From contig NZ_CP032698.1 in the NCBI RefSeq assembly GCF_003627815.1, forward strand, positions 2,170,001 to 2,234,000: a stretch of 64,000 bases of DNA. Direction: 5' to 3'. This DNA comes from Streptomyces hundungensis (GTDB taxonomy: Bacteria; Actinomycetota; Actinomycetes; Streptomycetales; Streptomycetaceae). The stretch's first letter is position 1. Every line of letters starts with the position of its first letter. Made by a program: the position numbers and the translations under genes. The notes under the pieces are model-generated. The model was not told the origin of the DNA. It did not search any database and saw only the letters and a program-made list of their open reading frames with translations. Shown here piece by piece: positions 1-64,000 of the stretch.

Positions 1-330
1 TCTTCCAAGGCGCCCTCACCGATTCCCGACTGTGCGTTCCGGTCGGCCGTCACGCGGCCGCCCGCAGCGGCCTGCCTGACGACCCCCGGGCGACTCGTCC
101 AAAGCCGTGGCGGTCAGTGTGCAAGAAGGTCGCGGCCACGTCGAGACGTCGAAACCCCCCTGTCACGGCCGCGCCACGGAACGCGAGCAGCGCGGAGCCG
201 GGCCCGGAGGGCCCGCACCGGCCCCGGCGGGCGGGACGCTCCACCGCACGGGTCGAGGAGCACGCGGTCCCCGCATGGTGAACGACAGTTTTCGCGACAG
301 TTTGCGCGCGGCCCATCGACCATGCGCTGA
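1..330. other. No recognisable gene
   Basis: Both strands carry only short overlapping open frames with arginine/alanine-rich translations typical of out-of-frame high-GC DNA. I see no domain motif, ribosome-binding site followed by a plausible start, or strong hairpin. An in-frame stop at 328-330 separates it from the amidohydrolase remnant to the right, so the missing 5' part of that gene is not here. It may be rearranged or decayed DNA. Confidence 0.5.
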
Positions 331-953
331 GCCGCCGCTGGAGCGCGCGACACTCAACTCGGCCTGCGGGGTGCCCTGATCAACGGCCACACGCACGGCG
401 AATACCTGGACGCGGCCAAGTTCCGACCGGTCTGGGAGCGCGCCGAGGCCCTCGGCGTACCGATCTACCTGCACCCGGCCAGCTCCTACGACGTGTGGCA
501 CAACCTGCGCGGCCACGAGGAACTGATCGGGCCGATGTGGAGCTGGGGCGTGGAGACCGCGACCCACGCCCTGCGGATCGTCTTCGGAGGCGTCTTCGAC
601 CGCTTCCCCGATGCCACCTCGTCCTCGGCCACATGGGCGAAGGACTCCCCGGCCACCTGTGGCGCCTGGCCAGCCGCTGGGACTTCCTCAACCAGCGCGG
701 CATCCGCCTGGCCAGGCCACGTCCCTCGGACTACATCCGCGACAACATCATGATCACCACCAGCGGGGTCTGCGCACACGCCCCGCTACTCGGCAGCCTG
801 CTCGCGCTCGGTGCCGACCGCATCATGTTCTCCACCGATTACCCCCTGGAAAGCAACCACGAAGCCGTCCACTTCATCGAGACCGCCCCGATCAGCGAAC
901 CCGACCGCGCCAAGATCTGCCACCTCAACGCCGAGCGCCTGCTCCGCCTCTGA
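331..953 (+). pseudogene. Broken amidohydrolase, resorcylate/2,3-dihydroxybenzoate decarboxylase type
   Basis: This is a remnant of a metal-dependent amidohydrolase-2 enzyme of the gamma-resorcylate / 2,3-dihydroxybenzoate decarboxylase group. One frame reads LINGHTHGEYLD, then a GPMWSWGVETATHALR block, then GVFDRFPDA. The next frame continues with LVLGHMGEGLP, an ITTSG block, GADRIMFSTDYP and a normal C-terminus ending at 953. The switch lies near 617-618, where one C seems to be missing from a short C run, so either a real frameshift or a one-base sequencing error is possible. The N-terminal 100 or so residues, which would carry the first metal-binding histidines, are absent. The intact enzyme might have decarboxylated a hydroxybenzoate, such as the trihydroxybenzoate made from quercetin by the neighbouring enzymes; that role is inference. 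Confidence 0.8.
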
Positions 954-1052
954 TGGCTCCGACGCACCCCTCCACCAGAGGGACAAGCAGTTGGAGCTCT
1001 CAGCCGGTCGCCATGCCCGGGGCCTAATTCCGCGCGTGCCGTCGTGGCAGCC

Positions 1053-1496
1053 TCACTCCGAGCTCGGGGAGGGCGGCCGGCCCCACGGAGTTTCCAGCGT
1101 CGCCCGCAGGGCATCGACCGCCTCCTGGCCGATCCGCTCGGCGAGCTGCGCTTCCAGCCGGTCAAGGATGATGCCGGCCTGACGGTGTGCGCGTTCTCCT
1201 TCACTGGTGCGGCGAATCAAGCGCTGTCGGGCGGAGGCGGGGTCCGGGACTTGTTGGAGCAGCCCGGTGGCGACGAGGCCGTGCACGGCCTGGTGCGCGG
1301 TCTGCCGTGTGACGCCCATGCGCCGGGCCAGCTCGGAGACCGTGGTGCCCTGGTCGTCCAGCACGGCGAAGAGCTGGGCCTGCGTCGGGGACACCGGCGT
1401 GGCTCCGGCTGCTTCCAGGGCCGCCAGCAGTCCTTCTTCGAACCAGCGCCGGGCGTCGCCGAGCAACTGGGGGAGGTTACGGCGGGTGGACTGCAT
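1053..1496 (-). CDS. MarR-family transcriptional regulator
   Basis: A 147-residue winged-helix regulator of the MarR family. The helix-turn-helix is visible around residues 50-85 (VSELARRMGVTRQTAHQAV), followed by the wing and a C-terminal dimerisation helix. It is divergent from the quercetinase gene. The 107-bp gap between them contains a perfect 8+3+8 palindrome at 1555-1573, so it most likely represses the quercetinase-hydrolase pair and itself, and is released by a phenolic ligand. The ligand is not known from sequence. The ATG start at 1496 was chosen because it precedes the family's N-terminal helix at the usual distance. Confidence 0.85.
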   Translation of the reverse strand: MQSTRRNLPQLLGDARRWFEEGLLAALEAAGATPVSPTQAQLFAVLDDQGTTVSELARRMGVTRQTAHQAVHGLVATGLLQQVPDPASARQRLIRRTSEGERAHRQAGIILDRLEAQLAERIGQEAVDALRATLETPWGRPPSPSSE

Positions 1497-1554
1497 CTGT
1501 TCCTCACCATGGGGCCGGGCTCGTCATCCAACGCTTGATTATCGACACCCTCCC

Positions 1555-1573
1555 ATGTCAGGCTACCTGACAT
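1555..1573. promoter_or_regulatory. Palindromic operator between MarR and quercetinase genes
   Basis: ATGTCAGG, three bases, then CCTGACAT: a perfect inverted repeat with 8-bp arms. It lies 31 bp before the quercetinase start and 59 bp before the MarR start, the expected place for a MarR dimer to block both promoters. Its core, CAGG-N3-CCTG, recurs twice in front of the second MarR gene at 17447. Confidence 0.7.
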
Positions 1574-1603
1574 TCTTGGCGGAGTCCGATCACCGGAGGA
1601 CAC

Positions 1604-2161
1604 ATGACCATCGAGTACGCCACCCGCTACCGGCAGGCATCACGGATACCCGCGGAGCCGGGCAAGCCCTACTTCATCGAGAAGGGAGAGGGGGACCGCG
1701 CCCATCTGTTCGGCGACCTGATCACCATCTACGCGGGCGGGGAGCAGACCGAGAACACCTTCAACTTCTTCACCGTCGAGGGCCCCAAAGGCGACCTCAT
1801 CCCGGCCCACCTGCACACCGACACCCACGAGGTCTTCTACATCACCCAGGGCGCGGTCCGGCTGTTCGTCGAGGACACCGAGGGCAACCAGCAGGAGAAG
1901 CTGCTCACGCCCGGCGACTTCGGCTTCGTACCGAAGAACTGCCGCCACGCCTACCGCATGGAGCGCCACCACAGCCAGGTCGTCGGCGTCGCCGCCGGTC
2001 CTGGAGGCACCTTCGAGCGGTTCTTCGAGAATTTCGGCGCACCTGCCGAGCAACTCGGCCTGCCGCACCAGCCGGTCGTTCCCGCACCCCACAAGTTCGC
2101 CAGTGTCCCCGAGCAGTACGACGTACGCTTCCTGCCCGACCACCAGTGGCGGACCCGATGA
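1604..2161 (+). CDS. queD: Quercetin 2,3-dioxygenase, monocupin type
   Basis: This 185-residue single-cupin protein has the length and metal ligands of the Streptomyces quercetinase QueD: His69, His71 and Glu76 in HLHTDTHEVFY, and His115 in CRHAYR. QueD-type enzymes open the C ring of flavonols such as quercetin with O2, releasing CO and leaving a depside (2-protocatechuoyl-phloroglucinol carboxylate). They are usually nickel- or cobalt-dependent and cytosolic; no signal peptide is visible. A GGAGG box precedes the ATG at 1604. The next gene overlaps the stop codon by four bases (ATGA), so the two are translationally coupled. The divergent MarR gene and the palindrome at 1555 are the likely control. 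Confidence 0.88.
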   Translation: MTIEYATRYRQASRIPAEPGKPYFIEKGEGDRAHLFGDLITIYAGGEQTENTFNFFTVEGPKGDLIPAHLHTDTHEVFYITQGAVRLFVEDTEGNQQEKLLTPGDFGFVPKNCRHAYRMERHHSQVVGVAAGPGGTFERFFENFGAPAEQLGLPHQPVVPAPHKFASVPEQYDVRFLPDHQWRTR

Positions 2162-3045
2162 CAACGACCGGACCCTCGCTGCGGGAACTGATCGCCGCAC
2201 CCCACCCGGACCACGCTCCCCTACCGCCCGCCACACCGAGCGGGCCCGGCGTACGAGAACTGCGCGGCGTCCCCTACGCCGATGTCGAGGGCAGCCGTCC
2301 CCTGGAACTCGACCTGTGGCTGCCCTCGGACGACCGGACCGGCCCCTTTCCTCTGGTGCTGTTCGTGCACGGCGGCGCCTGGCGACGAGGCCGGCGCGAC
2401 GACATGGGGATGCGCACGCGCCACTGGAGTCCCGGGCCCTTCGCGCGCATCGCGGCTGCCGGTCTCGCCGTCGCATGCGTCGACTACCGACTCAGCGGTG
2501 AGGCCACCTTCCCCGCCCCGCTGGACGATCTACGCGCCGCACTGCGCTGGCTCACCCTGCGCTCCGCGGAACTCGGCATCGACACCGCGCGCACGGTGGT
2601 GTGGGGAGAGTCCGCCGGCGGACACCTCGCCTCGCTTCTCGCCCTGACCCACGTCGATCCGCCACTGGCGGGCGCCGTGATCTGGTACGCACCGAGCGAC
2701 CTGACCGCCACACGAGGCCGCTTCACCCCCGAGGACGCCACCACTCCCGAGGCACTCATGCTCGGCGCGGCCCCGTCAGCCGTCCCGGGGCATGCCCGCG
2801 CGGCCAGCCCCCTCACCCACGTCCACTCCGGCGCGCCACCGTTCCTCCTCGTCCACGGCGAGCAGGACACCATGGTGCACTGCTCACACAGCCAATCCCT
2901 CGCCGCGGCACTGGAGGGAGCCCGGGCACCGGTCGAGTTGCGGACGGTGCCCGGCGCCGATCACGGCTGGCACGGGCTTCCCGACGCCCAGGTGGAGGAG
3001 ATCTTCACCGGCACCCTGGCCTTCGCCCGTCACATCGTGGCCTGA
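2158..3045 (+). CDS. Alpha/beta hydrolase (esterase), possible depside hydrolase
   Basis: A 295-residue alpha/beta-hydrolase of the esterase/lipase HGG type. The oxyanion-hole motif HGGAW is at residues 71-75 and the nucleophile elbow GESAGG places Ser152. Asp237 in GEQD and His269 in ADHGWH complete the triad. It has no signal peptide. Its start overlaps the quercetinase stop (ATGA), implying a joint function. Since quercetinase leaves an ester of protocatechuate with trihydroxybenzoate, the simplest guess is that this enzyme cleaves that ester and feeds protocatechuate to the lig operon at 4898-12164. The fold and triad are seen; the substrate is inference. Confidence 0.85.
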   Translation: MTTTGPSLRELIAAPHPDHAPLPPATPSGPGVRELRGVPYADVEGSRPLELDLWLPSDDRTGPFPLVLFVHGGAWRRGRRDDMGMRTRHWSPGPFARIAAAGLAVACVDYRLSGEATFPAPLDDLRAALRWLTLRSAELGIDTARTVVWGESAGGHLASLLALTHVDPPLAGAVIWYAPSDLTATRGRFTPEDATTPEALMLGAAPSAVPGHARAASPLTHVHSGAPPFLLVHGEQDTMVHCSHSQSLAAALEGARAPVELRTVPGADHGWHGLPDAQVEEIFTGTLAFARHIVA

Positions 3046-3058
3046 CTGCAGCCCGCGA

Positions 3059-3080
3059 TCCCGGGTGCCCGCACCTGGGA
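3059..3080. terminator. Possible terminator after hydrolase gene
   Basis: A 9-bp stem with one G-T type mismatch and a four-base loop lies 14 bp after the hydrolase stop. There is no T tract, as is common in this genome type. The call is tentative. Confidence 0.35.
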
Positions 3081-3247
3081 CTGCGGCTTCAGCAGATCGG
3101 TGGCCTCCGCCGTCCCTATCGCAACTACGCCGCCCCGGGGTCCACCTGCCCTCCATGCCAGCGAGCGTGTCATCGCCGAACCTGCGGGAGGTTGTTCGCC
3201 GAGCCGGCCCGGCAAGAGCTGAAGCGACGAACCTCCGGCTCGGGTCG

Positions 3248-3943
3248 CTAGTCCCCAGCCGCCCGCATGCCCCTGGCGCGGGCGGTCCTCGATGCCGCGT
3301 CGGAGCCAAGGAGGTCGAGGACTTCGCGGGCGAGGCCCGGCCGGCTGGAGGCGGTCAGTACACCCCCGCTGAACGTCGAGCTGATGGCGGTGTCACCTGG
3401 CAGGGGGCCGATGACGACGACGCCCGGCAGGTTCATCAACTCGCTGTGCTGTTGAAAGGCCAGGTCGGCTCGGCCGGACGCCAGCAGGCTGCCTGCCGGT
3501 ACCCCCGGTTGCGCTTGGACAAGCCGATCGGACAGCGTGTCGGCGAGATCCAGCCGGGTGATCAGATCGATGAGGGCCGTGCCGCTGGGGCCGGTGGAGT
3601 AGGCGATCCCCTCCGCGGACGTCAGCGCGGCTCGCAGGTCGGATTCCGAGCCGAGTGCCGGGACGGGTGTTCCTTTCGCCGCGGCGGCGACGACCTGCGA
3701 GATCCACAGCGGTCGCGTCGTGCCCTCGAGGATGTGCCCTTCCTTCTCCAGCTCGGCCAGTGCGCCGTCGGCGAGGACGAGCAGGTCGGCCTCGGCGCCT
3801 TCGCGCACCCGCCGCGCGATCTCGACCCCGCCGGCGGAATCGAACCGTACGGGGAGCCCGTGAACGAGCCGGATGTGTTCGGACAGCTCGGCCAGCACGG
3901 GCCGCGTCGCCATCGAAGACAGCCCAGAGATGTCTCGGTCCAC
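3248..3943 (-). CDS. Cytosolic ModA-like substrate-binding-domain protein
   Basis: A 231-residue protein resembling the periplasmic binding-protein fold of ModA-type proteins (early ELSEHIRLVHGLPV segment, SGRADLAF near the C-terminal lobe hinge). It lacks a signal peptide or lipobox, and no permease or ATPase genes adjoin it, so it is probably not a transport component. Such stand-alone proteins occur beside aromatic-degradation genes. It is divergent from the IclR gene. The GTG at 3943 has a strong AAGGAGG box a few bases upstream; an internal ATG at 3913 is an alternative. Roles as ligand sensor or isomerase are speculative. Confidence 0.7.
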   Translation of the reverse strand: MDRDISGLSSMATRPVLAELSEHIRLVHGLPVRFDSAGGVEIARRVREGAEADLLVLADGALAELEKEGHILEGTTRPLWISQVVAAAAKGTPVPALGSESDLRAALTSAEGIAYSTGPSGTALIDLITRLDLADTLSDRLVQAQPGVPAGSLLASGRADLAFQQHSELMNLPGVVVIGPLPGDTAISSTFSGGVLTASSRPGLAREVLDLLGSDAASRTARARGMRAAGD

Positions 3944-4018
3944 ATCGCCTCCTTGGTGTCCGGCAGATGGTAAGGCGCGCGACCGCGTGCCTCAACGCCG
4001 GTCTGCGAGACTGGCGAC

Positions 4019-4786
4019 GTGAGCACAACCCGGAGCACGGCGGCCGGCAAGGTCCTGGAGGTCCTCTCGGCCTTCGACCGCGAGCACCCGTCGCAGACGT
4101 TGTCGGAGATCGCCCAGCGCACGGGTCTGGCCCTGAGCACCACGCACCGGGTGGTGGCCGAACTGGCGGGCTGGGGCATCCTGGAGCGGGCCGAGGACGG
4201 GTCGTGGCATGTGGGGCTGCGGCTCTGGGAGATCGCCTCCGGCTGCCCGCGTACCCAGATCCTGCGCGATGTGGCGCTGCCGTTCATGCAGGACCTGTAC
4301 GAGGTCACGCACGAGAACATCCAGCTCGCGGTGCGGGAGGGCACGGAGCTCGTGTTCGTCGAGCGGATCGCCGGGCACCGCTCGGTGGAGCTGCTGACGA
4401 TGGTCGGGACGCGCTTCCCGATCGCCTCCACGGGGATGGGCCGGGTGCTCCTCGCGTACGCGCCGCAGGAGATCCAGGAGGAAGTCCTCGACGCGCCGCT
4501 GCGAGCGTGGACCCCGCACACGGTCGTCGATCCGAAGGCGCTGCGGGCGCAGTTGGACCGGATCCGCCGGGAGCACGTCTTCGTCAGCGACCGGCAGCTG
4601 TCCGAGAGCACGGTCGCGGTGGCCGCGCCCGTACGGATCGGGCGGGCCGGGCCGGTGAGCGCCGCTCTGGGGGTGGTGATCACGGCGCAGGGCGCGAGCC
4701 GTGCGCGCCGGCTGCGGGAGCCGCTGCTGCGAGCCGCGCACGGCATCTCGGAGGAGCTCGGCCGGCGTACCCGTACGACTTCCTGA
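4019..4786 (+). CDS. IclR-family regulator of the pobA-lig operon
   Basis: A 255-residue IclR-type regulator. An N-terminal winged helix (TLSEIAQRTGLALSTTHRVV, about residues 28-47) is followed by the effector-binding domain with the conserved STGMGRVLLAY stretch near residue 140. PcaU, PobR and PcaR, the classical regulators of protocatechuate and 4-hydroxybenzoate genes, belong to this family. It sits immediately upstream of pobA on the same strand. The 111-bp gap holds three GTTCG repeats every 9 bp, a likely binding site. It probably activates the operon in response to 4-hydroxybenzoate or protocatechuate. The GTG start at 4019 has only a weak ribosome-binding site. Confidence 0.87.
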   Translation: MSTTRSTAAGKVLEVLSAFDREHPSQTLSEIAQRTGLALSTTHRVVAELAGWGILERAEDGSWHVGLRLWEIASGCPRTQILRDVALPFMQDLYEVTHENIQLAVREGTELVFVERIAGHRSVELLTMVGTRFPIASTGMGRVLLAYAPQEIQEEVLDAPLRAWTPHTVVDPKALRAQLDRIRREHVFVSDRQLSESTVAVAAPVRIGRAGPVSAALGVVITAQGASRARRLREPLLRAAHGISEELGRRTRTTS

Positions 4787-4852
4787 AGTCCCGGATCGGG
4801 ACGGGCTTCCGCCTGACGGAAACGGCAGCGACCCGGCATCGGAGCGGGTGTC

Positions 4853-4878
4853 AACGTTCGGGGTGTTCGGAACGTTCG
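4853..4878 (+). promoter_or_regulatory. Putative IclR/PcaU-type binding site upstream of pobA
   Basis: GTTCG occurs at 4856, 4865 and 4874, exactly 9 bp apart. The outer copies also form an inverted repeat, AACGTTC (4853-4859) and GAACGTT (4870-4876). PcaU-type regulators bind clusters of short repeats of this kind. It ends 19 bp before the pobA ATG, close to the ribosome-binding site (AGGAG), so the promoter must overlap it or lie upstream. Confidence 0.55.
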
Positions 4879-4897
4879 TAGTCGCTCAGGAGTTGCC

Positions 4898-6109
4898 ATG
4901 GCCGATGCCCCCGTCGACACCGTCGCCTCGGTCCCCGTAGCCGTGGTCGGCGCCGGTCCCGCGGGCCTGATGCTGGCGCACCGGCTCGGGCGCGCCGGGG
5001 TCGGGACGATCGTGCTCGACACCCGTACCCGGCGCGAGATCGAGACGACGCAGCGCGCCGGGATCCTGGAGGCCGACGTGGCCCGGGATCTGGTCGAGAC
5101 CGGTGTCTCCGACCGGATCCTGCGGGACGGCCACGAGCACGAGGGCACCGAGCTCCGGTTCGGCGGCCGGGCGCACCGTATCCACTTCAAGGCCCTGGTG
5201 GGCGAGTCGGTGTGGCTCTACCCGCAGACCGACGTGTTCATCGACCTGGCCGACGCGCGGGAGCGCGACGGCGGCACGGTCCACTTCGGCGTCAGGGACA
5301 CCGAAGTCCTCGACATCACCACCGACGCCCCGCGCGTCCGGTACACGGCGGCCGACGGGTCCCGGCACGAGATCCGGGCGCGGTACGTGGTCGGCGCGGA
5401 CGGGTCCCGCAGCATGTGCCGCGACCTGGTGCCGGAGGAGCGGCGGACGCGGTACGGCAGGGAGTACCCCTTCGCGTGGTTCGGCATCCTCGCCGAGGCG
5501 CCGATGAGCGCGCCCGAGCTGATCTACGCCCACTCGGAGCACGGCTTCGCGCTGATCAGCCAGCGCACCGAGGCCGTGCAGCGGATGTACTTCCAGTGCG
5601 GCCCCGGCGAGTCCGTCGACGCCTGGTCGGACGACCGCATCTGGGAGACCCTCCAGGCGCGGGTGGCCGGTGAGGACGGCTTCCGGCTGAAGGAGGGGCC
5701 CGTCGTCGAGAAGACGGTGCTGCGGTTCCGGTCGTTCGTGCAGGAGCCGATGCGCTGGGGCTCGATGGTGCTCGCCGGGGATGCCGCGCACACCGTGCCG
5801 CCGACCGGCGCCCGCGGGCTCAACCTGGCGATGCACGACGTGAAGGTCCTCGCCGACGTCCTGCTGCGGGCCCTCGGTCGGGAGGGCGGGGCCGCGCTGG
5901 ACGCGTATCAGCCGCGGGCCCTCCAGCGGGTGTGGCGGGCGCAGAACTTCTCGTACTGGATGACCCGGCTGCTCCACACCGCGCCCGGCGCCTCGGCCTT
6001 CGACCTGCGGCGCCAGCTCGGCGAGCTCGACAACGTGGTGGGCACGCGCGCAGGACGGACGTACCTCTCGGAGCAGTACACCGGCTGGCCCGCCAGCGCC
6101 CAGGACTGA
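4898..6109 (+). CDS. pobA: 4-hydroxybenzoate 3-monooxygenase
   Basis: A 403-residue class A flavoprotein monooxygenase that converts 4-hydroxybenzoate to protocatechuate using O2 and NAD(P)H. Visible motifs are the FAD-binding GAGPAG near residue 19, the second dinucleotide motif VVGADGSRS, and the third FAD motif LAGDAAHTVPPTGARGLN. The substrate-site residues of the family are in place: Tyr in ELIYAH, Ser-Gln-Arg in ISQRT, and Tyr in RMYFQC. It is the first gene of a seven-gene same-strand cluster whose remaining members degrade protocatechuate. An AGGAG box lies just before the ATG. Confidence 0.95.
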   Translation: MADAPVDTVASVPVAVVGAGPAGLMLAHRLGRAGVGTIVLDTRTRREIETTQRAGILEADVARDLVETGVSDRILRDGHEHEGTELRFGGRAHRIHFKALVGESVWLYPQTDVFIDLADARERDGGTVHFGVRDTEVLDITTDAPRVRYTAADGSRHEIRARYVVGADGSRSMCRDLVPEERRTRYGREYPFAWFGILAEAPMSAPELIYAHSEHGFALISQRTEAVQRMYFQCGPGESVDAWSDDRIWETLQARVAGEDGFRLKEGPVVEKTVLRFRSFVQEPMRWGSMVLAGDAAHTVPPTGARGLNLAMHDVKVLADVLLRALGREGGAALDAYQPRALQRVWRAQNFSYWMTRLLHTAPGASAFDLRRQLGELDNVVGTRAGRTYLSEQYTGWPASAQD

Positions 6110-6161
6110 TCGCGTCCACGTCCCGGCCGGATCCCGCCCCGACACCCCCAGGAGACCTCCC

Positions 6162-7187
6162 TTGATCATCGACTGTCACGGTCACTTCACCACCGCACCG
6201 CCGCAGTTGGCGCAGTGGCGCGACCGGCAGATCGCGGCCGTCGGCTCCCCCGCGGACGCGCCCGACCCCGACGACCTCGTCATCACCGACGACGACCTGC
6301 GCCGGGCCGTCGAGGGCAACCAGCTGCGCCTGATGGACGAACGGGGCAGCGACCTGACCATCTTCTCCCCGCGGGCCAGCTTCATGGCCCACCACATCGG
6401 CGACCTCGCCGTCTCCTCGACGTGGGCGCGGATCTGCAACGACCTGGTCCACCGGGTCAGCACGCTCTACCCCGACCGGTTCGCGATGGGCGCGATGCTG
6501 CCGCAGTCCCCCGGCGTCGACCCGGCCACCTGCCTGCCCGAGCTGCGCCGCGCGGTCGAGGAGCTCGGCGCGGTGACGGTCAACCTCAACCCGGACCCCT
6601 CGGGCGGCCGTTGGACGGCGCCGCCGCTGACGGACCGGAGCTGGTACCCGCTCTACGAGGCGATGGCCACGTACGACATCCCCGCGATGATCCACGTCTC
6701 CACGTCTTGCAATCCGGCCTTCCACACCACCGGCGCCCACTACCTGAACGCCGATACCACAGCGTTCATGCAGCTCGTCCAGGGCGACCTGTTCGCCGAC
6801 TTCCCGACGCTGCGGTTCGTGATCCCGCACGGCGGCGGCGCCGTCCCGTACCACTGGGGCCGGTTCCGCGGCCTGGCGATGGCGCTGGGCAGGCCGGACC
6901 CGGAGACGCTGCTCGACAACGTCTTCTTCGACACCTGTGTCTACCACCAGCCCGGCGTCGACCTGCTGACCCGCGTGATCCCCAGCCGGTCCGTCCTCTT
7001 CGCCAGCGAGATGATCGGCGCCGTCCGCGACATCGACCCGCGCACCGGCCACCACTTCGACGACACGAAGCGCTACGTCGACGCCACCCCGCACCTGTCG
7101 GACGAGGAACGTGCCGCCGTCTACTCCGGCAACGCCCTGCGCGTCTACCCCCGACTCGCCGCCCGCCTCGCCGCGGCCGGCCGCTGA
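6162..7187 (+). CDS. ligJ: 4-oxalomesaconate hydratase (LigJ)
   Basis: A 341-residue amidohydrolase-superfamily enzyme, the same length as Sphingobium LigJ. The metal ligands His6 and His8 (DCHGHFT), His178 (MIHVS), catalytic-type His223 (IPHGGG) and the acidic residue in FASEMIG (about 283) line up with that enzyme. It hydrates the 4-oxalomesaconate-derived intermediate to 4-carboxy-4-hydroxy-2-oxoadipate in the protocatechuate 4,5-cleavage pathway. The TTG at 6162 was chosen because AGGAG sits 7 bp upstream and translation then begins directly at the MIIDCHGHF metal motif. The 52-bp gap after pobA and 17-bp gap before ligK indicate one operon. Confidence 0.9.
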   Translation: MIIDCHGHFTTAPPQLAQWRDRQIAAVGSPADAPDPDDLVITDDDLRRAVEGNQLRLMDERGSDLTIFSPRASFMAHHIGDLAVSSTWARICNDLVHRVSTLYPDRFAMGAMLPQSPGVDPATCLPELRRAVEELGAVTVNLNPDPSGGRWTAPPLTDRSWYPLYEAMATYDIPAMIHVSTSCNPAFHTTGAHYLNADTTAFMQLVQGDLFADFPTLRFVIPHGGGAVPYHWGRFRGLAMALGRPDPETLLDNVFFDTCVYHQPGVDLLTRVIPSRSVLFASEMIGAVRDIDPRTGHHFDDTKRYVDATPHLSDEERAAVYSGNALRVYPRLAARLAAAGR

Positions 7188-7204
7188 CCCCAGGAGGAGC
7201 ACCC

Positions 7205-8834
<1,630 letters not shown>

Positions 8835-8858
8835 TCTCCGTACGATTGGAAGCCCACC

Positions 8859-10163
8859 ATGTCACTGGACAAGACCTACAAGCTGGTGCCGGGGACGACC
8901 ATCTTCGACGCCGAGCAGTCCGCCAAGGGCTATCACCTCAACCAGTTCTGCATGTCGCTGATGACGGCCGAGAACCGCGCGGCCTTCCTCGCCGACGAGC
9001 GCGCCTACCTGGACGCGTGGCCGCTGCGAGAGGAGCAGAAGCAGGCGCTCCTCGACCGTGACCTCAACGCGGCGATGCGCGAGGGCGGCAACATCTACTT
9101 CCTCGCCAAGTGGGGTGCGACGCTGGGGTTCTCGTTCCAGCAGATGGCCGGCTCGATGACGGGCATGACCGAGGAGGAGTACCGCGCCATGATGGTCGGC
9201 GGCGGGCGCTCGGTCGAGGGCAACCGGATCGACCACGCCGTCCTGGACGCGGCGTACACGAACCCGGAGCCGTCGGCCGAGCACGCCACGATCACCGGCG
9301 CCGTCTTCACCTCGCACGTGCCGGCGATCGGCGCGGCCCTGGACCACGGCAAGACCGAAGAGCCGTACTGGCAGCCGGTCTTCGAGGGGTACGCGTACTC
9401 CAAGACGTGGGAGCGGGAGAACGTCCCCGACGTGATCTTCCTCGTCTACAACGACCACGCCAGCGCCTTCGACCAGTCGATGATCCCGACCTTCGTCCTC
9501 GGCACCGGCGCCTCGTACCCCATCGCCGACGAGGGCTACGGGCCCCGCCCCGTGCCCGGCATCGAGGGCGATCCCGACCTGGCCGCGCACATCGCGCACT
9601 CCCTCATCCGGGACGACTTCGACCTCACCCTCGTCAACGAGATGGCCGTCGACCACGGTCTGACCGTCCCGCTGTCACTGATGTTCGGCGACGTCGAGAA
9701 GTGGCCCTGCAAGGTCATCCCGTTCCACGTCAACGTGGTGCAGTACCCGGTCCCCTCCGGCGCCCGCTGCTTCAAGCTCGGCCAGGCGCTGCGCAAGGCG
9801 ATCGAGTCGTACGACCGCCCCCTCAAGGTGCACGTGTGGGGCACCGGCGGCATGAGCCACCAGCTCCAGGGACCGCGCGCCGGCCTCATCAACCGCGAGT
9901 GGGACAACGCCTTCCTGGACCGGCTGATCGCCGACCCCGCGGGGCTGGCCGAGGTGCCGCACCTGGAGTACGTCGAGGAGGCCGGCTCGGAAGGCATCGA
10001 GCTGGTCATGTGGCTGATCGCCCGAGGCGCGCTGAGCGACGTGGACGGCGCCGTCGAGGTCAAGCACCGCTTTTACCATGTGCCCGCGTCCAACACGGCC
10101 GTCGGCCACCTGATCCTGGAGAACCACCCCCGGGCCGAGGCGCCCGCCGAAGGAGAGAACTGA
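8859..10163 (+). CDS. ligAB: Protocatechuate 4,5-dioxygenase, fused alpha-beta chain (LigAB)
   Basis: A 434-residue class III extradiol dioxygenase in which both subunits are one chain. Residues 1 to about 125 match the small LigA subunit (GYHLNQFCMSLM, GGNIYFL, AGSMTGMT). Residues 143 to the end match catalytic LigB. Iron ligands expected from LigB are His153 (TSHVPA), His200 (YNDHAS) and Glu378 (GSEGIELVMW); His334 in GMSHQLQG matches the catalytic base. It cleaves protocatechuate between C4 and C5 to 4-carboxy-2-hydroxymuconate semialdehyde. In the best-known systems LigA and LigB are separate genes; in gallate dioxygenase the fusion order is reversed. The frame is continuous with no internal start needed. 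ligC starts 2 bp later. Confidence 0.93.
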   Translation: MSLDKTYKLVPGTTIFDAEQSAKGYHLNQFCMSLMTAENRAAFLADERAYLDAWPLREEQKQALLDRDLNAAMREGGNIYFLAKWGATLGFSFQQMAGSMTGMTEEEYRAMMVGGGRSVEGNRIDHAVLDAAYTNPEPSAEHATITGAVFTSHVPAIGAALDHGKTEEPYWQPVFEGYAYSKTWERENVPDVIFLVYNDHASAFDQSMIPTFVLGTGASYPIADEGYGPRPVPGIEGDPDLAAHIAHSLIRDDFDLTLVNEMAVDHGLTVPLSLMFGDVEKWPCKVIPFHVNVVQYPVPSGARCFKLGQALRKAIESYDRPLKVHVWGTGGMSHQLQGPRAGLINREWDNAFLDRLIADPAGLAEVPHLEYVEEAGSEGIELVMWLIARGALSDVDGAVEVKHRFYHVPASNTAVGHLILENHPRAEAPAEGEN

Positions 10164-10164
10164 C

Positions 10165-11139
10165 ATGACCGACGACCGAACCCTGCGGATCGCCCTGGCC
10201 GGCGGCGGCGCCTTCGGCGCCAAGCACGCGGCCGCACTCCGCCGCATCGAGGGCGTCGAGGTGGCCGCCGTCGTGAGCGGCAGCCTGGAGGGGGCCCGGA
10301 AGTTCGCCGCCGAGCAGGGCGTGGGCCGCGCCGTCGCCTCCCTGGACGAGGTGCTGGCGATGGACGACATCGACGCCGTCATCCTCGCCACCCCCACCCA
10401 GATGCACGCAGCGCAGACCCTGGCCTGCCTCGACGCGGGCAAGCACGTGCAGACCGAGATTCCGCTCGCCGACTCCCTCGCCGATGCCGAGGCGTGCCAG
10501 TCGGCGCAGGAGCGCACCGGGCTCGTCGCGATGGCGGGCCACACCCGCCGCTTCAACCCCAGCCACCAGTGGGTGCACCGACGGATCGAGGCCCGCGACT
10601 ACAACATCCAGCAGATGGACGTGCAGACGTACTTCTTCCGCCGGGAGAACCTCAACGCGCTCGGGGAGCGCCGCTCCTGGACCGACCACCTGCTGTGGCA
10701 CCACGCCGCGCACACGGTCGACCTCTTCGCGTACCAGACCGGCTCCCCGATCGTGCAGGCCAACGCGATCCAGGGCCCGATCCACCCCGAGCTGGGCATC
10801 GCGATGGACATGTCGATCCAGCTGCGCGCGGCCAACGGCGCCATCTGCACCCTGTCTCTGTCGTTCAACAACGACGGCCCGCTCGGGACGTTCTTCCGCT
10901 ACATCGGCAACACCGGCACCTACATCGCCCGGTACGACGACCTGTTCACGGGCAAGGACGAGCCGATCGACGTAAGCGGGGTCGACGTGTCGATGGACGG
11001 CATCGAGCTCCAGGACCGCGAGTTCGTCGCCGCGATCCGCGAGGGCCGCGAGCCGAACGCGTCCATCGCCCAGGTCCTTCCCTGCTACCGGACGCTGGCG
11101 GCGCTGGAACGGCAGCTCACCGCCGCCGCGGGCTCGTGA
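10165..11139 (+). CDS. ligC: 4-carboxy-2-hydroxymuconate semialdehyde dehydrogenase (LigC)
   Basis: A 324-residue oxidoreductase of the Gfo/Idh/MocA family. The Rossmann glycine motif AGGGAFGAKH lies at the N-terminus, followed by ATPTQMHA and the family-type core with HLLWHHAAHTVDLF. It oxidises the hemiacetal form of the ring-cleavage product to 2-pyrone-4,6-dicarboxylate with NADP+, the substrate of LigI. It follows ligAB with a spacer of one base and has an AGGAG box inside the ligAB end. Its stop overlaps the start of the next gene (GTGA). Confidence 0.92.
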   Translation: MTDDRTLRIALAGGGAFGAKHAAALRRIEGVEVAAVVSGSLEGARKFAAEQGVGRAVASLDEVLAMDDIDAVILATPTQMHAAQTLACLDAGKHVQTEIPLADSLADAEACQSAQERTGLVAMAGHTRRFNPSHQWVHRRIEARDYNIQQMDVQTYFFRRENLNALGERRSWTDHLLWHHAAHTVDLFAYQTGSPIVQANAIQGPIHPELGIAMDMSIQLRAANGAICTLSLSFNNDGPLGTFFRYIGNTGTYIARYDDLFTGKDEPIDVSGVDVSMDGIELQDREFVAAIREGREPNASIAQVLPCYRTLAALERQLTAAAGS

Positions 11140-12164
11140 CCGCGCCGACGCGGGCCGGCGCGGGATGGTCCCCGCGCCGGATCGGGCCCTTCGAGGTCCC
11201 GGCCGTCGGCCTGGGTTGCATGAACCTGAGCCACGCCTACGGCGTCGCGCCCTCTGCGGAGGACGCCGAGCGGCTGCTCCTGACGGCGCTGGAGGAGGGC
11301 GTGACGCTCTTCGACACCGCCGCCCTCTACGGCTTCGGCGCCAACGAGGAGCTGGTCGGACGGGTGCTCGCCCGGCACCGGGACCGGATCGTGCTGGCCA
11401 GCAAGTGCGGCATGACCGGCGTCGACGGCCGCCGCGTCATCGACGGCCGCCCGGAGACCCTGCGGCGTACCGTCGACGAGGCGCTGGCCCGGCTGCGTAC
11501 CGACGTGATCGACCTCTACTACCTGCACCGGCTCGACCGGGCGGTGCCGGTGGAGGAGAGCGTCGGGGCGATGGCCGGGCTCGTCGAGGCGGGCAAGGTG
11601 CGGGCCCTGGGCCTGTCCGAGGTGTCCGCCGCGACCCTGCGGCGGGCCCGCGCCGTGCACCCGATCGCCGCGCTGCAGAACGAGTACAGCCTGTGGACGC
11701 GCAATCCCGAGCAGGGGACCCTGGAGGCGGCCCGTGAACTCGGCGTCGCCCTGGTGGCGTTCAGCCCGCTGGCCCGGGGGTTCCTCACCGCCGCACCCCC
11801 GGACTTCGGCGCTCTTCCCGCGGGTGACATCCGCCGGGGCATGCCCCGCTTCGACGAGCGCCACTATCCGGGCAACCTGGCGCTGCGGAGCGAGCTGGAG
11901 AAGATCGCCGGCGGTGCCGGCGTCACCCTGCCGCAGCTGGCCCTGGCCTGGGTCCTCTCCCGTGGTTCCCACGTCGTGGCCATTCCGGGGACCCGGTCGG
12001 TTCCTCACCTGCGGGAGAACCTGTCCGTCCTCGACCTCGACGTACCCGGCGAGGCCCTCGAAGCGGCCGGACGGGTGCTGAACGGCACGACCGTCCACGG
12101 GGCCCGCTACAACGAGGCCACGCTCGCCGAGATCGACACCGAGCGCTGCGGGCGAGCAGGCTGA
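11136..12164 (+). CDS. Aldo/keto reductase, last gene of lig operon
   Basis: A 342-residue NADPH-dependent aldo/keto reductase. GLGCMNLSHAYG is at the start, LFDTAALYGFGANEELVG carries the catalytic Asp and Tyr, LASKCG the Lys, and YYLHRLD the His. IPGTRSVPHLRENL near the C-terminus is the cofactor loop. The GTG start at 11136 overlaps the ligC stop, so it is translated with the operon. No known step of the 4,5-cleavage pathway needs it. It could reduce an aromatic aldehyde or a toxic semialdehyde, or serve a substrate that enters upstream; this cannot be decided from sequence. Confidence 0.85.
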   Translation: MTAPTRAGAGWSPRRIGPFEVPAVGLGCMNLSHAYGVAPSAEDAERLLLTALEEGVTLFDTAALYGFGANEELVGRVLARHRDRIVLASKCGMTGVDGRRVIDGRPETLRRTVDEALARLRTDVIDLYYLHRLDRAVPVEESVGAMAGLVEAGKVRALGLSEVSAATLRRARAVHPIAALQNEYSLWTRNPEQGTLEAARELGVALVAFSPLARGFLTAAPPDFGALPAGDIRRGMPRFDERHYPGNLALRSELEKIAGGAGVTLPQLALAWVLSRGSHVVAIPGTRSVPHLRENLSVLDLDVPGEALEAAGRVLNGTTVHGARYNEATLAEIDTERCGRAG

Positions 12165-12224
12165 AGGCGGGTCGGGGCAGCGGTACCAACCCCCGTGTTG
12201 GTACCGCTGCCCCGACCCGCCTTC
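12163..12224. terminator. Perfect 28-bp hairpin, bidirectional terminator
   Basis: Arms 12163-12190 and 12197-12224 are exact reverse complements over 28 bp with a 6-base loop. The left arm begins inside the stop codon of the aldo/keto reductase. The structure lies between two convergent transcription units, so it can stop both. It has no long T run. Confidence 0.9.
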
Positions 12225-12277
12225 GTACGGGAAGTGGCCGCCCACACCGCCGCAGCCCGGGCGGCGAGAGCTTCCGG

Positions 12278-13327
12278 TCAGCTGCCGAAGCCGAGGCCGA
12301 GGCGGTCGAGGGTGCGTAGCCAGAGGTCGCGGCGGCCCTGGTTGCGGTCGGCGCGGGCGAGGGAGCGTTGGGTGATGCCGATACCGATCGAGCGGAAGGG
12401 CTCGGGCGGGAAGGGCAGGGGCTTGCGGCGTACGAGTTCGAGGGCTGTGCGCTGGGTGGACGCGCCGGCCAGGAGGTCCAGCATCACCTCGGCGCCGAAG
12501 CGGGTGGCGCCTACGCCGAGGCCGGTGAAGCCGGCGGCGTAGGCAACCTTGCCGCGGTGGCTGGTATCGAAGAAGACACAGAAGCGGGTGCTGGTGTCGA
12601 TGGCCCCGCCCCAGGCGTGACTGAAGCGGACGCCTTCCAGCTGGGGGAACGTCGTGAAGAAGTGGCGGGCCAGGGTCGCGTAGGTCTCGGGGCGCCGGTC
12701 GTGCTCGGCGCTCACCCCGCCCCGGAAGTGGTGGACGACGTCGTAACCGCCCCACAGAATGCGGTGGTCGGTGGTGATCCGGGCGTAGTGGAAGTAGTTG
12801 GCGGGGTCGGCCCAGCCCTGCCGGTTGTGCCAGCGGACCGAGGCAAGCTGCTCCTCGGTCAGCGGCTCGGTCACCAGCGCGTAGTCGTAGACCGGGACGG
12901 TGTACGGGCGGTGCCGGCGAAGCAGCGAGGGGTACGCGTTGGTGGCGAGTGCGACGCGTGCGGCGGTGATCCGGCCATAGGGAGTGCCGACGGAGACGAC
13001 GGCGCCGTGCTCGTCGAGGGAGAGCGCCGGGGTGTGTTCGTGTATGCAGACGCCGAGGTCGAGGCAGGCGCGCTTGAGACCCCAGGCGAGGCGGGCCGGG
13101 TTGACCATCGCGGTGTCGCTCTTGTTCCAGACGGCGCCGAGGAAGGTCGTGGAGTCTATCTCGGCGCGGACCTCGTCGGCGTCGAGGAGGACGGTGTCGG
13201 CCCCGTGGCGGGCGGCCGTCTCTGCCTCCTCGGCGAGCCAAGCGACCTGGTGGGGCTCGGTGGCGACGACGAGAGAGCCGGTGCGCTCCCAGTCGCGTCG
13301 AGGACGGTTACCAGGGCGCGGGCGAGG
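12278..13327 (-). pseudogene. N-terminally truncated FAD-dependent (DAO-type) oxidoreductase
   Basis: The open frame encodes the C-terminal three quarters of a DAO-family amine oxidase of the gamma-glutamylputrescine-oxidase type. Homology-like sequence begins around 13294 with DWERTGSLVVATEPHQ and runs through NPARLAWGLKRAC and WGGYD to AYAAGFTGLGVGATRFG, the C-terminal FAD contact. Upstream the frame hits a stop at 13328-13330, and the N-terminal Rossmann GxGxxG part (about 110 residues) is missing. Without it FAD cannot be bound normally. An internal ATG at 13108 could be read, but the product would not be a complete enzyme. The break lies 40 bp from the coumarate operon, marking a recombination or deletion junction. 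Confidence 0.8.
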
Positions 13328-13367
13328 TCATCGTTGCCCCGCCCGCGCCATGGCGGCCCGCCGCCGG

Positions 13368-13826
13368 TCAGGCGTAGTGGCGGTAGACGGCCTGGGCGAC
13401 GCAGGCCGGCTTGTCGCTGCCGTCGACCTCGACGGTGAACGTCAGCGGCATCTGGACGCCGTTGCCCTTGACCTCCTCCACCGTGCCGACGACACCGTGG
13501 AGGCGGATCTTCGCGCCGACGGGGACGGGGCTGGGGAAACGGACCTTGTCCAGGCCGTAGTTGACGCTCATCTTGGTGCCGGTGATGCCGAGCAGCTCCC
13601 CGAAGAGCGGAATGATGAGGGAGAGGGTGAGGTAGCCGTGGGCGATGGGGCCGCCGAAAGGGCCGTCCTTGGCCTTCTCCGGGTCGGTGTGGATCCACTG
13701 GTGGTCGTCGGTGGCGTCGGCGAAGGTGTTCACCCGCTGCTGGGTGATGTCGAGCCATTCGGTGCGGCCCAGGTCGGCTCCGCTGAGGGCCTTGAGACCG
13801 TCGAGGCCGTTGGCGGTGGTGGGCAT
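13368..13826 (-). CDS. MaoC-family enoyl-CoA hydratase (CouM-like)
   Basis: A 152-residue single hot-dog-fold hydratase. The hydratase-2 motif is clear: DATDDHQWIHTDPEKA with the catalytic Asp/His pair, followed by GGPIAHGYLTLSL. It adds water across the double bond of an enoyl-CoA. It is the last gene of a four-gene minus-strand operon with a CoA ligase, an amidohydrolase and a short-chain dehydrogenase, the set known as CouL-CouO-CouN-CouM in Rhodococcus p-coumarate degradation. It would hydrate p-coumaroyl-CoA. The ATG at 13826 follows AAAGGA; the frame extends upstream but without a plausible start. Confidence 0.85.
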   Translation of the reverse strand: MPTTANGLDGLKALSGADLGRTEWLDITQQRVNTFADATDDHQWIHTDPEKAKDGPFGGPIAHGYLTLSLIIPLFGELLGITGTKMSVNYGLDKVRFPSPVPVGAKIRLHGVVGTVEEVKGNGVQMPLTFTVEVDGSDKPACVAQAVYRHYA

Positions 13827-13893
13827 GGAAGTTCCTTTCGATGACGTGGGCAACGGTGAGCGCGGCCATGAATGGACGCTGCCCGGACGTCTC

Positions 13894-15441
13894 TTACGGG
13901 TGGGGACGATCGGTGGGACCGGTCGCATAGGTGTCGCGTACGGCGGGCTTGATGATCTTCCCGGAGGCCGTGCGGGGCAGCGCCTCGGTCACGACGAGGG
14001 ACTTGGGGATCTTGTACTTGGCAAGCCGGCCGCGCAGGTGGCCGAGGATGTCGTCCTCGTCGGCGTGGGCACCGGGTTCGAGGACGACGACGGCGCGGCC
14101 GACCTCGCCCCAGACCGGGTCGGGCACGCCGATGACCGCGCATTCGGCGACGGCGGGATGGGAGAGGAGCACGTCCTCCACCTCGGCCGGGTAGACGTTC
14201 TCCCCGCCCGAGACGAACATGTCCTTGACGCGGTCGACGATGTAGGCGTACCCGTCGTCGTCGACGCAGGCGACGTCGCCGGTGCGCAACCAGTGGTCGT
14301 CGGTGAAGGCGGCCTCCGTGTCCTCGGGCCGTCCCCAGTAGCCGGTCATGACGTTGGGGCCGTGGACGAGGATCTCGCCGCGCTCGCCGGGTTCGGCGGC
14401 GCGGCCGCCGGGCAGGACCACGCGGGTGTCGGTGAAGAAGTGCGGCACGCCGGCGGAGCCCGCCTTGGCCGAGGTCTGCTCCCGGTCCAGGTAGAGGACC
14501 CCGGGGGACGCCTCGGTCATGCCGTAACCCTGACTGAAGGCGAGGCCGCGGTCGAGGTACGCGGCGATGGTACGGGCGGGCACGGGTGCGCCGCCGCAGT
14601 TGAGGGTGCGCAGGCTGGACAGGTCCGTGGTCTCCCAGCGGGGCCGCGCGGCCATGGCGTCGTACATGGTGGGGACGCCGAACATGTACGTCACCCGCAG
14701 GTCCTCGATGAGCTCCAGGACGCGCTCGGCGTCGAAGGCTCCGAGGAGGACCACCCGGCCGCCCTTGAGCAGGGTCGGCAGGCAGGTCATGTTGAGCCCG
14801 GCGGTGTGGAACAGCGGCGCCACGACGAGGGTCACCTCGTCGCCGGCCAGGTCGGTGTCGACGAGGACGTTGACGCTGTTCCAGGTGATGTTGGCGTGGG
14901 AGAGGACGGCGCCCTTGGGGCGGCCCGTAGTGCCGGAGGTGTACATGATCATGCACGGGTCCTCGGGCGCCACGGCCTCGTCCAGCGGTCCCGTCCCGGC
15001 GCCGATGAGCAGCTCTTCGTAACCGAGGGCGCTCTCCTCGTCGGGGCAGGCGACCGCGATCCGGTGCCGTATGCCCGTCTCGACCGCCGCGGCGCGGGCC
15101 GCCTCGGCCTGCTCGTGCGCGTGGACGAGGACGGTGCTGCCCGAGTCGGCGAGGTTGTACGCCAGCTCCTGTGCCGTGAGGCGGGTGTTGAGCGGGACGA
15201 AGACCGCCCCCAGGGTCCCGGCGGCGAACAGGGTCTCCAGGAACGCCGGATGGTTGGGGCCGAGGTACGCGATCCGGTCTCCCCGTGCCACGCCCAGCGC
15301 GCGCAGGGCGTGGGCGAGGCGCAGGACGCGTTCGTGCAGCTCGCGGTAGGTCAGGGTGCGGTCCTCGTGGACGACGGCCACCCGGTCGGGGGTCTTGCGG
15401 GCCCGGCGCGCCGGCCAGGAACCGATGCCTTGGTTCAACAC
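13894..15441 (-). CDS. Acyl-CoA ligase, probably p-coumaroyl-CoA synthetase (CouL-like)
   Basis: A 515-residue adenylate-forming CoA ligase (ANL superfamily). The P-loop-like MYTSGTTGRPKG is at about residues 166-177, then GYGMTEA, the hinge-region TGDVACVDDDGY, and the C-terminal catalytic Lys in RTASGKI. Such enzymes activate carboxylates to CoA thioesters through an acyl-AMP. The operon partners (hydratase, dehydrogenase, amidohydrolase and divergent MarR) match the CouLMNO/CouR system, so a hydroxycinnamate such as p-coumarate is the favoured substrate. A medium- or long-chain fatty acid is the alternative. The spacer to the upstream amidohydrolase gene is 10 bp. Confidence 0.87.
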   Translation of the reverse strand: MLNQGIGSWPARRARKTPDRVAVVHEDRTLTYRELHERVLRLAHALRALGVARGDRIAYLGPNHPAFLETLFAAGTLGAVFVPLNTRLTAQELAYNLADSGSTVLVHAHEQAEAARAAAVETGIRHRIAVACPDEESALGYEELLIGAGTGPLDEAVAPEDPCMIMYTSGTTGRPKGAVLSHANITWNSVNVLVDTDLAGDEVTLVVAPLFHTAGLNMTCLPTLLKGGRVVLLGAFDAERVLELIEDLRVTYMFGVPTMYDAMAARPRWETTDLSSLRTLNCGGAPVPARTIAAYLDRGLAFSQGYGMTEASPGVLYLDREQTSAKAGSAGVPHFFTDTRVVLPGGRAAEPGERGEILVHGPNVMTGYWGRPEDTEAAFTDDHWLRTGDVACVDDDGYAYIVDRVKDMFVSGGENVYPAEVEDVLLSHPAVAECAVIGVPDPVWGEVGRAVVVLEPGAHADEDDILGHLRGRLAKYKIPKSLVVTEALPRTASGKIIKPAVRDTYATGPTDRPHP

Positions 15442-15451
15442 GGCGTCTCCT

Positions 15452-16339
15452 TCAGCCCGTGGTCAGACCGAGCAGTCGGGCGGCGTTCTCCTTGAGGATC
15501 TTCGGCCGGACCTCGGGCTTGATGTCGAGCTTCTCGAAGTCGGCGAGCCACCGGTCGGGGGTGATGACGGGATAGTCGGAGCCGAAGAGCACCTTGTCCT
15601 GGAGCAGCGTGTTCGCGTAGCGCACGAGCTGCGGCGGGAAGTACTTCGGGGACCATCCGGACAGATCGATGTACACGTGCGGCTTGTGGGTGGCGACCGC
15701 CAGGGCCTCGTCCTGCCAGGGGAAGGACGGGTGGGCGAGGATGATCCGCAGTTCCGGGAAGTCGACGGCCACGTCGTCGACCGGCATCGGGTTCGAGTAC
15801 TTCAGGCGGATACCGCCGCCGCCCGGGACGCCGGCGCCGATGCCGGTCTGGCCGGTGTGGAACAGGGCGGGGACGCCGAGTTCCTCGATGGCCTCGTACA
15901 GCGGGTAGGCGAGCGGGTCATTCGGGGAGAACGCCTGGATGCTGGGGTGGAACTTGAACCCCCGGACTCCGTGTTCTTCGACCAGCCGGCGGGCCTCCCG
16001 TACGCCCGCGCGGCCCTTGTGCGGGTCGATGCTGGCGAAGGGAATCAGGGTGTCGGCGTGGGCGGCGCAGCTCTCGGCGATCTCCTCGTTGGAGATCCGC
16101 GGGTGACCGGTGGCGTGCTCCGCGTCGACGGTGAACACCACCGCGGCCATGCGGCGCTCCCGGTAGTGGTCGGCCATCTCCTCGATGGTCGGCTGCCGGT
16201 GGCCGTGGGCCTTGAAGTACGCCTCGGAGGCACCGAACAGCTCCGGACTCAGCGCCCCGTGGCCGTCCTTGGAGATCTCCGCGTGCGTGTGCACGTCGAT
16301 GGCGGTGAGCCGGTCGAGGTCGAGCGCGAGGTCGCCCAT
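15452..16339 (-). CDS. Amidohydrolase-family C-C hydrolase (CouO-like)
   Basis: A 295-residue metal-dependent amidohydrolase. The metal motif is DVHTHAE (His17, His19); GVRGFKFHPS, FHTGQTG, LAHPSFPW and FGSDYPV follow at the spacing of the amidohydrolase-2 family. In the Rhodococcus p-coumarate pathway the matching member (CouO) is proposed to cleave the beta-keto-CoA intermediate hydrolytically, giving 4-hydroxybenzoate. The latter would feed pobA, 10 kb away on the other strand. The ATG at 16339 is used; a GTG at 16345 overlapping the upstream stop would add two residues. Function is by operon analogy. Confidence 0.8.
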   Translation of the reverse strand: MGDLALDLDRLTAIDVHTHAEISKDGHGALSPELFGASEAYFKAHGHRQPTIEEMADHYRERRMAAVVFTVDAEHATGHPRISNEEIAESCAAHADTLIPFASIDPHKGRAGVREARRLVEEHGVRGFKFHPSIQAFSPNDPLAYPLYEAIEELGVPALFHTGQTGIGAGVPGGGGIRLKYSNPMPVDDVAVDFPELRIILAHPSFPWQDEALAVATHKPHVYIDLSGWSPKYFPPQLVRYANTLLQDKVLFGSDYPVITPDRWLADFEKLDIKPEVRPKILKENAARLLGLTTG

Positions 16340-16341
16340 GC

Positions 16342-17253
16342 TCACGCCTCCGGTGCCTGGGGCGCGGGGATGCCGTAGGTCTCGGGCTCGGCGCCGACGC
16401 CGTCCGCCCACCCGGCGGCGATGGCGTCGGCGCTCCAGCCACCGTCCGCGAAGGCGATCGCCTTCTCCTTGGGGTGTGCCCAGAGGGCCAGCCGGTCGCC
16501 GCCGATGCCGATCGCCTGCCCGGTCACTCCGTCGGAGTCGTCCGAGGCCAGGAAGGTGATGAGCGCGGCGACATCCTCGACGGAGCCGAGGCCCTCGTCC
16601 TTGCGCAGCCAGTCCGGCAGCGGCTTACCGGTGCGCTCGGACTCCTCGATGACCGGGGCGAACGCCGGGATGGTCTTGGTCATATCGGTGGCGGCGACGG
16701 GGACGACGGCGTTGACGGTGATACCGGCGCGGCCCAGTTCCATGGCCCAGGTGCGGGCCATGGCGACGATGCCGGCCTTGGCGGCGGCGTAGTTGGTCTG
16801 GCCGAAGTTGCCACGCTGCCCGGCCGGGGAGGAGATGAGGATCAACCGGCCACTGGTGCCCTGTTCGCGCATGCGGACGGCGGCCGCGCGGGCGCAGGTG
16901 AAGGTGCCGCGGAGGTGGACGCGGACGACGTCGTCGAAGTCGTCGTCGGTCATCTTCCACAGCACGCGGTCACGCAGGATGCCGGCGTTGGTGACGAGGA
17001 CGTCCAGACGCCCGAACTCCTCGACCGCCGTGTCCACCAGCCGCTGCGCCGACTCGCTGTCACCCACCGCCGCGACGACACCCGTCGCGGTGCCGCCCTC
17101 GGACGTGATCGAGGCGACGGCGGCGTCGACGACGGCCTGGTCGACATCGTTGACGACGACGGCGGCGCCGGCCGCGGCGAGGGCCTGCGCGTAGGCCAGT
17201 CCGAGACCGCGTCCGCTGCCGGTGACGACGGCGACCTTGCCCTGAAGATCCAT
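16342..17253 (-). CDS. Short-chain dehydrogenase, 3-hydroxyacyl-CoA type (CouN-like)
   Basis: A 303-residue SDR enzyme. The cofactor motif TGSGRGLG is at residues 11-18, NAG at 89-91, catalytic Ser141/142, and Tyr155 and Lys159 in NYAAAKAG. The C-terminal extension (VEDVAALITFLASDD, then a GWSADAIAAGW segment) resembles the dehydrogenase part of multifunctional beta-oxidation proteins. It should oxidise the 3-hydroxyacyl-CoA made by the MaoC hydratase. It is the first gene of the operon, with an AGAGG box before the ATG at 17253, and is divergent from the MarR gene across a 193-bp region carrying two palindromes. Confidence 0.85.
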   Translation of the reverse strand: MDLQGKVAVVTGSGRGLGLAYAQALAAAGAAVVVNDVDQAVVDAAVASITSEGGTATGVVAAVGDSESAQRLVDTAVEEFGRLDVLVTNAGILRDRVLWKMTDDDFDDVVRVHLRGTFTCARAAAVRMREQGTSGRLILISSPAGQRGNFGQTNYAAAKAGIVAMARTWAMELGRAGITVNAVVPVAATDMTKTIPAFAPVIEESERTGKPLPDWLRKDEGLGSVEDVAALITFLASDDSDGVTGQAIGIGGDRLALWAHPKEKAIAFADGGWSADAIAAGWADGVGAEPETYGIPAPQAPEA

Positions 17254-17315
17254 GAGGTACCTCTCGTGAGGGGCGGGAGGGGAATGCCGAAAGCGCCGAC
17301 ACGAGCCGGGATCGA

Positions 17316-17360
17316 CAGGAATCCTGATGAAGGCCAGTCTGGGCATCAACAGGTTTCCTG
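17316..17360. promoter_or_regulatory. Twin palindromes, probable CouR-type MarR operators
   Basis: CAGGAATCCTG at 17316-17326 and CAGGTTTCCTG at 17350-17360 share CAGG-N3-CCTG, with centres 34 bp apart. They lie between the divergent SDR operon and the MarR gene, 63-107 bp upstream of the operon start. Two dimers spaced by about three helical turns would bind one face of the DNA. The same core is present at 1555-1573 beside the other MarR gene. Confidence 0.6.
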
Positions 17361-17446
17361 TCAATGTCTTAGGGTGAGAGGCGCCACCACCCCGGCGGCA
17401 GCGACATGGCCCGCCCCACGCGGACGATCACCACGGGAGAACGAAC

Positions 17447-17860
17447 GTGAGCACCTCACTGCTCTATCTGCTCAAGAGGACGGAGCTGGCGGTGCGCGCC
17501 CGCCTGGAGGAGCTGCTCAAGCCCGCCGGGATCACCGCGTTGCAGTACACCGCTCTGACGGTGCTGGAGCGGCACGACGGCATCTCCGCCGCGCAGCTCG
17601 CCCGCGACTCCTTCGTCACCGCCCAGTCGATGGCCGACATGGTCCGCGCGCTGGAGAGCCGGAGTCTGATCCGCCGCGAACCCAACCCCGCCAACCGCCG
17701 CGAACGCCTCATCCTGCTCGCCGACCCGGGGCGGCGACTGCTCGCCGAGTACGCCGGGCAGGCCCGAGCACTGGAGGAGCGCATGGTCGCCGACCTGAGC
17801 GCCGAGGAGGTCGGCGTGCTGAGGGAAGCCCTGGTCACGGCGTGGCGGGCGCTGTCCTAG
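17447..17860 (+). CDS. MarR-family regulator (CouR-like)
   Basis: A 137-residue MarR regulator. The recognition region reads ISAAQLARDSFVTAQSMADMV, followed by the wing (NPANRRERLILLADPG) and C-terminal dimer helices. In Rhodococcus and Rhodopseudomonas, CouR of this family represses hydroxycinnamate genes and is released by p-coumaroyl-CoA. The position here, divergent from the ligase-hydratase-dehydrogenase-amidohydrolase operon with twin palindromes between, fits that role. The GTG at 17447 has a GGAG-type box. Confidence 0.83.
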   Translation: MSTSLLYLLKRTELAVRARLEELLKPAGITALQYTALTVLERHDGISAAQLARDSFVTAQSMADMVRALESRSLIRREPNPANRRERLILLADPGRRLLAEYAGQARALEERMVADLSAEEVGVLREALVTAWRALS

Positions 17861-17878
17861 CCGGGGTACGGCGGCTGC

Positions 17879-17913
17879 GCCGTGGCCCGCGCGGAGGGCG
17901 CGCGGGCCACGGC
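17879..17913. terminator. 14-bp hairpin between convergent genes
   Basis: Arms 17879-17892 and 17900-17913 are perfectly complementary with a 7-base loop, between the convergent MarR and DUF3237 genes. Likely a bidirectional terminator. Confidence 0.8.
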
Positions 17914-17920
17914 CGGACCG

Positions 17921-18382
17921 CTACTTCAGCGCGTACATGCGGATGATCACGGCATCGTCGCCGTCCGGGCGAGCGAGGCCGACGAAGACCGTCTCCGCGA
18001 GCCAGCGGTGGGCGGGGGCGTCCGTACGGAAGACCGGCGAGGTGCGGTAGTAGTGACCGGCCTCGGAGACCTGCACCTCCCCGTCGAACTGGTCCGGGGT
18101 GTCGGCCTTGGGCCGGTAGTAGCCGCGGTTGACGATGTCGATCACGGCTCCGTCCTCCGCCCGGAGCAGGTAGCGGGCCTCCAGCTCGCACACCTCTCCG
18201 CGCGTGCTGCTCCAGTCGCCTCCGCCGGGAAGGACCTTCCCGCGCAAGCGGGGACCGTCCACGGCGCCGCCGGTGATGGGGGTGAACTCGGTGACCTCTC
18301 CGTCGCCGTTGCCGATGTGCAGCGTTTCGGACACCTCGGCCCGGATCTCGAACGCGAAGTCGAGGGCGGGAGTGAAGGACAT
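17921..18382 (-). CDS. DUF3237-family protein
   Basis: A 153-residue protein with the pattern of DUF3237: an opening EIRAEVSETLHIG strand, then EFTPITGGAVDGPRLRGKVLPGGGDW, and RTSPVFRTDAPAHRWL with a C-terminal VFVGLARPD strand. Members form a beta-barrel; no enzymatic activity is firmly assigned. They are often found among aromatic-compound genes, as here at the edge of the coumarate cluster. It is divergent from the binding-lipoprotein operon, whose TetR-type operator lies about 110 bp upstream, so it might share that control. Confidence 0.8.
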   Translation of the reverse strand: MSFTPALDFAFEIRAEVSETLHIGNGDGEVTEFTPITGGAVDGPRLRGKVLPGGGDWSSTRGEVCELEARYLLRAEDGAVIDIVNRGYYRPKADTPDQFDGEVQVSEAGHYYRTSPVFRTDAPAHRWLAETVFVGLARPDGDDAVIIRMYALK

Positions 18383-18491
18383 GGTGGTTCTCCGCTTCTG
18401 TGAGAGGACGGCGCACCCGAAGCCCCGATGCGATCCGGCCACGTCTTGCTCTTGACGTGTTAGCTCACCAGATGCAAGCGTGACATGCAAC

Positions 18492-18507
18492 AACGTTATA
18501 TGACGTT
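18492..18507. promoter_or_regulatory. Putative TetR operator upstream of binding-protein operon
   Basis: AACGT, six bases, ACGTT: a perfect inverted repeat, AT-rich in GC-rich surroundings, 92 bp before the lipoprotein start. GTTATATGACGTT (18495-18507) matches at 12 of 13 positions the reverse complement of 30520-30532, which lies between the TetR gene and the CocE hydrolase operon. Confidence 0.65.
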
Positions 18508-18598
18508 CATTTATGACGGCTCGTCGGCGTGTCTCATCTCTCCCCCCATGTCGAGCGTCCCCTTCTCTCCTCACTCCTCTCGGCAAGGAGCATCAGCT

Positions 18599-20245
18599 AT
18601 GGCTGCGAAGAAATCGGTGCTGACGGTGCTCACGGGCTTGGGACTGCTGGCCGCCACGGCCTGCACCGGCTCGTCGGCCGGAAACGGCGCAACCCCCAAG
18701 CCCGGACGTCTGACCACCACCACGGCACCAGGCACCGCCGAAGTGGATCGGGTCACCTGGGCGCTGCCCTACGGTGAACCGACGACGCTCGACCCCGCGA
18801 AGATCGGCGACTACTCGCCCCAGACGGTCGAAGCCAACCTCTGCGACACCCTGACCCGGATGAACGCGGACTTCTCTCTGAGCCCCGGCCTCGCGAGCAA
18901 GGTCACCTGGACCGACGACCACACTCTGGTTCTCGACCTTCGCCCCGGTGTCACCTTCTGGGACGGCTCGCCCATGACCCCCGCCGACGTGATCCACAGC
19001 CTGGAACGACAGCGGGACCCGAGGACGCAGGCCCTGTACGGGAACTACCTGGCCGCCGTGACCTCGATCAAGGCCACCGGACCCCACCAGGTGACGCTGC
19101 GAACCAAGGGATACGACCAGACGCTCCCCAAGGCGCTGGCCACGTCGTTCGGCGCGGTGAACCAGAAGGCGTACACCGAGAAGGCCGGCCCCGCCTACGG
19201 GACCGCCAAGGGCGGCTTGATGTGTACGGGGCCGTTCAAGCTGGGCTCCTGGAAGTCCGGCAACGGCATCACCTTGGAACGTCACGACGCCTACTGGGAC
19301 ACCAGGCTCAAGCCGAAGGCGAAGCAGGTCGAGTTCCAGTTCATCACCAACAACAACACCCTCACCAGCGCGCTGCTGTCCGGCGAGGTGGACGGCACCT
19401 ACGAGCTGCCGCCCAGCAGCGCCACCGCGCTCGGCAAGGCCGACAACGGCTCCGTGCACCTCGGCCCCTCGACCCAGAACGTCCTGCTGATCCCCGCCAA
19501 CGGGGAGTCGCCCGCGGCCGACCGCAAGCTGCTGGACGCCCTGTCTCTGGTCATCGACCGTGACGCGCTGATCAGGAACGTCTTCGGCGGTGACGCCACC
19601 ACCCTCAAGTCGCTCGTCCCGCCGCTGACCTGGCGCGGGGACAAGGCCGCAGCTCAGTTCGACGCCGCCTACAAGGCCCTGCCCGACGTCCCGAAGCCGG
19701 ACGCGGAGAAGGCGAAGAAGCTGGTCGCGCAGGCCCGCCCCCTCTCGCGTCCGCTGGTGGCCGCCATCCCCGCCGGTGACCAGCGCGGCCTGCAGACCTT
19801 GACGTTCATCCAGGCCGCGGCCAAGAAGATCGGCGTCGGCATCGAGATCAAGCAGCTCCAGCCCACCCAGATGTCCTCGCTCTTCTACGACCCCTCGGTC
19901 CGCAAGGGCCTCGACCTCATCCTCACCTTCGGCTACGTCACGATGCCCGACCCGTCGTCCTACGTGGGCGAGAGCGTCACTCCCCGTGGTCTCTTCAACT
20001 GGACGGGCTACGACAACCCCGAGGTGACCCAGCTGCTCGACCGGGCCCGCACCTCCTCCGACCCCGTGGTTTCGGCCAAGGCGTACGCCGAGGCCCAGGC
20101 CCTGTTCACCCCCACCACCCCCGTGGTGTTCCTGGCCACCACGCACGAGCGGATGTTCATGAACAAGCGCATCAGCGGCGCGCCGACCTCCTTCGCCTAC
20201 ATGAGCATGCCGTGGGCCGCCTACCTCGGCGGCACCGCCACGTGA
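18599..20245 (+). CDS. Peptide-type ABC transporter substrate-binding lipoprotein
   Basis: A 548-residue family 5 extracellular solute-binding protein (Dpp/Opp/Nik type). A basic N-terminus and hydrophobic stretch end in a lipobox-like LAATAC, with Cys22 the expected lipidation site. The family core follows: EPTTLDPAKIGD, LRPGVTFWDGSPMTPADVIHSL, then CTGPFKLGSW and ALSLVIDRDALI. It would capture an oligopeptide, amide or related solute outside the membrane. Its permease and ATPase genes are not adjacent but lie at 25101-28690. The ATG at 18599 follows AAGGAG; an upstream in-frame ATG lacks a site and would spoil the signal peptide. Confidence 0.88.
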   Translation: MAAKKSVLTVLTGLGLLAATACTGSSAGNGATPKPGRLTTTTAPGTAEVDRVTWALPYGEPTTLDPAKIGDYSPQTVEANLCDTLTRMNADFSLSPGLASKVTWTDDHTLVLDLRPGVTFWDGSPMTPADVIHSLERQRDPRTQALYGNYLAAVTSIKATGPHQVTLRTKGYDQTLPKALATSFGAVNQKAYTEKAGPAYGTAKGGLMCTGPFKLGSWKSGNGITLERHDAYWDTRLKPKAKQVEFQFITNNNTLTSALLSGEVDGTYELPPSSATALGKADNGSVHLGPSTQNVLLIPANGESPAADRKLLDALSLVIDRDALIRNVFGGDATTLKSLVPPLTWRGDKAAAQFDAAYKALPDVPKPDAEKAKKLVAQARPLSRPLVAAIPAGDQRGLQTLTFIQAAAKKIGVGIEIKQLQPTQMSSLFYDPSVRKGLDLILTFGYVTMPDPSSYVGESVTPRGLFNWTGYDNPEVTQLLDRARTSSDPVVSAKAYAEAQALFTPTTPVVFLATTHERMFMNKRISGAPTSFAYMSMPWAAYLGGTAT

Positions 20246-20274
20246 CCGCCACCCCTTCGAATCAGGAGACGACG

Positions 20275-21723
20275 ATGACCGACACCACCGGCGGCACGCC
20301 GTTGTGGGACCACTCGGCCGCCGAACTGGCCGCCGGCATCCGCGCGAGGACCTTCTCCGCGATCGAGGTCGCCCAGGCGTTCCTCGCCCGCATCGACGAG
20401 ACCAACCCGGCGCTCAACGCCCTCGTGGACATCCGGCCCGAGGAAGCGCTCGCCCAGGCCGCCGCCGCAGACGCCGCGGTCGCCGCCGGCGGGGACCTGC
20501 CCCCGCTGCTCGGCGTCCCGGTGTCCACCAAGATCAACACCTCGCAGCGCGGATACGCCAGCTCCCACGGGGTCCCGGCCTGGGCCGGCGCCGTCGCCCA
20601 GGACGACGCCGTCTGTATCGCCGGTCTGCGCGACGCCGGCGCGACGCTGATGGGCCGCAGCAACAGCCCGGCCTTCGCCGTGCGCTGGTTCACCGGCAAC
20701 GACCTGCACGGCAAGACCCTCAACCCGTGGAACCCCGACCGCACCCCCGGCGGGTCCTCCGGAGGCGCCGCAGCGTCGGTCGCCGCCGGCATGACCCCCA
20801 TCGCGCAGGGCAACGACATCGGCGGTTCCGTCCGCTTCCCCGCGTACTGCTGCGGCGCCGTCGGCCTGCGTCCCACCATGGGACTCGTCTCCGGGGTGGA
20901 GCCGCGCGGCGCGGAGGAGTTCGACAGCCCGCTGTCCTTCCAAACCATGGCGGTCCACGGGGCGCTGGGCTGGACCGTCGACGACGTCCGGCTCGGCCTG
21001 CACGCCATGGTGAGCCCGGATCTGACCGACCCCGTGGGCCTCCCCGTACGCCCGCCGCTGGGCGATCCCCGCCGGGTCAAGGTGGCGGTCGTCCGCGACG
21101 CCACAGGCGCCAAGCCGCATCCCAGCGTCGACGCCGCCATCGACGACGCGGCCCGCTGGCTCAGCGACGCCGGCCACGAGGTGGAGGAGGTGGAACTTCC
21201 CCTCCTCGGCGAGGCCGCCCGGCTGTGGTCGCTCCTGCTCTACCAGGAGCTGAGGACGATGATGTCCGAGATCGAGCGGTTCGGTGACGACACCGTACGC
21301 ATCTCGCTCGCCGCCTCGTTCACCGCCGCGGCGGAGACCTGGGGCGAGCAGCCCACCCTCACCGACTACATCCGGGGCTATGCCCGCCGCGGCACCCTCA
21401 TCAACCGCCTCCAGCAGTTCCTGGGCCAGGACCGGATCGTGCTGACGCCGGTCTGCGCCGAGCCGCCGTTCGAGCAGGACGCCGACCTCGCCGGAGACGC
21501 CCGGGTGAGCGAACTCCTGGCCGCGCAGTGGCCGATGCAGGCGGTCCCCGTGCTCGGTTTCCCCGCCATCTCCGTACCCACCGGCCTGCGCGACGGACTG
21601 CCCTCCGGCGTCCAGCTGATCGGCGGACGCTTCCAGGAGGACCTGCTGCTCCACGTCGCCACGGCCATCGAGGCCCGCGCCACGCGTACCCGGCCGACCC
21701 TCTCCTGGGCGCAGGGCGGCTGA
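20275..21723 (+). CDS. Amidase (amidase-signature family)
   Basis: A 482-residue amidase-signature hydrolase. The catalytic triad is visible: Lys86 (PVSTKIN), cis-Ser161 (TPGGSSGG) and nucleophile Ser185 (NDIGGSVRFPA), at the family's 24-residue Ser-Ser spacing. It hydrolyses an amide bond of a small molecule. GatA is unlikely because no gatB/gatC adjoin. It lies 29 bp after the binding-protein gene with an AGGAG box, suggesting that the imported solute is an amide that this enzyme cleaves in the cytosol. The actual substrate is unknown. Confidence 0.88.
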   Translation: MTDTTGGTPLWDHSAAELAAGIRARTFSAIEVAQAFLARIDETNPALNALVDIRPEEALAQAAAADAAVAAGGDLPPLLGVPVSTKINTSQRGYASSHGVPAWAGAVAQDDAVCIAGLRDAGATLMGRSNSPAFAVRWFTGNDLHGKTLNPWNPDRTPGGSSGGAAASVAAGMTPIAQGNDIGGSVRFPAYCCGAVGLRPTMGLVSGVEPRGAEEFDSPLSFQTMAVHGALGWTVDDVRLGLHAMVSPDLTDPVGLPVRPPLGDPRRVKVAVVRDATGAKPHPSVDAAIDDAARWLSDAGHEVEEVELPLLGEAARLWSLLLYQELRTMMSEIERFGDDTVRISLAASFTAAAETWGEQPTLTDYIRGYARRGTLINRLQQFLGQDRIVLTPVCAEPPFEQDADLAGDARVSELLAAQWPMQAVPVLGFPAISVPTGLRDGLPSGVQLIGGRFQEDLLLHVATAIEARATRTRPTLSWAQGG

Positions 21724-21743
21724 CCGCCCGCCCCGGCCCTTCG

Positions 21744-21787
21744 ACGGCGTGCCCCGGCGGTCTGCACCGACCGCCGGGGCACGCCGT
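21744..21787. terminator. 19-bp hairpin after amidase gene
   Basis: Arms 21744-21762 and 21769-21787 are exact complements with a 6-base loop, followed by TTCC. It lies between the amidase and the symporter pair on the same strand, so it probably ends or attenuates the first transcript. Confidence 0.85.
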
Positions 21788-21832
21788 TTCCTTCTCCTTC
21801 CCCTTCCACGCACGGCCTCCAGGAGTCCTGTC

Positions 21833-22174
21833 ATGTCCCTGTTCGAACCAGCGCCGCGCAGCGCCCCCGGAGTCGAGGTCGCCGCGCATGCGGCCCACAG
21901 ACAGCCACGCGGTGCCTCAGCACGCCGCAGACGCCGCCTGGTGGCGGTCAACGTGGCTGTGACCGTCCTCGTCCTCCTGCTCACCCACACGCTGGACGGC
22001 CTTGTGGCGACCCCGATGGCAGGCGCCTACACCCTCGGAATGCTGCTGCTGAGCCTCCAGGCGGCCACCATGGTGATCTCCGCCCTGTGGTACGACCGGG
22101 CATGCCGCGACGTGTGCGACCCGCACGTGAACGAGCCGCACGGCATCGCGGGCCGCGGTGGGGAACTGCTGTGA
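21833..22174 (+). CDS. Small membrane protein, DUF485-like symporter partner
   Basis: A 113-residue protein with a basic, soluble N-terminal third followed by two hydrophobic segments (about residues 41-57 and 66-88). Small two-helix proteins of this kind (DUF485, YjcH type) are usually encoded directly before acetate/cation symporters. Its stop overlaps the GTG start of the symporter gene by four bases, supporting such a pairing. Sequence similarity to DUF485 is only suggestive. The ATG follows an AGGAG box. Confidence 0.65.
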   Translation: MSLFEPAPRSAPGVEVAAHAAHRQPRGASARRRRRLVAVNVAVTVLVLLLTHTLDGLVATPMAGAYTLGMLLLSLQAATMVISALWYDRACRDVCDPHVNEPHGIAGRGGELL

Positions 22175-23772
22175 ACGAGTTCCGTGTTCTCGCCTCCGGC
22201 GAATCCGGCCTGCTCACTCCGCTGACCCTGTTCCTGGCCGTCGTCTGCGTCTGCTTCCTGCTGTGTCTCGTCACGGGCATGGACAGTGAAACCCCCACCG
22301 ACTTCTACGCCGCCGATCGCTCACTGCCGGCCCTGCGCAGCGCGCTCGCCCTGTGCGGCGACTACATACCGGTGACCGCTCTGCTCAGCCCCATCGGCAC
22401 GCTCGCGCTGAGCGGCTACGACAGCATGATGCTGGCCGTCAGCGCCTGTACCGCGCTGATCACCCTGCTGGCCCTGGCCGAGCCTCTGCGCGCCACAGGA
22501 CGTTTCACGCTCGGGTCGATTCTTCAGACCCGGGTGACCGGCACGGCGCCGCGGACCGCCGGCACCGTGCTGACTCTGGTGGTCTGCGTGCCCCTCATCG
22601 TCGTTCAGCTCACGGTCGCGGGAGACGTCACCGCGTACGTCCTCGGACTCGACGCGTCGGGAACCGCCGAGGTCTGCACGGCGCTCATCGGACTGTTGAT
22701 CATCTCCTTCGCCGCCTTCGGCGGCATGCGGGGCACCAGCATGATCCAGGCCGGTAAGGCACTGCTGCTCTTCGCCGTGGTCCTCACCCTGATCGTCGTG
22801 GCCGTCAACCGCTTCGACGGGGACTTCGGCGGGATGCTGGAAGCCGCCGCTCTCGGGAGCGGCGGGGCGGAGGTCTTCCATGCCCCCGGCCTGCTGTTCG
22901 GGGACACGACGACGGGCACGGTCGAACTCCTCTCCCTGTGTCTGACCGTCTCGTTCGGCTCTGCGGTGGTGCCTCCCATTCTCCTGCGGATCGGGGCCAC
23001 CCTCAGTGGCGGGACCGCCCGTCGCGCGGTCGGCCGGGCCGTCGTCATGATCACGTTGTTCTACGGTGCGGTGGTGCTCCTCGGGCTTGCCGCAGCCGCG
23101 GTCGTGGGCGCGCAGACGATCACCGCGGACGATCCGCAGGGCAACTCCGCACTGTTCCTGTTGGCCCGGACTCTCGACGGATCGGGCGCCGGGCGGCTCC
23201 TGTTCACGGTGGTCGCCTGTGCTGTGTTCGTCACCATCCTCGCCACGGTGGCCGGCCTCGCCCTCGCCACCGCGGCGTCACTGTCACACGACATCTACGC
23301 CGGGACCCTGCGCAGAGGGACCGCCACGGACAAGCGGGAAACGTCGGTGGCCCGGTGGGCGGTCGTGGCCGTCGGAGTGGCAAGCGTGTTCCTGTCCGTG
23401 CTGCTGCATGCGTGGAGCATGGTCTTCCTGGCGTCGTTCGCCGCATCCGTGGCCGCCTCGGCCATCCTTCCCGCGCTGATCTACACCCTGTTCTGGAAGG
23501 GCTTCACCCGGCGGGGGATGCTCTGGACGCTCTACGGCTCTCTGGCGTGCTGCCTGCTCCTGCAGATCTTCGGCCCCACGGTGTCGGGACGGCCCTCTTC
23601 GCTCCTCCCCGGACACGACTTCCACTGGTTCCCACTCCAGAACATCGCGCTGGTCAGCGTTCCCATCGGCTTCCTCCTGGGCTGGATCGGCAGCCGCCTC
23701 GGGCCGCGGCCGCCGGCGGAGAACGCCCAGGGCACCACGGCGCGGACCGGGATGGCCGCCGGTGCCGACTGA
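22171..23772 (+). CDS. Sodium:solute symporter (ActP-like)
   Basis: A 533-residue integral membrane protein of the solute:sodium symporter family, with about 13 hydrophobic segments. TDFYAADRSLPALRSALALCGDYI resembles the acetate permease ActP signature, and GGMRGTSMIQAGKALLLF is the characteristic inner motif. ATVAGLALATAASLSHDIY is another family landmark. It would import a carboxylate with Na+ or H+. Coupled (GTGA) to the small membrane protein upstream. Because an amidase precedes it, the substrate could be an acid released by that enzyme, but this is inference. Confidence 0.85.
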   Translation: MNEFRVLASGESGLLTPLTLFLAVVCVCFLLCLVTGMDSETPTDFYAADRSLPALRSALALCGDYIPVTALLSPIGTLALSGYDSMMLAVSACTALITLLALAEPLRATGRFTLGSILQTRVTGTAPRTAGTVLTLVVCVPLIVVQLTVAGDVTAYVLGLDASGTAEVCTALIGLLIISFAAFGGMRGTSMIQAGKALLLFAVVLTLIVVAVNRFDGDFGGMLEAAALGSGGAEVFHAPGLLFGDTTTGTVELLSLCLTVSFGSAVVPPILLRIGATLSGGTARRAVGRAVVMITLFYGAVVLLGLAAAAVVGAQTITADDPQGNSALFLLARTLDGSGAGRLLFTVVACAVFVTILATVAGLALATAASLSHDIYAGTLRRGTATDKRETSVARWAVVAVGVASVFLSVLLHAWSMVFLASFAASVAASAILPALIYTLFWKGFTRRGMLWTLYGSLACCLLLQIFGPTVSGRPSSLLPGHDFHWFPLQNIALVSVPIGFLLGWIGSRLGPRPPAENAQGTTARTGMAAGAD

Positions 23773-23782
23773 CGGCGCAGCG

Positions 23783-23815
23783 GTCGGCCCGCAGCGGGCC
23801 GGGCCGCGGGCCGAC
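23783..23815. terminator. Hairpin between convergent symporter and esterase genes
   Basis: Perfect 10-bp arms at 23783-23792 and 23806-23815 with a 13-base GC-rich loop, lying in the 59-bp convergent gap. Confidence 0.7.
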
Positions 23816-23831
23816 GAAGGTCGCTCGCCGG

Positions 23832-24713
23832 TCAGCCGGCGGCGGCGAGTACGGCGTCGGCCATGGCCCGTTCACCCGCCGCGTTGGGGTGGAAGGGCGC
23901 CGCGGCGTTGGTGACGAGCGGCTCCATCCAGCGGGTTCCGGCCGGCTTGCAGACGTCGTGGCCGATGGACTTGGTGTAGGTGTCCACGTAGACGGCTCCG
24001 CGCGCGGCGGCCTGGGCGGCGATCACGGTGTTGAGCCGCTTGTGGGTGTCCCGCAGCCAGGGGGCGTCCCCCCTGGCGATGGTCGCGACCCAGGGGCAGT
24101 TGGTGCCGTTGTCGGGAAGGATCGCCGGGTAGCCGGTGACCAGGATCCTGGCCTGCGGGGCGCGTTGACGGATGCCGTCGAGGGTGGCGGCGATCTTCGG
24201 AGCGGTGGCGTCGACGGTGGCGGCGAGCTGGTCGGTGCCCGTCCAGGTGTAGCTGTTCTTGCAGGGCGAGCCGCCGAGGTTGAACGCCCCGAGCGTCACA
24301 CAGCGGACGATGATGCCGGCGAAGCCGACGTCGTTGCCGCCGATGGTGAGGGTGACCAGGTCCGTGTCGGCGCTCAGCGCGTCGAGCTGCGGTGGCGCGG
24401 ACGCGTTCTGCGCGGAGGTCATGTGCACCGTCGTGGCCCCTCCGCAGGTGACGTCCTTGTGGGCGGCGGGGGCGAGCGCGGCGTTTACCAGAGCGGGGTA
24501 ATTACGGTTGGAGCGCATGCAGTTGGCATCGGCCTGGTCCGGTACGCCGGCTCCCGACGCGAAGGAGTCGCCCAGGGCCACGTAACGGTCGGGCGCGGTG
24601 CCGGCGGCCTCGGCGGGGCCGGCGCCGAGACCGGCGGCGGTGGCCAGGGCGGCGGTGACGGCGGTGAGGGCGGCAGCGGTGCGGGCGCGACGGCTCGGTG
24701 GAACTGATCGCAT
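23832..24713 (-). CDS. Secreted SGNH/GDSL esterase
   Basis: A 293-residue exported hydrolase. An Arg-rich start, an Ala-rich hydrophobic core and an AEA-AG cleavage site near residue 37 form the signal peptide. The four SGNH blocks are present: GDSFASGAGV (Ser), a GATTVHMTSAQ block, GGNDVGF (Asn), and FHPNAAGE (His). Six cysteines could form the disulfides of Streptomyces lipases of this type. It would hydrolyse esters or lipids outside the cell. It faces the symporter gene and shows no sign of belonging to either flanking operon. Confidence 0.9.
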   Translation of the reverse strand: MRSVPPSRRARTAAALTAVTAALATAAGLGAGPAEAAGTAPDRYVALGDSFASGAGVPDQADANCMRSNRNYPALVNAALAPAAHKDVTCGGATTVHMTSAQNASAPPQLDALSADTDLVTLTIGGNDVGFAGIIVRCVTLGAFNLGGSPCKNSYTWTGTDQLAATVDATAPKIAATLDGIRQRAPQARILVTGYPAILPDNGTNCPWVATIARGDAPWLRDTHKRLNTVIAAQAAARGAVYVDTYTKSIGHDVCKPAGTRWMEPLVTNAAAPFHPNAAGERAMADAVLAAAG

Positions 24714-25100
24714 GGCGGTGTGCCTCTCGTGGCGGGGTGAGGGGGGCGGGCGCCTTCTGGCCGCCGGGGAGGGCCAGTCGGCGCGCCGGACCGGCGGCAG
24801 GACGGTCCCGTACGTCCGCCGCCGGAGGTGCGAGGGCTCTGCGCGCGCAGTATTACCGGTCGGTTGTACTGGCTCGTAATATGTGGCCGATGTGACGGGG
24901 CGTCAAGGCGTTGGACATCAGAAGGCGTCCGCCACCGTGTCGGCGGCGGACGCGGATTGCCAACTCAGCGAGCGTGACGCGCGCTTGAGGACGTCTCTCC
25001 GGTGCCTGTGACCCGGGGTGCGACATGAGGAAGACGTCTGCCCCGCTCCCTCGCCGGGACAGACGTCTTCGTTCGGTGGGCCGCGTGGCGTGCGGGCCCG
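24714..25100. other. Intergenic region with two hairpins
   Basis: No gene is seen in this 387-bp stretch. It must hold the promoter of the secreted esterase (AT-richer patch about 24850-24885 with TATTAC/GTAATA arms). A hairpin with 9-bp arms lies at 24925-24933/24945-24953, and the terminator of the dpp operon at 25030-25070. Confidence 0.5.
25030..25070. terminator. Terminator downstream of dpp operon
   Basis: Perfect 11-bp arms (25030-25040 and 25060-25070) starting 31 bp after the stop of the last ABC gene on the minus strand. Confidence 0.7.
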
Positions 25101-25889
25101 TCAGGCGGCGGCTTTTTTCGCCCTTCTCCGCGGCTTCCAGCCCGGCTTCGGGATGGAGGCGATGAGACGTTGGGTGTAGGGGTCCTGAGGATCGCCGAGG
25201 ACCGTCGCGACAGGGCCGTGCTCGACGACTCTCCCCGTCTGCATCACGAGGACGTCGTCGCTGATGTGCCGGACGGCGCCGAGGTCGTGTGTGATGAACA
25301 GCAGCGCGGTGCCGGTGTCCGCTCGGATGCGGGTGAGCAGGGCCAGGATTTGTGCCTGGATGGACACGTCCAGGGCGGCGATGGCCTCGTCCAGGATCAG
25401 TACCTGTGGTTCGGCGGCCAGGGCGCGGGCGATGGCGGCGCGCTGGCGCTGTCCGCCGGAGAGGGCCTTGGGCAGAGAGCGTGCCTGCCGGTCGTCCAGG
25501 CCCACCATGTCGAGGAGTTCGGCCACGCGGGCGCGCAGCCGGTCCGCCGGCACGGGCTGGTGGAGCCCGACCGCCTCGGCGACGGCGTCGCCGACGCGTT
25601 GGCGACGGTCGAGGGACGAGTAGGGGTCCTGGAAGACCATCTGGATCTGCCGGCCGCGGGCGCGGCGCTCGCGTGACCGCAGCCGGCCCGCCCTGCGCTC
25701 GTCGCCGGCGACGACGATGTGTCCGCCGCTGGGCGTCTCGAGTCCGGCAATCATGCGAGCGGTGGTCGTCTTACCCGATCCCGACTCGCCGACGATGGCC
25801 AGAGACCCCTGCTCCGGGAGCGAGAACGTCACGTCGTCCACGGCGACGAAGTCACCGAACTCCTTACGGAGGTTGCGTACCTCAAGCAT
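25101..25889 (-). CDS. Peptide ABC transporter ATPase (DppF-like)
   Basis: A 262-residue ABC ATPase of the Opp/Dpp/Nik class. Walker A is GESGSGKTTT near residue 38, the Q-loop is MVFQDPYSSLD, the signature is LSGGQRQRAAIARAL, and Walker B is LILDEAIAALDVS; here DEA replaces the usual DEP. The H-loop is FITHDLGAV. The C-terminal DPQDPYTQRL segment is typical of OppF/DppF. The ATG at 25889 lies inside the end of the preceding ATPase gene (8-bp overlap). It energises uptake together with the dppD-, dppC- and dppB-like proteins. Confidence 0.9.
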   Translation of the reverse strand: MLEVRNLRKEFGDFVAVDDVTFSLPEQGSLAIVGESGSGKTTTARMIAGLETPSGGHIVVAGDERRAGRLRSRERRARGRQIQMVFQDPYSSLDRRQRVGDAVAEAVGLHQPVPADRLRARVAELLDMVGLDDRQARSLPKALSGGQRQRAAIARALAAEPQVLILDEAIAALDVSIQAQILALLTRIRADTGTALLFITHDLGAVRHISDDVLVMQTGRVVEHGPVATVLGDPQDPYTQRLIASIPKPGWKPRRRAKKAAA

Positions 25890-26886
25890 GGCGGGCGGCC
25901 TCCTCGGGAGGGAACGTGTGGGGGAAGTGGCAGGCCGCCGAGGCGTCACCGTCGGAGCTCGGTTGTGGCCGGTCGCTGCGGCACAGGTCCTGAACGTGGG
26001 GACATCGGTCGCTGAAGGCGCATCCGTCGGGTGCTTCGAAGCCGGACAGGGGCCGGCCGGGGATCGAGCGGAGCTCCGCGCCGGCGTCGGAGACCGAGGG
26101 GCGGGAGGCGAGCAGGGCGCGTGTATAGGGATGGACGGCGCGCCCGCGCAGGCGGTCGGCGGGGAGTTCCTCCACGGTCATGCCCGCGTACATCACCACG
26201 ACCCGGTCGCACACCGCTGCCGCGAGTTCCAGGTCGTGGGTGATGAAGAGCATGGCCAGTCCGCGGGCTTCGCGGGCCTCGCCGATGATGGCCATCACCT
26301 CTTCCTGGGTGGTCACGTCGAGAGCGGTGGTCGGTTCGTCCGCGAGCAGCAGGCGCGGTTCGGCGGCCAGCGCGGCGGCGATCATGACGCGTTGGAGGAG
26401 GCCGCCCGAGAGTTCGTGGGGCCGTTGGCGCATGCGCCGGTCGGCGTCGGCGATGCCGACCTCCCGCAGGATTCCCGTGACCTTCTTGACCGCCTCGGCT
26501 GCCGGGACACGGCGTGTGGTGGTCAGCCCTTCGATCAGGAAGTCGCCGACGCTGCGGGCGGGGTTGATGTGGGCGCGGGGGTCCTGGAACACCATGGCGA
26601 CCTCGGTCGCGCGGAAGGCGCGCAGACGCTCGGGCTTCATCCGCGGGACGGACTCCCCGGCGAACAGCACGTCTCCGTGGATCCGGGCGCCCTGGGGCAG
26701 CAGGCCAAGGACGGAGCGGGCGGTAAGGGATTTGCCGGAGCCTGATTCGCCGACCAAGGCGATGGCCGTGCCTTCGGGAATGGTGACGTCGGCGCGGTGG
26801 ACGACGGTGCGCGGCGCTCCGTCGAGGGGCAGGTCGATGCCGAGCGCGTCGATCCGGAGCAGCGGTGATGTGCTCATGGTGCTCAT
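25882..26886 (-). CDS. Peptide ABC transporter ATPase (DppD-like)
   Basis: A 334-residue ABC ATPase. Walker A is GESGSGKSLTARS, the Q-loop MVFQDPRAHINP, the signature ELSGGLLQRVMIAAAL (a variant with LL in place of the more common MR/QR), Walker B LLADEPTTALDV, and the H-loop FITHDLELAA. The C-terminal Cys-containing block, CAFSDRCPHVQDLC with a later Cys, is characteristic of OppD/DppD proteins, some of which bind an Fe-S cluster there. Its ATG overlaps the permease stop (ATGA). Confidence 0.9.
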   Translation of the reverse strand: MSTMSTSPLLRIDALGIDLPLDGAPRTVVHRADVTIPEGTAIALVGESGSGKSLTARSVLGLLPQGARIHGDVLFAGESVPRMKPERLRAFRATEVAMVFQDPRAHINPARSVGDFLIEGLTTTRRVPAAEAVKKVTGILREVGIADADRRMRQRPHELSGGLLQRVMIAAALAAEPRLLLADEPTTALDVTTQEEVMAIIGEAREARGLAMLFITHDLELAAAVCDRVVVMYAGMTVEELPADRLRGRAVHPYTRALLASRPSVSDAGAELRSIPGRPLSGFEAPDGCAFSDRCPHVQDLCRSDRPQPSSDGDASAACHFPHTFPPEEAARHA

Positions 26887-27740
26887 GCGTTCTCTCCGAG
26901 CAGACGTCGGGACAGTCCCGTCCCCAGCAGGTTGAACGCGACGACGACGATCAGGATGGCGATGCCCGCGTACAGCGACTGCTGCGGCTGGCCGGCGAGG
27001 ATCGAGGGGGCTCCGTTGGCCACCATCAGTCCCCACTCCGGGTCCGGCGGCTGGCTGCCGAGTCCGAGGAAGGAGATCGCGGCCACGTCGAGCAGCGCGT
27101 AGCCGAAGCCGATGGTGGCCTGGACGAGGACGAGCGGCAGCAGGTTCGGCAGGAGGTGCCGCAGCCAGATGCGGAAGGTGGGTGCGCCGAGGAGCTGCAG
27201 CGCCGACACATACGGCAGGTTGCGCTCCCTGATCGCGGCGGATCGTACGACGCGCGTGATCAGGGGGAGGTAGGCGATCGACAGGGCCACGATCGGTGCG
27301 GTGAGCCCGGCGCCGAAGACCGCGGCGACGAGGACGGCCATGATCAGCCCAGGGAAGCCGAAGACGATGTCCAGGGCCCCGGAGACGAACCGGTCGAGCC
27401 AACCTCCGAACCAGGCCGCCGTCAGCGCGAGAAGGGTGCCGAGCGTCGTGGACACGGTGATGACCACGGCGGGGGCGGTGAGGCTGGCGCGGGTTCCGGC
27501 GATCAGCCGCGAGAGCAGGTCGCGTCCGGTGTCGTCCGTGCCCAGGAGGTGGGTGGCGGACGGTCCGGCGTTGACGTTGAGGGGGTCGACGGCGTTCGGG
27601 TCGTGCGGGGCGAGCAGCGGCCCGAGTACGGCCATGAGGACGAACAAGGCGACGACGCATCCCGCGCCGAGCGTCAGGTGGTCGCGTGGGCGTCCGGTCC
27701 GCCGCTTGGGCGAGGTGCGGGGGAACAGGGCGGTCGTCAT
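26883..27740 (-). CDS. Peptide ABC transporter permease (DppC-like)
   Basis: A 285-residue inner-membrane permease with six predicted membrane helices. The DppC-type N-terminal extension (LLAPHDPNAVDPLN, then HLLGTDDTGRDLLSR) precedes the transport core. The EAA-type cytoplasmic loop reads VSALQLLGAPTFRIWLRHLLPN. It pairs with the DppB-like protein encoded upstream; the start overlaps that gene's stop (ATGA). Confidence 0.9.
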   Translation of the reverse strand: MTTALFPRTSPKRRTGRPRDHLTLGAGCVVALFVLMAVLGPLLAPHDPNAVDPLNVNAGPSATHLLGTDDTGRDLLSRLIAGTRASLTAPAVVITVSTTLGTLLALTAAWFGGWLDRFVSGALDIVFGFPGLIMAVLVAAVFGAGLTAPIVALSIAYLPLITRVVRSAAIRERNLPYVSALQLLGAPTFRIWLRHLLPNLLPLVLVQATIGFGYALLDVAAISFLGLGSQPPDPEWGLMVANGAPSILAGQPQQSLYAGIAILIVVVAFNLLGTGLSRRLLGENA

Positions 27741-28690
27741 CGGGCAGCCCCCTTCTGTGCGGCTCGGGGGTCGAAGGCGGCGCTGACCAGGTCGACGGTG
27801 GTGTTGATGACGACGAAGACGACCACGAAGATCAGGGAGACGGCCTGCACGACGGCCATGTCCTGCTTGGACGCGGCCTCGATCATGAGGGCTCCCAGCC
27901 CCCCGGTGCCGAACGCCTGCTCGGCGACCGCCGCGGTGGCGATGAGTCCGGCGATGCCGACGCCGGAGACGGCGAAGACGGGTCCGGAGGCGTTGTGCAG
28001 GACGTGCCGCCTGATCACGGTGCGCTCGGGGACGCCGCGGCTGCGGGCGGTCTCCACGTGCTCGGAGCGCATCTCGGCGCGGACGGCGGTCCGGGTCACC
28101 TGGGCGACGTAGCCGATCCAGCTCAACGCCAGCGCTACGGCCGGAAGCGTCAGGTGCGCCAGGGTGCCGGTGAAGCCCTCGCCGGAGCCGTAGACGGGGA
28201 ACCACGGGAGCTGGACGGCGAAGAGCCAGATGAGCAGGACCGCCATGACGAAGGTCGGTACCGCCATCGCACCCGCCGTCAGGGTCGTGGCCAGCGTTTC
28301 CGTGCGTCCGCCGCGCAGTGCGGCGACCGTGCCGATGACGGTGCCGCCGACAAGGACGAGGACGGAGGCGTAGGCGACGAGTGCCAGGGTGTCGCCGGCG
28401 CGGGCGCCGATGAGGCGGGCGACGGAGTCGCGGTAGACGAGGGACTTGCCGAAGTCCCCCTGAAGGAAGTTGCTCAGCCAGTGCCAGTAGCCCTGGATGA
28501 ACGGATCGTCCAGGTGGTACTCGCGGTGGATCTGCGCCAGTACGGCGGGGTCCGGGTTCCGGCTGCCGCCGACGAGCAGCGTGGCGGGGTCACCTGGTGT
28601 GAGGAACATCGCGCCGTAGATGGCCAGGCTGGAGACGAGCACGGTCAGGGCGAGCATGCCCAGCCGAGTGGCGACGAATCGGAGGCTCAT
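27737..28690 (-). CDS. Peptide ABC transporter permease (DppB-like)
   Basis: A 317-residue inner-membrane permease with six predicted helices. The family features are the FLTPGDPATLL motif after the first helix, QGDFGKSLVYRDSV in the first outer loop, and an EAA-type loop ARSRGVPERTVIRRHVLHNA. It starts the dppBCDF-type gene set, 119 bp downstream of the CocE hydrolase gene on the same strand; one transcript from the operator at 30519 could cover all five genes. The cognate binding lipoprotein is probably the one at 18599. Confidence 0.9.
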   Translation of the reverse strand: MSLRFVATRLGMLALTVLVSSLAIYGAMFLTPGDPATLLVGGSRNPDPAVLAQIHREYHLDDPFIQGYWHWLSNFLQGDFGKSLVYRDSVARLIGARAGDTLALVAYASVLVLVGGTVIGTVAALRGGRTETLATTLTAGAMAVPTFVMAVLLIWLFAVQLPWFPVYGSGEGFTGTLAHLTLPAVALALSWIGYVAQVTRTAVRAEMRSEHVETARSRGVPERTVIRRHVLHNASGPVFAVSGVGIAGLIATAAVAEQAFGTGGLGALMIEAASKQDMAVVQAVSLIFVVVFVVINTTVDLVSAAFDPRAAQKGAAR

Positions 28691-28809
28691 CTCGGACCGC
28701 CTCCTTCACGGAACTGTTCCACGGCCGGGCGGTGCGCCGCGGACCCGGTTGTCGGTGGCGTGCGGGAGAGATGGCGCAGAGGGAGCATGGGCCCTCCAGG
28801 GTGCAGGGG

Positions 28810-30486
28810 CTATTCGCCGCTTTCGGGCAGGACGGTCAGACACAGGCGGGAGGGGTGAGCGGTGCCGGTCCGCAGCTTCTGCAGACTCGCCTTGGGAGCC
28901 GTCGTCAGCCACGGACTCTCCAGGGAGCCGGAGTTGGGCAGGTGGTTCGGGAAGTCGCTGCCAGCGATCATCAGCGCGAGGCGATGGCCCGGGCGCACCC
29001 GGTAGCCGGTGTGTCCCAGGGCGATGTCGACCTCGCCCGGCCTGTCGGCCTGGACGCAGCCCCGCACGATGAGGCGCGCTGTGCCGTCCGGGGCCAGGTC
29101 GAGGAGCCGTACGAATACGTCGAACGTGGGGGCCGTGCTCTCCACGTGCAGCACCGCGCGGACGGGGCCGGCGAGGTCGAGTGGCCCGTCGGAGGCGGGG
29201 CCGGTGAACACGAGCACGTCGTCCCGGTCGAGTGTGCGGCGCTCGTCGACGTGGTCGCGCAACTGCATGAAGGTGTCCGCCGCTGCGGACGGTACGAGAT
29301 CGTCGGGGTCGTACCTCCACTCCGCTGCTTCCGATGTGTCATCCGGACGCGGGGCCAGCTTTCCACCGGGAACCGTGCCGGTCGCCGCGACCGGATCCGC
29401 CAGGTACAGCTCGGTGGCCGTGGCTTCCGGCAGCGGCCAGGTGGCCGCGGTGCGCCAGCCCTCGTGGCCGAGCTTCCAGCGGACCCGGGGCAGCGAGTCG
29501 GGATGGGCGACGCCCTTGAGGAAGACGTCGAAGAACTCGATCGCGGGGCCGGTGTAGGAGTCCAGCATGCGTTCGAGGGCGGCGTCGCCGGCCAGGTGGT
29601 CGGTCTCCGGGGTCGCCGGGGCGTCCTCGAGGAAGTAGTTCTCGTGGTCGATGGTGTCGGCGATCAGGTACTGGACGGCCGCCCAGCCGGGACGCCTGGC
29701 CAGTTCGGTGTAGTCGCGCATGTGGGCGATGCCGAGGTTGTCGAACCAGCCCACGCAGTGCAACACGGGTATGGGGCGGGCGTCGTAGGGGTGCGGACCG
29801 TTGTACGGGTCGAGGGGGATGCCGCCGACGATGAGGTCGAAGCCGGCCGAGCGCTTCCCGATCGCGGTGAACGCCTCCTCGTAGGCAGCGATGATCGGGC
29901 GCCTGGTGAGATCGACGTCGAACTCGTGGATGTCGTTGTCCGTCCACACCTGCGCCTGGTAGGTCGTGCCTTCCAGCCACAGGGGCTGTCGCCCGGAGCC
30001 TGAGTCGTAGGTGGCGATGCCGGGGGCGTTCGTGGTGCTGGTCACCCGGGGGACGATGGCGCGCAGGGCGGGGTGCTGGCTGGAGACGGCGGACCACTGG
30101 GTGAAGCCGTAGTACGAGTCGCCGAACATGCCCACGATCCCGTCGGACCAGGGCTGGTGGGTGATCCACTCGAGGGTGTCGTAGCCGTCGTCGACCTCTC
30201 CGGTCCAGCCCAACGTCCGTCCCTGCGAGCGGAACTTGCCCCGGACGTCTTGGACCACCACGACGTAGCCACGCGCCGTGAACCGGTCCGCGATCTTGTC
30301 GAAGAAGGCATATCGGCTGTTCTTGTCGTAGGGCAGGCGGGCCAGGATCGTCGGCGCAGGCGCCGCCCCCTGGTCGGCGCCGTACACGTCGGTGGCCAGT
30401 CGCACTCCGTCACGCATGCGCACCATGTGCTGCTGCGCGCGCGAAGGGACGGGTTCCGGTGTGACGCGTCGGACGGCAAGGCACAT
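28810..30486 (-). CDS. CocE/NonD-type alpha/beta hydrolase (X-Pro dipeptidyl-peptidase family)
   Basis: A 558-residue hydrolase of the S15/CocE family. The N-terminal alpha/beta domain carries MRDGVRLATDVYG, the oxyanion-side Tyr in RLPYDKNS, and the nucleophile elbow GDSYYG with Ser124. HCVGWFDN and the later TIDHENYF supply the Asp/His pair. The C-terminal part is the jelly-roll domain (GPLDLAGPVRAVLHVES). Family members cleave amides or esters such as cocaine, cephalosporin esters or X-Pro peptides. It has no signal peptide. It shares an operon with a peptide-type importer, so it probably processes the imported compound. A TetR gene is divergent from it. Confidence 0.88.
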   Translation of the reverse strand: MCLAVRRVTPEPVPSRAQQHMVRMRDGVRLATDVYGADQGAAPAPTILARLPYDKNSRYAFFDKIADRFTARGYVVVVQDVRGKFRSQGRTLGWTGEVDDGYDTLEWITHQPWSDGIVGMFGDSYYGFTQWSAVSSQHPALRAIVPRVTSTTNAPGIATYDSGSGRQPLWLEGTTYQAQVWTDNDIHEFDVDLTRRPIIAAYEEAFTAIGKRSAGFDLIVGGIPLDPYNGPHPYDARPIPVLHCVGWFDNLGIAHMRDYTELARRPGWAAVQYLIADTIDHENYFLEDAPATPETDHLAGDAALERMLDSYTGPAIEFFDVFLKGVAHPDSLPRVRWKLGHEGWRTAATWPLPEATATELYLADPVAATGTVPGGKLAPRPDDTSEAAEWRYDPDDLVPSAAADTFMQLRDHVDERRTLDRDDVLVFTGPASDGPLDLAGPVRAVLHVESTAPTFDVFVRLLDLAPDGTARLIVRGCVQADRPGEVDIALGHTGYRVRPGHRLALMIAGSDFPNHLPNSGSLESPWLTTAPKASLQKLRTGTAHPSRLCLTVLPESGE

Positions 30487-30518
30487 GAAGCCCTCCTGGG
30501 AAGCTAACCTTTAGATAA

Positions 30519-30539
30519 CAACGTGATATAACAGCGTTG
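30519..30539. promoter_or_regulatory. Putative TetR operator between hydrolase operon and TetR gene
   Basis: CAACG (30519-30523) and CGTTG (30535-30539) flank an AT-rich centre. AACGTGATATAAC (30520-30532) is, read on the other strand, 12/13 identical to the element at 18495-18507. It lies 34 bp from the hydrolase start and 48 bp from the TetR start, suited to repression of both. Confidence 0.7.
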
Positions 30540-30586
30540 CATCTAGGTGTGTTCAGCGTCAACCCCCTCTGAGCTAGGTTGCTTCC

Positions 30587-31153
30587 ATGCCGATCGACGT
30601 CGACGAAGTCCAGCGCCGCAAGGCAATCGCCGAGGCCACCCTCGCTGTCGCCGCCCGGGACGGCGCGCGCGCCATCACTATCCGTGCCGTGGCCAAGGAA
30701 CTCGGCGGCTCCACGGCCATGGTCACCAACTACGTTCCGACCCGCACTGCGCTGATCACCAACGCCGTACGTGCAGCCGAATCACGGTGGCGGGCCGACC
30801 TGGAGGCCCACCTGGGCGACCTGTCCGGCGCGGACCGACTGCGGGCCACGGTGGAGTGGCACCTGAGCACGGAACCCGAGGACCTGCTGCTCCGCACGCT
30901 CTGGGTGGAGATGCTCTCGTCGGCCCACTCCGACCCCAATGGCGTCGACCGCCAGGAACCCCGCGAAGCACGCGAGGAGTTCGGGGACGCGTCCACCGCC
31001 GCGGGAGTACCGGACGCCGGCCTCGCCGCCGACGTCCTCTCACTCCTGACCCGTGGCTACTACGTCTCCACCATGGAAGAGCCCACCTACTGGACACCGG
31101 AGCGCGCAAGCCGCGTCGCCAGAGCCGTCGTGGACGCCCTCATGGATGCCTGA
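30587..31153 (+). CDS. TetR-family transcriptional regulator
   Basis: A 188-residue TetR regulator. The N-terminal DNA-binding helix-turn-helix is about residues 10-55 (AIAEATLAVAARDGARAITIRAVAKELGGSTAMVTNYV); the remainder is the variable ligand-binding domain. It is divergent from the CocE-dpp operon. The operator-like element between them recurs in front of the binding-lipoprotein operon at 18599, so it probably represses the whole uptake and hydrolysis regulon until a substrate-derived ligand appears. The ligand is not predictable. Confidence 0.88.
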   Translation: MPIDVDEVQRRKAIAEATLAVAARDGARAITIRAVAKELGGSTAMVTNYVPTRTALITNAVRAAESRWRADLEAHLGDLSGADRLRATVEWHLSTEPEDLLLRTLWVEMLSSAHSDPNGVDRQEPREAREEFGDASTAAGVPDAGLAADVLSLLTRGYYVSTMEEPTYWTPERASRVARAVVDALMDA

Positions 31154-31605
31154 AAGGGACACACCCACGACCAGCACGACCCCAGTCGCACCTGGCTGAT
31201 CTGCTGCGCGCCCACCGTGGGGTCAGTGGCTCGATATCGTCGCGGCGCCTGCCAAAGTTCACCAACACATGGTCGGGACATTGCTGGAAGCGGTGCCATC
31301 AGGCAGGCCCCCTATGGCCCCCTGGCCCTCCGCAGAAGGTCGGATGTCCCGACGCGATCAGACGACGATGCGGACCAGCGGGCCTTCACCTGACGCTCCG
31401 TCGGAACCAGCGTCAAACGAGCGTCAGGACGTTTTCCCATACGCCCCCGCGGGTGGGGACAAACGCGTCCATCATCTCGCGCGAGGCCCAAGAAGCCGCA
31501 GGTCAAGCCCACTTTCCGATATTGCGACACGTTCCACGTCGTGCATTCCCGAAATCAGGTCGGTCGGACCGCCCCGAAACCTGAGGAGTAGGGAGAATCA
31601 GCAGG
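31154..31605. other. No recognisable gene
   Basis: This 452-bp stretch lies between the TetR gene and the RNA methyltransferase gene. I checked all frames for transposase, toxin or small-protein motifs and found none. It is somewhat less GC-rich than its flanks near 31430-31560. It marks the boundary between the accessory part on the left and the conserved part on the right. Confidence 0.5.
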
Positions 31606-32946
31606 TCAAACGCTTTTGGCAACGGGCTCAAGGATCGCCACGCACTCTACGTGCGACGTCATCGGAAACAGGTCGAACGCCCGCAGCGTGCGCGGCTTGT
31701 AGCCCGCTTCTGCGAAGTACGCCAGGTCGCGGGCGAGGGCCGCGGGGTCGCAGGCCACGTAGGCGATGCGGCGGGCGCCCAGGGCCGCGAGTTGCTTCAC
31801 CGTCTGCTTGCCGGCGCCGGCGCGGGGCGGGTCCAGGACGATCAGGTCCGCTTCGGTGATCTTCGTGCGGGGCAGGACCTGCTCGACCTTGCCCTGCTCG
31901 ATACGGACGCGGGGCAGGTCGGCCAGGTTGTGGCGGGCGTCCTCCACGGCTCGCTTGGAGGTCTCGATGCCCAGGACCGCGCCACTCTCGCCGACCCGCT
32001 CCGCGATCGCGCCAGCGAACAGGCCGACGCCGCAGTACAGGTCGAGCGCCATCTCGCCCTTGCGCGGCATCAGGCCCTGCATCACGGCCTTGACCAGGGT
32101 GTCCGGTGCCTGCGGATGGACCTGCCAGAAGCCGCCCATGCCCACCCGGTAGGTGCGGCCGTCGGCGCGCTCGCGGACGAAGGCGCGACCGTGGACGCGG
32201 TGGACGCCGCCGTCCTTCTCCTCCACGCGCAGCACCGAGACCGGCTTGTCGAGCTCGACCAGCGGCAGCCGGCCGCCCGGGGTGGGGGTCAGGACGACTT
32301 GGCGGTCGTGCGAGCCCGAGGCCGCGATCGCCTCGACGGACGCGAGCTGCGGCCACTCGCGCTTCTCGATGCCCAGTTCCGAGACGCCGGGCGCCGCGAT
32401 CATGCAGTGGTCAATGGGCTCGACCTCGTGCGAGCGGTGCTTGCGCAGGCCCGCGCGGCCCTCGTCGTCGATCGTGTACTGGACGCGGCTGCGCCACGCC
32501 GGAACCTGGCCCGCGGGAAGCTTGTCCCCCTCGGCCGGCACCACCGTGCCGTCCCAGCCGGCCTCCTCGGGGGTGAGGCCCGCGAGCCGCTGGAGCTGCT
32601 CGGTGATGACCTCGCCCTTGAGGCGGCGCTGGGCGCCCGGCTTGGCGTGCTGCCAGTCGCAGCCGCCGCACTTGCCGGGGCCTGCGAAGGGGCACGGGGC
32701 CTCGACGCGGTCCTTGGACGCCTCGACGATCCGTACGGCGTCCGCGCGCAGGAAGCGGGAGTCGGCCTCGCCCTCGGTGACGCGGGCGACGACCTTCTCG
32801 CCGGGCAGGGCGTGGCGTACGAACAGGACGCGGCCCTCGGCGGTGCGGGCGATGCAGTGGCCGCCGTGCGCGACGGGGCCGATCTCGACCTCGTACTCCT
32901 CCCCGACCAGCGACGCCTGCGAGGGCTCGGATGCGTTCTGCTGCAT
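31606..32946 (-). CDS. TrmA/RlmD-type RNA (uracil-5-)-methyltransferase
   Basis: A 446-residue SAM-dependent RNA methyltransferase. An N-terminal TRAM domain (about residues 12-70, VGEEYEVEIGPVAHGGHCIAR) is followed by a Cys-rich CGGCDWQH segment like the Fe-S site of RumA/RlmD. The SAM-binding motif is LDLYCGVGLF, then DPPRAGAGK, and the catalytic Cys lies in YVACDPAALARD. PMTSHVECVA near the C-terminus supplies the conserved Glu. It should make 5-methyluridine in rRNA or tRNA; the exact position is not predictable. It stands alone, with a 17-bp terminator of the adjacent transporter gene just upstream of its start. Confidence 0.9.
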   Translation of the reverse strand: MQQNASEPSQASLVGEEYEVEIGPVAHGGHCIARTAEGRVLFVRHALPGEKVVARVTEGEADSRFLRADAVRIVEASKDRVEAPCPFAGPGKCGGCDWQHAKPGAQRRLKGEVITEQLQRLAGLTPEEAGWDGTVVPAEGDKLPAGQVPAWRSRVQYTIDDEGRAGLRKHRSHEVEPIDHCMIAAPGVSELGIEKREWPQLASVEAIAASGSHDRQVVLTPTPGGRLPLVELDKPVSVLRVEEKDGGVHRVHGRAFVRERADGRTYRVGMGGFWQVHPQAPDTLVKAVMQGLMPRKGEMALDLYCGVGLFAGAIAERVGESGAVLGIETSKRAVEDARHNLADLPRVRIEQGKVEQVLPRTKITEADLIVLDPPRAGAGKQTVKQLAALGARRIAYVACDPAALARDLAYFAEAGYKPRTLRAFDLFPMTSHVECVAILEPVAKSV

Positions 32947-32981
32947 GGGTGGGTGACTCCAGGGGGGTGAGGGGAGGAAAC

Positions 32982-33039
32982 GGCGGGCGGCCGGGCGATC
33001 AGCCCACCAGTCTACGTGGGTGTCGCCCGGCCGCCCGCC
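32982..33039. terminator. 17-bp perfect hairpin after the KimA-like gene
   Basis: Arms 32982-32998 and 33023-33039 are exact complements; an inner 5-bp stem (33003-33007/33016-33020) extends it. It follows the stop of the minus-strand transporter gene. Confidence 0.85.
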
Positions 33040-33061
33040 ACCGTACGGCTCGGCACACGGT

Positions 33062-35110
33062 TCAGCTCTTGTTGCTGGGCTCCTTGGGCCGGTGGGCCAC
33101 GGGGCCGCGGCGCACCGAACCCGGAGCGTTCCAGTCCGCCCGCCTGCGGGCCCGCTTCTTGGCGGCCTCGGAGGACTCCAGCTGGTAGGGGACGGAGGTC
33201 ACCATGACGCCGGGGGTGAACAGGAGCCGGCCCTTGAGGCGCAGCGCGCTCTGGTTGTGCAGCAGGTGCTCGTACCAGTGGCCGACGACGTACTCGGGGA
33301 TGAACACGCTGATCGCGTCGCGCGGGCTCTCGCGGCGCAGGCCCCGTACGTATTCGATGATCGGCCGGGTGATCTCGCGGTAGGGCGAGTCGAGGATCTT
33401 CAGCGGCACGTTGATGCCGCGCCGCTCCCACTCCTCCTTGAGCGCCTTGGTCTCGGCCGGGTCGACCGAGATCGACAGCGCTTCGAGCTGGTCGGAGCGC
33501 ATCAGCTTGGCGTAGGCCAGGGCGCGCAGGGTGGGGCGGTGGACCTTGGAGACCAGGACGATCGAGTGCACCCGGGAGGGGCGCAGGCTGTCGTCGGAGG
33601 GCTCGTCGGGGGCGGCGATCTCGGCGGCGACGCGGTCGTAGTGCTTGCGGATCGCGGTCATCGTTCCGTAGAAGATCACCATGCCGAGCAGCGCGACCCA
33701 GGCGCCGTGGGTGAACTTGGTGGCGAGGACGACGACCAGGACCAGGCCGGTGAAGAAGGCGCCGAAGGCGTTGATCGCGCGGGAGCGGACCATGCGGCGG
33801 CGCTTGGCCGGGTCGGTCTCGGTGGCCAGGTGGCGGTTCCAGTGGCGGACCATGCCGGTCTGGCTGAGCGTGAACGAGACGAAGACGCCGACGATGTAGA
33901 GCTGGATCAGCCGGGTCGAGTCCGCGCCGTAGATCACCACGAGCAGGACGGCGGCGCCGGCCAGCAGCACGATGCCGTTGGAGAACGCGAGGCGGTCGCC
34001 GCGGGTGTGGAGCTGGCGAGGCAGGTAGCGGTCCTGGGCGAGGATCGAGCCGAGCAGCGGGAAGCCGTTGTAGGCGGTGTTGGCCGCGAGGAACAGGACC
34101 AGTGCGGTGGCCGCGGCGAGCACGACGAACAGGAAGCTGCCGTGGCCGAAGACGGCCTCGGCGACCTGCGAGATCACCGGGTTCTGCACATATCCGGAGC
34201 CGAGCGGCGAGCCGTTGTGCAGCAGGTCCTCGCCGGGCTTCTCGGCCATCCGCACATGGGTGCTCATGGCCAGCGCGATGATGCCGCAGAACATGGTGAC
34301 GGCGAGGCCGCCCATGAGGGCGAGGGTGGTGGCGGCGTTCTTCGACTTCGGCTTGCGGAAGGCGGGGACGCCGTTGCTGATCGCCTCGACACCGGTGAGC
34401 GCGGCACAGCCGGAGGAGAAGGCGCGCAGCAGCAGGAAGACCAGCGCGAAGCCGGCCAGACCCTGGTGTTCGGCCTTGATCGTGTAGTCCGCGGTCGGCG
34501 CCTTCATGGTCTCGTCGAGGATGAGCCCGCGGAACGCGCCCCAGGCGATCATGAGGAAGACGCCGGCGACGAAGACATAGGTCGGGATGGCGAAGAGCTT
34601 GCCCGACTCCTTCATGCCGCGCAGGTTCAGCAGGGTCAGGAGCACGATGACGGCGACCGCGCAGAGCACCTTGTGCTCGACGATGAAGGGGATGGCCGAG
34701 CCGAGGTTCTCGATGCCCGAGGCGATGGAGACGGCCACGGTCAGCACGTAGTCGACGAGCAGGGCGCTCGCCACGGTGAGTCCGGCCTTCGGCCCGAGGT
34801 TGGTGTTGGCGACCTCGTAGTCGCCGCCGCCGCTCGGGTAGGCGTGCACGTTCTGACGATAGGAGGCGACCACCGTGAACATGAGCACCACGACCGCGAC
34901 CGCGATCCAGGGGCTGAAGTGGTACGCCGACACACCCGCCACGGACAGCACCAGGAGGACTTCTCCGGGTGCGTACGCAACGGACGAGAGCGGGTCGGAG
35001 GCAAAGACGGGAAGTGCGATGCGCTTGGGGAGGAGCGTTTCTCCCAGCTTGTCGCTGCGCAACGCCCGGCCGATCAGGATCCGTTTGGGCACGTCGGTCA
35101 GTTTGGACAC
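33062..35110 (-). CDS. KimA-like potassium / APC-superfamily transporter
   Basis: A 682-residue membrane protein with about 12 helices and a cytosolic C-terminal domain of roughly 200 residues. The N-terminus (RILIGRALRSDKLGETLLPK, then SDPLSSVAYAPGEVLLVL) closely resembles Bacillus KimA (YdaO), a high-affinity K+ importer, rather than ordinary amino-acid permeases. The divergent neighbours are two TrkA-type K+-channel regulatory proteins, which supports a potassium role. The GTG at 35110 was chosen because MSKLTDVPKR is the expected start; the frame continues upstream only into unrelated sequence. No YdaO-type riboswitch was seen in the leader. Annotation as a generic amino-acid permease is the alternative. 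Confidence 0.82.
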   Translation of the reverse strand: MSKLTDVPKRILIGRALRSDKLGETLLPKRIALPVFASDPLSSVAYAPGEVLLVLSVAGVSAYHFSPWIAVAVVVLMFTVVASYRQNVHAYPSGGGDYEVANTNLGPKAGLTVASALLVDYVLTVAVSIASGIENLGSAIPFIVEHKVLCAVAVIVLLTLLNLRGMKESGKLFAIPTYVFVAGVFLMIAWGAFRGLILDETMKAPTADYTIKAEHQGLAGFALVFLLLRAFSSGCAALTGVEAISNGVPAFRKPKSKNAATTLALMGGLAVTMFCGIIALAMSTHVRMAEKPGEDLLHNGSPLGSGYVQNPVISQVAEAVFGHGSFLFVVLAAATALVLFLAANTAYNGFPLLGSILAQDRYLPRQLHTRGDRLAFSNGIVLLAGAAVLLVVIYGADSTRLIQLYIVGVFVSFTLSQTGMVRHWNRHLATETDPAKRRRMVRSRAINAFGAFFTGLVLVVVLATKFTHGAWVALLGMVIFYGTMTAIRKHYDRVAAEIAAPDEPSDDSLRPSRVHSIVLVSKVHRPTLRALAYAKLMRSDQLEALSISVDPAETKALKEEWERRGINVPLKILDSPYREITRPIIEYVRGLRRESPRDAISVFIPEYVVGHWYEHLLHNQSALRLKGRLLFTPGVMVTSVPYQLESSEAAKKRARRRADWNAPGSVRRGPVAHRPKEPSNKS

Positions 35111-35337
35111 GCAGAGGATCGTAAGCGCTGTGTCCGGATAAGGCCCACCCGCCTCCCCCTGGCGGCGTGGGCCGGAGGGGCACTGCGTGAGTGCAACCTC
35201 GGGCGGGCCGCATAAGCTCATCTCGCGGCAACGTGGATTTCTGTTGCCACGCCGTTGCCCAGCTAGCCGAGAAGGAAGTAGTGAGCAGGGTGTTTGCGCA
35301 GGTCATCGGGGCGACCAGGAGTGCGGGGTAAGGGGAC

Positions 35338-36006
35338 GTGCACATCGTCATCATGGGCTGCGGGCGAGTGGGAGCCGCTCTCGCGCAAGCCCTGGAGCAA
35401 CAGGGGCACACCGTCGCGGTGGTCGACCAGGACCCGACGGCCTTCCGTCGGCTGGGGTCGGGCTTCGGCGGGCGCCGGGTGACCGGCGTCGGCTTCGACC
35501 AGGACACCCTGCGCGAAGCGGGCATCGAGGAGGCGGGCGCGTTCGCGGCGGTCTCCAGCGGCGACAACTCCAACATCATCGCGGCCCGGGTGGCGCGCGA
35601 GATGTTCGGCATCGAGAACGTGGCGGCGCGGATCTACGACCCGCGCCGCGCCGAGGTCTACCAGCGCCTGGGCATCCCGACGGTCGCCACGGTCAGCTGG
35701 ACCGCCGACCAGATGCTGCGGCGGCTGCTGCCGTCCGGTTCGGAGCCGCTGTGGCGCGACCCGAGCGGCGGCGTCCAGCTGGCCGAGGTGCACACCTCCA
35801 CGGCGTGGATCGGTCACAAGGTCAGCACCCTTCAGGAGGAGACCGGCGTACGCGTCGCCTTCCTCACCCGGCTGGGCGAAGCGGTGCTGCCGTCGTCCCA
35901 GACGGTGTTGCAGGAGGGCGACCTGGTGCACGTGATGATGCGTACCGATGAGGTCGACAAGGTCGAGGCGGCGTTCGCCCAGGGCCCCGAGGAAGGCGGT
36001 CACTGA
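35338..36006 (+). CDS. TrkA-family K+ uptake regulatory protein (CeoB-like)
   Basis: A 222-residue cytosolic protein. Its RCK-N Rossmann domain starts IVIMGCGRVGAALAQALE, with the acidic VVDQD that holds NAD(H), and a C-terminal RCK-C domain covers residues 140-215. TrkA proteins gate K+ channels or transporters in response to nucleotides; RCK-C domains in this group may bind c-di-AMP. GTG start at 35338. The gene is divergent from the KimA-like gene and overlaps the next TrkA gene by one base (TGATG). Confidence 0.9.
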   Translation: MHIVIMGCGRVGAALAQALEQQGHTVAVVDQDPTAFRRLGSGFGGRRVTGVGFDQDTLREAGIEEAGAFAAVSSGDNSNIIAARVAREMFGIENVAARIYDPRRAEVYQRLGIPTVATVSWTADQMLRRLLPSGSEPLWRDPSGGVQLAEVHTSTAWIGHKVSTLQEETGVRVAFLTRLGEAVLPSSQTVLQEGDLVHVMMRTDEVDKVEAAFAQGPEEGGH

Positions 36007-36674
36007 TGCGTGTGGCGATTGCCGGGGCCGGCGCGGTGGGCCGTTCCATCGCGGGCGAGCTCCTGGAGAACGGGCACGAGGTGCTCCTCGTCGACAAGGC
36101 GCCCACCGCCATCTCGGTGGAGCGGGTGCCGCTCGCGGAGTGGCTGCTCGCGGACGCCTGCGAGATCACCTCGCTCGACGAGGCGGCGCTCCAGCGCTGC
36201 AACGTGGTCATCGCGGCCACCGGCGACGACAAGGTGAACCTGGTCGTCTCGCTGCTCGCCAAGACCGAGTACGGGGTGCCCCGGGTGGTGGCCCGGGTCA
36301 ACAACCCGAAGAACGAGTGGCTGTTCAACGAGTCGTGGGGCGTGGACGTCGCCGTCTCGACGCCGCGGCTGATGTCGGCCCTGGTCGAGGAGGCGGTGAG
36401 CGTCGGTGATCTCGTACGCCTGCTGCGCTTCAGCCATGGCGACGCCAACCTGGTCGAGCTGACGCTGCCGCCGGAGTCGGCGCTGGCCGGCACGCAGGTC
36501 GGGGACGTGGCGTGGCCGGAGGACACCTCGCTGGTCACCATCATCCGGGGCACGCGGGTGCTCACGCCGAGCCAGGAGGAGACCCTGGAGGCGGGCGACG
36601 AGCTCTTGTTCGTGGCGGCGCAGGCGCGCGAGGAACAGCTGGAGGACCTGCTCTCGGTGCGCCGCGAGAGCTGA
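36006..36674 (+). CDS. TrkA-family K+ uptake regulatory protein (CeoC-like)
   Basis: A second 222-residue TrkA protein: RCK-N domain with VAIAGAGAVGRSIAGELLE and VLLVDK, then NNPKNEWLFNESWGVD, and an RCK-C domain (LVELTLPPESALAGTQVGDV) at the end. The pair resembles the ceoB-ceoC arrangement of mycobacteria and probably forms a hetero-oligomer controlling K+ import by the divergent KimA-like protein. The transcript ends at the hairpin 36696-36728. Confidence 0.9.
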   Translation: MRVAIAGAGAVGRSIAGELLENGHEVLLVDKAPTAISVERVPLAEWLLADACEITSLDEAALQRCNVVIAATGDDKVNLVVSLLAKTEYGVPRVVARVNNPKNEWLFNESWGVDVAVSTPRLMSALVEEAVSVGDLVRLLRFSHGDANLVELTLPPESALAGTQVGDVAWPEDTSLVTIIRGTRVLTPSQEETLEAGDELLFVAAQAREEQLEDLLSVRRES

Positions 36675-36695
36675 TTCGACCACGCACGACAGGCC

Positions 36696-36728
36696 AAGGG
36701 CCCGCGACCGTGACGGTCGCGGGCCCTT
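36696..36728. terminator. 15-bp perfect hairpin between convergent genes
   Basis: Arms 36696-36710 and 36714-36728 are exact complements with a 3-base loop, between the TrkA pair and the DUF3159 gene. Confidence 0.9.
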
Positions 36729-36751
36729 CGCTGTGTTCCCGGGAGGCGGCG

Positions 36752-37483
36752 TTACGCCCCGGCTTCCCCGTGGGCGGCGGCCTTGCGGGCCTTCTCGGCC
36801 GCTTCCTCCGCCTCCATCTCGGCGAAGACGTCGATCGGCGCCGGCGCCTTGGCGAGGAAGACCCAGGTGAGCCAGACCGCGAGCAGGAACGGCGGGATCT
36901 TCAGGGCGATCAGGACCCAGCCGAGCTGGGAGGTGTTGGCCCACCAGTAGAGCGGGAAGAGGATCGCGCACTTGGCGAGCAGGATCAGCCCCCAGGCCCA
37001 ACTGGCCTTCGCGTACGCCTTCTTGCGGCCCGGGTTGCGGGTGCGCCAGGACAGGTTCTCCTTGAAGACCGGGCCGAGGATCAGCCCCATCAGGGGCACC
37101 CCGCACAGGGTGGTGACGATGTACGCCAGCGCGAGGCCCAGGGTGTAGAGCATGCCCGGCAGATAGAAGTCCTTGGCGTTGCCCGTCATCATCGCGAAGA
37201 CCACACCGAAGGCGACGCCGAAGACGCCGCTGAAGGCGTGCTTCATGGTGTCCTTGCGGACCAGGCGGACCACGACAAGGAGCAGCGACACCGCGAGTGC
37301 GGCGATCGCGGAGCTGTGCAGGTCCTTGTTGACCGTGAAGATCGTGACGAAGAGCAGTCCCGGAAGGACCGTCTCCACCATGCCGCGCACCCCACCGAAC
37401 GCCTCGAAGAGCGCGGCTTCGGTGACGGCCTTCGCGTCGGCGGGCGGGGCGGGGGTGGTGGTCGGCTTGTCGACTGACGTCAC
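36752..37483 (-). CDS. DUF3159 membrane protein
   Basis: A 243-residue membrane protein with about five to six hydrophobic segments and charged ends. It has the DUF3159 pattern: EAFGGVRGMVETVLPGLLFV at the start, VRKDTMKHAFSGVFGV, and RNPGRKKAYAKASWAWGLIL in the second half. Function is unknown. It lies 3 bp after the OB-fold gene on the same strand, as is usual in Streptomyces, beside potassium genes on both sides. Confidence 0.85.
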   Translation of the reverse strand: MTSVDKPTTTPAPPADAKAVTEAALFEAFGGVRGMVETVLPGLLFVTIFTVNKDLHSSAIAALAVSLLLVVVRLVRKDTMKHAFSGVFGVAFGVVFAMMTGNAKDFYLPGMLYTLGLALAYIVTTLCGVPLMGLILGPVFKENLSWRTRNPGRKKAYAKASWAWGLILLAKCAILFPLYWWANTSQLGWVLIALKIPPFLLAVWLTWVFLAKAPAPIDVFAEMEAEEAAEKARKAAAHGEAGA

Positions 37484-37486
37484 CGG

Positions 37487-37885
37487 CTACTCCTGTCCGA
37501 GCGGTCGGAGTTCGTATTTGGGGTTGAACAGGACCCGCCGGCCGTGGCTCAAGGAGATCCGGCCCGAAGCGATGAGCTTGCGGCCCGGCTCGATGCCCAC
37601 GATCGAGCGCCGTCCCAGCCACACCACGTCCAGGGGCGCGGTGCCGTCGAAGAGCTCGGCCTCCAGCGCCGGCACGCCGGCCCGGGGGCGCAGGGTGACG
37701 GTCCGCAAGGTACCAGTCACTTTGACTATCTGGCGGTCGCTGCACTCGGAGATGCGGGTGCACCCCGTGGCCTGCGTGTCCTCTTGCAGCTCCGCGGAGT
37801 GCAGGTCCTCCTGCGAGGTGGACAGCCGGTCGAGCATCCGGCGGAAACGCCCCGCGGGCTTCTCGGTACGAAGGTCAGCACTCAT
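37487..37885 (-). CDS. OB-fold nucleic-acid-binding-domain protein
   Basis: A 132-residue protein. Residues about 45-125 form an OB-fold (IVKVTGTLRTVTLRP, ALEAELFDGTAPLDVVWLGRR, GRKLIASGRIS), preceded by a variable N-terminal segment with a basic RFRRMLDRL motif. OB-folds of this kind resemble the anticodon/ssDNA-binding type found in RecG and aspartyl-tRNA synthetase. Its target is unknown. It forms a two-gene unit with the DUF3159 gene. Confidence 0.8.
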   Translation of the reverse strand: MSADLRTEKPAGRFRRMLDRLSTSQEDLHSAELQEDTQATGCTRISECSDRQIVKVTGTLRTVTLRPRAGVPALEAELFDGTAPLDVVWLGRRSIVGIEPGRKLIASGRISLSHGRRVLFNPKYELRPLGQE

Positions 37886-38032
37886 ACAGAAAGCGTACCG
37901 GTGGACACCGCCCCCGGATCAAAGCATGTGGGCAGCACCGATAGGGCGGCCCTACAGCACGGGTGTGAAGCGGGTTCGCCCCCGGTGCGGTGTTGACGCG
38001 GGGGTCGGCGGGGGCCGGCCGCGCGGCGGCGG

Positions 38033-38725
38033 TCAGCGTTCGAAGCGGTAGCCCATGCCCGGCTCGGTGATGAAGTGGCGCGGGTGCGAGGGGTCGAGTT
38101 CCAGCTTGCGGCGCAGCTGGGCCATGTAGACCCGCAGATAGTTGGTCTCGGTGCCGTAGGAGGGGCCCCAGACCTCCTGGAGGAGCTGTTTCTGGCTGAC
38201 CAGGCGGCCGGTGTTGCGGACCAGCACTTCGAGCAGATGCCATTCGGTGGGCGTGAGGCGTACGTCGCGGCCCTCGCGGTTGACCTTCTTGGCGGCCAGG
38301 TCGACGGTGAAGCCCTCGGTCTCGACCATCACCACGTCGTCGGCGCCGCCCGCGCCGCCGGCCGGCTCGGCCCTGCGCACCGCGGCGCGCAGGCGGGCGA
38401 GCAGTTCGTCCATGCCGAAGGGCTTGGTGACGTAGTCGTCGGCGCCCGCGTCGAGCGCCTCGACCTTCTCGTCGGAGGTGTGGCGGGCGGAGAGCACCAG
38501 GATGGGGACCCGGGTCCAGCCACGGAGCCCCCGGATCACCTCGACGCCGTCCATGTCGGGCAGGCCGAGGTCGAGGAGGACCACGTCGGGGTGGCGGGCG
38601 GCGGCGAGCTGGAGGGCGCTGGCGCCGTCGGGGGCCGCGTCCACCTCGTACTTCCGTGCCTTGAGGTTGATCACGAGCGCGCGCACGATCTGCGGCTCGT
38701 CCTCGACCACGAGCACCCGGGTCAT
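38033..38725 (-). CDS. kdpE: Response regulator KdpE
   Basis: A 230-residue OmpR-class response regulator. The receiver domain has VVEDE acidic residues near position 8, phospho-acceptor Asp52 in LLDLGLPD, and the Lys in VTKPFG. The C-terminal winged helix (LTPTEWHLLEVLVRNTGRLVSQ and ETNYLRVYMAQLRRKLE) is typical of KdpE. It overlaps the kdpD stop (ATGA). KdpDE classically activates the kdpFABC K+ pump at low potassium; those genes are not in this window. Confidence 0.92.
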   Translation of the reverse strand: MTRVLVVEDEPQIVRALVINLKARKYEVDAAPDGASALQLAAARHPDVVLLDLGLPDMDGVEVIRGLRGWTRVPILVLSARHTSDEKVEALDAGADDYVTKPFGMDELLARLRAAVRRAEPAGGAGGADDVVMVETEGFTVDLAAKKVNREGRDVRLTPTEWHLLEVLVRNTGRLVSQKQLLQEVWGPSYGTETNYLRVYMAQLRRKLELDPSHPRHFITEPGMGYRFER

Positions 38726-41304
38726 CGGGGATCCCTGCCTTCTGTCGTTGCGGGCTGAGCGGTTCGGTTCATGAGGAGGTCGGGGTCGGGGGGCCGCTGG
38801 GCCCGGCCGGGGGCGGCCCGGACCGTGAGGACCATGGTGAGGCCGCCGCCGGGGGTGTCCTCGGCGGCCAGGGTGCCTCCCATGGCCTCGGCGAAGCCGC
38901 GGGCGACGGCGAGACCGAGGCCCACTCCGGCGCCGCGCGGGGCGTCCCCGTACCGCTGGAAGGGGGCGAAGATGCGGTCCTTGGCGGCGTCGGGGACGCC
39001 CGGGCCGCGGTCGGTGACCCGTATCTCGACGCGGTCGGCGAGGGCGCTGGCGGCGACCGTGACGGCGCGGCCCGGCGGGCTGTACTTGACGGCGTTCTCG
39101 ACGACGTTGGCCACCGCCCGCTCCAGCAGGCCAGGGTCGACCTCGACCATGGGCAGGGTTTCGGGGATGTCCAGGGCGACGCTGTCCTCGGGGACGCCGC
39201 CGAGCGCCACGGGCACGACCTCGTCGAGGTCGATCTCGCGGATCAGCGGGGTCACGGTGCCGGTCTGGAGGCGGGACATGTCGAGGAGGTTGCCGACCAG
39301 GTGGTCGAGGCGATCGGCGCCGTCCTCGATGCCTTCGAGGAGTTCGGCGCGGTCCTCGTCGGACCAGGCGACGTCGTCCGAGCGCAGCGAGCTGACCGCG
39401 GCCTTGATGGAGGCGAGCGGGGTGCGCAGGTCGTGGCTGACGGCGGCGAGCAGCGCGGTGCGGATGCGGTTGCCCTCGGCGAGCTTGCGGGCCTGATCGG
39501 CCTCCCCCACCAGGCGCCTGCGGTCCAGGACGACGGCGGCCTGGGCGGCGAAGGCGCCGAGCACCCTGCGGTCCTCCGCGGGCAGCACCCGTCCGGACAG
39601 GGCGAGCGCCATGTGGTCGCCGACCGGCATGTCGACGTCGGCGTCCTCGGGTCGGGCGACCGGGCACGGCCCGACGCTGCCCGCGCACGTCCAGGGCTCC
39701 ACGTCTCCGGCCCGCTCCAACAGGGCCACCGACTCCATGGCGAAGGTCTCGCGGACCCGCTCCAGGAGGGCGTCCAGGCTGGTCTCGCCGCGCAGGACGC
39801 TGCCCGCGAGGAAGGAGAGGATCTCGGACTCCGCGCGCAGCCGGGCGGCCTGGTGGGTGCGGCGGGCCGCGACGTCGACGACGGAGGCGACGGAGAGGGC
39901 GACCAGCACGAAGATGACGATGGCGACGATGTTCTTCGGGTCGGCGATCGTGATCCGGTGGACGGGCGGGGTGAAGAAGTAGTTCAGCAGGAACGAGCCG
40001 AACGCGGCCGAGGCGAGCGCCGGGATCAGGCCGCCGAGCAGGGCGGCGGCCACGGTCAGCGTCAGGAACAGCAGCATGTCGTTGGCGAGCCCGAGGTCCG
40101 CCTCGACGTTGGTCAGCCCCACGGTGAGCAGGGCGGGGCCGATCACGCCGGCCGCCCAGCCCCAGACGATGCGGGCCCGTCCGAGGCGGGCGCCGCGGGC
40201 CACGGGAAGGCCGCGGCCCTTGGCGACCTCGTCGTGGGTGACGATGTGGACGTCGAGGTCGGGGCCGCAGTCGCGGGCCACGGTCTGCCCGACGCCGGGG
40301 CCCAGGATGTACTGCCAGGCCTTGCGGCGGCTGGAGCCGAGGACGATCTGGGTGGCGTTGACGCCGCGCGCGAAGGCGAGCAGCGAGGCCGGGATGTCGT
40401 CGCCTATGACGTGGTGGAAGCTGCCGCCGAGGTCCTCGACGAGGGTGCGCTGGACGGTGAGTTCCTTGGGCGACGCGGAGGTCAGCCCGTCGCTCCTGGC
40501 CACGTACACGGCGAGGATCTCGCTGCCGGAGCCCTTGGCGGCCATGCGGGCGGCCCGGCGGATGAGGGTGCGGCCCTCGGGGCCGCCGGTCAGTCCGACG
40601 ACGATGCGCTCGCGGGCCTGCCAGGTGGACTTGATGTCGTGTTCGCCGCGGTACTGCTGGAGGTATTCGTCGACCCGGTCGGCGACCCAGAGCAGCGCGA
40701 GTTCGCGCAGCGCGGTGAGGTTGCCGGGGCGGAAGTAGTTGGACAGGGCCGCGTCGACCTTGTCGGAGGTGTAGATGTTGCCGTGCGCCATGCGCCGGCG
40801 CAGCGCCTGGGGCGACATGTCGACGAGCTCGATCTGGTCGGCCCGGCGCACCACTTCGTCGGGCACCGTCTCGCGCTGGCGTACGCCGGTGATCGACTCG
40901 ACGACGTCGCCGAGGGACTCCAGGTGCTGGATGTTGACCGTGGACACGACGTCGATGCCGGCGGCGAGCAGCTCCTCGACGTCCTGCCAGCGCTTGGTGT
41001 TGCGGGCGCCCGGCACATTGGTGTGGGCGAGTTCGTCCACCACGGCGACGGTGGGCCTGCGCTCCAGGACGGCGTCGACGTCCATCTCGGTGAAGAGGCT
41101 TCCGCGGTATTCGATCGGGCGCCGCTGGATCTGTTCCAGGCCGTGCAGCATGACCTCGGTGCGCGGCCGGCCGTGGTGCTCGACGAACGCGACGACGCAG
41201 TCCGTGCCCCGCTCCACCCGGCGGTGCGCCTCGGAGAGCATGGCGTAGGTCTTGCCGACGCCCGGCGCCGCGCCGAGGTAGATCCGAAGCTTGCCGCGTG
41301 CCAT
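38722..41304 (-). CDS. kdpD: Sensor histidine kinase KdpD
   Basis: An 860-residue kinase in the standard KdpD order. First is an N-terminal KdpD domain with Walker A GAAPGVGKTYAM (about residues 11-22) and Walker-B-like VVDELAH, then a USP-like domain around residues 235-365. Four closely spaced membrane helices lie about 390-490, followed by a GAF-like region, the phospho-acceptor His in AVSHDLRTPLAS, and an ATPase domain with NVVENAVKY and DRGPGVP. It senses K+ status at the membrane and phosphorylates KdpE. The 138-bp upstream gap presumably holds the promoter; no operator is recognised. Confidence 0.93.
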   Translation of the reverse strand: MARGKLRIYLGAAPGVGKTYAMLSEAHRRVERGTDCVVAFVEHHGRPRTEVMLHGLEQIQRRPIEYRGSLFTEMDVDAVLERRPTVAVVDELAHTNVPGARNTKRWQDVEELLAAGIDVVSTVNIQHLESLGDVVESITGVRQRETVPDEVVRRADQIELVDMSPQALRRRMAHGNIYTSDKVDAALSNYFRPGNLTALRELALLWVADRVDEYLQQYRGEHDIKSTWQARERIVVGLTGGPEGRTLIRRAARMAAKGSGSEILAVYVARSDGLTSASPKELTVQRTLVEDLGGSFHHVIGDDIPASLLAFARGVNATQIVLGSSRRKAWQYILGPGVGQTVARDCGPDLDVHIVTHDEVAKGRGLPVARGARLGRARIVWGWAAGVIGPALLTVGLTNVEADLGLANDMLLFLTLTVAAALLGGLIPALASAAFGSFLLNYFFTPPVHRITIADPKNIVAIVIFVLVALSVASVVDVAARRTHQAARLRAESEILSFLAGSVLRGETSLDALLERVRETFAMESVALLERAGDVEPWTCAGSVGPCPVARPEDADVDMPVGDHMALALSGRVLPAEDRRVLGAFAAQAAVVLDRRRLVGEADQARKLAEGNRIRTALLAAVSHDLRTPLASIKAAVSSLRSDDVAWSDEDRAELLEGIEDGADRLDHLVGNLLDMSRLQTGTVTPLIREIDLDEVVPVALGGVPEDSVALDIPETLPMVEVDPGLLERAVANVVENAVKYSPPGRAVTVAASALADRVEIRVTDRGPGVPDAAKDRIFAPFQRYGDAPRGAGVGLGLAVARGFAEAMGGTLAAEDTPGGGLTMVLTVRAAPGRAQRPPDPDLLMNRTAQPATTEGRDPR

Positions 41305-41442
41305 GGCCCCATTGTCTTTCAGAATTCAGCTGCGTACGCTGCGTCGACCTTACGGCCAACAATTCCGGCAAACGGGGTGGGGGTGGGGCGGGGGCCGCGT
41401 ATTGACGCGATTCTGACGCCCCGCCCCAGGGGCGCGCCGTGC

Positions 41443-42177
41443 TCAGCCGTGGTCGGTGATCTGTCCGTCGTTCAGTTCGAGGACCCGGTCGGCGAAGCCG
41501 AGGAGCTGGGTGTCGTGGGTGGCCACCAGGGCGGTGACGCCCTCGCTGCGGACGACGGCGCGCAGCAGCTCCATCACCGCGAGCCCGGTCTCGGCGTCGA
41601 GCTGGCCGGTGGGCTCGTCCGCGATGAGCAGGGCGGGCCGGTTGGCGAGCGCGCGGGCGATGGCGACGCGCTGCTGCTGGCCGCCGGAGAGCTCGCCGGG
41701 CCGCTGGGCGGCGTGGTCGCCGAGGCCGACCAGGGAGAGCAGCAGCGCGACGCGCTCATCGCGCTCACGCGGGGCGACCTTCTTGAGCCGCATCGGGACG
41801 CCCACGTTCTCGGCGGCGCTGAGGATGGGGATGAGGCCGAAGGACTGGAAGATGAAGCCGATCCGGTCCCGGCGCAGCTCCAGGAGCCCCTCCTCCCCCA
41901 GACCCACCACCTGGGTGCCGTCGACGGTGACGCTGCCCTCGTCGGGCTGGTCGAGGCCGCCCAGGAGGTTGAGCAGGGTGGTCTTGCCGGAGCCCGAACG
42001 CCCCTTGAGGGCGACGAGTTCACCGCGCGGCACCTCGAAGGAGACGCCGCGCAGCGCGTGCACGGCCGCGGCGCCGCTCCCGTAGGAGCGGTGCAGGTTG
42101 TCGACCCGGACCATCGGCCCGGCCGGTCCCTCCGCGACGGCGGTCGCGCCGCCCTGCCCGCTGGTGCTCTGCGTCAT
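41443..42177 (-). CDS. ABC transporter ATPase, MacB/LolD type, without adjacent permease
   Basis: A 244-residue ABC ATPase of the MacB/LolD/FtsE group. Walker A is GRSGSGKTTLLN, the Q-loop FIFQSFGLIP, the signature LSGGQQQRVAIARAL, Walker B LLIADEPTGQLD and the H-loop VATHD. Such proteins pair with FtsX-like permeases in export or envelope stress functions. No FtsX/MacB permease gene is near: kdpD lies downstream and DUF3710 upstream. It must work with a permease encoded elsewhere. ATG at 42177; longer upstream frames are GC-rich noise. Confidence 0.85.
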   Translation of the reverse strand: MTQSTSGQGGATAVAEGPAGPMVRVDNLHRSYGSGAAAVHALRGVSFEVPRGELVALKGRSGSGKTTLLNLLGGLDQPDEGSVTVDGTQVVGLGEEGLLELRRDRIGFIFQSFGLIPILSAAENVGVPMRLKKVAPRERDERVALLLSLVGLGDHAAQRPGELSGGQQQRVAIARALANRPALLIADEPTGQLDAETGLAVMELLRAVVRSEGVTALVATHDTQLLGFADRVLELNDGQITDHG

Positions 42178-42407
42178 GTGTGTCTCCCCCGTACGTGACT
42201 GTGCGCGGCCGGCGCCAGTATGGGCAGATCCCGCGCGGCCGGGCAATGCGTCGCGGGGGGGATCGGCCCGGCCGGTCCGGGTGAGCGGTGGCCTCCCGGG
42301 CAACCGGGGCGGACCGGCCGGACGGACGGGCTTCGGCTGCTTCATCCGCCGTGCGCGCGGCGGCAGTTGGGGCCGGCCGTGGTCGCGGTCCGTCGGCCCC
42401 GGACACG

Positions 42408-42448
42408 CCGATGGGCCGCTCCCCCGGCGCGGGGAAGCGGCCCATCGG
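42408..42448. terminator. Terminator after DUF3710 gene
   Basis: Perfect 13-bp arms (42408-42420 and 42436-42448) with further C4/G4 pairing inside, 16 bp after the DUF3710 stop on the minus strand. Confidence 0.85.
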
Positions 42449-42463
42449 GCATCTGACGGGGCG

Positions 42464-43246
42464 TCAGCGAATCTCGGTGACCTCGGGGCCACGCTGGAGC
42501 TGGCCCATGCCGCCGGAGAAGCGCGAGCCCTCCTGGTCCTCCTGCTGGACGCCCTCGGGGACCATCTGCGCGTCGTTGGGGAGCTTCAGGACGATCGGGT
42601 CGCGGGGCGCCATCGGGCCCTCGCCGCGCACCACGACGGTGTCCCGGAAGATCGTCTCCAGGAGCCCGGCGGCCTGCGGCTGCACCGCGCCCTGGCCGGA
42701 GATGACACCGCGCAGGAACCAGCGCGGGCCGTCCACGCCCACGAAGCGGACCAGCTGGACGCCGTTGGTGCCGTCGGGCAGCTGCACGGGAACCTGCGCG
42801 CGCAGCTCCCAGCCCAGCGGGCCCTCGACCTCGTCGATGATGCCGCCCTGCTGGGTGATGCCGGAGGCGATCTCCTCGCGGACCTCGCCCCAGATGCCTT
42901 CCTTCTTCGGTGCCGCGAAACCCTGGAGCTGGACCGCGCTGTCGTTCAGGACGACCGTGGCCGCCACGATCGCGTCGCCCGCGACCTCGACCCGCAGCTC
43001 CATGCCCTCGACCCCGGGGACGAACAGTCCCCCGAGGTCCACCCGGCCCTCGCCGGGCTCGCCCACCTCGGAAACGTCCCAGGGTCCGTCCGGGCGGGGC
43101 GCCGGCGGCAGGTTCACCCTGCGCGCGCGAGCCTCGCCACCGGCTCCGGCCGCGTCGTTCTCAGCGGACGCGGTGCCCTCGACAACCTGCTCGGCCTCGC
43201 CCGCCGAGTCCTCGGCGGTACCGCTCTTCTTGCGACGTCCGAACAC
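42464..43246 (-). CDS. DUF3710 family protein
   Basis: A 260-residue soluble actinobacterial protein of unknown function. MFGRRKK opens the sequence, then an acidic, low-complexity stretch to about residue 45. The conserved core follows, with GPWDVSEVGEPGEGRVDLGGLFVP near the start and VGVDGPRWFLRGVISGQG further on. The GTG at 43246 is one base from the dut stop, so the two genes are coupled; DUF3710 next to dut is a stable actinobacterial arrangement. The basis of the association is unknown. Confidence 0.85.
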   Translation of the reverse strand: MFGRRKKSGTAEDSAGEAEQVVEGTASAENDAAGAGGEARARRVNLPPAPRPDGPWDVSEVGEPGEGRVDLGGLFVPGVEGMELRVEVAGDAIVAATVVLNDSAVQLQGFAAPKKEGIWGEVREEIASGITQQGGIIDEVEGPLGWELRAQVPVQLPDGTNGVQLVRFVGVDGPRWFLRGVISGQGAVQPQAAGLLETIFRDTVVVRGEGPMAPRDPIVLKLPNDAQMVPEGVQQEDQEGSRFSGGMGQLQRGPEVTEIR

Positions 43247-43247
43247 G

Positions 43248-43781
43248 TCACTGTCCTTCCCGGTCGGATACGACCGAAGCGTATCGATTCCCACCCGTTG
43301 TGCCGCCAGTGGCGGCCGAACCGTCCACGGCGGCATGACCGCCGGTGGACCCGAAGCCCCCCTCGGCCCGCGCCGAGCCGGGAAGTTCCGCCACCTCGTG
43401 GAAGCGCACCTTCTCAACCTGCTGGACGACCAGTTGGGCAATGCGGTCGAAGCGCTCGAACCGCACGCTCTCGCGCGGGTCGAGGTTGACCACGATCACC
43501 TTGATCTCTCCACGGTACCCGGCATCCACCGTCCCCGGGGCATTCACCAGGGCGACACCGCACCGGGCGGCGAGCCCCGAACGGGGGTGCACGAAGGCCG
43601 CGTAGCCGTCGGGCAGCGCGATGGAGACACCGGTCGCCAGGACCGCGCGCTCGCCCGGCGCGAGCTCGGCGGCCTCGGTGGTGACCAGATCCGCTCCGGC
43701 GTCGCCCGGGTGCCCGTACGCCGGAATCGGCACCTCCGGGTCGACGCGGCGGATGAGGACATCTACGGGTTCACGGGTCAC
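43248..43781 (-). CDS. dut: dUTP diphosphatase
   Basis: A 177-residue trimeric-type dUTPase that hydrolyses dUTP to dUMP, preventing uracil incorporation into DNA and supplying dUMP. The five family motifs are visible: AGADL, the PRSGLAAR loop, GTVDAGYRGEI with the catalytic Asp, RIAQLVV, and the Gly-rich C-terminal arm ARAEGGFGSTGGH. The tail after motif 5 is about 25 residues longer than in Escherichia coli. GTG start at 43781 overlaps the thioesterase stop (GTGA). Confidence 0.95.
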   Translation of the reverse strand: MTREPVDVLIRRVDPEVPIPAYGHPGDAGADLVTTEAAELAPGERAVLATGVSIALPDGYAAFVHPRSGLAARCGVALVNAPGTVDAGYRGEIKVIVVNLDPRESVRFERFDRIAQLVVQQVEKVRFHEVAELPGSARAEGGFGSTGGHAAVDGSAATGGTTGGNRYASVVSDREGQ

Positions 43782-44362
43782 GGGTTCACCTCGAAGGCGC
43801 GGGCGCGCCTGACCTGGTCGGGGTCGGACATGGCGGCCTGGATCTCGGCCGGTCGTCCGTTGTCGATGAAGTGGTCCACCTTCACCTCGATGAAGAGGGC
43901 CTGGGCGCGGACCGCCACGGGCCCCTCGGGGCCCCCGATGCGGCCGGTGGCCCGGGAGTAGATCTTGCGGCCGGCCACCGCGGTGACCTCGGCCTCCAGA
44001 TGCAGCACGGTGCCGACCGGCACCGGCCGGGCGAAGTCCGTCTCCAGGCGGCCGGTCACCGCGATCACCCGCAGCAGCCAGTTCAGCGAGCCGAGCGTCT
44101 CGTCGAGCGCGGTGGCCAGCACCCCGCCGTGGGCGAGGCCGGGGGCGCCCTGGTGGGCCTCCCGCACGGTGAACTCGGCGGTGACGGTCACGCCCTGGCC
44201 GGCCCGGGCCGCCAGGTGCAGCCCGTGGGGCTGTCCGTCGCCGCAGCCGAAGCAGTGCCCGTAGTGCGCGCCCAGCAGCTCGCCGGGTGCGGGCGCGTCG
44301 GGGTGCCGCACCGGCGCCATGGCGTCGGCCGGGGGCGTCAGGGACGCAGATGTAGCAGTCAC
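43778..44362 (-). CDS. PaaI-type hot-dog thioesterase
   Basis: A 194-residue hot-dog-fold acyl-CoA thioesterase. CFGCGDGQPHGLHL is near the front, the catalytic region is GLAHGGVLATALDETLGSL, and the C-terminal strand carries YSRATGRI. The N-terminal 35 residues are Pro/Ala-rich. The substrate is unknown. It is the first gene of the thioesterase-dut-DUF3710 unit and is divergent from the DUF3093 gene. Confidence 0.85.
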   Translation of the reverse strand: MTATSASLTPPADAMAPVRHPDAPAPGELLGAHYGHCFGCGDGQPHGLHLAARAGQGVTVTAEFTVREAHQGAPGLAHGGVLATALDETLGSLNWLLRVIAVTGRLETDFARPVPVGTVLHLEAEVTAVAGRKIYSRATGRIGGPEGPVAVRAQALFIEVKVDHFIDNGRPAEIQAAMSDPDQVRRARAFEVNP

Positions 44363-44419
44363 AGCCGCAGACCTTACCCGCGGTCCAGGCGCAGGTCGCG
44401 CCGTGCCAAGCTAGCTTTC

Positions 44420-44878
44420 ATGCAGCCCAACGCCCCGCAGTACGCAGAACGCCTGACCGTGCCCCGCTCGTGGTGGTTCATCTCCGTCCTGGTCGGCGTC
44501 GCGTGCGCGCTGATGCTGCTGCCCGTGGGCACGCTCGCGCTGCTCGCCGGCTTCGTGGGCGGCACCGCGGTGTCCTGGGTGGTGGTGAGCTCGTACGGCT
44601 CGGTGCGGATCCGGGTGCTCGCGGACACGCTGGTCGCCGGGGAGGCCCGGATCCCGGTGAAGGCGCTCGGCGAGCCCGAGATCCTGGACGCCGAGGAGGC
44701 GCGGGCCTGGCGGCTGCACAAGGCCGATCCGCGCGCGTTCATGCTGCTGCGGGCCTACATCCCGACGGCGGTGAAGGTGGAGATCACGGATCCCTCGGAC
44801 CCGACGCCCTACGCCTACCTGTCGACCCGCGACCCCGAGGCGCTGAAGGCAGCCCTGAACGCGGTCCGCACGGCCTGA
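44420..44878 (+). CDS. DUF3093 membrane protein
   Basis: A 152-residue protein. YAERLTVPRSWWFI leads into two hydrophobic helices (about residues 18-56), followed by a soluble domain with a DAEEARAWRLHKADPRAFMLLRAY segment. This is the DUF3093 pattern common in actinobacteria; function is unknown. The divergent neighbour is the thioesterase-dut operon, 57 bp away. Confidence 0.83.
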   Translation: MQPNAPQYAERLTVPRSWWFISVLVGVACALMLLPVGTLALLAGFVGGTAVSWVVVSSYGSVRIRVLADTLVAGEARIPVKALGEPEILDAEEARAWRLHKADPRAFMLLRAYIPTAVKVEITDPSDPTPYAYLSTRDPEALKAALNAVRTA

Positions 44879-44894
44879 GGCCGGGCCCGGCCTC

Positions 44895-45905
44895 TCAGCG
44901 GCCGAGTTCCTTGCGGGTGTGGCCCTGCGGCAGCGGGTCGTCGGGCTGCTCCAGGGCGGGCAGGTCGCTCAGCGCGTCCCAGGGCACCTGGCGTTCGCGC
45001 AGGTCCTTCCTGATGTGCCCGGCGAGCTTCTTGGTGTCCCGCCGGTTCAGCACGGCGCCGACGGCCGCGCCGACCATGAACGGTGTCAGGTTCGGCAGAT
45101 TGCGGACCATGCGCTTCATGATCTGCTGACGCAGTTCGCGCTTCATCTGGCTGCCGAGGGCGAAATTGAGCGACGTCGGCTTGGTGCCGTCGATGCCCCG
45201 CTCCTCGGTCCACGAGGTGACATAGGCCAGCGAGCGCTCTTTGAGCGAGCCGGGCGGCCGCATTCCGTAGACCTCGTGCAGCTCGGCGATGAGCTTCAGT
45301 TCGATGGCCGCGACCCCGATGATCTCCGCGGCCAGCTCGGCGGGCATCGCCGGCGGAACGGGCAGCATCGCGGCCGCGCCGATCCCCGCGCCGACCGTGG
45401 AAGTGCCGTTCGCGGCACCCGCGATCAGCTTGTCGGCGATCTCCTCCGGGCCGAGGCCGGGGAAATGCGTGCGCAACGTCGCCAGGTCCCGCACGGGAAC
45501 GCGGGGGGCGACGTCGATGATCCGGTCGGCAAGGTGGCCGAGCGAGGCCTTCATGCCCTCGCCGCCCTTGCGTACGCCCTTCTTGAGCACCGGAACGCTC
45601 TTCTTCAGGGCGGGAACACCCTTCTCCAGAGCGCCCTTGCGCAGGGCGTTCAGGCGTCGGGCCCCGGCCGCGGGCCCCGCCTCGTCCTCCGTCTCCGGTG
45701 CCGTGAGCGCTGCTTCGAGCGAGGCCTGGTGGCCCCGCTCGGCGTCACGTGCACCCTCGACCGCGCGCACCACAGGGAGGCCGTCCGGCTCGGCGGGGGC
45801 TTCCACGCCGTCCACCGGGCCTGTGCCGCCCTGGGGTGCCTCGGTGGAACCCGGGGCACCCTTCCTCCGGAACGGTCGCTTCCGGGGCGGTTTCGCGCTT
45901 GTCAC
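44895..45905 (-). CDS. Hypothetical protein, EcsC-like features
   Basis: A 336-residue protein that I cannot assign firmly. The first 75 residues are basic, Pro-rich and low-complexity. A pair of LKK(S/G)VP repeats follows near residues 100-112. The remainder is largely alpha-helical with a Gly/Ala-rich segment, NGTSTVGAGIGAAAMLPVPP, and a later FMVGAAVGAVLNRRDTKKL, resembling EcsC-family amphipathic regions. No signal peptide is seen. It lies 11 bp from the DUF4193 gene on the same strand, so they may be cotranscribed. Confidence 0.7.
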   Translation of the reverse strand: MTSAKPPRKRPFRRKGAPGSTEAPQGGTGPVDGVEAPAEPDGLPVVRAVEGARDAERGHQASLEAALTAPETEDEAGPAAGARRLNALRKGALEKGVPALKKSVPVLKKGVRKGGEGMKASLGHLADRIIDVAPRVPVRDLATLRTHFPGLGPEEIADKLIAGAANGTSTVGAGIGAAAMLPVPPAMPAELAAEIIGVAAIELKLIAELHEVYGMRPPGSLKERSLAYVTSWTEERGIDGTKPTSLNFALGSQMKRELRQQIMKRMVRNLPNLTPFMVGAAVGAVLNRRDTKKLAGHIRKDLRERQVPWDALSDLPALEQPDDPLPQGHTRKELGR

Positions 45906-45916
45906 GGCCGGCCTGC

Positions 45917-46213
45917 TCAGTCGCAGTCGCGGCAGATCGGCTGGCCGTTCTTCTCCCGGGCCAGCTGGCTGCGGTGGTGCACGAGGAAACAGCTCATGCA
46001 GGTGAACTCGTCGGCCTGCTTGGGCAGGACGCGGACGGCGAGCTCTTCGTTGGACAGGTCCGCGCCGGGCAGTTCCATGCCTTCGGCGGCCTCGTACTCG
46101 TCGACGTCGACGGTCGAGGTGGACTTGTCGTTGCGCCGGGCCTTCAGCTCTTCAAGGCTGTCGGAATCGACGTCGTCGTCGGTCTTGCGTGGGGTGTCGT
46201 AGTCCGTTGCCAT
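45917..46213 (-). CDS. DUF4193 zinc-ribbon protein
   Basis: A 98-residue acidic protein. The first 60 residues are Asp/Glu-rich; the C-terminal half has two CxxC pairs (CMSCFLVHHRSQ and CRDCD), a probable zinc ribbon. DUF4193 proteins are small conserved actinobacterial proteins, function unknown, possibly partners of transcription or RNA machinery. The ATG at 46213 follows a GGGGAGAG box. Confidence 0.85.
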   Translation of the reverse strand: MATDYDTPRKTDDDVDSDSLEELKARRNDKSTSTVDVDEYEAAEGMELPGADLSNEELAVRVLPKQADEFTCMSCFLVHHRSQLAREKNGQPICRDCD

Positions 46214-46606
46214 GTCGCTCTCCCCCTCTGGGTGGTTGCGGTGTCTCAGCGCACGTAACGCGTGAGAGGCCGGACTTGTGCCCGACCTGAGGCGGAGATT
46301 TTGCCTCACATCAAGGTCTGTTACTCAATCGACACCCAACCGCACTCCTCATGAGTGATCGTCTTGGATGGCGATCGGGACCGTACACGGTCCTAATGTC
46401 GCACTTCACCGGTGCCATCTCGTGTACTTCCCGTTATCTCACCCCCCGGAAACCCGTACTTTTCCCGGGATTCCAGGGGATTCGGCGATCACGGAGAGTA
46501 GGTGACCGGAAGTTTGCCTTTGTGACTGATCACACACGAAACTCACAGGGAAAGGTCCCGAAAATTCCGCGCAAAGCGAACTGTCACAACAGCTCCGAGC
46601 AGCGTC
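46214..46606. other. Intergenic region with two short palindromes
   Basis: A 393-bp non-coding stretch, clearly more AT-rich than its surroundings, upstream of the DUF4193 gene and downstream of cutS. It holds GGACCGT-AC-ACGGTCC (46378-46393, perfect 7-bp arms) and TGTGA-CTGA-TCACA (46521-46534, perfect 5-bp arms). Short open frames across it do not look like proteins. An untranslated RNA here is possible but not supported. Confidence 0.55.
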
Positions 46607-47845
46607 TCAGACCGGCAGGGTGACACGCATCACGAGGCCGCCGCCTTCGCGGGGCTCCGCGATGATACGGCCTCCATGGGCCCGCGCGACCGACCGGGCG
46701 ATGGACAGGCCAAGACCGACGCCCTTGTCGCTGCCGGTGCGCTCGGTGCGCAGCCGCCGGAACGGCTCGAAGATGTTGTCGATCTCGTACGCCGGGACCA
46801 CCGGCCCCGTATTGGTCACGATCAGCGTCGCCTGGCCGTCCTTGAGCGCGGTGACGACCTCGACCCAGCCGTCCTCGGGGGCGTTGTAGCGGACCGCGTT
46901 CTGGACCAGGTTGAGGGCGATGCGCTCCAGGAGCACGCCGTTGCCCTGGACCACGGCCGCGGCCCGCTCGCCGCGGATCTCGACGCCCTTGGCCTCGGCC
47001 TCGGTCCTGGCCTGGTCGATGGCGCGGGAGGCGACCTCGGCGAGGTCCACGGGCTTGCGGTCGATGATCTCGTTGTCGCTGCGGGCGAGCAGCAGCAGGC
47101 CCTCCACGAGCTGTTCGCTGCGCTCGTTGGTGGCGAGCAGCGTCTTGCCGAGCTGCTGGAGCTCCACCGGGGCGCCGGGGTCGGACAGGTGCACCTCCAG
47201 GAGCGTGCGGTTGATCGCCAGCGGGGTGCGCAGCTCGTGGGATGCGTTGGCGACGAAGCGCTGCTGGGCGGTGAAGGCCCGCTCCAGGCGGTCCAGCATC
47301 TCGTCGAAGGTGTCGGAGAGCTCCTTGAGCTCGTCGTCGGGGCCGTCGAGCTCGATGCGCCGGGTCAGGTCCGTGCCGGCCACGCGGCGCGCGGTCCGGG
47401 TGATCCTGCCGAGCGGCGACAGGACCCGGCCGGCCATCGCGTACCCGAACGCGAAGGCGATGACGCTGAGGCCGACGAGGGCGAGCAGGGAGCGGCTGAG
47501 GAGGTTGTCCAGGGCGTGCTGGCGCTGCTGGGCCATGCAGACGCCGATCGCGTCGTTGATCTCCTGGAAGGTGCCCGACGCGGGGAGCTGACAACTGCCG
47601 CTGGACAGCGTGATGTTCTGACCCCCCATGATCTTGAAGGGGGCGCTGCCCGCGTGCAGGGCCTGGGCGGCGAGCAGGTAGATGATCGAGAGGAGCAGTA
47701 TCCCCGCGATCATGAACATGCCGCCGTAGAGCAGCGTCAGACGTATGCGGATGGTGGGCCTGAGCCAGGGAAAGGGCGGTTCGGCCGACTTCGGGGCCCA
47801 GGCCGGCTTCGGGGGCGCCGTGGGCGGCGCGGGGGTGGCGGCCAT
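46607..47845 (-). CDS. cutS: Sensor histidine kinase CutS
   Basis: A 412-residue membrane kinase. The first helix spans about residues 36-60, then an external loop to about 117, and the second helix about 118-138. HAMP (RVLSPLGRITRTARRVAGTDL), the phospho-acceptor His in NASHELRTPLA and an ATPase domain (NLVQNAVRYN, GLGLSIARSVARAHGG) follow. The external loop contains exactly two cysteines, Cys85 and Cys103; CutS homologues are reported to keep such a pair, linked to sensing of extracytoplasmic redox or secretion stress. It lies 5 bp after cutR on the same strand. Confidence 0.9.
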   Translation of the reverse strand: MAATPAPPTAPPKPAWAPKSAEPPFPWLRPTIRIRLTLLYGGMFMIAGILLLSIIYLLAAQALHAGSAPFKIMGGQNITLSSGSCQLPASGTFQEINDAIGVCMAQQRQHALDNLLSRSLLALVGLSVIAFAFGYAMAGRVLSPLGRITRTARRVAGTDLTRRIELDGPDDELKELSDTFDEMLDRLERAFTAQQRFVANASHELRTPLAINRTLLEVHLSDPGAPVELQQLGKTLLATNERSEQLVEGLLLLARSDNEIIDRKPVDLAEVASRAIDQARTEAEAKGVEIRGERAAAVVQGNGVLLERIALNLVQNAVRYNAPEDGWVEVVTALKDGQATLIVTNTGPVVPAYEIDNIFEPFRRLRTERTGSDKGVGLGLSIARSVARAHGGRIIAEPREGGGLVMRVTLPV

Positions 47846-47850
47846 CGCCG

Positions 47851-48504
47851 TCAGATCCGGTAACCCGAGCCCGGCACGGTGACGATCACCGGGGGCTCGC
47901 CGAGCTTGCGGCGCAGGGTCATGACGGTGACCCGCACGACGTTGGTGAACGGGTCGGTGTTCTCGTCCCAGGCCTTCTCCAGGAGCTGCTCGGCCGACAC
48001 CACCGCGCCTTCGCTGCGCATGAGGACTTCCAGGACGGCGAACTCCTTGGGCGCGAGCTGGATCTCCCTGCCCTCGCGGAAGACCTCCCGGCGGTTGGGG
48101 TCCAGCTTGATGCCGGCCCGTTCCAGGATGGGCGGCAGCGGCACGGTGGTGCGCCGGCCGAGCGCACGCACCCGGGCGGTCAGCTCGGTGAAGGCGAAGG
48201 GCTTGGGCAGGTAGTCGTCCGCGCCGATCTCCAGGCCCTCGACCCGGTCGCTGACGTCCCCGGCCGCGGTCAGCATCAGGACGCGGGTGGGCATGCCCAG
48301 CTCGACGATCTTGCGGCAGACGTCGTCGCCGTGGACGTTCGGCAGGTCCCGGTCGAGCACCACCACGTCGTAGTCGTTCACCCCGATCCGCTCCAGGGCC
48401 GCGGCGCCGTCGTACACGACGTCGACGGCCATGGCCTCCCGGCGCAGTCCGGTGGCCACCGCATCGGCGAGCAGCTGCTCGTCCTCGACGACGAGTACGC
48501 GCAC
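47851..48504 (-). CDS. cutR: Response regulator CutR
   Basis: A 217-residue OmpR-class regulator, the length I recall for Streptomyces CutR and very similar in sequence to what I remember of it. Phospho-acceptor Asp51 is in VVLDRDLP, Lys in LPKPFAF, and the winged helix includes LAPKEFAVLEVLMRSEGAVV and NVVRVTVMTLRRKLGEPP. Its partner CutS follows. The promoter should lie in 48505-48848. Confidence 0.92.
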   Translation of the reverse strand: MRVLVVEDEQLLADAVATGLRREAMAVDVVYDGAAALERIGVNDYDVVVLDRDLPNVHGDDVCRKIVELGMPTRVLMLTAAGDVSDRVEGLEIGADDYLPKPFAFTELTARVRALGRRTTVPLPPILERAGIKLDPNRREVFREGREIQLAPKEFAVLEVLMRSEGAVVSAEQLLEKAWDENTDPFTNVVRVTVMTLRRKLGEPPVIVTVPGSGYRI

Positions 48505-48762
48505 GGCGCATTTCCTTCCCTAGGGACCCACGTCGCCGCGGGCGGATCGGTGCACTGAACCAGTGACTGTGAGCTTCCATCCTGCCCCTTACGGCCATAA
48601 ACCGGCGGTAAGGCGGTGCGGGGCCGCGCTCCGCCGCTCACCTGCGAATTTCGGCCGAACCGGACGGGCGTAGCGGGAATGAACAGGATTGGCGCGGCAG
48701 TTGAGGTTTCTTTGAGAGTGGGCTTGGGGAGGACGATTGCACACCCCGCGATCACGTCCTGT

Positions 48763-48778
48763 ATGTGGCATGCCACAT
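48763..48778. promoter_or_regulatory. Perfect 16-bp palindrome upstream of small ORF
   Basis: ATGTGGCATGCCACAT reads identically on both strands with no spacer. It is 71 bp before the 54-codon gene and 259 bp upstream of cutR. A dimeric regulator site is likely; I do not recognise the motif. Confidence 0.55.
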
Positions 48779-48783
48779 CGTCA

Positions 48784-48836
48784 CGTCGTGGTCGCGACCC
48801 ACCGTCGGCACAGTCCTGTGCCACCGACCCACGACG
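48784..48836 (+). promoter_or_regulatory. Structured mRNA leader before the 54-codon gene
   Basis: Outer arms CGTCGTGG (48784-48791) and CCACGACG (48829-48836) pair perfectly. Inside, GTCGG/CCGAC and CACAG/CTGTG can stack into a long imperfect stem. The 3' foot abuts the GAGGGGG ribosome-binding site, so folding could influence translation. This could also act as a transcription attenuator. Confidence 0.4.
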
Positions 48837-48848
48837 AGGGGGCGCACC

Positions 48849-49013
48849 ATGGACGCTTTCACCGCAGGACTGCTGCATCGCATAAGGACCACGGAAACCG
48901 ACCTCACACGGGCACGCGAGACCGGCGACGACTTCCTCGCCGACGTCGAGCAGGCGGAGCTGGACGACCTGCGTCGTCTGGCCGCCGAGCACGGCGTGGA
49001 GGTAGCCGCGTAG
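48849..49013 (+). CDS. Conserved small protein, 54 residues
   Basis: A 54-residue charged protein: MDAFTAGLLHRIRTTETDL, then a helix-forming stretch with ETGDDFLADVEQAELDDLRRLAAEHG. It is rich in Glu, Asp, Arg and Leu and probably forms two amphipathic helices. The ATG at 48849 has a strong GAGGGGG box, whereas the longer upstream frame has none. Coding usage (third-position G/C) is normal. A strong terminator follows at 49038-49070. Function unknown. Confidence 0.75.
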   Translation: MDAFTAGLLHRIRTTETDLTRARETGDDFLADVEQAELDDLRRLAAEHGVEVAA

Positions 49014-49037
49014 CCGGCAGGCCCCAACCCATCCGGG

Positions 49038-49070
49038 AAACCCCGGCGCCCTGGGACGGCGCCGGGGTTT
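49038..49070 (+). terminator. Intrinsic terminator after small ORF
   Basis: Perfect 13-bp arms (49038-49050, 49058-49070) with a 7-base loop and a TTT run at the 3' side. It sits between convergent genes. Confidence 0.9.
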
Positions 49071-49099
49071 CGTCATGCCGGGGGCCGCGTCCGGAGCCC

Positions 49100-49900
49100 T
49101 CAGTCGTGCCAGGCCCCGTACTCCTCCAGGAGCCCCTGGAGCGGGCCGAAGAGCTCCGGGGAGGCGGCGACCGTCAGCTCGCGGGAGGGGGCCGCGCCGG
49201 GCCGGCCGCCGGTCAGGGCGCCGGCCTCGCGGGCGATGAGGTCGCCGGCCGCCAGGTCCCAGGGGTTGAGGCCGCGCTCGTAGTACGCGTCGAGCCGCCC
49301 GGCCGCCACGTCGCACAGGTCGATCGCCGCCGAGCCGCCGCGGCGGATGTCACGGAAGCGCGGGATCAGCCGCCGGGCCACTTCGGCCTGGTGGGCGCGT
49401 ACGGCCTCGACGTAGGCGAAGCCGGTCCCCACCAGGGACTGGGACAGCGGGGCCGGAGGGCGGCAGCGCAGCGGCCGCTCGCCCTCGAAGGCGCCGCCGC
49501 CGAGGACCGCGTGGTAGGTCTCGCCGCGCATCGGGGCGGCGACCACGCCCGCGACCCGCTCGCCGTGCTGTTCGGCGGCGATGGAGACGGCCCAAGTGGG
49601 CAGCCCGTACAGGTAGTTGACGGTTCCGTCGAGCGGGTCGATGACCCAGCGGATGCCGCTGGTGCCCTCGCTGGAGGCGCCCTCCTCGCCGAGGAAGCCG
49701 TCGTGCGGGCGGTGCTCGGCTAGGTAGCCGGTGATCAGCTTCTCGGCGGCGATGTCCATCTCGGTCACCACGTCGATGGGGCTGGACTTGGTGGCGGCGA
49801 CGGCGAGATCGGCCGGACGGCCGTCGCGCAGCAGCTCACCGGCGCGCCGCGCGGCCTCCAGGGCGAGGCCGAGCAGTTCGCGGTGCAGGGGGTCGGTCAT
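49100..49900 (-). CDS. Inositol monophosphatase family protein
   Basis: A 266-residue Mg-dependent phosphatase of the IMPase/SuhB family. FLGEEG supplies the first metal-binding Glu, DPLDGTVNYLYG the central metal and phosphate loop, and NPWDLAAGDLIAREAG the C-terminal Asp. Substrates may be inositol-1-phosphate, histidinol phosphate or fructose bisphosphate; the family alone does not decide. It lies 10 bp downstream of the ferrochelatase gene. ATG at 49900. Confidence 0.9.
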   Translation of the reverse strand: MTDPLHRELLGLALEAARRAGELLRDGRPADLAVAATKSSPIDVVTEMDIAAEKLITGYLAEHRPHDGFLGEEGASSEGTSGIRWVIDPLDGTVNYLYGLPTWAVSIAAEQHGERVAGVVAAPMRGETYHAVLGGGAFEGERPLRCRPPAPLSQSLVGTGFAYVEAVRAHQAEVARRLIPRFRDIRRGGSAAIDLCDVAAGRLDAYYERGLNPWDLAAGDLIAREAGALTGGRPGAAPSRELTVAASPELFGPLQGLLEEYGAWHD

Positions 49901-49910
49901 GGGGGCTCCC

Positions 49911-51068
49911 TTACGCGTACGGGCTGTCGGCGCCGGCGGCCGCGGGCTTGGCGGCGCCGCGGGCGGCCGGGCAGCAGCCGACGGGGCACAGGTCGTGCGA
50001 GGGGCCGAGCGCGCCGAGCGCACACCGCTGGGCGGGCTGCCCCCGCTCGATCGCGGCGCGCTCGACGACCAGCTCGCGCACGGCCGCGGCGAAGCGGGGA
50101 TCGGCGCCGACGGTCGCGGAGCGGGCGATGGGCAGGCCGAGTTCGGCGGCCTTGGCGGTGGCCTCCGTGTCGAGGTCGTAGAGGACCTCCATGTGGTCGG
50201 AGACGAAGCCGATGGGGACCATGACGACGGCCGGGGCCCCCGCGCCGTGCAGCGCCTCCAGGTGGTCGCAGATGTCGGGTTCCAGCCAGGGGATGTGCGG
50301 GGCGCCGGAGCGGGACTGGTAGACGAGCTCCCAGGGCCGCTCGACGCCGGTCTCGGCGCGGACCGCGTCGGCGATCACACGCGCCACGTCGAGGTGCTCG
50401 CGTACGTAGGCGCCGCCGTCGCCGTGCTCTTCGACGGGGCCCGAGGTGTCCGCGGCGGCGGTGGGGATGGAGTGCGTGGTGAAGGCGAGGTGGGCGCCCG
50501 CGCGGACGTCCTCGGGCAGTTCGGCCAGCGAGGCGAGCACGCCGTCGATCATGGGACGGACGAAGCCGGGGTGGTTGAAGTAGTGCCGCAGCTTGTCGAC
50601 CCTGGGCACCGCGAGGCCTTCGGCCTCCAGGGTGGCCAGGGCCTCGGCGAGGTTCTCGCGGTACTGCCGGCAGCCCGAGTACGAGGCGTAGGCGCTGGTG
50701 GTGAGGACCGCGATGCGGCGGTGGCCTTCGGCGACCATCTCGCGCAGGGTGTCGGTGAGGTAGGGCGCCCAGTTCCGGTTGCCCCAGTGGACGGGCAGGT
50801 CCAGGCTGTTGTCGGCGAAGTCCTTGCGCAGCGCGTCCAGTAGCGCGCGGTTCTGGTCGTTGATGGGGCTCACCCCGCCGAACAGGAAGTAGTGCTGCCC
50901 CACCTCCTTGAGCCGCTCCTTGGGGATGCCGCGGCCGCGCGTCACGTTCTCCAGGAACGGGACCACGTCGTCGGGGCCCTCGGGGCCGCCGAAGGAGAGC
51001 AGCAGCAGGGCGTCGTACGGGGCGGCGGCCGCGGCCGCTCCGGGAGCTGGATCACGCAGTTCGGACAT
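49911..51068 (-). CDS. hemH: Ferrochelatase (coproporphyrin type) with C-terminal Cys cluster
   Basis: A 385-residue ferrochelatase. The [18 protein letters not shown] start, [28 protein letters not shown], the catalytic region [13 protein letters not shown], and [17 protein letters not shown] mark the family. In actinobacteria this enzyme inserts iron into coproporphyrin III (CpfC) in the coproporphyrin-dependent haem route. The C-terminus carries C-x11-C-x3-CC and there is an internal Cys in SGCRQY, the arrangement that binds a [2Fe-2S] cluster in actinobacterial ferrochelatases. A long Ala-rich tail follows. Start ATG 51068. Confidence 0.93.
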
Positions 51069-51219
51069 GACTCGATCCTGCCATCCGCCTCGGACAGGCA
51101 CGGTGCCGAGCCGGGGGAAGCGGGCGGATCGGGTCGGAAAAGGCGGTGCGGCGGGCCAATTCAGCATCGTAAGCTTTAGAGGTCAATTACACGCGTCACG
51201 CCGGATCCGGGAGCCCCCG

Positions 51220-52461
51220 TTGCCCAGTCCCTACCGCGCGATCTTCGCCGCCCCCGGCACCAAGGGGTTCTCCGCCGCCGGACTCATCGGCCGGATGCCG
51301 CTGTCGATGATGGGCATCGGCATCGTGACCATGGTGTCCCAGCTCACCGGCCGCTACGGCCTGGCCGGGGCGCTCTCGGCGACGCTCGCCATGGCGGCCG
51401 CCGTGGTCGGCCCCCAGATATCCCGGCTCGTGGACCGGCACGGCCAGCGCCGGGTGCTGCGCCCGGCCACCGCCATCGCCGTCGCCGCCGTCGCCGGGCT
51501 CCTGGTCTGCGCCCAGCAGAGCGCCCCGGACTGGACCCTGTTCGTCTTCGCGGCGGGCGCGGGCTGCGTGCCGAGCGTGGGGTCGATGGTGCGGGCCCGC
51601 TGGGCCGAGATCTTCCGCGGCGACTCCCAGAACCTGCACACGGCGTACTCGTGGGAGTCGATCGTCGACGAGCTGTGCTTCATCCTCGGGCCGATCCTGT
51701 CCATCGGGCTCTGCACGGCCTGGTTCGCCGAGGCGGGCCCTTTGATCGCCGCCTGCTTCCTGGTGGCCGGGGTCTGCTGGCTGACCGCCCAGCGCGGCAC
51801 CGAACCCGTACCGCATCCGCGCGAGCACCACACCGGCCGCTCCGCGATGGGCTCGCGCGGCCTTCAGGTGCTGGTCGCCACCTTCGTCGCCACCGGGGCC
51901 GTCTTCGGCTCCGTCGACGTGGTCACCGTGGCCTTCGCCGACGAGCGCGGCCACAAGGCGATGGCGAGCCTGGTGCTCGCCGTGTACGCGCTCGGCTCCT
52001 GCCTGGCGGGAGCGGTGTTCGGGCTGCTCCGCCTCAAGGGCGCGGCGTCCACCAGGTGGCTGGTGGGTGTCTGCGCGATGGCCGTGAGTATGATCCCGCT
52101 CCAACTGGCCGGGAGCCTGCCGTTCCTTGCCGTGGCGCTCTTTGTCGCGGGCCTGTTCATCGCGCCGACGATGGTGACGACGATGGCCCTGGTCGAACAG
52201 CACGTACCGCGCAGCAAGCTCACCGAGGGCATGACCTGGACCAGTACCGGGCTCGCGGTCGGTGTGGCGCTCGGCTCCTCCGCCGCCGGTTGGGTGGTGG
52301 ACGCGGCGGGCGCGCAGGCGGGGTACCTGGTGTCCGGCGTGTCGGGAACGCTCGCGGCGGCGGTGGCGTTCCTGGGGTACCGCCGGCTTCGCAGGCCGGT
52401 GCCGCATCGGGAGGGGCTCGCAGCAGATGAGCGGAGCGAACAGCAACAGCACCTGGCGTAA
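51220..52461 (+). CDS. MFS transporter
   Basis: A 413-residue major facilitator with about 12 helices. RLVDRHGQRRVLRPAT is the loop 2-3 motif, and RARWAEIF and AYSWESIVDELCFILGP are typical of drug-efflux-like actinobacterial MFS. The TTG at 51220 was chosen because GGGAG lies 7 bp upstream and MPSPYRAIFAAPG is the expected start; no ATG or GTG fits. Substrate unknown. The downstream lactone-oxidase gene begins 35 bp inside this gene. Confidence 0.85.
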   Translation: MPSPYRAIFAAPGTKGFSAAGLIGRMPLSMMGIGIVTMVSQLTGRYGLAGALSATLAMAAAVVGPQISRLVDRHGQRRVLRPATAIAVAAVAGLLVCAQQSAPDWTLFVFAAGAGCVPSVGSMVRARWAEIFRGDSQNLHTAYSWESIVDELCFILGPILSIGLCTAWFAEAGPLIAACFLVAGVCWLTAQRGTEPVPHPREHHTGRSAMGSRGLQVLVATFVATGAVFGSVDVVTVAFADERGHKAMASLVLAVYALGSCLAGAVFGLLRLKGAASTRWLVGVCAMAVSMIPLQLAGSLPFLAVALFVAGLFIAPTMVTTMALVEQHVPRSKLTEGMTWTSTGLAVGVALGSSAAGWVVDAAGAQAGYLVSGVSGTLAAAVAFLGYRRLRRPVPHREGLAADERSEQQQHLA

Positions 52462-53740
52462 CTGGGCGGGGAACATCACCGCGCGGCCGGCGAGGGCGGT
52501 GTCACCGGCCTCCACGGCCGAACTCGCGGATGTCGTACGCCGGGCCGCGGAGCAGGGTCTGACGGTGAAGGCGGTCGGCACCGGCCACTCCTTCACGGCC
52601 GCCGCCGCCACCGACGGCGTGCTCATACGCCCCGATCTGCTGACCGGCATCCGCGAGCTGGACCGCGCCGCGATGACCGTCACCGTCGAGGCCGGCACCC
52701 CCTTGAAGCGGCTGAACGCCGCGCTCGCCAGGGAGGGCCTGTCGCTCACCAACATGGGCGACATCATGGAGCAGACGGTGGCGGGCGCCACCAGCACCGG
52801 CACGCACGGCACCGGGCGGGACTCGGCCTCGATCGCCGCCCAGATCACGGCACTTGAGCTGGTCACCGCCGACGGCTCGCTCCTGACCTGCTCGCCCGAG
52901 GAGAACCCGGAGGTCTTCGCGGCGGCCCGGATCGGGCTCGGGGCGCTCGGCGTGGTCTCCGCGATCACGTTCGCCGTGGAGCCGATCTTCCTGCTCACGG
53001 CGCGCGAGGAGCCGATGGCCTTCGACCGGGTCACCGCCGAGTTCGAGGAACTCTTCGCGGAGAACGAGCACTTCGAGTTCTACTGGTTCCCGCACACCGG
53101 CAACTGCAACACCAAGCGCAACAACCGCAGCGCCGGGCCCGCCGCCCCGCCCGGCAGGGTCCGCGGATGGATCGACGACGAGTTCATGTCCAACGGGCTC
53201 TTCCAGGTGGTGTGTTCGCTCGGCCGGGCGGTGCCGGCCACCATCCCGGCCGTCGCCAAGGTCTCCAGCCGGGCACTCTCGGCCCGCACCTACACCGACA
53301 TTCCGTACAAGGTCTTCACAAGTCCGCGCCGGGTGCGGTTCGTCGAGATGGAGTACGCCCTGCCCCGTGAGGCGGCCGTCGGCGCGCTGCGCGAGGTCAA
53401 GGCGCTCGTGGAGCGTTCGCCGCTGCGTGTGAGCTTCCCGGTCGAGGTCCGTACCGCCCCCGCCGACGACATCGCGCTCTCCACCGCCTCGGGCCGCGAA
53501 ACCGCCTACATAGCCGTGCACATGTACCGGGGGACGCCGCACCAGGCGTACTTCACCGCGGTGGAGCGCATCATGACCGCACACGGGGGCCGCCCCCACT
53601 GGGGCAAGCTGCACACCCAGGACGCGGCCTACTTCGCGAAGGCGTACCCGCGCTTCGCCGAGTTCACCGCGGTACGCGACCGGCTGGACCCGGAGCGCCG
53701 CTTCACCAACGCCTATCTGCGGCGCGTCCTGGGCGACTGA
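52427..53740 (+). CDS. D-arabinono-1,4-lactone oxidase-like flavoprotein
   Basis: A 437-residue FAD enzyme of the VAO/aldonolactone-oxidase family. WRNWAGNITARPARAVSPAS opens the FAD domain, VGTGHSFTAAA contains the His expected to attach FAD covalently, and GTHGTGRD and GLGALGVVSAITF follow. The C-terminal ALO domain ends HWGKLHTQDAAYFAKAYPRFAEF with RFTNAYLRRVLGD. It should oxidise an aldonolactone or sugar alcohol at C1 or C2 with O2; Streptomyces alditol oxidase is a relative. It overlaps the MFS gene by 35 bp and is probably cotranscribed. Confidence 0.88.
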   Translation: MSGANSNSTWRNWAGNITARPARAVSPASTAELADVVRRAAEQGLTVKAVGTGHSFTAAAATDGVLIRPDLLTGIRELDRAAMTVTVEAGTPLKRLNAALAREGLSLTNMGDIMEQTVAGATSTGTHGTGRDSASIAAQITALELVTADGSLLTCSPEENPEVFAAARIGLGALGVVSAITFAVEPIFLLTAREEPMAFDRVTAEFEELFAENEHFEFYWFPHTGNCNTKRNNRSAGPAAPPGRVRGWIDDEFMSNGLFQVVCSLGRAVPATIPAVAKVSSRALSARTYTDIPYKVFTSPRRVRFVEMEYALPREAAVGALREVKALVERSPLRVSFPVEVRTAPADDIALSTASGRETAYIAVHMYRGTPHQAYFTAVERIMTAHGGRPHWGKLHTQDAAYFAKAYPRFAEFTAVRDRLDPERRFTNAYLRRVLGD

Positions 53741-53743
53741 AGC

Positions 53744-53771
53744 GGGCCCCGACCCACGGGGGTCGGGGCCC
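53744..53771. terminator. 12-bp hairpin between convergent genes
   Basis: Perfect arms 53744-53755 and 53760-53771 with a 4-base loop, directly after the oxidase stop. Confidence 0.85.
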
Positions 53772-53791
53772 TCAGGGCTCGGGCCTCGGGC

Positions 53792-54853
53792 CTACGGGGT
53801 CGGGGTCGCGCCGGACTTCGGGGTGTTGGGGTCGACCGGAGCGACGGAGCCGTCGCCCGTTCCGGACCCCTTCGAACCGGACGGCGTGGGCGTCGGGGTC
53901 GGCGTCGTGCCGCCCGAACCGGACCCGGAGCCCGAACCCGAGCCCGAACCCGTGGACTTGGAGGGGGACGGCGTGGGCGAGGGATCCTTCGTCGCGGGGT
54001 CCGTGCCGGTCGACCCCGTGCCGTGGCCGGTGCTCGGCGTCGGCGAACCACCGGTGTCGGGCGAGGGGTGGTGGCGCTCCCCGGGGCCCTCGGGCGTCGC
54101 GGGCTTCTGCTTCGTGGAGCCCCCGGTGAACACGGACTGCAAGGTGGTTCCGTTGCCGTTGCCGCCGACCTCGCCGCCGGAGACCAGTTCGAAGGCGGTG
54201 ATGCCACCCATCGACACCCCGAAGACGACGGCCGCGGCGAGCAGCGGCCGCTTCCACCCGCGCAGCCGGGTGCCGTGCACGGTCGCCTCGTTGAACTCCT
54301 TGGCGGGGCCGGCGCCGGGCGGCAGCGAGGACCCGTCGACCGCCTTGAGCATCTGGGTGCGGTCGGCGCCGGCTTGCGGCAGCAGGTGGGTACGGTCGGC
54401 GTCCGCCCGCGGAAACAGGTGGGTGCGGTCCGCCTCGGCCTGTGGGAGCAGGTGGGTGCGGTCCGCGTCCGCCCGCGGGAGGAGCCGAGTGCGGTCCGTC
54501 TCGGCCTGACCGAGCAGTTGGGTGCTCTCCGCCTCGGCCGCCGGCGGCGGCGCCGTCTCGTCCTTGGCCCCCTTGAAGGGGGAGACCACCGGCACCTGGC
54601 GCGAGCCGACCTTGGCGTGGACCGTCACCTCGCGCAGTTGCTCGCCGGTCCGTTTGAAGAAGTGCTGGAAGACGGTGCCCCCGCAGGTGGCGACCACGCT
54701 CACCACGCCGGCACCGACGAACGTTCCGTACACGCCCAGCGTGGAGGCGAGCACCGCCGCGGTGACGGCGGCGAGTGCACTTCCCGCGACTTGGGGCACG
54801 CTCAGGTCTATGCGCTTCTTGTCTTCGGTCCCGGTGTCCGGCTTGTCACCCAT
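53792..54853 (-). CDS. Membrane protein with 11-residue tandem repeats and Ser/Gly/Pro-rich tail
   Basis: A 353-residue protein I cannot assign to a family. The N-terminal part (residues 21-60) is Ala/Val-rich with two hydrophobic segments. Residues 106-171 hold six tandem 11-residue repeats of the form A-x-A-D-R-T-H-L-L-P-Q/R. A single helix lies near residues 203-226 (RPLLAAAVVFGVSMGGITAF). The last 120 residues are Gly/Ser/Thr/Pro-rich with (GS)n and (TP)n runs, like wall-spanning linkers. The repeats would then be cytoplasmic and the tail external. It is divergent from sepH across 498 bp. Confidence 0.7.
   Translation of the reverse strand: MGDKPDTGTEDKKRIDLSVPQVAGSALAAVTAAVLASTLGVYGTFVGAGVVSVVATCGGTVFQHFFKRTGEQLREVTVHAKVGSRQVPVVSPFKGAKDETAPPPAAEAESTQLLGQAETDRTRLLPRADADRTHLLPQAEADRTHLFPRADADRTHLLPQAGADRTQMLKAVDGSSLPPGAGPAKEFNEATVHGTRLRGWKRPLLAAAVVFGVSMGGITAFELVSGGEVGGNGNGTTLQSVFTGGSTKQKPATPEGPGERHHPSPDTGGSPTPSTGHGTGSTGTDPATKDPSPTPSPSKSTGSGSGSGSGSGSGGTTPTPTPTPSGSKGSGTGDGSVAPVDPNTPKSGATPTP
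54341..54538 (-). repeat. Six tandem 33-bp repeats coding for 11-residue units
   Basis: Six consecutive 33-bp units encode ADADRTHLLPQ-like 11-mers. The first (AEAESTQLLGQ) and last (AGADRTQMLKA) are degenerate. In the four central units the final residue alternates R, Q, R, Q, indicating an older 66-bp duplication. Confidence 0.85.
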
Positions 54854-55351
54854 CCCCAGCCTCTGTTCGCCTTTCTGGTCCGTCTTGCACTGAGAAAGGA
54901 CATTTGAGCGAAAGGATTAGTTCCGATTCAGGGGATTGTGTGAAGCAGGACACGTGGGGGCCGGGCGGGGACGCGCCACGCCGGGCTCAACTCCCGTACC
55001 CGGCGAGAACTTCGGCGGCGTGCCGGTCCACCCAGGTGGCCCGAATGGAGTACTGTGGCGAGCCCTGGGCCCCGGGTCCCACACGGGTATCCGGGACTTC
55101 GGGAGGGGGCCGAAAGCGGCACTCGAACCGGCGGCGCCGCGGCACCGCACGGGGGCCTGCTGCACAGAGTGAGCACCACAGTCACTCTGCGTTGCGAAGA
55201 GGTAACCGTGCCATAACGGCGTTCCAGGGCCCATGCCCGACACGCCGGGCAACTCGGCAATGTTGTGGCAGGCTGCACCCGGGCAGGCCACACTCGACTA
55301 GCGGAAGCAGCGACGCACGTGACGTCGGCAGGCACCACCCGGGAGGTCCCC
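54854..55351. other. Intergenic region upstream of sepH
   Basis: 498 bp without a convincing gene, containing the divergent promoters of the repeat protein and sepH. A hairpin with 7-bp arms CGCCGGG/CCCGGCG lies at 54979-54985/54999-55005. The unusually long leader in front of sepH may carry regulatory sites, but no known motif was recognised. Confidence 0.5.
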
Positions 55352-56401
55352 ATGCCCGAACTGCGTGTCGTGGCCGTCTCCAACGACGGCACACGACTGG
55401 TGCTCAAGGCTGCGGACAGCACGGAGTACACGCTTCCGATCGACGAGCGGCTCCGGGCCGCCGTGCGCAACGACCGAGCCCGCCTCGGCCAGATCGAGAT
55501 CGAGGTGGAGAGCCACCTCCGGCCGCGCGACATCCAGGCCCGTATACGAGCAGGTGCCTCCGCCGAGGAGGTCGCCCAGTTCGCCGGCATCCCGGTCGAC
55601 CGCGTACGCCGCTTCGAAGGGCCCGTGCTCGCGGAGCGCGCCTTCATGGCCGAGCGGGCGCGCAAGACCCCCGTGCGGCGCCCCGGCGAGAACACCGGAC
55701 CCCAGCTCGGCGAGGCCGTCCAGGAGCGGCTGTTGCTGCGCGGCGCCGACAAGGAGAGCGTCCAGTGGGATTCCTGGCGCCGTGACGACGGCACCTGGGA
55801 AGTCCTGCTCGTGTACCTGGTCGCGGGCGAGCCGCACTCCGCGAGCTGGACCTACGACCCGCCGCGCCGGCTCGTGCAGGCCGTCGACGACGAGGCCCGC
55901 TCGCTGATCGGCGAGTCCGACGACACCATCACCACGGTCCCCGAGCCGAGCTTCCCGTTCGTGCCGCGGATCGCCCGGCTGCCCCGGGACCGGCCGCTGG
56001 ACCGGGCCCTGGACCGGCAGTTGGAGCGTCCCTCGCCGCCGCCACCGCCCGAGCCGGTGGTGGACGACAGCGACTCGCTGACCAGCCTGCTCGAAGCGGT
56101 GCCGAGCTTCCGCGGCGACATGGTCGTGCCCGAGCGGCCGTCGCTGCCGCCCGAGCCGCCCGAGACCGATCCCGCCGCCGAGCCGGAGGTCGAGGAGCCG
56201 CCGGCTCCGGCCGCTTCGGCGGGGGCGGGCGCGGCGTACGCGGACGTCCTGATGCCCCGCACCGTGGCCGGCCACCGCGACCGGCTCACCGGCACCACCG
56301 ACCGTCAGGCCGAGGCGGACGGGGTCCGTCCCGGCCGGCGCGCCGCGGTGCCCAGCTGGGACGAGATCGTGTTCGGTACGCGGCGCAAGAAGCAGGACTA
56401 A
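55352..56401 (+). CDS. sepH: Septation protein SepH
   Basis: A 349-residue actinobacterial cell-division protein that helps FtsZ assemble and bundle. The N-terminal DUF3071 domain (about residues 1-170) begins MPELRVVAVSNDGTRLVL and includes the helix-turn-helix-like segment GASAEEVAQFAGIPVDRVRRFEGPV needed for FtsZ contact. The middle and C-terminal parts are Pro/acidic and disordered, ending in a short conserved VPSWDEIVFGTRRKKQD tail. It acts at the septum. ATG at 55352 with GGGAGG upstream. Confidence 0.93.
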   Translation: MPELRVVAVSNDGTRLVLKAADSTEYTLPIDERLRAAVRNDRARLGQIEIEVESHLRPRDIQARIRAGASAEEVAQFAGIPVDRVRRFEGPVLAERAFMAERARKTPVRRPGENTGPQLGEAVQERLLLRGADKESVQWDSWRRDDGTWEVLLVYLVAGEPHSASWTYDPPRRLVQAVDDEARSLIGESDDTITTVPEPSFPFVPRIARLPRDRPLDRALDRQLERPSPPPPPEPVVDDSDSLTSLLEAVPSFRGDMVVPERPSLPPEPPETDPAAEPEVEEPPAPAASAGAGAAYADVLMPRTVAGHRDRLTGTTDRQAEADGVRPGRRAAVPSWDEIVFGTRRKKQD

Positions 56402-56554
56402 GCAGCCCGCTCCGGCCGCGCGACCGGCGGCCCGTCCCGCGCCCACGCCGCGGCCGGGCCGGCGGGCCCGGGCACTGCGCCGGGCGGCCGCACCCCGCGT
56501 GCGCCCGGCCCCCGTTGAGGAACGCGCGCCCGTGCGGGCCGCCGGGCCCGCCCG

Positions 56555-57403
56555 CTACTGCGGGTCCGCTCCCGTGGCGACCGGGCGGGACTCGTCCGAG
56601 GACCACTCGGACCACGAACCGGCGTACAGCGCCGCCGGGATGCCCGCGACGGCGAGCGCCAGGACCTCGTGGGCGCCCGAGACGCCGGAGCCGCAGTACA
56701 CGCCGACCTCGGTGTCGAAGGCGCCGAGGTCCTTGAAGCGGACGACCAGGTCGTCGACGGGCAGCAGCCGGCCGTCCGGGCCCACGTTCTCGGTGGTCGG
56801 CGCCGAGAGGGCGCCCGGGATGTGGCCCCCGACCCGGTCGATCGGCTCCACCTCCCCGCGGTAGCGCTCCCCCGCGCGGGCGTCCAGGAGCACCCCGGTG
56901 CGGGCGAGCTCCGCGGCCCCGTCCGCGTCGAGGAGCTTGAGCGCGCCGGGTACGGGCTGGAAATCGCCCTCGGCGGGGGTGGGGATCTCGGTGGAGAGCT
57001 CGCCCGTCCACGCGGCCAGGCCGCCGTCCAGGACCCGCACGTCCTCGTGGCCCGTCCAGCGCAGCAGCCACCAGGCACGGGCGGCGGCCCACCCCTGCCC
57101 GCCGTCGTACACGACGACCGGTGTCCCCGCCGACACGCCCGCCCGCCGCATCACCCGTCCGAATTCGGCCACGTCCGGCAGCGGGTGGCGGCCGCCGGAT
57201 CCGGGCGGCCCGGCCAGTTCCGCGTCCAGGTCGACGAAGACGGCGCCGGGCAGATGTCCCGCCTCGTACGCGGCACGGCCATCGAAAGGAGCTGCGCCGG
57301 TCGCCTTCGCCATGCTCAACTGCCAGCGGATGTCGAGCAGTACCGGCGGGCGCGGGCCGACGGTCTCGGCCGCCAGTTCGGGTGCGGTGATGATGGCATT
57401 CAT
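56555..57403 (-). CDS. Thiosulfate sulfurtransferase / 3-mercaptopyruvate sulfurtransferase
   Basis: A 282-residue two-domain rhodanese. The N-terminal inactive domain has LLDIRWQL, YEAGHLPGAVFVDLD and VVVYDGGQGWAAAR. The C-terminal domain carries the persulfide-forming Cys in VYCGSGVSGAHE. CG[S/T]GV[S/T] loops of this kind occur in 3-mercaptopyruvate sulfurtransferases (SseA type). It transfers sulfur to thiols or cyanide in the cytosol. It converges with sepH and is divergent from the VOC gene. Confidence 0.9.
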   Translation of the reverse strand: MNAIITAPELAAETVGPRPPVLLDIRWQLSMAKATGAAPFDGRAAYEAGHLPGAVFVDLDAELAGPPGSGGRHPLPDVAEFGRVMRRAGVSAGTPVVVYDGGQGWAAARAWWLLRWTGHEDVRVLDGGLAAWTGELSTEIPTPAEGDFQPVPGALKLLDADGAAELARTGVLLDARAGERYRGEVEPIDRVGGHIPGALSAPTTENVGPDGRLLPVDDLVVRFKDLGAFDTEVGVYCGSGVSGAHEVLALAVAGIPAALYAGSWSEWSSDESRPVATGADPQ

Positions 57404-57617
57404 GGGGTCATCCTCGCGCAGAGTCCGCCGGCAAGGGAACGCCCCCGAAAGGACGGAAGGCGGCAAAACGAGCATCCTGCCGCCGGAACGCGCCAATGCG
57501 GCGCGGCCGGGGCGCTTGGCGGCGCCGGTGGTGGAAGCATCGGCAAGGGTGTGCGGGTCCCGTGGACCGCACCGCCCAGGCAGCAGCAGTATGGCGACGG
57601 CCGAGGAGAGAGTGACG

Positions 57618-58391
57618 ATGACCCTGTCGGAGACCCGGCGCACACCAGGCACGCCCTGCTGGGTGAGTCTCATGGTGCACGGTCTGGCCGCGACCCAGGA
57701 GTTCTACGGGGCACTGTTCGGCTGGGAGTTCAGCCCCGGCCCGCAGCAGCTCGGACCGTACGTCCGCGCGCTCCTCGACGGCGAGGAGGTGGCCGGCATC
57801 GGGCAGTTGCCGCCCGACCGCCATCTGCCGATCGCCTGGACCACCTATCTGGCGACCGACGACGCGGACGTGACGGCCGAGACGATCCGGAGCTGCGGCG
57901 GCACCGTGGGCGTCGGCCCGCTGGACGCGGGCGAGGCCGGCCGGATGGCGATCGCCTCGGACCCGGTCGGCGCGGTCTTCGGGATCTGGCAGGGCGGTGA
58001 GCACATCGGCGCCGCCGTCGCGGGCACGCCCGGCACCCCGGCTTGGAACGAACTGATCACGCGCGAGACCTCGGCGGTCGCCAAGTTCTACCAGGCGCTG
58101 TTCGGCTATGACGTCCAGGCGGTCGTCCCGGCCGAGTTCGACCACGTGACGCTCCAGCTGGAGGGTCGCCCGGTCGCCTCGCTGCACGGGGTGGGCAACG
58201 CCCTGGCCCGCGACAAGGGCGCGCACTGGATGACGTACTTCGAGGTCGCGGACGTCGATGAGGCGGCCGTGCGGGTCGTCGACCTCGGCGGCCGGGTGAT
58301 CCGGCAGACGCGTGAGGAGGCGAGGGGCCGGGTGGCGACGGTCGCCGACCCCGAGGGCGCCGTCTTCTCGCTCCTGCACGCGCGCGCCTGA
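57618..58391 (+). CDS. VOC-family protein with two glyoxalase domains
   Basis: A 257-residue protein of two tandem vicinal-oxygen-chelate domains. The first (about residues 10-125) has FYGALFGWEFSPG and DPVGAVFGIWQ; the second (130-255) has FYQALFGYDVQ and DPEGAVFSLL. Such proteins include bleomycin-resistance-like and glyoxalase-like members; in Streptomyces they are often called hydroxylases without proof. Two starts compete; ATG 57618 is preferred because GAGGAGAG lies 8 bp upstream, while ATG 57591 lacks a site. Confidence 0.85.
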   Translation: MTLSETRRTPGTPCWVSLMVHGLAATQEFYGALFGWEFSPGPQQLGPYVRALLDGEEVAGIGQLPPDRHLPIAWTTYLATDDADVTAETIRSCGGTVGVGPLDAGEAGRMAIASDPVGAVFGIWQGGEHIGAAVAGTPGTPAWNELITRETSAVAKFYQALFGYDVQAVVPAEFDHVTLQLEGRPVASLHGVGNALARDKGAHWMTYFEVADVDEAAVRVVDLGGRVIRQTREEARGRVATVADPEGAVFSLLHARA

Positions 58392-58473
58392 CCCAACTGC
58401 CCGCTCCTGTACGGGTGTTGCGGTGCGGGCACCCGGGACCGGAGCGCTGGCGGCGTCGCGGCGGCCCGGCGCC

Positions 58474-59136
58474 TCAGGCGCGGGCGGCCTCGGCGTCGAC
58501 CGGCAGGACGTCCGGGGAGAGGGCCGCGGCGCGAGCCGCGGCGGCCGTCATGCGGCGGCGGTGGTGGCGCCGGCACAGCACCTCGTAGCCGATCTCGTCG
58601 GCGGCCTGGTTGACGTCGCCGACGACGACCTGGGCGCCCTCCACGACCATCTGGCCGCCTATGGTGCGGGCGTTGTGGGTGGCGCGGGCGCCGCACCAGC
58701 ACAACGCCTCCACCTGGAGCACCTCGACCCGGTCGGCGAGTTCGACGAGCCGCTGGGAGCCGGGGAACAGCTTGGAGCGGAAGTCGGTGGTGATGCCGAA
58801 GGCGAAGACGTCGAGTTCGAGGTCGTCGACGACCCTGGCGAGCTGGTCGATCTGCTCGGGCGCCAGGAACTGCGCCTCGTCCGCGATGACATAGTCGCAG
58901 CGGCCGCCCTTGGAGAGGTGGGCGACGAGGTAGGCGTAGAAATCGAAGCCGTCGGCGGCCTCGACCGCGTCGGTCACCAGGCCGAGCCGGGACGACAGCT
59001 TGCCCACGCCGGCCCGGTCGTCCCGCGTGAAGATCATGCCCTGGAGGCCGCGCGCGGAGCGGTTGTGCTCGATCTGAAGAGCGAGGGTGCTCTTTCCGCA
59101 GTCCATGGTTCCGGAGAAGAACACCAGCTCGGGCAT
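58474..59136 (-). CDS. tdk: Thymidine kinase (type II)
   Basis: A 220-residue type II thymidine kinase that phosphorylates thymidine to dTMP in salvage. The P-loop is FSGTMDCGKST (residues 7-17), the Walker-B-like DEAQFL is near residue 86, and the lasso/zinc domain carries CWCGARATHNAR and a later Cys in EVLCRRHHRRRM. The C-terminal Ala-rich tail is longer than usual. ATG 59136. Confidence 0.92.
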   Translation of the reverse strand: MPELVFFSGTMDCGKSTLALQIEHNRSARGLQGMIFTRDDRAGVGKLSSRLGLVTDAVEAADGFDFYAYLVAHLSKGGRCDYVIADEAQFLAPEQIDQLARVVDDLELDVFAFGITTDFRSKLFPGSQRLVELADRVEVLQVEALCWCGARATHNARTIGGQMVVEGAQVVVGDVNQAADEIGYEVLCRRHHRRRMTAAAARAAALSPDVLPVDAEAARA

Positions 59137-59177
59137 GGGGAGTTGACGGCCTTTCAGATTTGGGGAGGGAGGGGTGC

Positions 59178-60365
59178 TTACGAGCGTACTTCGAGGAGCG
59201 GTACGAGCTGTTCCACCGGGGTCATCGAGCCGTGGTTGCCGACCATCAGCGACTCGTGGGGCTCGCGCCGCGAGGCGGTGATGACGACGTCGTCGTGGGC
59301 GGCGGCGACCACGTCGCCGATCCGCCCGTACACCCGCTCGTCGATGTGGGGGCCGAACCAGCCCGCCGCGATGGCCTCGTCGCGGCTCGCCACCCAGAAC
59401 TGCTCGCCCAGCACCTCGCGCCAGCAGGTCAGCACGTCCGCCTGGGCGCCCGGCACCGCGTACACATGGCGGGCCCGGCCCTCGCCGCCGAGCAGGGCGA
59501 CCCCGGCGCGCAGCTCCCAGTCCTCGTCGAAGTCGATGCGGGACTGCTCGTCGAAGGGGATGTCGATCATGCCGTGGTCGGCGGTGATGTACAGGGCCGC
59601 GCGGGGCGGCAGTTGCTCGGCCAGGCGCTGGGCGAGCCGGTCGACGTACATCAACTGTCCACGCCAGGCGTCCGAGTCGACCCCGAAGCGATGGCCCTTG
59701 CCGTCCACTTCGGAGTAGTACGTGTAGACCAACGACCGGTCGCCCGCGGCGAGTTGGGCCGCCGCGAGATCCATGCGCTCCTCGCCGGAGAGCTTGCCCC
59801 GGAAGGTGCCGCCGCTGAGCGCGACCTTGGTGAGCGGGGTGTGCTCGAAGTCCGGTGAGGACACCTGCGCGGTGTGCACGCCGGCCCGGTCGGCGAGGTG
59901 GAAGACGGTGGGGTGGGGCTGCCAGACGTGCGGGTCGGTCCAGGGCTTCCAGCGGAGCTGGTTCATCAGCTCGCCGCTGTCCGGGTCGCGCACGGTGTAG
60001 CCGGGAAGCCCGTGCTCGCCGGGCGCGAGGCCCGTGCCGACCGAGGCGAGCGAGGTCGCGGTGGTGGCCGGGAATCCGGCGGTCAGGGGCCGGCCGCTGC
60101 CGCCGCGCGAGGTGGCGAGCAGGGAGTGCAGATACGGGGCCTCGTCCGGGTGGGCCTTGATCTGCTCCCAGCCGAGGCCGTCGATCAGGAAGACGCAGTT
60201 GCGGTCTGCGGGGGTGAGGCCGGCGATGCGCTGCTCGAAGCCGGGGACGCCCTGGCCCGCCACGAGGGTGGGGAGCAGATCGGCGAGCGAGCCGGTGCCG
60301 TACTCGGGGACGGGCGCGGTGTCGAGGGCGAGGGGTTCTGGATCCTGCCAGGCCGGCTGGGCCAT
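59178..60365 (-). CDS. Alkaline-phosphatase-fold nucleotide pyrophosphatase/phosphodiesterase family protein
   Basis: A 395-residue member of the type I phosphodiesterase/nucleotide pyrophosphatase family. VFLIDGLGWEQIKAH contains the first metal Asp, TAGFPATTATSLASVGTG the nucleophilic Thr loop, and YITADHGMID the conserved Asp-His metal ligands; a second His lies near the C-terminus in VGNHGSM. No signal peptide is evident, so it is probably cytosolic. The substrate is unknown. It overlaps the DUF5998 gene by one base (TGATG). Confidence 0.87.
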   Translation of the reverse strand: MAQPAWQDPEPLALDTAPVPEYGTGSLADLLPTLVAGQGVPGFEQRIAGLTPADRNCVFLIDGLGWEQIKAHPDEAPYLHSLLATSRGGSGRPLTAGFPATTATSLASVGTGLAPGEHGLPGYTVRDPDSGELMNQLRWKPWTDPHVWQPHPTVFHLADRAGVHTAQVSSPDFEHTPLTKVALSGGTFRGKLSGEERMDLAAAQLAAGDRSLVYTYYSEVDGKGHRFGVDSDAWRGQLMYVDRLAQRLAEQLPPRAALYITADHGMIDIPFDEQSRIDFDEDWELRAGVALLGGEGRARHVYAVPGAQADVLTCWREVLGEQFWVASRDEAIAAGWFGPHIDERVYGRIGDVVAAAHDDVVITASRREPHESLMVGNHGSMTPVEQLVPLLEVRS

Positions 60366-60952
60366 CAGCGGCCGGTCGCCGCGGTCGCCTCGGACAGCGC
60401 CTGGGCGAAGGCCAGGGTCTGGCGGACCGTGTCGGGTCCGTCGCCGGCCTCGCTGACGCGCAGGCTCAGATCGTCGGCGGTGGAGTTGCCGGTGTAGCCG
60501 TGGTCGGCGTCGCAGTTGGGGTCGCCGCAGGCGGCGGGCTCCAGGTCGAGCCGCGCGACCGCGCCCCAGCCGATGGTCAGGACGACCTCGCGGGGCAGCG
60601 TGCCGGGCGTGTACGACTCCGGGTTGGCGACGACGCGGCTCACCACGACCGAGGAGATCCGGCCGAGCTTCACGGACTCGGTGGAGGTGGTCGCGTACGG
60701 CGTCGGGGAGCTGGTGTCCGCGTTCTGCTCGTCGGTGTGGCTGACGATGAAGCGGTTGTCGGTGAGCACGAGGACCGTCACATGGCGGCGTACCTCGTTG
60801 GCGTCGAAGGTGGTCTCCTGGTGCACGAGGAACGACGCGATCGGCTCGCCGCCGACTGCGGCCTCCACCGCCTCGGCCACAAGGGCCGGGTAGTAGCCGC
60901 TGCGCTCGATCGCCGCGCGGAGCCCCTGGGTCGTCGTACCGGTCTTCGCCAT
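60365..60952 (-). CDS. DUF5998 family protein
   Basis: A 195-residue soluble protein. LRAAIERSGYYPALVAEAVEAAVGGE leads into beta-rich sequence (HVTVLVLTDNRFIVSHTDE, then SSVVVSRVVANPESY), and a Cys pair lies in EPAACGDPNCDADHGYTG. DUF5998 is a conserved actinobacterial family of unknown function, regularly beside the phosphatase-fold gene as here. ATG 60952 is used; an in-frame ATG at 60961 would add three residues. Confidence 0.83.
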   Translation of the reverse strand: MAKTGTTTQGLRAAIERSGYYPALVAEAVEAAVGGEPIASFLVHQETTFDANEVRRHVTVLVLTDNRFIVSHTDEQNADTSSPTPYATTSTESVKLGRISSVVVSRVVANPESYTPGTLPREVVLTIGWGAVARLDLEPAACGDPNCDADHGYTGNSTADDLSLRVSEAGDGPDTVRQTLAFAQALSEATAATGR

Positions 60953-61034
60953 GGGGTCCATCTTAAGCGCCCGCCGGGGGGCGACGGCCCTGGCGCCCGT
61001 GGCGGGGGCCCTGGCGACGCCCCGAGGGGGGTTC

Positions 61035-63872
61035 TCAGTAGCTGGGCAGGTGTCGGGGGCCGAGGTCCGTGCGGGGCGGGGCGGGGGCGAGGCGGACGTT
61101 CGCGCCGAGCACCGACAGGCCGTGCTGGGCGACGATGACGGGCTCAAGACCCACCGCGACGACCTCGGGGTGGTCGTCGACCAAGCGCGACACCCGCAGC
61201 AGCAGCTCTTCCAGCGCGGGGGTGTCGACGGGCGCGGAGCCGCGCCAGCCGAACAGGAGCGGCGCGGTCCTGATCGAGCGGAGCAGCTCGTGGGCGTCGC
61301 GGTCGGTGGCGGGGATCAGCCGGTGCGCGGTGTCGCCGAGCAGCTCGGAGGCGGCGCCCGCGAGTCCGAAGGACAGCACCGCGCCGATCGCCGAGTCGAT
61401 GGAGGCGCGCACGACCGTGTCCACACCGCGCGGGACCATCGCCTGCACGACCGGCATCAGCTCCTCGGGCTTGCCGAGCGCGGCGCTCAACTCGGCGTAG
61501 GCGCGGGCGAGTTGGTGCTCGTCCGCCAGGTCGAGGCGTACGCCGCCGAGGTCGGGGCGGTGGCGCAGGTGCGGGGCGGTGGTCTTCAGGGCGACGGGGT
61601 AGCCGAGGCGACGGGCGGCCTCGACGGCGCGCTCCGGGTCGGGCGCGGGCAGCGTGGGATGCACGGCGATGCCGTACCGGGCGAGCAGTTCCTCGGCCTT
61701 GGGGGCGGACAGGGTCAGACCGCGGGGGTCGGGGTCCGGGCCGAGGAGACGCTCGATCAGCGCGGCGGCGCCCGTCTCGTCGATGTCGTCGTACTCCCCC
61801 GCCTTGCCGGGCTCGGCCGCCTCCCGGCGCCACCGCGCATAGCGAACGGCCTCCGCGAGGGCGCGCACCGCGCGTTCGGCGGCGGGGTAGGCGGGAATGC
61901 GGCGTGCCTCACGGCGCGGGGAGGGGTCGGCGGGGCTGTGTTGCGGGGCCGTTGGCGGCGCGGGCTGGGCGGTGGGGCGGGGCGGCGTGATCGGGGTGGG
62001 CGGGCGAAGGGCCGTTCTGGCCGCCGCCGACAGGGCCTCGGCCAGGCCGCCGATCTCCACGTGGACCACCGCGACCGGCTTCGCGGGCGCGGTCGCGGCG
62101 GCCTCGCGCAGGGCGTCCGCGAGGACCTGGCCGTCGCCGGTCTCCATCGCCCCGTGCTCGCCGACCCAGGGAATCGCGGTGACCACGACCGCGTCGCAGG
62201 CGTCGTCCGCGAGGGCGGCCACCAGCGCCGCGCGGAAGTCCGCGGGGGTCGCGCCGGTGGTCAGGTCGAGGGGCTTGAGCGGACGCAACCCCTCGGTCAG
62301 ACAGGCGTCGTAGGTGAGCAGGCCGAGCGATTCGGAGTTGCCGAGGATCGCCACGCGCGGCCCGGCCGGGAGCGGCTGGCCCGCCAGCAGCAGGCCCGCG
62401 TCGACGAGTTCGGTGACGGTGTCGACCAGGATCACTCCCGCCTGGCGCAGCAGCGCCGAGACGGTGGCGTCCGGCACCCGGGTCACCGGGACGGCGTGGC
62501 CCGGCGGGGTCGCGCCGCTGTGCCGGGCGCCCTTGACCACCACGACGGGTTTGGCGGCGGCGGTGCGGCGGGCGAGGCGGGTGAACTTCCTCGGGTTGCC
62601 GATGGATTCGAGGTAGAGCAGCACCACATCGGTGTCCGGGTCCTCGTACCAGTACTGGAGGAAGTCGTTGCCGGAGAGGTCCGCGCGGTTGCCGCTGGAG
62701 ATGAACGTCGACAGGCCCGCGCCGCGCCGGTACAGGCCCGACAGGAGGGCGATGCCGATGGCGCCGGACTGGGTGAACAGGCCGATCCGGCCCGCGGGCG
62801 GGGCCTCGGGGGCCAGCGAGGCGTTCAGCCGCACCCCTTGCGCGGTGTTGATGATCCCGAACGCGTTGGGGCCGATCAGCCGCATCCCGTACGAGCGGGC
62901 CTGGCGGACCAGGGCGCGCTGGCGCTCCCTGCCCGGCGCGCCGCTCTCCGCGTACTGGGCGGACAGGACGAGAAGCCCCTGGACGCCGTGCTCACCGCAG
63001 TCGGCGACGGCCTCGGGCACCCGTTCGGCGGGCACGGCGAGGATCGCGAGGTCCACCGGTTCGCCGATCGCGCCGAGGCCGGTGTGGGCCGGGACGCCCT
63101 CGATCTCGTGCGGGCCGGGGCCGAGCGCCTTGTTCACGGCGTGGACGCGTCCGGTGAACCCCGCGTCCAGGAGGTTGCGCAGGACCGCGCGCCCGACGCC
63201 GCCGGGGGCGCGGCCCGCGCCGATGACCGCGACCGAGCCGGGCGCGAGCAGGCGCCGCACGGATCGCGCCTCGGCGCGGTGCTCGCGGGCGCGCTGCACG
63301 GCGAGCGACTCGATGGTGGGTTCCAGATCGAGGGTGAGGTGGACCGAGCCGTCCTCGAAGGAGCGCTTCTGCTGGTAGCCGGCGTCCGTGAACACCTTGA
63401 TCATCTTGTTGTTGGCCGGCAGTACCTCGGCGGCGAACCGTCTGATCCCGCGCTCACGGGCGACCGCCGCGATGTGTTCGAGCAGGGTGGAGGCGACGCC
63501 CCTCCCCTGGTGCGCGTCCTGGACCAGGAAGGCCACCTCGGCCTCGTCGGCGGGGGCGGATGCGGGCCGGCCCTGGGCGTTGATGCGGTCGTAGCGGACG
63601 GTCGCGATGAACTCGCCGCCGACGGTGGCGGCAAGGCCGACCCGGTCGACGTAGTCGTGATGGGTGAAGCGGTGGACGTCCTTCGCGGAGAGCCGCGGGT
63701 AGGGCGCGAAGAAGCGGTAGTACTTCGACTCGTCGGAGACCAGCTCGTAGAAGGAGACGAGCCGCTCGGCGTCCTCGGTGGTGATGGGCCTGATGCGCGC
63801 GGTGCCGCCGTCGCGGAGCACCACGTCGGCCTCCCAGTGAGCGGGGTACGCGGGGTCGGACGCCGTCGTCAT
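61035..63872 (-). CDS. Pat-type protein acetyltransferase: GNAT plus NDP-forming acyl-CoA synthetase-like
   Basis: A 945-residue multidomain protein. An N-terminal GNAT domain (about residues 15-175) has the acetyl-CoA loop QDAHQGRGVASTLL. A CoA-binding Rossmann domain (about 200-300) and succinyl-CoA-synthetase-like domains (VAVIGAGRAPGGVGRAVLRNLL, IGPNAFGIIN, QSGAIG) follow. A Pro-rich linker spans about 619-656, and a C-terminal ATP-grasp-like domain (about 700-940) has LKTTAPHLRHRPDLGGVRL. This layout matches actinomycete Pat enzymes such as Streptomyces lividans PatA, which acetylate and inactivate acyl-CoA synthetases. Start ATG 63872. Confidence 0.88.
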   Translation of the reverse strand: MTTASDPAYPAHWEADVVLRDGGTARIRPITTEDAERLVSFYELVSDESKYYRFFAPYPRLSAKDVHRFTHHDYVDRVGLAATVGGEFIATVRYDRINAQGRPASAPADEAEVAFLVQDAHQGRGVASTLLEHIAAVARERGIRRFAAEVLPANNKMIKVFTDAGYQQKRSFEDGSVHLTLDLEPTIESLAVQRAREHRAEARSVRRLLAPGSVAVIGAGRAPGGVGRAVLRNLLDAGFTGRVHAVNKALGPGPHEIEGVPAHTGLGAIGEPVDLAILAVPAERVPEAVADCGEHGVQGLLVLSAQYAESGAPGRERQRALVRQARSYGMRLIGPNAFGIINTAQGVRLNASLAPEAPPAGRIGLFTQSGAIGIALLSGLYRRGAGLSTFISSGNRADLSGNDFLQYWYEDPDTDVVLLYLESIGNPRKFTRLARRTAAAKPVVVVKGARHSGATPPGHAVPVTRVPDATVSALLRQAGVILVDTVTELVDAGLLLAGQPLPAGPRVAILGNSESLGLLTYDACLTEGLRPLKPLDLTTGATPADFRAALVAALADDACDAVVVTAIPWVGEHGAMETGDGQVLADALREAAATAPAKPVAVVHVEIGGLAEALSAAARTALRPPTPITPPRPTAQPAPPTAPQHSPADPSPRREARRIPAYPAAERAVRALAEAVRYARWRREAAEPGKAGEYDDIDETGAAALIERLLGPDPDPRGLTLSAPKAEELLARYGIAVHPTLPAPDPERAVEAARRLGYPVALKTTAPHLRHRPDLGGVRLDLADEHQLARAYAELSAALGKPEELMPVVQAMVPRGVDTVVRASIDSAIGAVLSFGLAGAASELLGDTAHRLIPATDRDAHELLRSIRTAPLLFGWRGSAPVDTPALEELLLRVSRLVDDHPEVVAVGLEPVIVAQHGLSVLGANVRLAPAPPRTDLGPRHLPSY

Positions 63873-63983
63873 ACCGAAAGCGTACGGGTCGCGGGGCCCT
63901 ACGGGTCGGGGCAAGGTGGGGAAGGCCGATCGGCGGCGCATCCGGGTCCAAGGTCGGTACGAGCACCGCACACCCCATGAGAG

Positions 63984-63999
63984 ACTGGTCTAGACAACC
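63984..63999. promoter_or_regulatory. DasR-responsive element (dre)-like site at window edge
   Basis: ACTGGTCTAGACAACC matches 13 of 16 positions of the DasR consensus ACTGGTCTAGACCAGT, including the whole left half. It lies 112 bp upstream of the Pat gene and would also sit before a divergent gene outside the window; from Streptomyces gene order as I recall it, a PTS gene (ptsH) may follow. DasR is the GlcNAc-6-phosphate-responsive regulator of amino-sugar uptake. Confidence 0.6.
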
Positions 64000-64000
64000 G

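Follow-up and report, generated by a model that had tools for sequence, protein, structure and literature searches.

The window, a 64,000-nucleotide stretch of a Streptomyces hundungensis contig (NZ_CP032698.1), contains what we consider likely to be a laterally spread catabolic island, built on a 4-hydroxybenzoate core that includes a ModA-like isomerase of 4-oxalomesaconate (OMA) and furnished with optional feeders. A broader reading, which we hold with rather less confidence but still favor, is that widespread aromatic degraders shift the OMA double bond with an enzyme evolved from a solute-binding protein of the molybdate-transport type. This would be a second solution, unrelated to LigU/GalD and publicly labeled as a transporter part; in Streptomyces it would lie within an island, carried on chromosomes and a linear plasmid, that replaces protocatechuate 3,4-cleavage.

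The core would convert 4-hydroxybenzoate to pyruvate and oxaloacetate. PobA would produce protocatechuate, LigAB would cleave its ring at the 4,5 position, LigC would oxidize the ring-opening product to 2-pyrone-4,6-dicarboxylate (PDC), and LigI would open that to OMA. The ModA-like protein, cytosolic and with a solute-binding-protein fold, would stand in for LigU/GalD and shift the OMA double bond, yielding the true LigJ substrate; LigJ would hydrate the isomerized OMA, and LigK would then split the product. Quercetinase plus esterase, and a Cou-like beta-oxidation set, would act as optional feeders with their own regulators.

Core, feeders and extent of the proposed island

A first-pass annotation of this DNA had described three modules converging on protocatechuate: quercetinase with an esterase, a CouLMNO-like set, and a PobA-LigJ-LigK-LigI-fused LigAB-LigC module. 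Reading frames and family searches place all three where it had put them, and the convergence is borne out at the family level. The core enzymes lie on the forward strand. PobA, 4-hydroxybenzoate 3-monooxygenase (4898..6109), matches 8weq at 520 bits and passes the PRK08243 cut-off (501.9 versus 351), though not that of the TIGR02360 equivalog (389.5 versus 538.7). The best PDB match of the hydratase LigJ (6162..7187) is a 4-oxalomesaconate hydratase (2gwg, 548 bits; 6dxq, 481 bits). The CHA aldolase LigK (7205..7894) exceeds TIGR02798 (ligK/PcmE; 380.8 bits, cut-off 304.5), and the PDC hydrolase LigI (7914..8834) reaches no NCBIfam cut-off, its best PDB match being 2-pyrone-4,6-dicarboxylate hydrolase (4d8l, 381.5 bits). 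The protocatechuate 4,5-dioxygenase LigAB (8859..10163) is an A-B fusion, assigned by profiles, PDB match and motifs: TIGR02792 (LigA) and PRK13366 (LigB class) are above their cut-offs, the fused equivalog PRK13372 is below (743.5 versus 837), and the best PDB match is LigB 1b4u (396.8 bits). Its SH, NDH, MSHQ and SEG motifs are preserved, and they include the iron and catalytic residues. LigC, a putative CHMS dehydrogenase (10165..11139), is assigned from its domains (PF01408, GFO/IDH/MocA, and PF19858) and position only; it adjoins LigAB in most of 80 loci, and is itself often adjoined by an aldo/keto reductase (here 11136..12164, +; PF00248).

Upstream of pobA lie an IclR-family regulator resembling PcaR/PcaU/PobR (4019..4786, +; TIGR02431 142.7 bits, cut-off 284.75) and a palindrome, TTCCGnCTGnCGGAAA (4806..4822, +), likely the IclR operator. 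The palindrome is exact in 14 of 15 loci, with one change in the other (L120); two copies occur in the genome at ≤1 mismatch, and in the window alone its occurrence is within chance (6/100 shuffles). The quercetinase module has a MarR-type regulator (1053..1496, −; PF12802), divergent from the quercetinase and in the same position, at 61% identity, in another Streptomyces genome, G116. Its likely box is the palindrome TGTCAGGnnACCTGACA (1556..1572, +), which the window and G116 have in common despite differing flanks; it is the sole window site at ≤2 mismatches, and two matches were seen in 0/100 shuffles. Since the quercetinase and Cou modules each have their own conserved palindromes and regulator, separate control of these two is suggested.

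The quercetinase QueD itself, a cupin (1604..2161, +; 5fli/5flh), is collinear over its full length with the solved Streptomyces QueD 5fli (354.8 bits). The next gene, for an alpha/beta hydrolase (2146..3045, +), overlaps the QueD stop and stands beside QueD in G116 too (54%). This coupled esterase of the earlier description takes no specific family name, its matches being to BD-FAE (160 bits) and Abhydrolase_3; a depside esterase is our proposal for its specificity. For the remaining part of the quercetin molecule, a trihydroxybenzoate, this stretch yielded no route; the one candidate, a decarboxylase-like amidohydrolase assigned by eye at 1-953, is a remnant with a frameshift.

In the Cou-like module, a ligase, a MaoC hydratase, an SDR dehydrogenase and an amidohydrolase occur together with a divergent MarR gene. 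These are CouM-like (13368..13826, −; PF01575), CouL-like acyl-CoA ligase (13894..15441, −; PF00501/PF13193), CouO-like (15452..16339, −; PF04909) and CouN-like (16342..17253, −; PF13561) proteins, and a MarR regulator in the CouR position (17447..17860, +; PF01047). CouM of Rhodococcus jostii RHA1 is a MaoC hydratase and CouN an SDR dehydrogenase. Only CouR was compared by sequence with the RHA1 Cou proteins, the other names coming from family and position. A plasmid homologue of the CouO-like protein, 64% identical, is annotated as 4-hydroxyphenyl-beta-ketoacyl-CoA hydrolase. Between couN-like and marR lie two CAGGAWTCCTG-type palindromes (17315..17360), likely CouR boxes, both preserved in 4/4 loci; the second copy in the window has one change. 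The label CouR-like fits the position of the regulator, but its match to the solved RHA1 CouR (5cyv, 3fm5) is weak, at ≤33.8 bits, less than that of some other MarR proteins.

LigAB of the window's type is present in 15 of 392 Streptomyces genomes, in line with the earlier remark that the 4,5 route is unusual in this genus. PcaH is above cut-off in none of these 15 genomes, versus 242 of the 377 others (Fisher p=3.5e-7, which ignores kinship; kinship among genomes inflates every p-value here). In the window's genome, PcaGH of the beta-ketoadipate route was not found; the sole match, a weak one to a secreted-looking intradiol protein, was rejected as PcaH. From these gene distributions, the 4,5 route seems to replace protocatechuate 3,4-cleavage in Streptomyces holding the island.

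Of the 15 LigAB Streptomyces, 2 carry the quercetinase module next to the block and 4 carry the Cou module there (one of the 15 loci, G374, ends at a contig end). Therefore, the constant unit consists of ModA-like/IclR/PobA/Lig, with the quercetinase and Cou modules as add-ons. G116 has all three modules in the window's order, two further genomes and one linear plasmid have the core plus the Cou set, and the plasmid keeps the cou-lig-pob part in order. The notion of a self-contained island survives as a shared island, then, without quercetinase (rejected as a fixed part) or Cou genes as constant members. We infer that it is probably a catabolic island spread laterally. Its end had been set too early, at 17860: the stretch common to G116 reaches ~31153. 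This extension (17921..31153; genes past 20245 named by eye) encodes DUF3237, family-5 solute-binding, amidase-like, CocE-like hydrolase and TetR-like proteins and an oligopeptide-type ABC transporter (25101-28690); nine genes are in the same order in G116 at 87-95%, and those at 21941-24713 are absent there. One Streptomyces locus, L008, is decayed, with a truncated ModA-like gene and no LigJ, PobA or IclR in its 21 kb.

A ModA-like protein proposed for the OMA step

The first-pass annotation called the 4,5 set complete. LigC, LigI, LigJ, LigK and LigAB are indeed present, but a recognized OMA isomerase is missing: PF04303, the PrpF family, has no matches in the window's genome. LigU and GalD are PrpF proteins. 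The best candidate for this step is a gene overlooked in that annotation, encoding a leaderless ModA-fold protein (3248..3943, −; PF13531), which is probably a non-homologous OMA isomerase filling the LigU/GalD gap. It is flanked by the esterase and the regulator, with no permease or ATPase adjoining. Its GTG start is preceded by AAGGAGG; the protein has no export signal, and no in-frame ATG, GTG or TTG precedes the start used in the window. Among 36 ModA-like sequences, 12 (window included) lack an upstream start and 14 have <20 residues of upstream frame; for the remaining rows, the nearest start was chosen. The AlphaFold model (pLDDT 96.4) has a ModA fold, and structure searches with it have binding proteins among the matches listed. 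The curated modA equivalog TIGR01256 is not reached (27.1 versus 62.5 bits). The molybdate ligands of E. coli ModA are S39, A125, V152 and Y170 (also S12); in the family profile, the first four positions are G, S, G and Q, and S12 falls outside the alignment. With no signal, no adjoining permease and altered ligands, a role as a molybdate transporter part was rejected. Public sources label relatives as solute-binding or transporter proteins (best 120 of 8000 scored).

The ModA-like gene is found in 15/15 LigAB Streptomyces genomes versus 0/15 controls, a co-occurrence that a binding or regulatory role would produce as well. Across 59 comparable loci (from 80, after leaving out 15 without a LigJ match and 6 with too little sequence), 32 have the ModA-like gene, 11 have PrpF, 16 have neither, and none has both; the 6 short loci comprise three with ModA-like, one with PrpF and two with neither. 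The two locus sets overlap in some Streptomyces, and several of the plasmid records appear near-clonal. The 16 loci with neither family nearby speak against the isomerase reading. In a whole-genome check of 8 of them, 7 had a strong ModA-like gene elsewhere, four of these genomes also holding PrpF somewhere, and the eighth had PrpF only. Genome-wide exclusion is not general, because several proteobacterial ModA-like genomes (e.g., G026, G028, G016) hold full PrpF elsewhere. Partial PrpF matches occur in 7 of the 15 LigAB Streptomyces at 27.2-62.4 bits (Pfam cut-off 27 bits), as compared with about 324-587 bits for full PrpF in most cases. In gallate clusters without protocatechuate enzymes, the ModA-like gene adjoins LigJ.

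Alternative readings and implications

It is also possible, although we think it unlikely, that the ModA-like protein binds an intermediate or protocatechuate without catalysis, for uptake or as an effector sensor, and that the OMA step is spontaneous or is performed by LigJ alone or by a distant PrpF relative. The solute-binding fold and the name given to the protein in the sources would fit such a role, as would the label "ABC-type molybdate transport system" on a gene in the same position in Pseudarthrobacter Sphe3 (PMC8431788, available in part); the weak partial PrpF matches point the same way, though none occurs in the window's genome. Against this, the protein lacks an export signal and an adjoining permease or ATPase, its gene alternates with the PrpF isomerase instead of accompanying it, and it goes along with the OMA-to-CHA enzymes in gallate clusters. 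That gallate, not protocatechuate, is the substrate of the fused dioxygenase strikes us as highly improbable. A related actinobacterial single-subunit enzyme does convert gallate too (PMC8431788, in its accessible part), but the domain order A-B is the reverse of that in gallate dioxygenase DesB, LigB outscores DesB (396.8 versus 279.6 bits), and LigC and LigI, unneeded in the gallate route, flank LigAB on both sides. A chance neighborhood of unrelated aromatic genes with wrongly named substrates is very unlikely: the entry modules are unlinked in most LigAB Streptomyces and substrate names rest on families, but the three-module order is preserved in G116, the cou-lig-pob part recurs on a linear plasmid, the LigK match is at equivalog level, and the best solved matches of LigI and LigJ fit their roles.

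The isomerase reading supplies a candidate gene where many 4,5-cleavage and gallate clusters have, on paper, a missing step. If true, it would correct the transporter label of ModA-like relatives and add one more enzyme, an isomerase, to the binding-protein fold, on which, to our knowledge, few enzymes are built. For Streptomyces, the island would offer an alternative to beta-ketoadipate for protocatechuate, of interest for the turnover of lignin and flavonoids and for 2-pyrone-4,6-dicarboxylate production.

Comparison with known systems

In two Comamonas testosteroni loci (L037, L041), the order is ModA-like, MFS (named by eye), LigJ, LigK, LigI, LigAB, LigC. This fits the order of the pmd operon, pmdUKEFDABC, and therefore the Comamonas counterpart of the ModA-like protein is probably PmdU. 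Because of this, the OMA role may already have been published; the literature found on Streptomyces 4,5-cleavage, pmdU, OMA tautomerase and OMA in connection with molybdate, in the parts available, does not describe the ModA-like protein as an isomerase. The genes ligU, pmdU and galD are grouped for the OMA step in the accessible text of PMC12314914. Unlike Comamonas pmd, the island has a fused LigAB, PobA inside the operon, an IclR regulator and no MFS gene.

Arthrobacter keyseri pcm is similar in its fused dioxygenase and its order (LigJ-K-I-AB-C, aldo/keto reductase, ModA-like), but has a LysR regulator and lacks PobA, Cou and QueD in the 13 kb examined. In Sphe3, the pca cluster is reported to form a single transcript and an ortho route is additionally present (PMC8431788, in part). 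The Sphingobium SYK-6 lig and Pseudomonas gal genes serve the same reactions once the ring is opened, with LigU/GalD as OMA tautomerase (PMC12314914, in part); 4,5-cleavage is mentioned for SYK-6 in the available part of PMC9277890. Streptomyces QueD is alike over its collinear full length, and here queD overlaps an esterase gene within a protocatechuate island. The cou genes of RHA1 share with the island the CoA ligase CouL, the amidohydrolase CouO and the divergent couN/couR promoters, and their products enter the beta-ketoadipate pathway (PMC4737184, seen in part); in contrast, the product of the island's Cou set would enter 4,5-cleavage.

A candidate for the oxalomesaconate isomerisation step

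The recognised enzyme for isomerisation of 4-oxalomesaconate (OMA) belongs to PrpF (PF04303), the family of LigU and GalD. The first-pass annotation described the 4,5-cleavage set as complete; however, an OMA isomerase of this family is absent, with no PF04303 match in the window's genome. Co-occurrence in Streptomyces, exclusion at individual loci, whole-genome searches and plasmid linkage, all sequence comparisons, point to the ModA-like gene (3248–3943, divergent from the IclR gene) as a candidate for the missing step. This leaderless solute-binding-fold protein is found in 15/15 Streptomyces with LigAB versus 0/15 others (97 candidates, out of a larger number, scored in each). No PrpF match above 63 bits occurs in the 15 LigAB genomes; partial matches of 27.2–62.4 bits occur in seven of them, the Pfam cut-off being 27.

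Of 80 LigAB loci, 59 have a LigJ match and enough sequence for a locus test. These comprise 32 with the ModA-like gene, 11 with PrpF, none with both and 16 with neither (Fisher p = 4.7e-5), a set that partly overlaps the 15 Streptomyces genomes. We then searched 21 genomes whole (8 of the "neither" class, 5 ModA-like controls and 8 with PrpF at the locus), and 12 gave a ModA-like match above 290 bits: seven of the eight "neither" genomes (G010, G014, G016, G020, G021, G025, G034) and all five controls (G026, G028, G013, G009, G037). The PrpF-locus genomes (G029, G031, G032, G036, G039–G042) contain no strong ModA-like match anywhere, the best scoring 40.8 bits. In G024, a "neither" genome, the best scores 45.2 bits, and PrpF is sited elsewhere. 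PrpF also lies elsewhere alongside a ModA-like match above 290 bits in G016, G020, G021, G025, G026 and G028, where it possibly serves methylcitrate metabolism.

On plasmids, LigJ lies within 7 kb of the ModA-like gene in 31 of 32 records (80% coverage), several of which look near-clonal; the one exception carries a gene named modA at 33.6% identity and does not appear among the best 60 of 209 LigJ matches. Nine annotated plasmid regions were examined. Stretches from B. multivorans, Caballeronia and Paraburkholderia combine the ModA-like gene with gallate dioxygenase, LigJ and LigK; the PLSDB gene table, which is incomplete, lists no protocatechuate dioxygenase, LigI, LigC or PrpF there. Because the gallate and protocatechuate routes are common from OMA onward, retention of the gene in gallate clusters without protocatechuate enzymes argues for its assignment to the OMA step. 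The gene is flanked by LysR and LigJ in Acidovorax and Diaphorobacter; the same slot in P. caribensis holds a gene annotated as 4-oxalomesaconate tautomerase. It forms a lone pair with LigJ in Sphaerotilus, adjoins LigK in Methylobacterium (LigJ 5.6 kb distant), and closes the protocatechuate cluster on two Arthrobacter plasmids.

Distribution of the island and of the 3,4 route

As first proposed, a 4,5-cleavage set is unusual for Streptomyces: this LigAB occurs in 15/392 genomes, at identity of at least 88% over nearly full length in 14 and in two frames (87 and 94%) in G118. Weaker matches in 19 further genomes, scored as lacking LigAB, comprise 15 with a 50–56% LigAB-like set and four near E 1e-21. 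A passage in PMC8431788 cites an earlier survey that found the gene in 1 of 53 actinobacterial genomes. In an rpoB tree of the 15 LigAB genomes and 15 other Streptomyces, the former are split four ways: 11 form one clade (support 0.998), G116 pairs with G363 (1.000), and G374 (0.147) and the window's genome (0.650) are placed separately with weak support.

PcaH, the 3,4-cleavage marker, exceeds its curated cut-off in 242 of the 392 genomes, and in 0/15 LigAB genomes versus 242/377 others (Fisher p = 3.5e-7, kinship ignored). Twelve LigAB genomes have PcaH matches only at E 6e-13 to 2.5e-5, true PcaH lying near 1e-100; in the other three a match is absent (G116 is listed so; G140 and G374 do not appear in the list of matches). 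By contrast, each of the 15 genomes carrying the distant LigAB-like set (loci L097–L111) has a strong PcaH match, with E no higher than 3e-102; a separate LigA-like match accompanies that set in 9/15. The sole PF00775 intradiol-type dioxygenase of the window's genome (L001) has, by eye, a Tat-like signal and a chitin-binding-like tail.

The same block was sought in other Streptomyces, and the core was found in 15 loci, the window's included, in the order ModA-like, IclR, PobA, LigJ, LigK, LigI, LigAB, LigC; G083 has its ModA-like and IclR genes at the edge of a separate contig. The proposed linkage to two entry routes held in part: the hydroxycinnamate (Cou) set adjoins the core in 4/15 (G000, the window's genome; G116; G333; G046), a count in which the G374 contig stops about 0.7 kb past LigC, its Cou side beyond the available sequence, but QueD plus esterase in only 2/15 (G000, G116). 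G116 retains the three-module order, matching window 1053–31153 from MarR through a TetR-like gene, with no aldo/keto reductase or DAO fragment there and none of the genes of 21941–24713. CouM and CouL precede the contig end in L003, a Streptomyces locus from another collection. Core and Cou set also lie on a 1.2-Mb linear plasmid, typed mobilizable, of Streptomyces sp. NBC_00046, and two more plasmid records match ModA-like, LigJ and CouO at the same identity. A decayed Streptomyces locus (L008, 7708–12264) has a truncated ModA-like gene and LigC in two frames, with no LigJ, PobA or IclR in its 21 kb of sequence.

Gene content and putative switches

The window is bases 2170001–2234000 of an 8.39-Mb single-contig genome. 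Codon-bias gene calling and Pfam/NCBIfam scans bore out the earlier gene list and its coordinates, and solved-structure searches back the identities of QueD, PobA, LigAB, LigI and LigJ. In the NCBIfam scan, PobA and LigAB fall below the curated equivalog cut-offs TIGR02360 and PRK13372 (fused LigAB), respectively.

The palindrome TTCCGnCTGnCGGAAA upstream of pobA is exact in 14/15 loci, with one change in the remaining locus. It has two genome copies at ≤1 mismatch; the second (G000:C1:2169052-2169068, one mismatch) lies close to another IclR gene immediately upstream of the window. Two CAGGAWTCCTG-type sites lie between couN-like and marR in 4/4 loci, the window's second with one change, and TGTCAGGnnACCTGACA lies between marR and QueD in both genomes having that pair. 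Three palindromes adjoining three regulators suggest three separate switches, to which the regulators would bind.

Adjoining the quercetinase module, window 1–953 holds a frameshifted remnant, named by eye as a decarboxylase-like amidohydrolase; a search of 16 further stretches, drawn from 14 Streptomyces, gave no match to it. The intact enzyme would have been a fit for the trihydroxybenzoate half of quercetin. The DAO FAD oxidoreductase (12278–13108) is probably truncated, since only the C-terminal part of the family is matched; DAO matches are present too in G333 and G046, within about 2–10 kb of their Cou sets, and in G363, upstream of its ModA-like gene. Many loci from both actinobacteria and proteobacteria have an aldo/keto reductase adjoining LigC (11136–12164 and homologues); it has no known role in the textbook pathway. 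Several proteobacterial clusters (L160, L161; loci such as L013 and L017) have a DUF1932-type gene between LigK and LigI.

Comparison with known systems

The LigAB dioxygenase of the window is an A-B fusion, as are those of Arthrobacter keyseri and Pseudarthrobacter Sphe3 (PMC8431788). Gallate dioxygenase DesB has the opposite, B-A order. The ModA-like protein is likely the counterpart named PmdU in Comamonas, judging from gene order in C. testosteroni and the operon name, pmd. If a 2010 study already shows the role of PmdU, the new elements are the non-homologous fold, the breadth of distribution and the Streptomyces island.
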